Program-made: the position numbers and the translations under genes | The notes under the pieces: model-generated | The model's database searches: none | Seen by the model: only the letters and a program-made list of their open reading frames with translations | Told to the model about the DNA's origin: nothing | DNA from: a virus | Length of the DNA stretch: 20,626 bases | Strand: one strand, 5' to 3' | IMG/VR virus record: IMGVR_UViG_3300017717_000120 | Span: 1-20,626 of that record | Shown here: positions 1 to 20,626 of the stretch, one piece after another | How the letters are laid out: each line of letters begins with the position of its first letter | How positions within the stretch are numbered: position 1 is the first letter of the stretch

Positions 1-2
1 AG

Positions 3-731
3 ACGGCGATAGATAATGGTTGGGTGTGGAATATACCTAGTTGGGAAAGAATTGGTACTGGTTATGTTTATTCAAGTAAATATATCAATGATGATGACGC
101 ATTAATACAATTTAAACAATACTTAGGTAGAGACGATTTAGAATTTAAAAACATCCGTATGAGAGTTGGCAGACAAAAAGAAATGTGGATAAAAAATGTA
201 TGTTCAATTGGTTTATCTGCCGGATTTATAGAACCATTAGAGAGCACAGGTCTTTTACAAACACATACGTTTATAATGAAACTAGTATCTAATTTAGAAC
301 GAGGTGATTTTTCACAATGGGATAGAGACACACACAACTTAGAGTGTAATAGTATTTTTGATGAGTATGTTACATTTGTTGCCATGCATTATGCCTTATC
401 ATTAAGAGACGATACACCATATTGGCAAGATGTAAGAAAAAGAAGTTTGGTACATTTAAAAGAAGTACAATCTTTAATGAATGCCAAAATGCAAGATTAC
501 TATTTTAACCCATTAGGTGGTATGCATTATATAGCAACAGGTTTAAATTGGCAGGCAGTATCATTATTAGATGTAGAACAATTATTGTATGACCCGGATA
601 CAAAAGAGATAAACGAAGAATGGACAAATCATTTAGAACAAAACAAACAAGATTGGCAAAAAATAGTAAATACTATGCCATCTTTATATCAATATTTAAA
701 AGACAACATATATGAAAATCGCCCTAGTTAA
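3..731 (+). CDS. Flavin-dependent tryptophan halogenase-like protein, C-terminal part (5' truncated)
   Basis: This is the C-terminal part of a flavin-dependent (tryptophan) halogenase; these enzymes use FADH2, O2 and halide to halogenate tryptophan or related aromatics. The reading frame is open to the window edge, so the gene starts upstream. The GTG at 24 should not be taken as the start, because the family's WxWxIP motif (WVWNIP) is encoded at 21-38 and begins before it. A second family signature, SAGFIEPLEST, follows at about 215-247. The N-terminal FAD-binding GxGxxG is outside the window. Homologues are known in marine T4-like phages. The substrate cannot be read from sequence, and a free amino acid, a peptide or another aromatic are all possible. 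The end overlaps the next gene by 20 bases, which suggests co-translation with gp47. Family call is confident; activity is inferred. Confidence 0.88.
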   Translation, partial: TAIDNGWVWNIPSWERIGTGYVYSSKYINDDDALIQFKQYLGRDDLEFKNIRMRVGRQKEMWIKNVCSIGLSAGFIEPLESTGLLQTHTFIMKLVSNLERGDFSQWDRDTHNLECNSIFDEYVTFVAMHYALSLRDDTPYWQDVRKRSLVHLKEVQSLMNAKMQDYYFNPLGGMHYIATGLNWQAVSLLDVEQLLYDPDTKEINEEWTNHLEQNKQDWQKIVNTMPSLYQYLKDNIYENRPS

Positions 732-1755
732 CGACACACATTTTGGATGTCGTAATGACAATCCAAATTACCATGAATACATGTATAAGTTTTGGCAAAA
801 ACAATTCTTTCCATACTTAGAACAAAACGATATCAAAACAATTATTCATTTAGGTGATATATTAGATAGACGTAAGTATGTAAACTTTAAAACACTTACT
901 GATTTTAATAATAAGATAGTAAGTCAATTTAAGAAATATGATACACACTTTATAGTAGGTAACCATGATACCTATTACAAGAACACAAATGAAGTAAACG
1001 CACCTAAAGAATTGTTAAGTCAGTTTAAAGTTTATTCAGACCCACAAAAGATTACAATTGCAGGACATGATATATTGATTATACCATGGGTAACACCTGA
1101 AAACTACGATAGAACTAAAATGATGTTAGAACAAGAAACAGCAGACATTGTTATGGGTCATTTAGAGATTAAAGGTTTTGAAATGCATACTGGACATCAT
1201 TCAGATGTAGGTGTAGAAAAAGAAATGTTTAAAAGATTTGAAACAGTATTATCTGGTCACTTTCATAAGAAATCAGATGATGGTCATATATTTTACCTTG
1301 GTTGTCAATATGAAATGACTTGGTCAGATTATAAATGTCCTAAACACTTTCACATTTACGATACAGAAACAAGAGAACTTACACCAATACGAAACCCTTT
1401 AACAATACATCATAAAATATATTACAATGATGAAACTACAGATTATAAGAACTTTGATTTTAATGAATGTAATAACAAATACATTAAACTTATAGTAGAA
1501 AAGAAATCAGACTACTTTATGTTTGATAAATTTGTTGATGATATTTACCAAAAGTCTAATGTATATGATTTAAAAATTATAGAAGATTATTCAGACTTAG
1601 ACGCTTCAACAGTAAATGATGATATAGTTGAAAAGACGGAAGATACACCAACTTTACTTGATACCTATATAGAACAAACAGATACGAATTTAAATAAAGA
1701 TAGATTAAAAACCTTAATGAAAAGTTTATATACGGAGGCATTTGACTATGAGTAA
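712..1755 (+). CDS. 47: Recombination endonuclease subunit gp47 (SbcD/Mre11 family)
   Basis: This is the metallophosphatase subunit of the T4 gp46/gp47 nuclease, the phage Mre11-Rad50 equivalent. It resects DNA ends for recombination-dependent replication and helps degrade host DNA. The 347 residues match T4 gp47 in size. All phosphoesterase motifs are visible: D8 and H10 (NDTH), D49 (HLGDILD), N84-H85-D86 (GNHD), H150 (MGHLE) and H183/H185 (SGHFH). The ATG overlaps the halogenase end by 20 bases. The stop lies inside the next start region (ATGAGTAA), so the 47, oxygenase and 46 cistrons are probably translationally coupled. No promoter is visible in front of it, so transcription must come from upstream of the window. 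Confidence 0.96.
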   Translation: MKIALVNDTHFGCRNDNPNYHEYMYKFWQKQFFPYLEQNDIKTIIHLGDILDRRKYVNFKTLTDFNNKIVSQFKKYDTHFIVGNHDTYYKNTNEVNAPKELLSQFKVYSDPQKITIAGHDILIIPWVTPENYDRTKMMLEQETADIVMGHLEIKGFEMHTGHHSDVGVEKEMFKRFETVLSGHFHKKSDDGHIFYLGCQYEMTWSDYKCPKHFHIYDTETRELTPIRNPLTIHHKIYYNDETTDYKNFDFNECNNKYIKLIVEKKSDYFMFDKFVDDIYQKSNVYDLKIIEDYSDLDASTVNDDIVEKTEDTPTLLDTYIEQTDTNLNKDRLKTLMKSLYTEAFDYE

Positions 1756-2461
1756 TTACGACCACAAATATGAATATAAAAATATGTACTTTGGTCCTTA
1801 CATCTATCATTGTAAATTAGACCCACAATTTTGTAAAGATTTATTAGAACAAGGTGATAAAACTACAGATAGATATTTACAAGAAGACGGTACATATACT
1901 AATCAAATTATTAAAGATAGTTTAGCAGGTGATTTAAAAACAGGACATGAAAGACAATTTGATGGCAAACAACAAAGATGGTTTAATAAAAGTTTAAAAG
2001 ATGTGTTTACACATTATACAAAAGAACGTATGAACTTTCATAACTATATTTTTGTACCAGATTATGTAATAGAGAACGTATGGATTAATTATCAACATGC
2101 CAATGAATATCAACCTGAACATACACATTCTGGTGACTTTAGTTGGGTAATCTATTTACAGATACCAGAGGGCATGAAAGCAGAAAGAGAAAATTATAAA
2201 AAGAAAGGTCCTGGTCCTGGTTGTATTGCATTTAGTTATGGCGAGACAAGTGGCAATCCAGATGTAACTTTTCCTTGGGTAACAAATATTCACATGGGAG
2301 TACCTGAAGCAAATGAAATGTATATCTTTCCGTCTCAGTTAAAACATGCTGTGCCACCATTTAAGTGTGATGGTGTAAGAATATCAGTAAGTGGTAATGG
2401 TGCGTTTCAAAGACCAGATAGTAAACTATATGTTATGGGAGAAAAAAGATACGAAGTATGA
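1748..2461 (+). CDS. 2OG-Fe(II) oxygenase (2OG-FeII_Oxy_5-like)
   Basis: This is a putative 2-oxoglutarate and Fe(II)-dependent dioxygenase of about 237 residues. The double-stranded beta-helix core is recognisable: an HTHSGDFSW segment (H125, H127, D130) gives candidate proximal iron ligands, H200 in LKHAVPPF is the distal ligand, and R211 in RISVSGN is the likely 2-oxoglutarate anchor. The pattern matches the family named 2OG-FeII_Oxy_5, common in marine phages with unknown substrates. The ATG at 1748 was chosen because CGGAGG at 1733-1738 is 9 bases upstream; a TTG at 1742 would be too close. It sits between 47 and 46 with overlaps of 8 and 4 bases, so it belongs to the recombination-nuclease operon. 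A role in nucleic-acid or protein hydroxylation is possible but unproven. Confidence 0.82.
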   Translation: MSNYDHKYEYKNMYFGPYIYHCKLDPQFCKDLLEQGDKTTDRYLQEDGTYTNQIIKDSLAGDLKTGHERQFDGKQQRWFNKSLKDVFTHYTKERMNFHNYIFVPDYVIENVWINYQHANEYQPEHTHSGDFSWVIYLQIPEGMKAERENYKKKGPGPGCIAFSYGETSGNPDVTFPWVTNIHMGVPEANEMYIFPSQLKHAVPPFKCDGVRISVSGNGAFQRPDSKLYVMGEKRYEV

Positions 2462-4170
2462 TAGTATTTGAAAAGATTAAATGGAAGAACTTTCTTTCAA
2501 CAGGACAACAAGGTATAGAAATAGATTTAAACAAAGACGAAACAACACTTATTATAGGTCATAACGGTGCAGGTAAGTCAACTATACTTGACGCATTGTG
2601 TTTTGCTTTATTTAATAAAGCTTTTAGAGATATAAAGAAAGAACAATTAATTAACAGTATTAACTTAGGTGGTACTGAGATAGAAGTAAACTTTACCATT
2701 GCACAAAACAAGTATAGAGTAGTACGAGGTATTAAACCTAATATATTTCAGATATACTTAAATGGTGAAATGATAAACCAAGAAGCAACTATAGCTGACC
2801 AACAAAAACATTTAGAGAATAATATACTTAAATTTAACTATAGAAGTTTTACTCAGGTAGTAATCTTAGGTAGTAGTACATTTGTTCCTTTTATGGAATT
2901 GAAGTCACCACATAGACGAGAGGTAGTAGAAGACATTTTAGATATTAAGATATTTTCAGTAATGAATATGTTAGTTAAAATGCAAATCAAAGAAGTTACT
3001 GAACAGATAAGAGATATTGATAGAGATATACAAATAACAAAGAGTAAGGTAGAAACTCAACAACAATATTTACAAGATACAGGTAAACAGAATACAAAAG
3101 TTATAGATGATTATAATTCTAAGATAGAAGATAATAAACAAGCAATAGACAAGTATTCAACACATGTTGATGGTATCAATAAACAGATAACAAATATTAA
3201 AACAACAATACTAGATGAAGATAAGGTAAGACAACAAGTTAAGAAACTGAATAGTTTTGAAACACAATTTGAAAGTAAAGTAAATCAATGTACAAAACAT
3301 AAGAAGTTTTATGAACTCAATGATAACTGTCCTACTTGTCAACAAAGTATTGACCCACAATTTAAATCAGAAAAGATTGCTGATGAAAACAAATCACTTA
3401 TTAAATTTAATCAGGCATTAGCAGATGTTGCCAAAGAGATTACAACTAAACAAAATAGATTACAAGCAATTGCTAGTGTACACGAAGAAATAAAAGTATT
3501 AGAGATTGATAGTGTTAAGTATGAACAATCAAAAAATGAGTTACACAATATTAACACAAAACTGGCACATAACATTGAACAGTTATCACAACAAAGTGAA
3601 GACACAGGTAAAGCAAAAGGTAAGTTAGAAGAATTAGAAAATCAATTACAAGAATATGAAAATTCAATAAGAACTAAAAAAGAAGAAACTGATTACCTAC
3701 AAGCGGCAAGAGTAATGTTAGCAGATACAGGTATCAAAACAAAAGTTATTAAACAATACTTGCCTATTATGAACCAGTTAATTAACAAGTATCTTGCTAG
3801 TATGGATTTCTTTGTTAACTTTAAATTAGATGATGAGTTTAAAGAAATAATAAGAAGTAGATTTAGAGACGATTTTAGTTATACAAGTTTTAGTGAAGGT
3901 GAGAAGATGAGAATAAATCTTGCATTGTTATTTACATGGCGTGCTATTGCTAAAATGAAAAACAGTATATCAACAAATCTATTATTACTAGATGAAATAT
4001 TTGATAGTAGTTTAGACGGACAAGGCACAGACGATTTCTTAAAGATACTAAACACACTAGAAGGTGAGAATGTTTTTATTATATCTCACAAGACAGATAT
4101 TATGGCAGACAAATTTAAACAACAAATAAGGTTTGAGAAAGATAAGAACTTTACAAGGATAGTAGAATGA
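2458..4170 (+). CDS. 46: Recombination endonuclease subunit gp46 (SbcC/Rad50 ATPase)
   Basis: This is the SMC-like ATPase partner of gp47, giving ATP-dependent DNA-end processing in recombination and host-DNA degradation. The 570 residues fit T4 gp46. Domain order: Walker A GHNGAGKST (34-42), Q-loop with Q133, a long coiled coil (about 175-425) interrupted by a zinc hook CPTC (291-294), ABC signature FSEGEKMR (478-485) and Walker B ending LLLLDE (508-513). The start overlaps the oxygenase stop as ATGA (2458-2461) and the end overlaps the next gene as ATGA (4167-4170). The nuclease pair is separated by only the oxygenase gene, and both junctions look translationally coupled. Confidence 0.96.
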   Translation: MIVFEKIKWKNFLSTGQQGIEIDLNKDETTLIIGHNGAGKSTILDALCFALFNKAFRDIKKEQLINSINLGGTEIEVNFTIAQNKYRVVRGIKPNIFQIYLNGEMINQEATIADQQKHLENNILKFNYRSFTQVVILGSSTFVPFMELKSPHRREVVEDILDIKIFSVMNMLVKMQIKEVTEQIRDIDRDIQITKSKVETQQQYLQDTGKQNTKVIDDYNSKIEDNKQAIDKYSTHVDGINKQITNIKTTILDEDKVRQQVKKLNSFETQFESKVNQCTKHKKFYELNDNCPTCQQSIDPQFKSEKIADENKSLIKFNQALADVAKEITTKQNRLQAIASVHEEIKVLEIDSVKYEQSKNELHNINTKLAHNIEQLSQQSEDTGKAKGKLEELENQLQEYENSIRTKKEETDYLQAARVMLADTGIKTKVIKQYLPIMNQLINKYLASMDFFVNFKLDDEFKEIIRSRFRDDFSYTSFSEGEKMRINLALLFTWRAIAKMKNSISTNLLLLDEIFDSSLDGQGTDDFLKILNTLEGENVFIISHKTDIMADKFKQQIRFEKDKNFTRIVE

Positions 4171-5174
4171 AAATAACAATTGCTAGATTAAGAAGTGGAA
4201 CAAATTACAAAGAACCGTTATTAGATATTATGGATTCTTTTTATGAGTTATATAAAAAATATCAAATACAAAGACCACAACATCAATATGGATATTACAA
4301 CTTTGGTTTTGGTTTTGCAAACAGACAAAAAATGGATGATATTAAAGATAGTGATGTTATTCTAATACCAAGTGAGAATGAGTTTACATTCCATATCAAA
4401 AATTTTCAGGACAATAGACAAGTATTTCGTAGTAACGAAAAGGTACAAGAGATAGGTGCCATGTTGGCAGACAAACATATTATTATAATGAGAAGTGATA
4501 GAGCAGATAATGAAGAACTATACAGAAACAAAACATTTAAAGGATTTGATATAGGTAAGGTAAGTATATTAGATGAAATAGATATTGAAGGTGGCATACA
4601 TGCTATGAAGTATCATTTTATCACAGACGCAATACCACCTAAACTAGAAGAAGGTACAAGAGCATATGATTTTGTATATTGGGGTACAGACAAAAGAAAG
4701 ACGGCAGATAATGTTGATAGTGGAGATATAAGACACACTTTCTTTAAACAAATATACAAAGAGAAAAAAATTAGTGCATACTGGATTGGTAAGTTTTCAG
4801 GTGTACAAAGAGATAAGAAAATAGATAAGATGAGAAATCTATTACCACACTTAACAAATGGTAAAACAACAATGTGTTTTAACTGGATGAGTGAGACAGC
4901 AACAACAAGTAGATACCACGAAGCATTAGCATGTGGCATAATACCATTTGTTCATATGAAATATGACGTAAACAATACAATAGTTGGAAACGAATGGCAA
5001 AGGGTAACAGATGTAGAACATTTATATTCTAAAATTGAAGAAATGAGAACAAATAATAGCTGGCAAGAAAAGTATAATGAGATATTAGAAGACTATAAAC
5101 GAAGAACATTGAAGTCAAAAGAGTGGTATTACAACGCTTTTCAATCAAGGCTTGACAATTTGATTAATTTGTGA
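4167..5174 (+). CDS. GT-B glycosyltransferase-like protein, resembling T4 DNA beta-glucosyltransferase
   Basis: This 335-residue protein resembles GT-B glycosyltransferases. It starts MKITIARL, has a mid-protein DFVYWGTDKRK segment (168-178) where the second Rossmann domain would begin, and has RYHEALACG (249-257), the R-x2-E-x-(M/L)-A pattern of nucleotide-sugar-binding loops. From memory, the C-terminal third lines up with T4 beta-glucosyltransferase: R-x2-E near 249-252, then a KEW..AF motif close to the end (SKEWYYNAFQ). Length is also close to the 351 residues of the T4 enzyme. If right, it could transfer sugar to a modified base in phage DNA; a sugar-nucleotide enzyme acting elsewhere is equally possible. 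It overlaps gp46 by ATGA. Its last codons contain the promoter of the next gene. Confidence 0.55.
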   Translation: MKITIARLRSGTNYKEPLLDIMDSFYELYKKYQIQRPQHQYGYYNFGFGFANRQKMDDIKDSDVILIPSENEFTFHIKNFQDNRQVFRSNEKVQEIGAMLADKHIIIMRSDRADNEELYRNKTFKGFDIGKVSILDEIDIEGGIHAMKYHFITDAIPPKLEEGTRAYDFVYWGTDKRKTADNVDSGDIRHTFFKQIYKEKKISAYWIGKFSGVQRDKKIDKMRNLLPHLTNGKTTMCFNWMSETATTSRYHEALACGIIPFVHMKYDVNNTIVGNEWQRVTDVEHLYSKIEEMRTNNSWQEKYNEILEDYKRRTLKSKEWYYNAFQSRLDNLINL

Positions 5175-5180
5175 TAGGAT
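5152..5180 (+). promoter_or_regulatory. Early sigma70-like promoter P1 (DruA-like gene 1)
   Basis: The -35 TTGACA is at 5152-5157 (in context GCTTGACA) and the -10 TAGGAT at 5175-5180, with exactly 17 bp between. TGTGA precedes the -10, giving an extended TGn element. The promoter lies inside the end of the glycosyltransferase-like gene. The next ATG (5193) is only 12 bases past the -10, so a transcript starting at the usual distance would have a leader of about 5 nt. Confidence 0.85.
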
Positions 5181-5192
5181 ATAGACTATATT

Positions 5193-6449
5193 ATGGCAGA
5201 AAAAATTATAGACCCTTTATTAGAAAAGCAATGGGAGACCTTTCAACAAGAAAACCCTACACCTTACGAACATATAGATACAAACGAACTTAAAGAACGT
5301 TTAATTACTGAACTAGGTTATGTGTCTGGTATGACGGTAGAAGAATATACGTTATATCAAAAATGGTGTGAAGTTAAAAACAAGTATCCTGCTCAGACAG
5401 TAAACACTTTATTTGGCGAAGAAAGTCAATTAGTAGATTTATCAAAAGACAAACTATTAACTCATGTAAAGAACAATATATGGTCACCTCAGGATCCTAT
5501 GGATTTTGAGAAGTTACAACCAGAACTAATCTATACAAAAGATAGTCCAGAATTACCACAATTGTGGAACGCAATAAGAACATTTGCCTCTACAATGAAA
5601 AACAATAACAATATAGGTCGTAATCTAAACTTTATAGTAAGAGATAAACCAACAAAGAAATATCTAGGTGTCATTTGTATATCAAGTGACTTTTTAGATT
5701 TAACACCTAGAGATAGTTACATAGGTTGGGATAGAGAACGTAAAACTAAAAAGATGATTAATCACACGGCGATAGGTAGTACGATTGTGCCACTACAACC
5801 ACTAGGTTATAATTACACAGGTGGTAAGTTACTTGCGTTGATGTGTTTATCAGATAAAGTACAAGAGACATGGAAAAAAGAATATGGCGATACAATGGTT
5901 GGTGTTACAACTACAAGTTTATATGGTAGTTTTAGTCAATATCAAAATTTAAGACATTGGAAGAAAAGAGGTCATAGTGCAGGTAGTGTATCATACGAAG
6001 CAACAAAACCTACTATTCAAATGTTAAGAAAGTGGATTATGGAAAATCACACCAGAAAATACTTTGAATGGTATAGTGCTACAAAACCTACAGGTCAACC
6101 ATATAAGAGAGACCACAGAAATAGAAGTCATACATTTGCATATAGTAAACTAGGTATACCAAAAGAGTTAACAAAGTCAGACCACAGTAGAGGTATCTAT
6201 TTTTCCACACTATATGATAATACAAGAGAATTTTTACGAGAAGAAATACCTGAAGATAAACTAGTCAAAAGTTTTGAGAGTAGCGTTGACGCATTATCAG
6301 AATTATGGCGAGAACGTTATGCTAGAAAGCGTATTAAATCATTGATTGACCAAACAAGGACAAACATGGAGACGCTTTACTATGATGACTTGATACATTT
6401 AACATGGGAAGAAACCAAGGAAAAGTATCTAAAACAGGTAGGAAGATAA
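5193..6449 (+). CDS. DruA/DUF4338-like protein, paralogue 1
   Basis: I do not know its function. The 418-residue protein has a core at about 142-270 that resembles the DUF4338/DruA family: GRNLNFIVRD, LGVICISSD, then PRDSYIGWD (172-180), a segment with VPLQPLGYNYTGGKLLA (199-215), then TTTSLYGS and an HWKKRGHSAG stretch. DruA is the signature protein of Druantia anti-phage systems, but stand-alone relatives occur in phages and mobile elements, so a defence role is not implied. A second, diverged copy lies at 17618-18742 and shares the QP(L/F)GYNY.GGKLLA and TTSLYGS blocks. The ATG at 5193 has no Shine-Dalgarno and lies 12 bases past a strong promoter, so the mRNA is probably near-leaderless. 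The basic C-terminal half (290-418) has no motif I recognise. Confidence 0.62.
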   Translation: MAEKIIDPLLEKQWETFQQENPTPYEHIDTNELKERLITELGYVSGMTVEEYTLYQKWCEVKNKYPAQTVNTLFGEESQLVDLSKDKLLTHVKNNIWSPQDPMDFEKLQPELIYTKDSPELPQLWNAIRTFASTMKNNNNIGRNLNFIVRDKPTKKYLGVICISSDFLDLTPRDSYIGWDRERKTKKMINHTAIGSTIVPLQPLGYNYTGGKLLALMCLSDKVQETWKKEYGDTMVGVTTTSLYGSFSQYQNLRHWKKRGHSAGSVSYEATKPTIQMLRKWIMENHTRKYFEWYSATKPTGQPYKRDHRNRSHTFAYSKLGIPKELTKSDHSRGIYFSTLYDNTREFLREEIPEDKLVKSFESSVDALSELWRERYARKRIKSLIDQTRTNMETLYYDDLIHLTWEETKEKYLKQVGR

Positions 6450-6458
6450 GAACAAAAC

Positions 6459-6524
6459 AAGAACATAGGCTGTGCGATATGACGCACCAGCAATAAATCG
6501 TTGATTTATAAAGGTTCTTTTTTT
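6459..6524 (+). terminator. Structured 3' RNA with T-tract (probable terminator, three-way junction)
   Basis: An outer stem AAGAAC (6459-6464) pairs with GTTCTT (6514-6519) and runs into seven T residues (6518-6524). It encloses two hairpins: GCTGTGCG (6469-6476) with CGCAC plus AGC (6483-6491, one bulged C), and ATAAATC (6493-6499) with GATTTAT (6503-6509) around a GTT loop. Position, 10 bases after the DruA-like stop and upstream of the next promoter, fits a terminator with unusual branching. A separate functional RNA cannot be excluded. Confidence 0.5.
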
Positions 6525-6590
6525 GTATTTTATGCCAATATATGTTGACTTTTTAACCAAATTGGTATAGGATATACAGTATATTATGAA
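6472..6590 (+). repeat. Duplicated intergenic block, copy 1 (in front of CobT-like gene)
   Basis: This block and 8946-9062 share, in the same order, GTGCGA, CAGCAAT, ATAAAGGTT, TTATGCCAATA, TTGACTTT, AACCA, TAGGATATA and TATATTATGAAAA, with small indels between. It spans the end of the structured 3' region, the promoter and the first ATG. The pattern suggests an old duplication of a terminator-plus-promoter module, or conserved regulatory sequence. Confidence 0.7.
6545..6573 (+). promoter_or_regulatory. Early sigma70-like promoter P2 (CobT-like gene)
   Basis: -35 TTGACT at 6545-6550, 17 bp spacer, -10 TAGGAT at 6568-6573. This is the only one of the six that lacks TGA directly before the -10 (it has GTA). 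Transcription would start near 6580, giving a leader of about 24 nt to the ATG at 6604 with GAGG at 6594-6597, or about 6 nt to the ATG at 6586. Confidence 0.83.
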
Positions 6591-6603
6591 AACGAGGTCA
6601 AAT

Positions 6604-8928
6604 ATGAATACTATTTCAAAAGAGCAAAAATCAAATCTTGCTAAATTACTTGCAACAGAAAATCTAAATGTAGAACACCGTAAAGTTAAGACAGCACACT
6701 TTGTACCTAAGACTAGAACTTTATGTCTTCCAATATGGGACAATATGTCTAATGACCTTTATGACTTATTATGTGGACACGAAGTTGGTCATGCATTATG
6801 GACTCCTGCTGATGAGACAAAATTAAACGAAGCAAAAAAGAAATACAATATTCCTCATTCTTACATGAATGTTATTGAAGATATCAGAATTGATAAGAAG
6901 ATGAAATTAAAATACCCTGGTCTTAGAAAATCATACTTTAACGGTTACAAAGAATTAGTTGCTAGAGACTTTTTTGGTAAGATTGGTGACGAAGCAAACA
7001 ATATGAGATTTATTGATAGACTTAATGTGTTTACAAAATCTGGTCACTTAGAAAATACTATTGAGTTTAATGACCAAGAAAAATCATTTATTGAAAAATC
7101 AAATCACTTAGAAACTTTTGATGATGTAATTGACCTTGCAAAACAAATATTCAAATATTCTGGTGAAGAAAATTACGATAAAGAAAAAGACCCTTTATAT
7201 CAACAGTTAAAAGAAATAGAACAAGATAAACTTGACCAAGATGAATTAGATAATCAATCAGAGCAATCTGATAGTTCAGATAGTCAGGATCCAGGTGACC
7301 AAGAACAAGAACAATCTGGTGGCGATAAAGAAGAAGATAAACAAGAAGACAATACTTCTGGTAGTTCACAAGGTAACGAAGACAAACCTGAAAACGATAA
7401 TAAACAAAAAGTAGATGGTGACAAAGGTCACATGGGTGGTCATAATCCAGATTATCAACCTGAAAAAATTACTCCTTCAAAAAGTGACGGTTCATTAACT
7501 GATGAAGTATTTAATGAAGCAATGAAGTCTTTATCAAATATGTCTGAGAATACTAGAGACCGTATGTATGTTACATTACCAAGTCTTAATGAGGATGACG
7601 TTATTGTATCTACAAAACAAATTGCTAAGATATACAAAGATTACTATGTAAAATATCAATCAACTCCTAGATTGTTAGCAAATAGTGTGAATAGATTTAA
7701 AGAGTGGAAGAAATCACAATCTGGTACAATCTCTTATATGGCAAAAGAGTTTGAAATGAAAAAAGCGGCAGATAATTATAAAAAGTCTATGACAAGTAAA
7801 ACTGGTATTATCAATATGAATAAAATTCACTCATATAAATTCAATGATGATATATTCAAAAAAATTCAAGTAGAACCAGGTGCCAAAAATCATGGTATGA
7901 TTATGTTTATAGATTGGTCTGGATCCATGTCTCAAAATATTGATGACACAATCAAACAAACTTTAAACTTAGTAATGTTTTGTAAAGCAGTTCAAATACC
8001 TTTTAGAGTATTTGCTTTTTCAGATATTACTAGAGCTGCGTTCTATAAAAAAGACGCTGATGATGATTATGGTTATTCAAGTAGAGCAACAAGAGATATT
8101 AATAACAATCCTTTTAAACATAAACACGGTGACTTGTTTATTGAAAACGTAAACTTAATTGAGTGGTTATCAAGTGACCAAAAAACTCCTGAGTATAATG
8201 AGAATATGTTAAACTTATATAGATTTGGTGAGTATCATACTCAATATTATAATCATAGAAGAAATTATGACAGTTATGAAGAACCAATTGATATACCTAG
8301 TTGTATGAGACTTGGCGGTACTCCTTTGGATCCTGCTGTAGTTGCTTCTATAACTATTGTTAAAAACTTTATTGCTAAACATAAGATACAAAAAATGAAT
8401 ACAATCTTTTTAACTGATGGTTGTGGTCATTCAATGTATAATACTGTTGTTGAAGTAGATGGCAAGTTAGAATTAGATTATGGTGCTGAAAGAGCAGATT
8501 TAGTTATTAAAAATTCAATTACTAGAAAAAACTATCCTTATGAAAGTCATAGATTTACAAAATCAACTGCTGTTATATTTGATATGTTAAGACATGCTAC
8601 TGGTACTAACGTTGTAGGTTTCTATGTTACAAGTAGAAATAATGCTAGTTACTATGATATATCAAATTTCTTACCAGAAGGTGCCGGTTATAATGGTGTT
8701 GACGCTGTAAGAAAACAAATGCGTAAAGATAAAGTTGGTACTATTGTTGGTAATGGTTATGATGAATTGTTTATCATTCCAAAAAAGAATTTAAAGATAG
8801 TTGACGAAGAAGCGAAGATTGATCCAGATATGTCAATTGCTAAAATGAAATCAGAATTTGGTAAGACTTTAAAAACTAAAAAGATATCCAGAGTTTTACT
8901 GAATAAATTTGTGGAAAGAGTTGCCTAA
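6604..8928 (+). CDS. CobT-like large protein: HExxH metallopeptidase-like N-terminus plus VWA domain
   Basis: This large protein of 774 residues is of the type called CobT or VWA protein in marine T4-like phages. The N-terminus carries CGHEVGHALW, a zinc-type HExxH (about residues 59-63). An acidic D/E/Q/S-rich linker of about 100 residues follows, then a C-terminal von Willebrand A domain with an intact MIDAS: DWSGS (D437, S439, S441 from this start), GGTPLDP and LTDG. Real CobT pairs with CobS and CobN in cobalt insertion; no CobN is present, so a MoxR-VWA chaperone or remodelling pair with the next gene is more likely than cobalamin synthesis. I chose ATG 6604 because GAGG lies 6 bases upstream. 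ATG 6586, 12 bases past the -10, is the alternative and would add six residues (780 total). Codon choice favours T-ending codons more than the flanking genes. Confidence 0.85.
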   Translation: MNTISKEQKSNLAKLLATENLNVEHRKVKTAHFVPKTRTLCLPIWDNMSNDLYDLLCGHEVGHALWTPADETKLNEAKKKYNIPHSYMNVIEDIRIDKKMKLKYPGLRKSYFNGYKELVARDFFGKIGDEANNMRFIDRLNVFTKSGHLENTIEFNDQEKSFIEKSNHLETFDDVIDLAKQIFKYSGEENYDKEKDPLYQQLKEIEQDKLDQDELDNQSEQSDSSDSQDPGDQEQEQSGGDKEEDKQEDNTSGSSQGNEDKPENDNKQKVDGDKGHMGGHNPDYQPEKITPSKSDGSLTDEVFNEAMKSLSNMSENTRDRMYVTLPSLNEDDVIVSTKQIAKIYKDYYVKYQSTPRLLANSVNRFKEWKKSQSGTISYMAKEFEMKKAADNYKKSMTSKTGIINMNKIHSYKFNDDIFKKIQVEPGAKNHGMIMFIDWSGSMSQNIDDTIKQTLNLVMFCKAVQIPFRVFAFSDITRAAFYKKDADDDYGYSSRATRDINNNPFKHKHGDLFIENVNLIEWLSSDQKTPEYNENMLNLYRFGEYHTQYYNHRRNYDSYEEPIDIPSCMRLGGTPLDPAVVASITIVKNFIAKHKIQKMNTIFLTDGCGHSMYNTVVEVDGKLELDYGAERADLVIKNSITRKNYPYESHRFTKSTAVIFDMLRHATGTNVVGFYVTSRNNASYYDISNFLPEGAGYNGVDAVRKQMRKDKVGTIVGNGYDELFIIPKKNLKIVDEEAKIDPDMSIAKMKSEFGKTLKTKKISRVLLNKFVERVA

Positions 8929-8945
8929 ATGAAAAAAATGACTAA

Positions 8946-9062
8946 GTGCGACATGTTGACACAGCAATTAATTTGTAAAGCGTTGAAAAATAAAGGTTTT
9001 ATTATGCCAATAACGCTTGACTTTAACCACAAACTGTGATAGGATATAGACTATATTATGAA
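8946..9062 (+). repeat. Duplicated intergenic block, copy 2 (in front of CobS-like gene)
   Basis: This is the second copy of the block at 6472-6590, with the same ordered string of short identities ending at TATATTATGAAAA. It lacks the branched T-tract structure of copy 1. It has its own possible fold instead: GCGTT (8980-8984) with AACGC (9012-9016), enclosing AATAAA and TTTATT as an inner stem. It holds promoter P3. Confidence 0.7.
9017..9045 (+). promoter_or_regulatory. Early sigma70-like promoter P3 (CobS-like gene)
   Basis: -35 TTGACT at 9017-9022 (context GCTTGACT), 17 bp spacer ending TGTGA, -10 TAGGAT at 9040-9045. The bases from -10 to the first ATG (9046-9057) are identical to those of P1, a 12-base match in an otherwise different context. 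Confidence 0.87.
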
Positions 9063-9084
9063 AAAAAATGAAAGGACTACATTT

Positions 9085-10257
9085 ATGTTAAACGAGAAAC
9101 AAAAAAAGTTTGTTGACCTTGCGGTTAAAGAACTTGGTACTGATACAGTAACAAGAAAGCAAGTACAAGAAATTGAAACAAAATTTAACCTTACTGGTAA
9201 CAGTTGGTTAGTAAATTCAGGAGATTACAAAGTGGGCAGAGGCGTATATAAATTACCTACTGACGGTGTTGTAAACCCTAGTAAGAATATCAAACAGAAA
9301 TTGCCTAAGACTAAAGCAGTTGCTGAGACAGTTACTTTAAAAGAGACTGCTCAAAATACTGAGAGTTTAGTTCCTAATAAAGAGGCAACTTTCGTATCAT
9401 TTGGTAATTACAAAGATATTAAGAATATTGTAAAATCTAAAATATTCTATCCTACATTTATCACAGGTCTTTCTGGTAACGGTAAGACTTTAGGTGTTAC
9501 TCAAGCGTGTGCTGAGTTAAAAAGAGAATTAATTAGAGTTAACATAACTGTTGAAACGGACGAAGATGATTTACTTGGTGGTTTCAGACTAGTTGACGGT
9601 GCTACAGTATGGCATGACGGTCCTGTTGTTGACGCTATGAAGCGTGGTGCTCTTCTTTTATTAGATGAGATTGACCTTGCTTCAAACAAAATTATGTGTT
9701 TGCAACCTATCTTAGAAGGTAACGGAGTGTTCCTTAAAAAGATTGGTAAATTTGTTGAACCTGCTGAAGGTTTCAACATTGTTGCTACTGCCAATACTAA
9801 GGGTAAAGGTAGTGAAGACGGAAGATTTATTGGTACTAATATACTCAATGAAGCATTCCTTGAAAGATTTCCTGTTACATTTGAACAAGAGTATCCTCCT
9901 GTAAAAGTAGAACAGAAAATTTTAGATAATGTTATGTCTGCTTATGCTTTAAAGGATCCTAAGTTTACTGAGAACCTTGTTAAATGGGCAGATGTTATTA
10001 GAAAAACTTTTTATGATGGCGGTGTTGATGAGATTATTGCTACTAGAAGACTAGTGCATATCATTAATGCTTTTGCTATCTTTAAGAATAAACTTAAAGC
10101 TGTTCAAGTTTGTGTAAACAGATTTGATGACGATACTAAAAACAGTTTCTTAGATTTATATTCTAAAGTTGACGCTGGTGTTAACATGGAAGATATATCT
10201 GGAAATGCGAATGATGTTGACGCAATAAACATGGAAGAGGAAACTCCAAGTGTTTAA
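9085..10257 (+). CDS. cobS: MoxR/CobS-like AAA+ ATPase
   Basis: This AAA+ ATPase belongs to the MoxR/CobS branch, a widespread marker gene of marine T4-like phages. Numbered from the ATG at 9085, it has an N-terminal winged-helix-like segment (about 3-57), Walker A GLSGNGKT (128-135), a FRLVDG..VWHDGP insert typical of MoxR proteins, Walker B LLLLDEID (190-197) and sensor-1 ATANT near 237-241. MoxR ATPases usually work with a VWA partner, and the gene directly upstream encodes one. The phage role is unknown; cobalt chelation is unlikely without CobN. The start at 9085 is supported by AAAGGA (9071-9076), 8 bases away. The ATG at 9058, 12 bases past the promoter -10, is the alternative and gives 399 residues. 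Confidence 0.88.
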   Translation: MLNEKQKKFVDLAVKELGTDTVTRKQVQEIETKFNLTGNSWLVNSGDYKVGRGVYKLPTDGVVNPSKNIKQKLPKTKAVAETVTLKETAQNTESLVPNKEATFVSFGNYKDIKNIVKSKIFYPTFITGLSGNGKTLGVTQACAELKRELIRVNITVETDEDDLLGGFRLVDGATVWHDGPVVDAMKRGALLLLDEIDLASNKIMCLQPILEGNGVFLKKIGKFVEPAEGFNIVATANTKGKGSEDGRFIGTNILNEAFLERFPVTFEQEYPPVKVEQKILDNVMSAYALKDPKFTENLVKWADVIRKTFYDGGVDEIIATRRLVHIINAFAIFKNKLKAVQVCVNRFDDDTKNSFLDLYSKVDAGVNMEDISGNANDVDAINMEEETPSV

Positions 10258-10284
10258 TAAAAACATTCATAATGTAGACCTCGT

Positions 10285-10313
10285 ATCCGTGGGCAGCAAT
10301 GTCCACGGATTTA
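10285..10313 (+). terminator. Stable hairpin after the CobS-like gene (possible terminator)
   Basis: An 8-bp perfect stem, ATCCGTGG (10285-10292) with CCACGGAT (10303-10310), and a 10-base loop sit 27 bases after the stop. Only three T residues follow directly, so termination would be weak. It may instead protect or process the transcript next to the tRNA-like element that begins 9 bases later. Confidence 0.45.
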
Positions 10314-10319
10314 AAACAA

Positions 10320-10393
10320 GCGGGTGTGGTATAGAAGTATTACGCCAGTTTACCAAACTGGAAATGCAGGAGCGTTACCTGCCATCCGCTCCA
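10320..10393 (+). tRNA. tRNA-Gly-like cloverleaf, anticodon ACC, degenerate D- and T-loops
   Basis: Every stem of a cloverleaf can be drawn. Acceptor GCGGGTG (10320-10326) pairs with CATCCGC (10383-10389, one G-T), then T and CCA (10391-10393). The D-arm runs from 10329 to 10343. The anticodon stem is CCAGT (10345-10349) with ACTGG (10357-10361), its loop TTACCAA placing ACC at 34-36. The T-stem is GCAGG (10366-10370) with CCTGC (10378-10382). The sequence recalls bacterial tRNA-Gly(TCC). However, the D-loop AGAAGTA lacks the GG pair, the T-loop AGCGTTA lacks TTCRA, and the variable loop is 4 bases. Codon GGT would be the match. It is either a decayed tRNA or a tRNA mimic. The bS21 ATG follows 14 bases after the CCA. 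Confidence 0.6.
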
Positions 10394-10407
10394 ATAAAGG
10401 GTATATT

Positions 10408-10611
10408 ATGTCAATAACTGTTGTAGTAAAAAACAATAATGTTGAAAAAGCAATCAGACAGCTTAAGAAAAAACTTATGAGAGAAGGTGTAGTGAGAGAG
10501 TTGAAGACAAGACAATACTATGAAAAACCATCAGAAAAAAAACTCAGATTAAAAAAGGAAAACATTAAGCGTGTCCTGAAAAACAAAAAAATAAGGGAAA
10601 GGGAACAATAA
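10408..10611 (+). CDS. rpsU: Ribosomal protein bS21 (phage-encoded)
   Basis: This 67-residue protein matches bacterial small-subunit protein S21. It has a short beta-start (ITVVVKNNN), a helix with AIRQLKKKLMREGVVRELK, then the diagnostic R.YYEKPSEKK segment and a very basic C-terminus. bS21 sits near the anti-Shine-Dalgarno end of 16S rRNA, and phage copies, reported in pelagiphages among others, are thought to replace or supplement the host protein and steer initiation to phage mRNAs. The ATG at 10408 has AAAGGG at 10396-10401. The frame stays open upstream to 10324, but that stretch is the tRNA-like element and is not coding. It ends 1 base before the next ATG. Confidence 0.93.
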   Translation: MSITVVVKNNNVEKAIRQLKKKLMREGVVRELKTRQYYEKPSEKKLRLKKENIKRVLKNKKIREREQ

Positions 10612-10612
10612 G

Positions 10613-10948
10613 ATGTTAAACTTTATAAAAGATTTCATTAGCGATAGTGAAAAGACGACCAAGACAAACAAGAAAACGAAAGGAAAAGTTGTTATGGGAA
10701 GAGCTAAAATAGCGAATAGCACTAAATTTCTTAACTCAATGTTAAGAGGTGCAAGTGTGTCATGGACTGACGCACAAAATAAATTTAACTTAAAGAGACC
10801 AAGAGCGGTTGTTGATAAGTTAAGAGAAGAAGGATATTGTGTATATATCAATAAATCTTCTAATGGTACTAGTTACAGAATTGGTACACCTTCAAAAGCG
10901 ATTGTAGCCGCTGGCTTAATGGCGCTTGAGGGACAAGCATACGCATAA
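10613..10948 (+). CDS. Small winged helix-turn-helix protein
   Basis: This is a small, basic, probably DNA-binding protein. Residues about 48-91 form a winged-helix pattern: SWTDAQNKFNL, then KRPRAVVDKLREEGY as recognition helix, then VYINKS..GTSYRIG as wing. It resembles HTH_39-type phage proteins, with a conserved-looking alanine-rich tail. Residues 10-27 are lysine/threonine-rich and low in complexity. A second start at ATG 10694 has AAAGGA (10679-10684) 9 bases upstream and would give an 84-residue protein without that stretch. The 10613 start follows the bS21 stop by 1 base with AAAGGG 11 bases away. Which is used is undecided. Co-transcription with bS21 is likely. Target unknown. Confidence 0.72.
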   Translation: MLNFIKDFISDSEKTTKTNKKTKGKVVMGRAKIANSTKFLNSMLRGASVSWTDAQNKFNLKRPRAVVDKLREEGYCVYINKSSNGTSYRIGTPSKAIVAAGLMALEGQAYA

Positions 10949-10955
10949 ATAGTTT

Positions 10956-11042
10956 ATCTAGGTAGCTCGTAAATCCTAGGTAAGTCTTGCCTCTCGTAAA
11001 TGCAAGACATTGAGTTTGGCAGTATCTCTTTAAAAACTGCCA
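10956..11042 (+). promoter_or_regulatory. Three tandem 7-bp hairpins with related loops
   Basis: Three consecutive hairpins fill this stretch. Hairpin 1 is ATCTAGG (10956-10962) with CCTAGGT (10975-10981). Hairpin 2 is GTCTTGC (10984-10990) with GCAAGAC (11002-11008). Hairpin 3 is TGGCAGT (11017-11023) with ACTGCCA (11036-11042). The stems differ, but loops 1 and 2 share CTCGTAAAT and loop 3 has CTCTTTAAAA. Same stem length, same loop size (11-12) and similar loop sequence suggest repeated binding sites on RNA. There is no T-tract after any of them, so they are not ordinary terminators. They lie between the winged-helix gene and the Hsp20 late promoter. Confidence 0.6.
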
Positions 11043-11067
11043 CTTGAAATATGAAATTTAATGATTA

Positions 11068-11075
11068 TATAAATA
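11068..11075 (+). promoter_or_regulatory. T4-type late promoter TATAAATA (Hsp20)
   Basis: A perfect TATAAATA, the -10 element used by T4 gp55-type late sigma, lies 73 bases before the Hsp20 start. No -35 is needed for this class. Transcription would start near 11081 and give a 5' leader of about 68 nt. A related CATAAATA is at 10944-10951, directly before the triple hairpin; it may be a weaker late promoter, but it overlaps a stop codon and could be chance. Confidence 0.65.
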
Positions 11076-11148
11076 CTTACGAAGCATGCCATAAGGGTGT
11101 TTCAATTTATATAAAAAAATAACTTTGCTTTAACAAAAGGAGGTTCAA

Positions 11149-11595
11149 ATGACCAATTACAAAGCACTATCTATTTTTAATTCACTTAAACCATTTACTG
11201 TAGGGTATGATGATTTATTTTCGCATTTTGACGAAATGACAACTCATCTTCCTCACTTGACAGCAAATAATTTCCCACCATACAATATTGTTAAACATGA
11301 CAGTAACAAGTATGATGTTGAAATGGCATTAGCAGGATATAGTAAAGATGATGTTATAGTTGAATACGAAAACAATCAATTAACAATTAAATCAAAACCA
11401 TATCCTAAAGACGAAGAAAAGGAAGATACAGAAACAATACACAAAGGTATTGCTAAAAGATATTTCTCTAAAGTCTTTACGATTGCTGATGACGTTGAAG
11501 TCAAAGGTGCAGAACTAAAAGATGGTTTGCTTAAAGTAGGTTTAGAACGAATTGTTCCAGACCACAAGAAAGCAAAAACTTTTGAGATTAAGTAA
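11149..11595 (+). CDS. Small heat shock protein Hsp20 (alpha-crystallin family)
   Basis: This 148-residue small heat-shock protein is common in marine T4-like phages, probably acting as a holdase during infection or virion assembly. An N-terminal arm of about 43 residues precedes the alpha-crystallin domain (about 44-148). The domain has the typical order YDVEMALAGYSKDDVIVEYENN, then a region with KGIAKRYFSKVFT, and ELKDGLLKVGLER near the end (the G-x-L motif). A strong AAAGGAGG (11136-11143) precedes the ATG. It is a single-gene unit: a late promoter in front and a strong intrinsic terminator 7 bases behind. The leader has CTTT facing AAAG of the Shine-Dalgarno, which could make translation heat-dependent, but that pairing is weak. 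Confidence 0.93.
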   Translation: MTNYKALSIFNSLKPFTVGYDDLFSHFDEMTTHLPHLTANNFPPYNIVKHDSNKYDVEMALAGYSKDDVIVEYENNQLTIKSKPYPKDEEKEDTETIHKGIAKRYFSKVFTIADDVEVKGAELKDGLLKVGLERIVPDHKKAKTFEIK

Positions 11596-11602
11596 ATAGA
11601 TG

Positions 11603-11634
11603 GGGCGGCTTAATCGCCGCCCTTTAATTAATTT
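11603..11634 (+). terminator. Rho-independent terminator after Hsp20
   Basis: A GC-rich stem GGGCGGC (11603-11609) pairs perfectly with GCCGCCC (11616-11622) around loop TTAATC, followed by a T-rich tract. It is by far the most GC-rich stretch of the window and separates the Hsp20 unit from the clamp operon. Confidence 0.92.
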
Positions 11635-11639
11635 CAGGC

Positions 11640-11668
11640 TTGACAAAAGTATGATTTTATGATAGAAT
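11640..11668 (+). promoter_or_regulatory. Early sigma70-like promoter P4 (clamp operon)
   Basis: -35 TTGACA at 11640-11645 (context GCTTGACA), 17 bp spacer ending ATGA, -10 TAGAAT at 11663-11668. The ATG at 11676 is 7 bases past the -10, which places the likely transcription start on or next to the start codon. Confidence 0.87.
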
Positions 11669-11675
11669 GTATATT

Positions 11676-11987
11676 ATGAACTATAAATTTAAAGAAAAAA
11701 TTATCTTAGATGATGTGATGAATTATATTGATAACACTTACGGTGGTCATTATGCACAAAGTCAAAGACAATCTACGGAAAACATTATTGACCAAGGACA
11801 TGGTGATGGTTTCTGTATGGGTAATATTATGAAATATACCCAAAGATATGGCAAAAAAGAAGGCAAGAATAAGGCAGACCTTATGAAAGTTATTCATTAT
11901 GCCATAATACAATTGTCCCAAGACCACTACAAAGAAGAAGAACGTCCTCTTGGTAGTGTGATGTCTGAAAAACTTAATAATAACTAA
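11676..11987 (+). CDS. DUF3310-like protein
   Basis: This 103-residue protein matches the DUF3310 pattern found in many phages: HY (25-26), then F-x2-GN-x2-KY-x2-R (46-57) and DL-x-K (68-71) followed by HYAI. Biochemical function is not established; phage members have been described only as nucleotide-kinase-like in name. The ATG at 11676 was preferred over the ATG at 11667, which lies within the promoter -10 and cannot be on that mRNA. No Shine-Dalgarno is visible, so translation should be leaderless. It is the first gene of the operon carrying the sliding clamp and loader. Confidence 0.75.
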   Translation: MNYKFKEKIILDDVMNYIDNTYGGHYAQSQRQSTENIIDQGHGDGFCMGNIMKYTQRYGKKEGKNKADLMKVIHYAIIQLSQDHYKEEERPLGSVMSEKLNNN

Positions 11988-11999
11988 GGAGAATATATA

Positions 12000-12668
12000 A
12001 TGCAATTAAGTGAAAGTACAAAAGAGATACTTAAAAACTTTTCTGAGATTAATCCAAACTTGATGATTAAACCAGGTAAACAATTAAAGACTATCTCTAC
12101 AATGAAGAATATCCTTGCTACAGCAAATGTAAGTGAAGATTTTCCACAAGATATCGCCATCTATGACTTGAATGAGTTTTTAGGTGTAATGTCTTTATTT
12201 ACAAAACCACAGTTTGCCTTTGATGACAAATCGTTATCTATTGGTGAAGAAGGTACATCAACAAAGTCAAAATATTACTTTGCTGATCCTTCAATCTTAA
12301 CTGTTCCACAAAAAGATGTAAAAATGCCTGACGCAGAGGTACAGTTTACTCTAACTGAAACAGATTTAACTAAAGTGAAGAAAGCGGCGTCAATGTTACA
12401 ATTGCCAGATATCGCTATTACTTCTAAAGGTAGTGATATCACATTATCAGCAATTGATAAAAAGAATGATACTGCTAATAACTTTAGTATTAAAGTTGGT
12501 GAAACAAACTCTAAATTTGAGTTTCATTTTAAAACAGAACATTTAAAAATGTTACCTGGTGATTACAATGTATCTATCTCATCAAAATTAATTAGTAATT
12601 TTAAACACAAATCAAAACCAATTCAATACTGGATTGCTTTAGAAAACACAAGTAAATTTACTGGCTAA
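12000..12668 (+). CDS. 45: Sliding clamp gp45
   Basis: This is the trimeric DNA sliding clamp of T4-like phages, which holds DNA polymerase on DNA and, in T4, also activates late transcription together with gp33 and gp55. Length 222 residues against 228 in T4. The start MQLSESTKEILKNFSEINPN and the following IKPGKQLKTIS segment are typical of gp45. AAGGAG at 11986-11991 lies 8 bases before the ATG and overlaps the DUF3310 stop. The clamp-loader gene follows after 18 bases. The presence of a TATAAATA late promoter at 11068 is consistent with gp45-dependent late transcription. Confidence 0.93.
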   Translation: MQLSESTKEILKNFSEINPNLMIKPGKQLKTISTMKNILATANVSEDFPQDIAIYDLNEFLGVMSLFTKPQFAFDDKSLSIGEEGTSTKSKYYFADPSILTVPQKDVKMPDAEVQFTLTETDLTKVKKAASMLQLPDIAITSKGSDITLSAIDKKNDTANNFSIKVGETNSKFEFHFKTEHLKMLPGDYNVSISSKLISNFKHKSKPIQYWIALENTSKFTG

Positions 12669-12686
12669 TTAGATGAGGATTATATT

Positions 12687-13631
12687 ATGGAAAACTTTTT
12701 ATGGGTCGAACAATATCGACCAAGTAAGATTGATGAATGTATCTTACCTACAGAAATTAAGAATACATTTAAACAGATAGTAAAACAAGGAGAAATACCT
12801 AACTTATTATTATCTGGTACAGCAGGTACAGGTAAAACTACAATTGCGAAAGCATTATGTAACGAACTTGATTGTGATGTAATGATGATTAATGGTTCAG
12901 ACGAAGGTCGTTCCATTGACATTGTAAGAAATCAAATCAAGTCATTTGCCAGTACGGTTTCATTAAACGAAAGCAATAAACCAAAAGTAGTTATTGTTGA
13001 CGAAGCAGACTATATGAATGCTGAGTCCGTGCAACCTGCATTAAGAAACTTTATAGAAACATTTAGTAATAACTGTAGATTTATTTTTACATGTAACTAT
13101 AAAAACAAAATCATACCTGCTATCCACAGTAGATGTACTGTTATCAATTTTTCTGTTCAGAAAAAAGATAAAGAAAAGTTAGCAGGTTTATTTCACAAAC
13201 GATTATCCACAATACTAGAACAAGAAAACATTGAGTTTGATCCTAAAGTATTGGCAGAATTAATTATAAAATTCTATCCAGACTTTAGAAGAACTATCAA
13301 TGAATTACAACGTTATAGTGTAAGTGGTAAAATAGACACAGGAATACTTGTAAGTATTGCTGAAATGAATATCCAAGGTCTTAACAAAGCGTTATCTAAT
13401 AAACACTTTGGTGACATGAGAAAATGGGTAGTAGATAACATTGACAAGGATCCTACTGGTCTATATAAAGAACTATATCAAAACTTCTATGAAGTATTAA
13501 AACCTGAAACAATACCTGCTATGATTATATTACTAGCAGAGTATCAGTATAAGAATGCTTTTGTAGCGGATCCTGAATTGAATATGGTCGCTTGCCTAAC
13601 TGAAATAATGGGCGAGTGTAAATTCAAATGA
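12687..13631 (+). CDS. 44: Clamp loader large subunit gp44 (AAA+ ATPase)
   Basis: This is the ATPase subunit of the gp44/gp62 clamp loader that opens and loads gp45 on DNA. At 314 residues it matches T4 gp44 (319). It has EQYRPSKIDE at the N-terminus, Walker A GTAGTGKT (44-51), Walker B VIVDEAD (102-108), sensor-1 region FTCNYK and the SRC arginine-finger motif (148-150). GAGGA (12675-12679) is 8 bases before the ATG. The stop overlaps the next start as ATGA (13628-13631). In T4, gene 62 follows directly; here another gene lies between. Confidence 0.96.
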   Translation: MENFLWVEQYRPSKIDECILPTEIKNTFKQIVKQGEIPNLLLSGTAGTGKTTIAKALCNELDCDVMMINGSDEGRSIDIVRNQIKSFASTVSLNESNKPKVVIVDEADYMNAESVQPALRNFIETFSNNCRFIFTCNYKNKIIPAIHSRCTVINFSVQKKDKEKLAGLFHKRLSTILEQENIEFDPKVLAELIIKFYPDFRRTINELQRYSVSGKIDTGILVSIAEMNIQGLNKALSNKHFGDMRKWVVDNIDKDPTGLYKELYQNFYEVLKPETIPAMIILLAEYQYKNAFVADPELNMVACLTEIMGECKFK

Positions 13632-14086
13632 TAGGTTTAGGGTACTTAGACTATTGTCAAAAACGTATAGACGAAGGATTATCAACTCAACAAACTAAAA
13701 ACAATAGTGGTTTTGAGGATCCAGGTAAAGAACGTTTTGTTGTTTACTTTGCACGAACTCATATTATAGACCATCAAACTGGTGTTGAAGCTAGAGGTTT
13801 ACTTAAAATAGGTCGTGCCAAATTTGCAACAGCACTTCAAAGAAGTCGTAATCAACCTGGTTGTGATTTTCGTATCTATGCAGAAATAGTTTGTGAAACA
13901 AATAATCAAATAAAAAAACTAGAAAAGATAGTAGAAGAATTTTTAGTTGATAGACATGTTGAATTAACCCAAAATCAAAGAGAACTATATAATATAAAAG
14001 ATGATGAAATAAGACCTACGATTAAGGCAATACTTAATCATGTGTATTATTTTGAACCTAAAGAGGTGTGTTATTATGGAATATAA
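13628..14086 (+). CDS. GIY-YIG-like (T5orf172/Mug113-type) protein
   Basis: This 152-residue protein resembles the T5orf172/Mug113 branch of the GIY-YIG nuclease superfamily. Seen in order: VVYF (38-41) in place of GIY, LLKIGRA (58-64) in place of YIG, R72/R74 in RSRNQPG, a conserved-type glutamate E99 in KLEKIVEEFL, and RELY (118-121). These positions suggest the active-site layout, but I cannot confirm catalytic competence. It is inserted between the two clamp-loader genes, coupled by ATGA to gp44 and overlapping gp62 by 11 bases. That is tighter than a typical free-standing homing endonuclease. It may be a domesticated nuclease or an accessory replication protein. Confidence 0.6.
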   Translation: MIGLGYLDYCQKRIDEGLSTQQTKNNSGFEDPGKERFVVYFARTHIIDHQTGVEARGLLKIGRAKFATALQRSRNQPGCDFRIYAEIVCETNNQIKKLEKIVEEFLVDRHVELTQNQRELYNIKDDEIRPTIKAILNHVYYFEPKEVCYYGI

Positions 14087-14465
14087 ATTAACAGATTACT
14101 TAACATCTATTAACTGGTCTAAAAAGAAGTTAATGGATACAGATGATAAAACATGGGAAAAGAAATACCCACCTTTTATTATAAACAAAGGTCTTTCATA
14201 TTTTGTTGATACAGTTATGTTTGCTAATGAAATGAATAGACTACACCATGCCACAAAGCATATGCAATTTGCGTTTTTACTAAATACTATTAGACCTCAA
14301 AAAAGGTTTAGTAAGTGGATGAAGGCTAGTAAGTTAGCAAACCTAGAGCTGGTTAAGCAATATTACGGATATAGCAACAAAAAAGCACAAGTAGCACTCA
14401 ATTTACTCACTAAAAAACAGGTTGAATATATTAAAGACAAACTACATAAAGGTGGGAAAAAATGA
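14076..14465 (+). CDS. 62: Clamp loader small subunit gp62
   Basis: This is the small, non-ATPase subunit of the clamp loader, needed with gp44 to load gp45. The 129-residue protein has the marine-phage gp62 pattern: LTDYLTSINWSKKKLM, then PFIINKGLSYF and VMFANEMNRLHH, then RFSKWMK. It is shorter than T4 gp62 (187), as in other marine T4-like phages. ATG 14076 is chosen because AAGAGG (14061-14066) is 9 bases upstream. The frame is open from an ATG at 14040, but that start has no ribosome site and would add 12 residues translated out of the preceding gene. It overlaps RegA by ATGA at 14462-14465. Confidence 0.9.
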   Translation: MEYKLTDYLTSINWSKKKLMDTDDKTWEKKYPPFIINKGLSYFVDTVMFANEMNRLHHATKHMQFAFLLNTIRPQKRFSKWMKASKLANLELVKQYYGYSNKKAQVALNLLTKKQVEYIKDKLHKGGKK

Positions 14466-14923
14466 GTGAATTTGTAGAATGGAAACCAGAAAGTATGCTC
14501 GAGGTCAAACTCAAAGAGCCAGATGATTTCCTAAAAATTAGAGAGACGTTAACACGAATAGGTGTTGCAAGTAGAAAAGAACGTAAGATATTCCAATCTT
14601 GTCATATATTACATAAACAAGGTAGATATTTTATTGTACACTTCAAAGAATTATTTGCTTTAGATGGTAAGAAAAGCAATATAATGACTAATGATATTGA
14701 ACGAAGAAATACTATATCTCAATTATTAAGTGATTGGGGTTTAATTGAATTGGTTGGTACTATAACAGAAAAGGCACCATTATCACAAATTAAAGTTTTA
14801 CCTTACAAGGATAAAAAAGAGTGGATATTGGAACCTAAGTATAACATTGGTAAGAAACCAGAACAAGAAGGAAAAGATAATGATAGAATGGAAAGCAAGA
14901 GAGCAGATACTCAAAGCGCTTAA
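14462..14923 (+). CDS. regA: Translational repressor RegA
   Basis: RegA is an RNA-binding repressor that blocks ribosome binding on many early phage mRNAs. Residues about 12-130 align well with T4 RegA: EVKLKEPDDFLKIRETLTRIG, QSCHILHKQGRYFIVHFKEL, LLSDWGLIE and the EW-x-L-x-PKY-x-IG end. The protein is 153 residues, longer than the 122 of T4. It has about 11 extra residues at the start (an ATG at 14495 would remove them) and a charged tail of about 20 residues whose DNA is shared with the start of the next gene. Coupled by ATGA to gp62; in T4 regA likewise lies between 62 and 43. Confidence 0.94.
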   Translation: MSEFVEWKPESMLEVKLKEPDDFLKIRETLTRIGVASRKERKIFQSCHILHKQGRYFIVHFKELFALDGKKSNIMTNDIERRNTISQLLSDWGLIELVGTITEKAPLSQIKVLPYKDKKEWILEPKYNIGKKPEQEGKDNDRMESKRADTQSA

Positions 14924-15095
14924 GTCACATGCTCAAGGTCATATAGACAAGCATGTTGCTAATGTAGAAATACATATAAGAAATGCCACAGGTGTGGCAG
15001 AGCACAGCGACCATGTGGAAACAATTGAAAAAGAGTTGAAGCACATTGCTGAATATGATGACCAACTAGAAATGTTAAATAAGTATTTTAACTAA
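14880..15095 (+). CDS. Small conserved-type protein between regA and 43
   Basis: This predicted 71-residue protein is unrecognised as to function. It is mostly helical and charged, with an AEHSDHVETIEKEL segment that I recall from small proteins encoded between regA and 43 in marine T4-like phages. ATG 14880 is preceded by AAGGA (14868-14872) at 7 bases. An upstream in-frame TTG at 14847 is less likely. It overlaps regA by 44 bases in another frame, and the two reading frames explain the odd charged tail of RegA. It ends 8 bases before the polymerase promoter. Confidence 0.7.
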   Translation: MIEWKAREQILKALKSHAQGHIDKHVANVEIHIRNATGVAEHSDHVETIEKELKHIAEYDDQLEMLNKYFN

Positions 15096-15102
15096 AAAGA
15101 GC

Positions 15103-15131
15103 TTGACTTTTTAAGTCAATTGTGATATAAT
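15103..15131 (+). promoter_or_regulatory. Early sigma70-like promoter P5 (DNA polymerase)
   Basis: -35 TTGACT at 15103-15108 (context GCTTGACT), 17 bp spacer ending TGTGA, perfect -10 TATAAT at 15126-15131. It is the closest to consensus with P6. The polymerase ATG is 12 bases past the -10. Confidence 0.9.
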
Positions 15132-15143
15132 ATATTATTGTTT

Positions 15144-17621
15144 ATGCGAGATTTTTATACTAATGTTTCACCTTACGGCGATGAATTACTTGTCCGTGGT
15201 TTTCAAAACGGAGAGAGATTTGAAGATAGACTACATTATGTACCTTCAATTTATCATCCTTACAAATCACCTGGCAAAACAAAGTACAAGTCACTAGACG
15301 GTACTCCACTTGTTGCTCGTAAATGTAAAACTGTCAAAGAAGCAAGAATGCTTATCAAACGGTATGAAGAGCATCCTAATTTTATATACGGGACAGATAG
15401 ATGGCAATATCAATACATTGCTGACTATTATCAAGGTACAGTAGAATACGACAAAAGCAAATTACGAATTTATACAATAGATATTGAAGTAGAAAGTGAA
15501 CATGGATTTCCTAATCCAGATGACGCTGACGAAAAAATGATTTGTATTACAATTAAAGACCAAATTAAAAAATCTATATTAGTTTGGGGTCTTGCTGATT
15601 ATACAGTTAAACAAAAGAATGTTAATTATATTAAATGTAAAGATGAAAAAGATTTACTTAAAAACTTCTTAGGTTTCTGGAAACAATATACGCCAGATAT
15701 TCTAACAGGTTGGAATAGTAAATACTTTGATGTACCTTATCTTATTAATAGAACTAAAAAAGTATTAGGCGAACACTCAATTAAAAGATATTCGCCATGG
15801 GATATTGTTGACGAAGACAAAGCATATCATAACGGTAGACAAGTTACATTTTTTAGATTGTTAGGTATTGCACAACTTGACTATCTACAACTCTATGCTA
15901 AATTTACAATTAAGAACCAAGAACGATATACACTTGACCATATTGCATTTGTAGAACTTGGAGAACAAAAAGATAAAAACCCATATGACACTTTTAAAGA
16001 ATGGTATCAAAATGATATACAATCTTTTATTGATTACAATATTGTTGATGTAGAACTAGTTGATAGACTAGAAGATAGATTACAACTGATTGAGCTTGCA
16101 ATCACTATGTCTTATAATGCAAAAGCAAACTTTGAAGATGTATTCTCACAAGTTAGAATGTGGGACACAATCATATTCAACGAATTATTAAAAGATGATA
16201 TTATTGTACCAATGAGAAAGATTGGTAGTATTCAAGCAAAAGAACTTGTAGGTGCATATGTTAAGGATCCTAAAGTAGGTTTCCATGATTGGGTTGTATC
16301 GTTTGACTTGAACTCACTATATCCACATTTGATTATGCAATACAATATTAGTCCTGAAACTATACTACCAGAACAAAAAGATATATTGATTGATGACTTA
16401 CTTGAAAAGAAAGTTGACACGTCTGACGGTAACTGTATTGCTGCCAATGGCACAATGTATAAACGAGACGTACAAGGTATGTTGCCACGAATTATACAAA
16501 AAGAATATAACGATAGAGTTATTTACAAAAAGAAAATGTTAGAAGCAGAACAAATGTATGCTAACACAAAAGATAAGAAGTATGAAAAACTGGCAAGAAA
16601 GTTTTATATCATACAACACTCTAAAAAAATATCTTTGAATAGTGCTTATGGTGCAATTGGTAACAAATACTTTAGATATTATGACCATAGACAAGCAGAA
16701 GCGATTACTATGTCTGGTCAATTAAACATTAAATGGATTGAAAAAAGATTAAACGAATACTTTAACAAGTTATATAATACAGATGATGATTATATCATTG
16801 CGTCTGATACAGATAGTGTGTACATCAATATGGCACCACTTGTTAAGATGACAGGTGCAACTGATAAAGATAAAATTGTAAAAGCATTAGACACATTTTG
16901 TAGTGAAAGACTAGAACCATATATTGCAAAAGTATATAAAGAACTTGGCGATTATATGAACGTTAGTGAAAACAAAATGGTTATGAAACGAGAGGCGATT
17001 GCTGATAGAGGTATCTGGACTGCCAAGAAAAGATATGTTCTAAATGTTCATAATTCTGAGGGTGTTCAATATTCTGAACCTAAACTTAAAATTATGGGCA
17101 TTGAAGCAGTAAAAACTTCAACGCCATTACCTGTTAGAGAAAAGTTAAGAGAGAGTTTTAAAATATTAATGTCTGGTAATGAAACACAAATGAAAGACTT
17201 TGTAATAAAATTTAAACGTGACTTTGAACATATGACACCAGAACAGATTGGTTTCCCTCGTAGTATTAACAACATAGAAAAATATTCTGACACAACATCT
17301 ATATACAAGAAAGGTACACCAATGCATGTCAAAGGTGCATTGTTATATAATCACTTATTAAAAACTAATAAAGTGGCACATAAGTATCAACGAATATATA
17401 ATGGCGATAAAGGTAAGTTTGTACATCTAAGAAAGAATATATGGAATGCAAATGTAATTACTTTCATTGCAGATTTGCCAAAAGAATTTGATATGCATAA
17501 AATTATAGATTATGATTTACAGTTTAATAAATCATTTATGGAACCATTACGATTTATACTTGAAGCAATCAAGTGGCGAGTTGACGCAAGCGAAACAAGT
17601 AACCTAGAGGATTTCTTTTGA
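15144..17621 (+). CDS. 43: DNA polymerase gp43 (family B)
   Basis: This is the replicative family-B polymerase with 3'-5' proofreading, 825 residues (T4 gp43: 898). Exonuclease motifs: DIEVE (D113, E115), SKYFDVPY (D196), and a YNIVDVE exo III. Polymerase motifs: A, SFDLNSLYP with D388; B, ISLNSAYG near 500; C, SDTDSVY with D555 and D557. ATG 15144 gives the usual start MRDFYTNVSPYG; the in-frame TTG at 15138 adds two residues and falls near the expected transcription start. No Shine-Dalgarno precedes the ATG, so a leader of about 6 nt is predicted from P5. The stop overlaps the next gene as TTGA (17618-17621). Confidence 0.97.
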   Translation: MRDFYTNVSPYGDELLVRGFQNGERFEDRLHYVPSIYHPYKSPGKTKYKSLDGTPLVARKCKTVKEARMLIKRYEEHPNFIYGTDRWQYQYIADYYQGTVEYDKSKLRIYTIDIEVESEHGFPNPDDADEKMICITIKDQIKKSILVWGLADYTVKQKNVNYIKCKDEKDLLKNFLGFWKQYTPDILTGWNSKYFDVPYLINRTKKVLGEHSIKRYSPWDIVDEDKAYHNGRQVTFFRLLGIAQLDYLQLYAKFTIKNQERYTLDHIAFVELGEQKDKNPYDTFKEWYQNDIQSFIDYNIVDVELVDRLEDRLQLIELAITMSYNAKANFEDVFSQVRMWDTIIFNELLKDDIIVPMRKIGSIQAKELVGAYVKDPKVGFHDWVVSFDLNSLYPHLIMQYNISPETILPEQKDILIDDLLEKKVDTSDGNCIAANGTMYKRDVQGMLPRIIQKEYNDRVIYKKKMLEAEQMYANTKDKKYEKLARKFYIIQHSKKISLNSAYGAIGNKYFRYYDHRQAEAITMSGQLNIKWIEKRLNEYFNKLYNTDDDYIIASDTDSVYINMAPLVKMTGATDKDKIVKALDTFCSERLEPYIAKVYKELGDYMNVSENKMVMKREAIADRGIWTAKKRYVLNVHNSEGVQYSEPKLKIMGIEAVKTSTPLPVREKLRESFKILMSGNETQMKDFVIKFKRDFEHMTPEQIGFPRSINNIEKYSDTTSIYKKGTPMHVKGALLYNHLLKTNKVAHKYQRIYNGDKGKFVHLRKNIWNANVITFIADLPKEFDMHKIIDYDLQFNKSFMEPLRFILEAIKWRVDASETSNLEDFF

Positions 17622-18742
17622 TATTAAATAACCAAGACGCTACATGGGCAATGAATTACTTTATAGAATACTTTGGTCAATATGAAAGAATAGACCAATA
17701 TCTTAAAGAACAAAAATTAGAACAAGTTAAAAATTTTCCATTTCAATTACCTGGTATGGCAGACGAAGACGAGTTTTTTGCTAACTTTGAAATATCTCCT
17801 GAAGATATGAAATTTAGCGTGACGATACCTAATGGTCAAATATTTGATAGAATGTTAAACAAAACATCTAGTCATACTAACATGTCAAGTATACCTGGTA
17901 AGTCAATTAGATTATTAGTTACAGAAACAACTACAAATACTATTGTAGGTTTTATTAGACTTGGTAGTCCTGTGATTAATAGTAAACCACGAAACGTTTA
18001 TCTTGGTAGACCTTTACAAACTACAGACATGGAAGAAATGGGTAGATTTAACAATAGTGCCATTATGGGATTTGTAATTGTACCTACACAACCATTTGGT
18101 TATAATTATCTTGGTGGTAAACTATTAGCGGCGATATGCTGTAGTCATCATGTGAGAGATATACTAAATATGAAATATAACACTAACATATGTTTATTTG
18201 AAACAACAAGTTTATATGGTAGTAGTAAATCATCAAGTCAGTATGATGGTATGAAACCTTATTTAAGATTTAAAGGTTTGACAGATAGTCACTTCTTACC
18301 ATTATTACATGGTGAAGCATTTAAGAAAATGAATGCCTGGTTTACAGAAAGAAACGGAGAACCTTTAGTTGACGCTGACGCAAGTAGTAGAAAACTAAAA
18401 ATACAAACAAAGATGGTATCTATAATTAAGGAATCCTTAAAACAATATGACGCCAATCTATATGATAAGTTTAGTAAGTTTGTAAATAAAACTAGAGACT
18501 TAACTGAACAGAAAAGATTTTACATGTCTGATTACGGATATGAAAATGTACCACAATATCTTAAAAGAGAAACAGACGAACTTAAAAAAGGTATACATTA
18601 CGATAAGTTTACATTAGAGAATACAATCAAATGGTGGCAAAAACTTGCTACTAAAAGATTTAATAAACTTAAACAAAACAATAACATAAGAAATGAACTT
18701 GAAATCTGGCATGATAAAGCAGAAATACAAATTATACGATAA
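17618..18742 (+). CDS. DruA/DUF4338-like protein, paralogue 2 (diverged)
   Basis: This is a second member of the family encoded at 5193-6449. The shared core (about 94-201) has SIRLLV, SAIMGFVIVPTQPFGYNY (147-164), GGKLLAA and ETTSLYGS. The PRDSYIGW of copy 1 reads PRNVYLGR here, and the HWKKRGHSAG block that follows TTSLYGS in copy 1 is absent, so this copy may have lost or changed an activity. The 374-residue reading frame starts with TTG at 17618, supported by TAGAGG (17605-17610) 7 bases upstream and by TTGA overlap with the polymerase stop. An ATG at 17651 is the fallback. The C-terminal 130 residues are basic and helical with no known motif. Its place directly after gp43 suggests co-expression with replication. 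Confidence 0.6.
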   Translation: MILNNQDATWAMNYFIEYFGQYERIDQYLKEQKLEQVKNFPFQLPGMADEDEFFANFEISPEDMKFSVTIPNGQIFDRMLNKTSSHTNMSSIPGKSIRLLVTETTTNTIVGFIRLGSPVINSKPRNVYLGRPLQTTDMEEMGRFNNSAIMGFVIVPTQPFGYNYLGGKLLAAICCSHHVRDILNMKYNTNICLFETTSLYGSSKSSSQYDGMKPYLRFKGLTDSHFLPLLHGEAFKKMNAWFTERNGEPLVDADASSRKLKIQTKMVSIIKESLKQYDANLYDKFSKFVNKTRDLTEQKRFYMSDYGYENVPQYLKRETDELKKGIHYDKFTLENTIKWWQKLATKRFNKLKQNNNIRNELEIWHDKAEIQIIR

Positions 18743-19202
18743 TTATTTACCTGAGAAAGATATAAAATGGTTAGAAGACCTTTTACTATCAGCAAACTTT
18801 CCTTATTACTATCAAAGTAGTATTACAAAGAATGATAGTGAGTTTATGTTATCACATAGTCTTATTACAGGATCCTATAGCAATAGTGATTGGGCAGAAC
18901 CTATTGTATCTAAATTAATGGAAAAGATTCCACATGAACAAATTATCCGTGCTAAAGTTAACTTTTATCCTAGAACACATGAAATAGTAAAACATAACTT
19001 TCATACAGATAGAGATAACTTTCCAGTTAAAGCGGCATTATTTTATGTTAATAATAATGACGGATATACAAGTTTTGAAGATGATGGTTTTATATCATCT
19101 ATCAGAAATAGAATGTTGCTTTTCAACGGAAAAGAAAGGCATAGAAGCACCACATGTACGAATGCTAATGCCAGAATAAACATTAATATTAATTATAATT
19201 AA
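18693..19202 (+). CDS. 2OG-Fe(II) oxygenase (prolyl-4-hydroxylase-like)
   Basis: This is a second putative 2-oxoglutarate/Fe(II) dioxygenase, of a type widespread in marine T4-like phages. It has HTD (H104, D106) in FHTDRDNF, distal H150 in KERHRS, and R161 in ARININ as the 2-oxoglutarate anchor; GYTSFEDD and FNGKERH are typical flanks. It is unrelated at sequence level to the oxygenase at 1748-2461. It overlaps the DruA-like gene by 50 bases from ATG 18693. An ATG at 18711 would cut six residues, and neither has a clear Shine-Dalgarno. Substrate unknown. Confidence 0.83.
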   Translation: MNLKSGMIKQKYKLYDNYLPEKDIKWLEDLLLSANFPYYYQSSITKNDSEFMLSHSLITGSYSNSDWAEPIVSKLMEKIPHEQIIRAKVNFYPRTHEIVKHNFHTDRDNFPVKAALFYVNNNDGYTSFEDDGFISSIRNRMLLFNGKERHRSTTCTNANARINININYN

Positions 19203-19204
19203 GC

Positions 19205-19233
19205 TTGACTATTTGAAAGGAGTATGATATAAT
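19205..19233 (+). promoter_or_regulatory. Early sigma70-like promoter P6 (uvsX unit), overlapping a Shine-Dalgarno
   Basis: -35 TTGACT at 19205-19210 (context GCTTGACT), 17 bp spacer ending ATGA, perfect -10 TATAAT at 19228-19233. The spacer contains AAAGGAG (19216-19222) and the -10 overlaps ATG 19232. An mRNA from this promoter would start near 19240, just before the in-frame ATG at 19244. Confidence 0.88.
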
Positions 19234-19453
19234 GGAACAAATAATGAAAAAAGCACAAGAACAAATGATAACAAATGAAGATTATCTTACAATGGTTAAG
19301 ATAATACAAGCAACACTTCAAAGAGGTGCAATTAAACCTGAAGAAATGACAGCAGTAGGTCAATTGTATGAGAAGTTAAAATTTCATTTGCTTAAAGTAG
19401 AAAACGAACAAAAGGAGAAAACAGATGGCGGACTTTCTAAAACAAATAATTAA
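19232..19453 (+). CDS. Small helical protein upstream of uvsX
   Basis: This 73-residue predicted helical protein is of unknown function; I find no motif. Its place directly before uvsX may hint at a recombination accessory role, but it is too short for UvsY and not recognisably related. There are two starts. ATG 19232 has AAAGGAG 9 bases upstream but lies inside the promoter -10. ATG 19244 (69 residues) is the first ATG on an mRNA made from P6 and has no Shine-Dalgarno on that mRNA. The end overlaps uvsX by 29 bases. Confidence 0.68.
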
Positions 19454-20444
19454 AGAAACTGGCAATGAATATGCGAGTGTAGTAAGTGAAGGTGTTGAAG
19501 CAGGTGATGTAGATAGTTTCATAGACACAGGTTCGTATATGTTTAATGCCTTACTATCAGGTAGTATTAATGGTGGTTTACCAAGTAATAAAATTACGGC
19601 GATTGCAGGTGAAAGTGCAACAGGTAAAACTTTCTTTGTACTAGGTATGGTAAAAGAATTTTTACAGAATAATAAAAATGCAGGTGTAATTTACTTTGAA
19701 AGTGAAAGTGCATTAACAAAAAAACTTATTGAAGATAGAGGTATTGATAGTGAACGCATGGTAATTATGCCTGTAACTACAGTACAAGAGTTTAGACATC
19801 AAGCATTAACAGTATTAGAAAAATACAATGAACAAGATGAAGCAGATAGACAACCATTGTTGTTAGTATTAGATAGTCTTGGTATGTTGTCAACAACAAA
19901 AGAAGTAGAAGACACAGCAGAGGGTAAAGAAACTAGAGATATGACTAGAGCACAAATACTTAAAGCTGCGTTTAGAGTATTAACATTAAAACTAGGTAGA
20001 ACAAAAGTACCTATGATTATTACTAATCATACATATGACGTAGTTGGTGCATATATGCCAATGAAAGAAATGGGTGGCGGTTCAGGTTTGAAATATGCTG
20101 CTAGTACAATTGTATATCTATCTAAGAAAAAAGAAAAAGAAGGTACAGACGTAGTTGGTAATATCATACATTGTAAAACTCAAAAGTCCAGATTGTCAAA
20201 AGAAAACATGATGGTTGATGTAAGATTAAGATACGATACTGGTTTAGATAAACACTATGGTTTGGTTGACTTAGCAGTTAAACATGGCATATTCAAACAA
20301 GTATCTACAAGAATAGAACTACCAGACGGTACTAAACAATATGCGAAAAGCATATATGCTGATCCAGAAAAATATTTTACTAAAGATGTAATGAAACAAT
20401 TAGACGAAGCTGCAGACAAAGAATATAGTTATGGAAACTCCTAA
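19425..20444 (+). CDS. uvsX: RecA-like recombinase UvsX
   Basis: UvsX is the T4-type RecA/Rad51 strand-exchange protein that acts with gp46/gp47 and gp32 in recombination-dependent replication. The 339 residues have Walker [10 protein letters not shown] (61-69), FESESAL with E94 as likely catalytic glutamate, Walker B LLLVLDS (D150), and the loop region [11 protein letters not shown] with GGGSGLKYA. Length is somewhat shorter than T4 UvsX (391). AAAGGAG (19411-19417) is 7 bases before the ATG. It should be co-transcribed with the 73-residue protein from P6. Confidence 0.96.
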
Positions 20445-20626
20445 TTATACATACATGGAAAATCCTAAAAGTGACCTTACAGGTTTTAGGATTACTGATG
20501 GTGTGTATAAAGACGTTGTTTATACTTATGGCAAAGTCCAACCTGTTGAAGAAAACGATAAGTTGAGATTAAAGTTTGAATATAACGTTGTAGAGAATCC
20601 AAGTGGTGTAGAAACGGAAGATAAAA
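20431..20626 (+). CDS. Conserved-type phage protein downstream of uvsX (3' truncated by window)
   Basis: An open frame starts at ATG 20431, overlaps uvsX by 14 bases and runs without a stop for 65 codons to the window end. The visible part, with [11 protein letters not shown] and [11 protein letters not shown], looks like a compact beta-rich protein. I recall similar small proteins of unknown function directly after uvsX in marine T4-like phages. No function can be assigned. Only a weak AAAGAA precedes the ATG. Confidence 0.65.

Follow-up and report, generated by a model that had tools for sequence, protein, structure and literature searches.

Every GATC in a 20,626-nucleotide stretch of viral DNA (IMG/VR record IMGVR_UViG_3300017717_000120; the window, throughout) is followed by C, and most lie within GGATCC. 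This raises the question of what has removed the other GATC sites, and why these were spared. A sequence-only reading of the window had listed 14 GATC, ten in GGATCC and four in TGATCC, and our recount agrees (table 1). Its division of these sites into 12 Asp-Pro (GAT CCN) and two Gly-Ser (GGA TCC) contexts was borne out, as was its statement that Asp ahead of any other C-starting codon is always GAC (25/25).

Table 1. GATC sites and genes of the window discussed in the text
Feature	Position	Strand	Remarks
GGATCC	5492..5497		Gln-Asp-Pro, inside DruA copy A
GGATCC	7287..7292		Gln-Asp-Pro
GGATCC	7921..7926		Gly-Ser
GGATCC	8328..8333		Leu-Asp-Pro
TGATCC, one-sided	8820..8825		other strand GGATCA
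GGATCC	9954..9959		Lys-Asp-Pro
TGATCC, one-sided	12284..12289
TGATCC, one-sided	13238..13243
GGATCC	13448..13453		Lys-Asp-Pro
GGATCC	13568..13573		Ala-Asp-Pro
GGATCC	13717..13722		Glu-Asp-Pro
GGATCC	16265..16270		Lys-Asp-Pro
GGATCC	18870..18875		Gly-Ser
TGATCC, one-sided	20360..20365
DruA-family gene, copy A (slot A)	5193..6449	+	PF14236 E 1.1e-20; just upstream of peptidase-family gene
Large peptidase-family gene	6586..8928	+	PHROG 459; downstream neighbor of slot A
AAA_5 gene, named CobS in HTVC008M	9058..10257	+	adjoins peptidase-family gene
DruA-family gene, copy B (slot B)	17618..18742	+	PF14236 E 4.6e-10; just downstream of DNA polymerase gene; GNAT-like model

GATC Survives Only Within GGA/TCC

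In 200 synonymous-codon shuffles the window carried 46.9 ± 4.8 GATC (minimum 34), and a maximal Markov model predicts 52.9; the depletion therefore stands, and the earlier estimate of about 60 was somewhat high. GGATCC is in excess, with 10 copies against 1.6 ± 1.2 (maximum 6), in line with the one or two that had been expected, and GATC followed by A, G, or T is absent against 33.6 (minimum 24). No shuffle reproduced the GATC pattern. The forbidden class is best written as HGATCD, GATC lacking a preceding G on either strand (0 against 30.1 in the same shuffles); one-sided sites, such as TGATCC, have this G on one strand only. HGANTCD is similarly absent (0 against 26.5), and GGA/TCC is contained in all six GANTC, all 23 TCNNGA, and the single GATGC of the window.

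One Exception for Four Words in HTVC008M

As the source record of the window comprises 20,626 bases, the genome-wide test was done on its near relative and closest isolate, Pelagibacter phage HTVC008M (147 kb). HGATCD is absent there against about 205 expected (200 synonymous shuffles) and is missing from all 15 blocks examined, each 10 kb long at most; the bias thus recurs across a whole genome. The + strand carries 17 GGATCA or GGATCG sites, so that the proposed requirement for a following C holds in the window and fails as a general rule. The rule is instead strand-symmetric: GATC survives only with a preceding G on at least one strand, and its sites fall in more than one reading frame. Other forbidden forms are absent or scarce (observed/expected against synonymous shuffles here and below): HGANTCD 0/212, TCDHGA 0/230, and HGATGC 9/187. 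Their G-preceded counterparts persist to differing degrees (one-sided GGATC 55/118, GGANTC 33/58, TCDGGA 140/128, GGATGC 14/19, GGATCC 28/11, TCCGGA 1/5). The survivors of GATC, GANTC, TCNNGA, and GATGC therefore share a common exception, GGA/TCC, which the sequence-only reading had confined to GATC, and codon usage does not explain the loss of sites.

TCGA (2/210) and one-sided GGAATTC (0/5), neither of which has GGA at the critical adenine, are not spared, and GGAGTCD is absent from HTVC008M (0/10.8). When GGA was assessed as an immune trinucleotide in HTVC008M it scored low and was no outlier, with avoided words numbering 5/209 among those with GGA and 86/1843 overall. A general penalty on close GA/TC pairs was rejected: TCAGA and TCTGA occur about as often as expected, and GA and TC separated by three or more bases are at most mildly depleted.

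The Exception Varies Among Phages

Tolerance of G-preceded sites is graded. Mosig keeps only GGATCC (19/6; one-sided GATC 0/99), and the phage G003 fully keeps one-sided GATC (98/90; HGATCD 0/172) with no excess of GGATCC (8/11). Sparing of GGATCC was thus correctly recognized, but it is not special to that form, since one-sided GGATC is also kept in several phages. In Melnitz GATC is avoided whatever its flanks (10/232, 10/145, 3/11), and two further phages, G016 and G017, show no clear GATC exception. The HTVC019P-like podovirus loci avoid both GATC (0/1032, 0/499, 0/31) and GANTC (31/1171, 3/350, 0/23) without exception; the HTVC019P isolate comes from the same host strain as HTVC008M, and phages isolated on one strain avoid different words. 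Two HTVC010P-like loci that avoid GANTC have one-sided GANTC at 7/12. Across the HTVC010P-like loci taken together, even GGATCC is avoided. That GATC is avoided and GGATCC spared, as first proposed, is nonetheless supported by the shuffles, by the whole HTVC008M genome, and by the variation among relatives. The GATC purge looks like part of a wider loss, different from one relative to the next, in which many words of restriction type have been purged.

TCDGGA is kept wherever TCNNGA is avoided, regardless of the genes in the two slots described below. Three T4-like sets that overlap in part give pooled counts of 383/398, 391/397, and 139/127; the pooled values are 31/49 for seven loci of the HTVC019P-like type and 9/6 for two of the HTVC010P-like type. 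G011 carries a C5 methyltransferase in either slot, and its counts are 31/36 for TCDGGA and 0/52 for TCDHGA. Pooled TCCGGA in avoiders is 0/7, 0/13, and 0/3. Among other T4-like phages, G004 avoids HGATGC (6/35), and GGATG is avoided in G004 (3/25) and G020 (2/19).

DruA-Family Genes Occupy Two Exchangeable Slots

Both DruA-family proteins of the window exceed the curated PF14236 cut-off (74.4 and 39.6 bits against 27). In relatives, slots A and B hold DNA methyltransferases or methyltransferase-like genes, and this exchange suggests, from gene position, that DruA may modify DNA. The SPPY families among them are called methyltransferase-like on motifs, their matches to Pfam PF01555 being below cut-off (E 0.0048, 9.1e-5, 0.0042), and the slot B SPPY family has no match among PDB sequences at E 0.1. 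The model of copy B (mean pLDDT 67) is tentatively GNAT-like: GNAT proteins make up most of the Foldseek matches listed (best E 0.022, probability 0.96), VIA Z scores reach 8.1, and its structural neighbors include Mu Mom (8bv8; Z 7.2, 176 residues aligned).

A motif scan of HTVC008M ([DNS]PP[YFW] motif IV and C5 motifs, rather than a profile search) found no canonical DNA methyltransferase of Dam or GGATCC type; it picked up NPPY in a protein of 153 aa, together with what look like chance matches in VrlC (2001 aa) and in a baseplate protein of 383 aa. The methyltransferase that the sequence-only reading had suggested looking for thus has no plausible candidate by motif in HTVC008M, but in the window DruA-family genes occupy slots that hold methyltransferase(-like) genes in relatives.

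The GGA/TCC exception does not track DruA or methyltransferase-type genes in the slots: G016 has methyltransferase-type genes, G017 has DruA copy A, and Melnitz has a C5-type gene after the polymerase and neither DruA nor the SPPY pair. DruA as the cause is further weakened by G002 and G009, which show the exception with no PF14236 match. The CobS-peptidase pair is another possible cause. It is present in the exception-showing genomes examined and absent from Melnitz, and from the gp46-gp45 interval in G016 and G017; against it, the cyanophages possess the pair and show no avoidance, and in L207 it is accompanied by no clear exception (2/18, 2/11).

Origin of the Avoidance

Restriction is the inferred source of selection, and we slightly favor placing the exception mainly in the cutting enzymes rather than in modified phage DNA. 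The pattern would be explained by avoidance of sites cut by related half-site nucleases that spare G-preceded half-sites, a reading to which we assign a probability of roughly 0.45. The window belongs to a T4-like Pelagibacter phage, whose lineage would meet several DNA-cutting defense enzymes and has lost nearly all GATC, GANTC, TCNNGA, and GATGC over time by mostly synonymous changes, the spared sites being those in which G precedes GA (read as GGA on one strand and hence TCC on its complement). The cutters may be related dimeric nucleases that read a half-site HGA/TCD in varied spacings and orientations and cut G-preceded half-sites poorly. The graded tolerance seen in Mosig and G003 fits two half-sites, and the retention of TCDGGA in TCNNGA avoiders with differing slot genes also favors this reading. 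GGATCC, with both halves G-preceded, would then be the safest form of GATC, reached via G-ending codons before Asp-Pro.

Several observations sit awkwardly with this enzyme-based reading. Four words with one exception would require that several enzymes share one unusual blind spot, and few known enzymes show such D/H degeneracy, an example being Bsp1286I (GDGCHC). The HTVC019P-like loci, which lack the exception for GATC and GANTC, would call for enzymes of another kind against these two words. TCCGGA, both halves of which are G-preceded, should be the safest TCNNGA, yet it is rare in avoiders, perhaps from separate avoidance of CCGA (16/171) and related words; GGATGC is 0/4 in the HGATGC-avoiding G004. 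Candidate host enzymes are likewise sparse: in 397 SAR11-order genomes the DpnII-family nuclease had no match over cut-off (two other DpnII-bearing host groups were not taken for SAR11, given genome size and family size), and SAR11 is reported, in the parts of the sources considered, to have almost no R-M systems (PMC9516812, PMC7029224). In favor of host enzymes, a D12 adenine methyltransferase stands beside a typA-like gene in 8/297 SAR11-order genomes, and 9/297 carry a full-length D12 methyltransferase. Three of these D12 genes adjoin small ORFs of similar start; by eye, the two whose whole sequence was inspected resemble GIY-YIG proteins, but the two tested against Pfam had no match. One D12 gene adjoins an AlwI-like fragment, a match below cut-off.

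A possible, if doubtful, alternative is that phage DNA modified at GGA, most simply on the adenine, shields those sites whose cutter needs the adenine of GA unmodified, the modifying enzymes being the DruA pair or the same-slot methyltransferases of relatives. It would account for a single exception to four different words in one genome, for the lack of a GATC/GANTC exception in HTVC019P (no PF14236 match) and its relatives, for the avoidance of GATC in all contexts by Melnitz, and for the loss of words whose critical adenine does not lie in GGA. Methyltransferase(-like) genes in the DruA slots are in keeping with it, as is the GNAT-like copy B model with Mom among its neighbors, DUF4338 being described as a GNAT domain in the passages available of PMC10853773. 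Against it, G002 and G009 show the exception with no DruA-family match, G011 and the podovirus loci show the TCNNGA exception, G016, G017, and Melnitz have slot genes and no clear GATC exception, and T4-like phages also avoid some GGA words (GGATG, GGAGTCD). Its more specific form, rather unlikely in our estimate, is that GNAT-like DruA-family proteins constitute a DNA-modifying pair, exchangeable with amino- or C5-methyltransferase pairs, which in the window's phage would modify GGA and so leave all four words surviving only within GGA/TCC.

Less probable by some way is that the phages themselves encode cutters that degrade host or rival DNA, each genome shedding the sites of its own nucleases. 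This would suit counts that are zero rather than merely low, the reported lack of most R-M systems in SAR11 genomes, and the different avoidance of phages from one strain, but no recognized nuclease appears among avoider-only families (32 phage genomes or contigs and 12 words, with up to six families listed for each). Those listed for GATC include a gene in the ribosomal protein S21 position, clade-specific hypotheticals, and the SPPY family; a candidate co-varying with AGCT is a cytidylyltransferase-type protein present in non-avoiders too. A positive role for GGATCC as a bound or methylated signal, raised by the sequence-only reading, is very improbable. The excess in the window and in HTVC008M suggests it, but the window sites lie in coding codons, G003 has a complete purge and no excess, and the HTVC010P-like loci avoid GGATCC. 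The base preceding Asp-Pro is G in 27/124 cases in HTVC008M and 19/84 in Mosig, against a third-base G frequency of 0.10, and in Mosig G precedes 18/18 GAT-Pro and 1/66 GAC-Pro. The excess thus arises because G-ending codons are chosen before Asp-Pro as an escape; GGATCC is an allowed form, reached partly in this way by synonymous changes, and needs no positive role. A translational or mutational bias against GAT before C, save before Pro, is barely credible: most window sites are indeed Asp-Pro in one frame, but the shuffles never reproduced the pattern, the rule is strand-symmetric with sites in other frames, and the cyanophages S-SM2 and P-TIM68 (50-kb stretches) readily place GAT ahead of C in that context (85/124 and 76/93).

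Relation to Known Systems

The avoidance resembles known restriction-site avoidance in phages in its near-zero words, strand symmetry, independence of codon usage, and variation between relatives. It differs in having one flank exception, G before GA, over four words, and in that many words have been purged from phages whose host group is reportedly almost R-M-free. According to the passages available of PMC9516812, roughly half of 33 pelagiphages are depleted in GANTC, Autographivirinae in particular, consistent with our HTVC019P-like loci; those passages do not mention avoidance of GATC, TCNNGA, or GATGC, or the GGA/TCC exception. The window proteins match the DruA of Druantia (PF14236, DUF4338), and here they form a matched pair that occupies two slots among replication genes. 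Mu Mom is a DNA-base modifier that targets A between G or C, a rule that differs from GGA; the copy B model may share with it a GNAT-like fold, and the Z score is tied with those of many GNAT proteins. DruA-like proteins are reported in six Synechococcus phages in the passages seen of PMC12774648, and the part seen of PMC12904381 includes a review table that lists Druantia under DNA modification (methylation).

Pelagiphages abound in the ocean. Their hosts are described as almost devoid of R-M systems, yet these genomes bear traces of many restriction specificities, and the GGA/TCC exception gives a sharp, quantitative pointer to either an enzyme property or a phage DNA modification that is missing from the present picture. 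The passages considered of this literature hold no account of DruA's own activity, and its exchange with genes of methyltransferase type suggests a function that can be tested for this defense protein; if DruA is indeed a DNA modifier, this would give the DruA of Druantia a biochemical role.

Retained GATC sites in the window and its relatives

The window, an entire virus record of 20,626 bases, carries a T4-like replication module (gp47, gp46, gp45, gp44, clamp loader A, gp43 and uvsX, named from Pfam and the HTVC008M annotation). Its polymerase shares 98.8% identity with the polymerase of Pelagibacter phage HTVC008M, a near-relative isolate with 'Candidatus Pelagibacter ubique' HTCC1062 as its recorded host. 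Word counts are given below as observed/expected, with expectations from synonymous-codon shuffles unless stated; each palindrome counts once, whereas all other words are tallied on both strands. The sequence-only reading described GATC as depleted and surviving only as GATCC, mostly GGATCC, and the count bears this out: all 14 GATC are GATCC, 10 of them GGATCC. The depletion exceeds codon use (200 window shuffles give a mean of 46.9 GATC, minimum 34), as does the GGATCC excess (10 versus 1.6 in 200 shuffles, maximum 6). The coding pattern reported there also holds; 12 sites encode Asp-Pro and two Gly-Ser, and all 25 Asp codons ahead of a C-starting codon other than Pro are GAC.

In HTVC008M (147,284 bases), the 83 GATC comprise 28 GGATCC, 55 one-sided sites (G before GATC on one strand only) and none without G on either side, where shuffles predict about 11, 118 and 205. 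The forbidden class is HGATCD (H, not G; D, not C), in which G precedes GATC on neither strand. GATC-avoiding T4-like phages differ in which G-flanked forms they keep:

GATC classes (observed/expected) in GATC-avoiding T4-like phages
Form kept	Phage	HGATCD	One-sided	GGATCC
GGATCC alone	Mosig	0/195	0/99	19/6
GGATCC alone	G009	0/146	9/95	19/7
GGATCC alone	G012	0/51	1/24	6/2
One-sided partly	HTVC008M	0/205	55/118	28/11
One-sided partly	G005	0/197	36/120	13/10
One-sided partly	G006	0/98	14/53	6/6
One-sided fully	G003	0/172	98/90	8/11
One-sided fully	G014	0/27	19/21	
One-sided fully	G025	0/38	24/29	
Little or none	Melnitz	10/232	10/145	3/11
Little or none	G016	0/47	0/33	0/2
Little or none	G017	0/48	0/25	1/3
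Little or none	G010	0/96	0/42	1/4

HGATCD is only partly avoided in phages G001 (35/252) and G002 (86/277), which keep the other GATC forms, and no GATC avoidance was found in 50-kb stretches of S-SM2, P-RSM4, P-TIM68 and AG-345-L05. The avoided-word set itself differs phage by phage: ACGT stands at 0/249 in Mosig versus 108/324 in HTVC008M, and AGTACT, TCTAGA, CAGTG, TGCNGCA and AGCT are avoided by some phages and tolerated by others.

The sequence-only reading had also entertained a positive role for GGATCC. Codons before Asp-Pro speak against this. In Mosig, every Asp-Pro written with GAT follows a G (18 of 18), and of those written with GAC 1 of 66 does. The share of Asp-Pro pairs with G immediately before them is 19 of 84 (Mosig), 27 of 124 (HTVC008M) and 8 of 18 (window), at a third-base G frequency of 0.10 to 0.11; in G005, at 13 of 116, there is no excess. 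Given these G-ending codons, the GGATCC excess looks like an allowed form rather than a sign of function.

The exception across words and phage groups

Three other avoided words also survive mainly as forms containing GGA/TCC. In HTVC008M, GANTC stands at 0/212 as HGANTCD, 33/58 one-sided and 10/7 two-sided; TCDHGA at 0/230 and TCDGGA at 140/128; HGATGC at 9/187 and GGATGC at 14/19. GGA/TCC is present in 6 of 6 GANTC, 23 of 23 TCNNGA and 1 of 1 GATGC sites of the window. TCGA, in which C always precedes GA, is almost absent from HTVC008M (2/210), where one-sided GGAATTC gets no sparing (0/5); TCAGA and TCTGA occur about as expected, and wider GA/TC spacings are mildly depleted at most. TCCGGA, G-preceded on both strands, is scarce (1/5 in HTVC008M; 0/7, 0/13 and 0/3 in pooled sets), a misfit to a simple half-site rule that may stem from separate avoidance of CCGA (16/171). 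GGAGTC is also missing where no C follows it (0/10.8 in HTVC008M, 0/9.7 in Mosig), an asymmetric avoidance, GGACTC being kept (11/9.7 and 10/10.7). CAGTG in HTVC008M shows another flank exception: no copy follows A (0/43) or T (0/30), and some copies remain behind C (6/27) or G (4/22).

The GATC and GANTC exception varies with phage group. Among unrelated podoviruses, HTVC019P-like loci with enough expected sites all avoid GATC (71 of 71), in every context (HGATCD 0/1032, one-sided 0/499, GGATCC 0/31), and 71 of 79 avoid GANTC without the exception (31/1171, 3/350, 0/23). None of 79 HTVC010P-like loci avoids GATC; GGATCC itself is among the avoided words when these loci are pooled, other GATC contexts lying near expectation, and the two of 74 that avoid GANTC keep one-sided sites (7/12). 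The TCNNGA exception was seen in all five sets with avoiding loci, most weakly in the HTVC019P-like set, where seven loci avoid TCDHGA (11/89) and TCDGGA stands at 31/49. Restriction-type words near zero in pooled HTVC019P-like loci (51 of at least 9 kb, from L354-L433) are many and include GATC (0/1338), CATCC (GGATG; 4/596), CCAGC (2/545), CATCG (5/506), GGCC (2/314) and AAGCTT (1/350); pooled HTVC010P-like loci (28 of at least 9 kb, from L434-L513) avoid GCCC (0/254), GGCC (0/118), ACCGT (11/229) and GATATC (1/84).

Pelagiphage GANTC depletion is already published (PMC9516812); within the open PMC literature, passages of PMC9516812, PMC7029224 and PMC9004378 describe no GATC avoidance that spares GGA/TCC.

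Restriction-modification in candidate hosts

Of 385 genomes sampled evenly across the class to which a Maritalea genome belongs, 9 matched the DpnII nuclease family; among 397 genomes of the SAR11 order, chosen because two of its genomes match a SAR11 16S probe exactly, none scored above the cut-off and one gave a weak match. Full-length D12 adenine methyltransferases occur in 9 of 297 SAR11-order genomes. Eight of the nine genes adjoin a typA-like gene, six of those being flanked on the opposite side by a GroEL-like gene (both named by eye), and the ninth adjoins an AlwI-like fragment below the cut-off; most may be orphans. At three loci (L578, L580 and L584) a small ORF of similar start adjoins the D12 gene, and the two whose full sequence was inspected resemble GIY-YIG proteins by eye, without a Pfam match. 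These loci, at which the D12 gene sits between the typA-like and GroEL-like genes, are candidate restriction-modification islands within a group described as lacking such systems. Candidate pairs are found in about one percent of SAR11-order genomes; published passages report restriction-modification in one SAR11 genome out of more than 100 (PMC7029224) and in none of eight metagenome-assembled genomes (PMC9516812).

DruA genes, the two slots and the source of the exception

Window features
Feature	Position	Location	Match
335-aa protein	4167-5174	between gp46 and DruA copy A	PHROG beta-glucosyltransferase, weak (E 0.00048); no Pfam match
DruA copy A	5193-6449	slot A, directly upstream of peptidase-family gene	PF14236
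T5orf172-domain protein	13628-14086	between two clamp-loader genes	PF10544 (E 0.00025)
DruA copy B	17618-18742	slot B, between gp43 and uvsX	PF14236

We take the T5orf172-domain protein to be possibly a GIY-YIG-type nuclease. Matched pairs of DruA, methyltransferase-like (SPPY-motif) or C5 methyltransferase genes occupy two fixed slots in T4-like marine phages. An SPPY pair fills both slots in G009, G010, G012, G013 and L232, and C5 methyltransferases fill both in G011 (PF00145 E 2.5e-52 and 4e-54). Mosig has DruA in slot A and, in slot B, an adenine-methyltransferase fragment resembling the G009 MT-A70 protein (PF05063 E 9.7e-29); G003, G004 and L038 have a 514-aa protein in slot A (glycosyltransferase-like by eye in G003 and G004) and DruA in slot B. 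In the cyanophages compared both slots are empty, S-SM2 carrying one DruA gene elsewhere. Among 225 contigs, with those retrieved through DruA similarity left aside, 37 had a readable slot A and 77 a readable slot B; slot types agree in 11 of 11 cases where each slot holds DruA or the SPPY family (Fisher p 0.002, uncorrected for relatedness, the window being closely related to G018).

Two readings of the exception lead: cutting enzymes blind to G-preceded half-sites, or phage DNA modified at GGA. Several mismatches count against the slot genes as its explanation. G002 and G009 lack a PF14236 match, yet spare G-flanked sites; G011, with its C5 methyltransferases, spares TCNGGA; and clear sparing of G-flanked GATC is missing from G016 and G017, where slot genes are present, and from Melnitz, which has a C5-type gene after its polymerase. 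Because the exception does not track the slot genes, we place enzyme specificity slightly ahead of phage modification, both readings being held at low confidence.

The predicted model of DruA copy B (28 sequences; mean pLDDT 67) resembles GNAT acyltransferases, consistent with the published assignment of DUF4338 to GNAT (PMC10853773, available text); Mu Mom is among its structural neighbours, at a Z of 7.2 equal to many others. A passage of PMC12904381 groups Druantia with DNA modification (methylation) and refers to a phage protein, Druad1, as promoting phage-genome methylation against type I Druantia; no statement that DruA modifies DNA was found in the available parts of PMC10853773, PMC12774648 and PMC12904381. 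The exchange of slots with methyltransferase-type genes, together with the matched types, suggests that DruA is functionally equivalent to DNA methyltransferases.

Follow-up and report, generated by a model that had tools for sequence, protein, structure and literature searches.

A probable functional tRNA-Gly with an alternative elbow in a pelagimyophage genome fragment

The DNA analyzed here (the window) comprises 20,626 nt, positions 1 to 20,626 of the virus record IMGVR_UViG_3300017717_000120. It is a fragment of a pelagimyophage near HTVC008M, with ocean SAR11 bacteria as the host group. Between a cobS-like gene and the gene for bS21 (Table 1) lies the sole ARAGORN call of the window, a tRNA-Gly(acc), and the Rfam model RF00005 matches the same positions with 49.5 bits (E 4.5e-8 for the whole window; gathering cut-off 29). 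A chance tRNA-like fold is ruled out by these scores. The tRNA was the only match in the Rfam scan of the window, no terminator or promoter signal beyond chance level turned up around the element, and none of the six window genes scanned had a Pfam match to TROVE (Y RNA/YrlA context).

Table 1. Features of the tRNA-Gly element and its surroundings (positions are those of the window)
Feature	Positions	Strand	Support
tRNA-Gly(ACC) gene with encoded CCA and alternative elbow	10320..10393	+	ARAGORN; RF00005, 49.5 bits; covarying stems in relatives
Acceptor stem, 5' strand (partner 10383-10389); G1-C72, C2-G71	10320..10326	+	33 diverse relatives: 100% paired, double changes in 6/7 pairs
D-loop AGAAGTA; A18 at 10336, G19 at 10337	10333..10339	+	A14, A16, A18, G19, U20 and A21 invariant in 74 distinct Gly members
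Anticodon ACC, would read GGU	10352..10354	+	ARAGORN; NCC Gly anticodon in all near relatives
T-loop AGCGTTA; A54 at 10371, G55 at 10372, C56 at 10373, G57 at 10374, U58 at 10375	10371..10377	+	G55, C56, U59 and A60 invariant in 74 Gly members
Discriminator U73 and encoded CCA	10390..10393	+	Sequence; U73 in 70/74 Gly members
cobS-like AAA ATPase gene, upstream	9058..10257	+	98.7% identity to HTVC008M CobS; Pfam AAA_5
bS21 gene, ATG at 10408, 14 bases past the tRNA end	10408..10611	+	Pfam Ribosomal_S21, 2e-18
Motif CATAATGTAGACCTC and GC-rich hairpin, between cobS and tRNA	10268..10310	+	Conserved; also in relatives without a tRNA here

The element parses into an acceptor stem (GCGGGTG/CATCCGC), the bases TG, a D stem (GTAT/TTAC) enclosing AGAAGTA, a single G, an anticodon stem (CCAGT/ACTGG) enclosing TTACCAA, a variable loop of 4 bases (AAAT), a T stem (GCAGG/CCTGC) enclosing AGCGTTA, and a final T and CCA. 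An earlier note on this DNA, made from the letters alone, had given the coordinates, strand, encoded CCA, ACC anticodon, variable loop length and distance to the bS21 start codon correctly, and had rightly described a D-loop without GG and a T-loop without TTCRA; the covariance scoring that it proposed as a check supports a tRNA. Its four intact stems are real as a structure, except that the D stem forms 3/4 pairs, with U13-U22 unpaired.

In the cobS-bS21 gap of most pelagimyophages, CATAATGTAGACCTC (CATAGTGTAAGTCC in other groups) is followed by a GC-rich hairpin, whether the tRNA is present or absent. As motif and hairpin also occur in relatives without a tRNA here, they probably constitute an element separate from it. 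The ACCTC or GTCCT of this element could pair with the bS21 Shine-Dalgarno sequence, which suggests a translational control element. Elsewhere in the window, a long non-coding stretch with hairpin-like repeats (CTCGTAAAT twice) follows a 111-aa gene (10949-11148).

The stems of the tRNA-Gly family covary. In a set of 33 diverse Gly members, pairing holds for 96.2% of the stem cells, and double changes occur at 17/21 pairs; double-change cells number 193, against 48.5 +/- 6.1 in shuffles, and slid controls on the same members reach at most about 48% paired. The loops are conserved as well. In 74 distinct Gly members A14, A16, A18, G19, U20, A21, U33, C35, C36, A37, G55, C56, U59 and A60 are invariant, position 15 is A in 71 and G in 3, 70 have U73 and the 4 array members from Verrucomicrobiota have A73, and 54-58 is exclusively G-G, A-U or U-U. 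The loop consensus in relatives is A(A/G)AAGUA for the D-loop and NGCRKUA for the T-loop, and the encoded CCA is retained in most of them. Glycine identity of a tRNA is set by C35, C36, G1-C72, C2-G71 and U73. All of these are present in the window tRNA and conserved in relatives, with C35C36 invariant among the Gly members and C2-G71, G1-C72 and U73 nearly so.

Among bacterial tRNAs, the G18-Psi55/G19-C56 elbow is generally regarded as near universal. Measured against the canonical elbow (G18G19; U54U55C56RA58), the window tRNA is changed at positions 18, 54, 55 and 58 and keeps G19 and C56, which places it in the class with A18-G55 and G19-C56. As read from the sequence, the elbow is swapped and not lost, with A18-G55 in place of G18-U55, A-U, G-G or U-U in place of U54-A58, and G19-C56 unchanged. 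The "paired loss of elbow contacts" of the earlier note is contradicted by the presence of G19 and C56 and by the conserved A18-G55 alternative in many phage tRNAs, and its wording of a "degenerate" element in "recent decay" does not agree with the conserved loops and covarying stems of relatives. Selection for a tRNA-like RNA, which it also considered, is borne out by relatives that keep the stems through covariation and keep the odd loops; aligning the locus in related phages returned the covarying stems that it looked for, with loops that are conserved rather than degenerate.

To assess the coupling between the two loops, 2.03 Mb of DNA, mostly from phages, was scanned without regard to loop sequence. 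This yielded 864 distinct cloverleafs, 773 of them with C56 and R57. Among these 773, GG D-loops were combined with U55 in 518 and G55 in 5, and AG D-loops with G55 in 220 and U55 in 6. Clustering at 75% core identity left 264 GG/U55 (3 exceptions) and 110 AG/G55 (2 exceptions), counts that do not represent independent events, as most loci had been retrieved for containing a tRNA of this kind and many of them are related. Of the three GG/G55 exceptions, two have the D-loop AGGAGYA, readable as A18. This covariation points to an A18-G55 contact. Position 48 is A in 58/68 swapped tRNAs with G54-G58, 15-48 is A-C in 38/60 with A54-U58, and 15-48 remains R-Y in 35/40 with U54-A58. The T-loops of the orthologous tRNA-Ile of Nostoc and Calothrix (GGCAGTA vs AGCATTA) represent a natural change from G-G to A-U at 54-58, and two tRNA-Glu (L244/L151) are identical outside the loops, where D-loop TCTGGTGA is replaced by TCTAGTGA and T-loop ATCGTAA by GGCAGAA. 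Since U55 is absent and U54 usually so, Psi55 is impossible and m5U54 mostly impossible in swapped tRNAs.

The same loops were found with anticodons for Ile, Val, Gln, His, Asp and others when fetched loci were scanned for the D-loop only, and the loop-blind scan recovered all 20 isotypes in both elbow classes; a restriction of the swapped elbow to Gly is therefore rejected. Discriminators largely track the amino acid of the anticodon in both classes (G73 for Asp/Asn, C73 for His, A73 for Ile/Val). ARAGORN recovers 512/518 canonical tRNAs (99%) and 77/223 swapped ones (35%), and 0/65 of those with T-loop GGCAGTA. A swapped tRNA-His, mostly left unannotated, is present in 33 Streptomyces phage records, namely phage Bmoc (NC_055842.1, 94223-94296), which has it in addition to an annotated tRNA-His, and 32 related records. 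In cellular genomes the class occurs in tRNA arrays of Verrucomicrobiota and cyanobacteria, by which a strict restriction to viruses is rejected; the plasmid arrays of Nostoc and Calothrix (L311 6512, L312 6006) hold one swapped tRNA-Ile(GAU) each, without encoded CCA. One strict pattern searched in 385 alphaproteobacterial genomes gave 2 matches, the phage copy in a MAG with a pelagiphage contig and one that is not tRNA-like (judged without stem scoring), and matches on genome contigs L140, L143, L144, L147 and L149 were dismissed as chance, the acceptor stem being absent. The predicted alternative-elbow tRNAs are a broad class, mainly of phages and mobile tRNA arrays. Separately, a TROVE/Ro60 gene (PF05731, phrog_850) adjoins the tRNA arrays L139, L141, L142 and L146; the arrays of three Verrucomicrobiota MAGs among these are rich in swapped tRNAs, and that of a cyanobacterial MAG holds some.

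HTVC008M contains the same element, unannotated, as the sole tRNA found in its genome, and is listed with 0 tRNAs in a pelagimyophage survey (PMC7029224, Table 1). In the cultured phage Mosig the homologous element sits under a 31-aa "hypothetical protein"; the annotated Mosig_000011 (MT647606.1, 7774-7869), which overlaps the tRNA-Gly gene, is probably no real gene. RF00005 scores 41-47 bits on the relatives L031, L034, L094, L104 and L111. Near relatives have Gly anticodons only (ACC, UCC, GCC), with the swapped elbow in all, and some pelagimyophages carry two tRNA-Gly (UCC and GCC). For a comparison of position, loci of relatives were picked by cobS alone. In the HTVC008M clade the tRNA precedes bS21, with a gap to the bS21 ATG of 13-17 bases in most. 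In most other pelagimyophages the same tRNA is flanked by hsp20 and the sliding-clamp gene, often with some 25 bases separating it from the clamp gene that follows, and it is therefore a replication-region gene and not one linked to bS21. A bacterial MAG (Alphaproteobacteria bacterium TMED93) includes a pelagimyophage contig with gp44, sliding clamp, hsp20 and a swapped tRNA-Gly; apart from the phage copy, the tRNAs of this MAG are canonical, the tRNA-Gly genes found in it have UCC and GCC anticodons, and its host-type tRNA-Gly has the same identity elements as the window tRNA.

An ordinary tRNA-Gly in relatives, which the earlier note would have taken as a sign of simple decay, was found at long range only, in T4; all near relatives are swapped. 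The T4 tRNA-Gly(UCC) (GCGGATA TC GTAT AATGGTA TTAC ... TTCGATT ... TATCCGC TCCA) shares with the pelagimyophage members the acceptor stem (GCGGATA/TATCCGC) with U73 and the D stem (GTAT/TTAC), as well as the lengths of the D-loop (7 bases) and of the variable loop (4 bases). Its elbow is canonical (D-loop AATGGTA, T-loop TTCGATT), in contrast to AGAAGTA and AGCGTTA in the window, and the T4 and T5 tRNAs used as controls all have canonical elbows. The simplest reading is that the window gene may derive from a T4-type phage tRNA-Gly whose elbow was rebuilt.

Taken together, positions 10320-10393 probably encode a functional phage tRNA-Gly of the T4 tRNA-Gly lineage, with a rebuilt elbow that belongs to the broad alternative-elbow class. 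The tRNA would be cut out of the cobS-bS21 transcript, adopt the usual L shape with its flat G19-C56 face preserved, be glycylated by the host GlyRS and decode glycine codons during infection. RNAs that bind the elbow, among them the L1 stalk and RNase P, recognize the G19-C56 face as its exposed surface (PMC4810234). Translation supply would most likely be its role, because the same elbow serves all isotypes and this face is intact. Glycine codons in the window number 240 GGT, 33 GGC, 44 GGA and 4 GGG, so that GGU accounts for 75%. The ACC anticodon suits this usage, but phages with UCC have the same one (GGT 76-79%). Codon tuning of the anticodon found no support, with GGT at about 77% alike in the ACC, UCC and GCC+UCC groups; since the anticodon switches between ACC and UCC at equal glycine codon usage, it is glycine identity that is conserved and not codon matching.

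Several other explanations were weighed against this functional tRNA. That the element is a decaying tRNA-Gly pseudogene from host or phage has very little probability: its elbow motifs are non-textbook, one D stem pair is mismatched and the survey credits HTVC008M with no tRNA, but all stems covary, the odd loops are themselves conserved in the 74 Gly members, both elbow positions change together across isotypes and the encoded CCA is mostly kept. Decay private to the window copy is countered by its stems and CCA, neither of which is broken or lost. The unconstrained stems and loops expected of a tRNA pseudogene were not seen in relatives, and for the tRNA-Gly family decay is refuted. Another use of a tRNA-Gly, outside normal elongation, would be as a glycyl donor or as bait for a host tRNA-targeting enzyme. 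The non-proteinogenic tRNA-Gly of staphylococci illustrates how a tRNA-Gly that lacks the usual elbow can become uncoupled from translation. Glycine identity is conserved here while the first anticodon base is not codon-tuned, and near relatives keep exactly the Gly isotype, which in HTVC008M is the sole tRNA found; a glycylated tRNA used outside the ribosome would leave the same sequence traces. We nevertheless regard this use as improbable, because this elbow is found across all 20 isotypes, as fits a general translation supply, and because the tRNA retains the outer elbow pair that the ribosome and RNase P recognize.

The position before bS21 raises a further explanation, a cis-acting operon element in which RNase P and 3' processing would split the cobS mRNA from a bS21 mRNA with a short leader, as punctuation or regulation. 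In favor of this are the gap of 13-17 bases from the tRNA to the bS21 start codon in most HTVC008M-clade members, the lack of an evident bS21 Shine-Dalgarno sequence in L007-L009, and the OM43 phage Melnitz, in which bS21 follows an ordinary tRNA-Arg(tct) at a distance of 13 bases (L307 2344-2435), an arrangement already recorded (PMC9004378). A tRNA directly before bS21 thus occurs in two phage lineages, the HTVC008M clade and Melnitz. In most pelagimyophages, however, the gene is located between hsp20 and the sliding-clamp gene, relatives of the tRNA reside in large arrays, and Gly identity, which punctuation does not need, is conserved. The explanation is accordingly an unlikely one. A bS21 leader regulator as the main role was rejected, the fixed position before bS21 being confined to the HTVC008M clade, and the regulatory role proposed in the earlier note is weakened.

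If the window gene is a functional tRNA-Gly, the question is why its elbow is swapped. A tentative answer, which we hold to be possible but doubtful, is that A18-G55 with matched 54-58 and 15-48 makes up a second natural elbow code, kept by phages and mobile arrays, which would be as functional as the textbook one and unseen by readers of U54/U55 or G18 (TruB, TrmA, tRNA-targeting toxins or nucleases). Phage tRNAs would then remain in service when those of the host are modified, cleaved or degraded. The plain alternative is neutral drift along the coupled pair instead of escape from enzymes. A testable link is raised between elbow identity and tRNA-directed defence or modification, and a coupled, recurring alternative elbow for all amino acids offers natural test pairs for elbow function. 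Phage tRNA counts are also too low, as HTVC008M was reported with 0 and ARAGORN misses about two thirds of the swapped class.

What is probably new here is a natural, coupled alternative elbow and its breadth; a literature search, largely without subscription papers, found no description of A18/G55 tRNAs. In suppressor tRNAs selected by Zagryadskaya, Doyon and Steinberg in 2003, G54-G58 can reportedly replace the reverse-Hoogsteen U54-A58. Those tRNAs came from randomized libraries, whereas here G54-G58 is natural, common and found together with A18-G55. A eukaryotic tRNA-Ala with A54/A58 and R15/A48 is similar in that 54-58 and 15-48 depart jointly from U-A and R-Y, with A34 anticodons involved (Westhof et al., 2020; PMC7566577). 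Its abstract gives the variant as absent from bacteria and reports no change at 18-55, in contrast to the tRNAs described here, in which 18-55 is swapped to A-G and 54-58 is G-G, A-U or U-U. Like the window tRNA, tRNA-Pyl and metazoan mitochondrial tRNAs are without G18G19 and the TPsiC motif (PMC7609411), but they have changed arm lengths and have lost or replaced G19-C56, while the window tRNA retains a standard cloverleaf and G19-C56. Among the L-arrays (Anabaena trn operon, PMC10272220), the Nostoc and Calothrix plasmid arrays hold one alternative-elbow tRNA-Ile and the Verrucomicrobiota arrays hold many; the window differs from these in containing a single tRNA within a phage gene cluster and no array.
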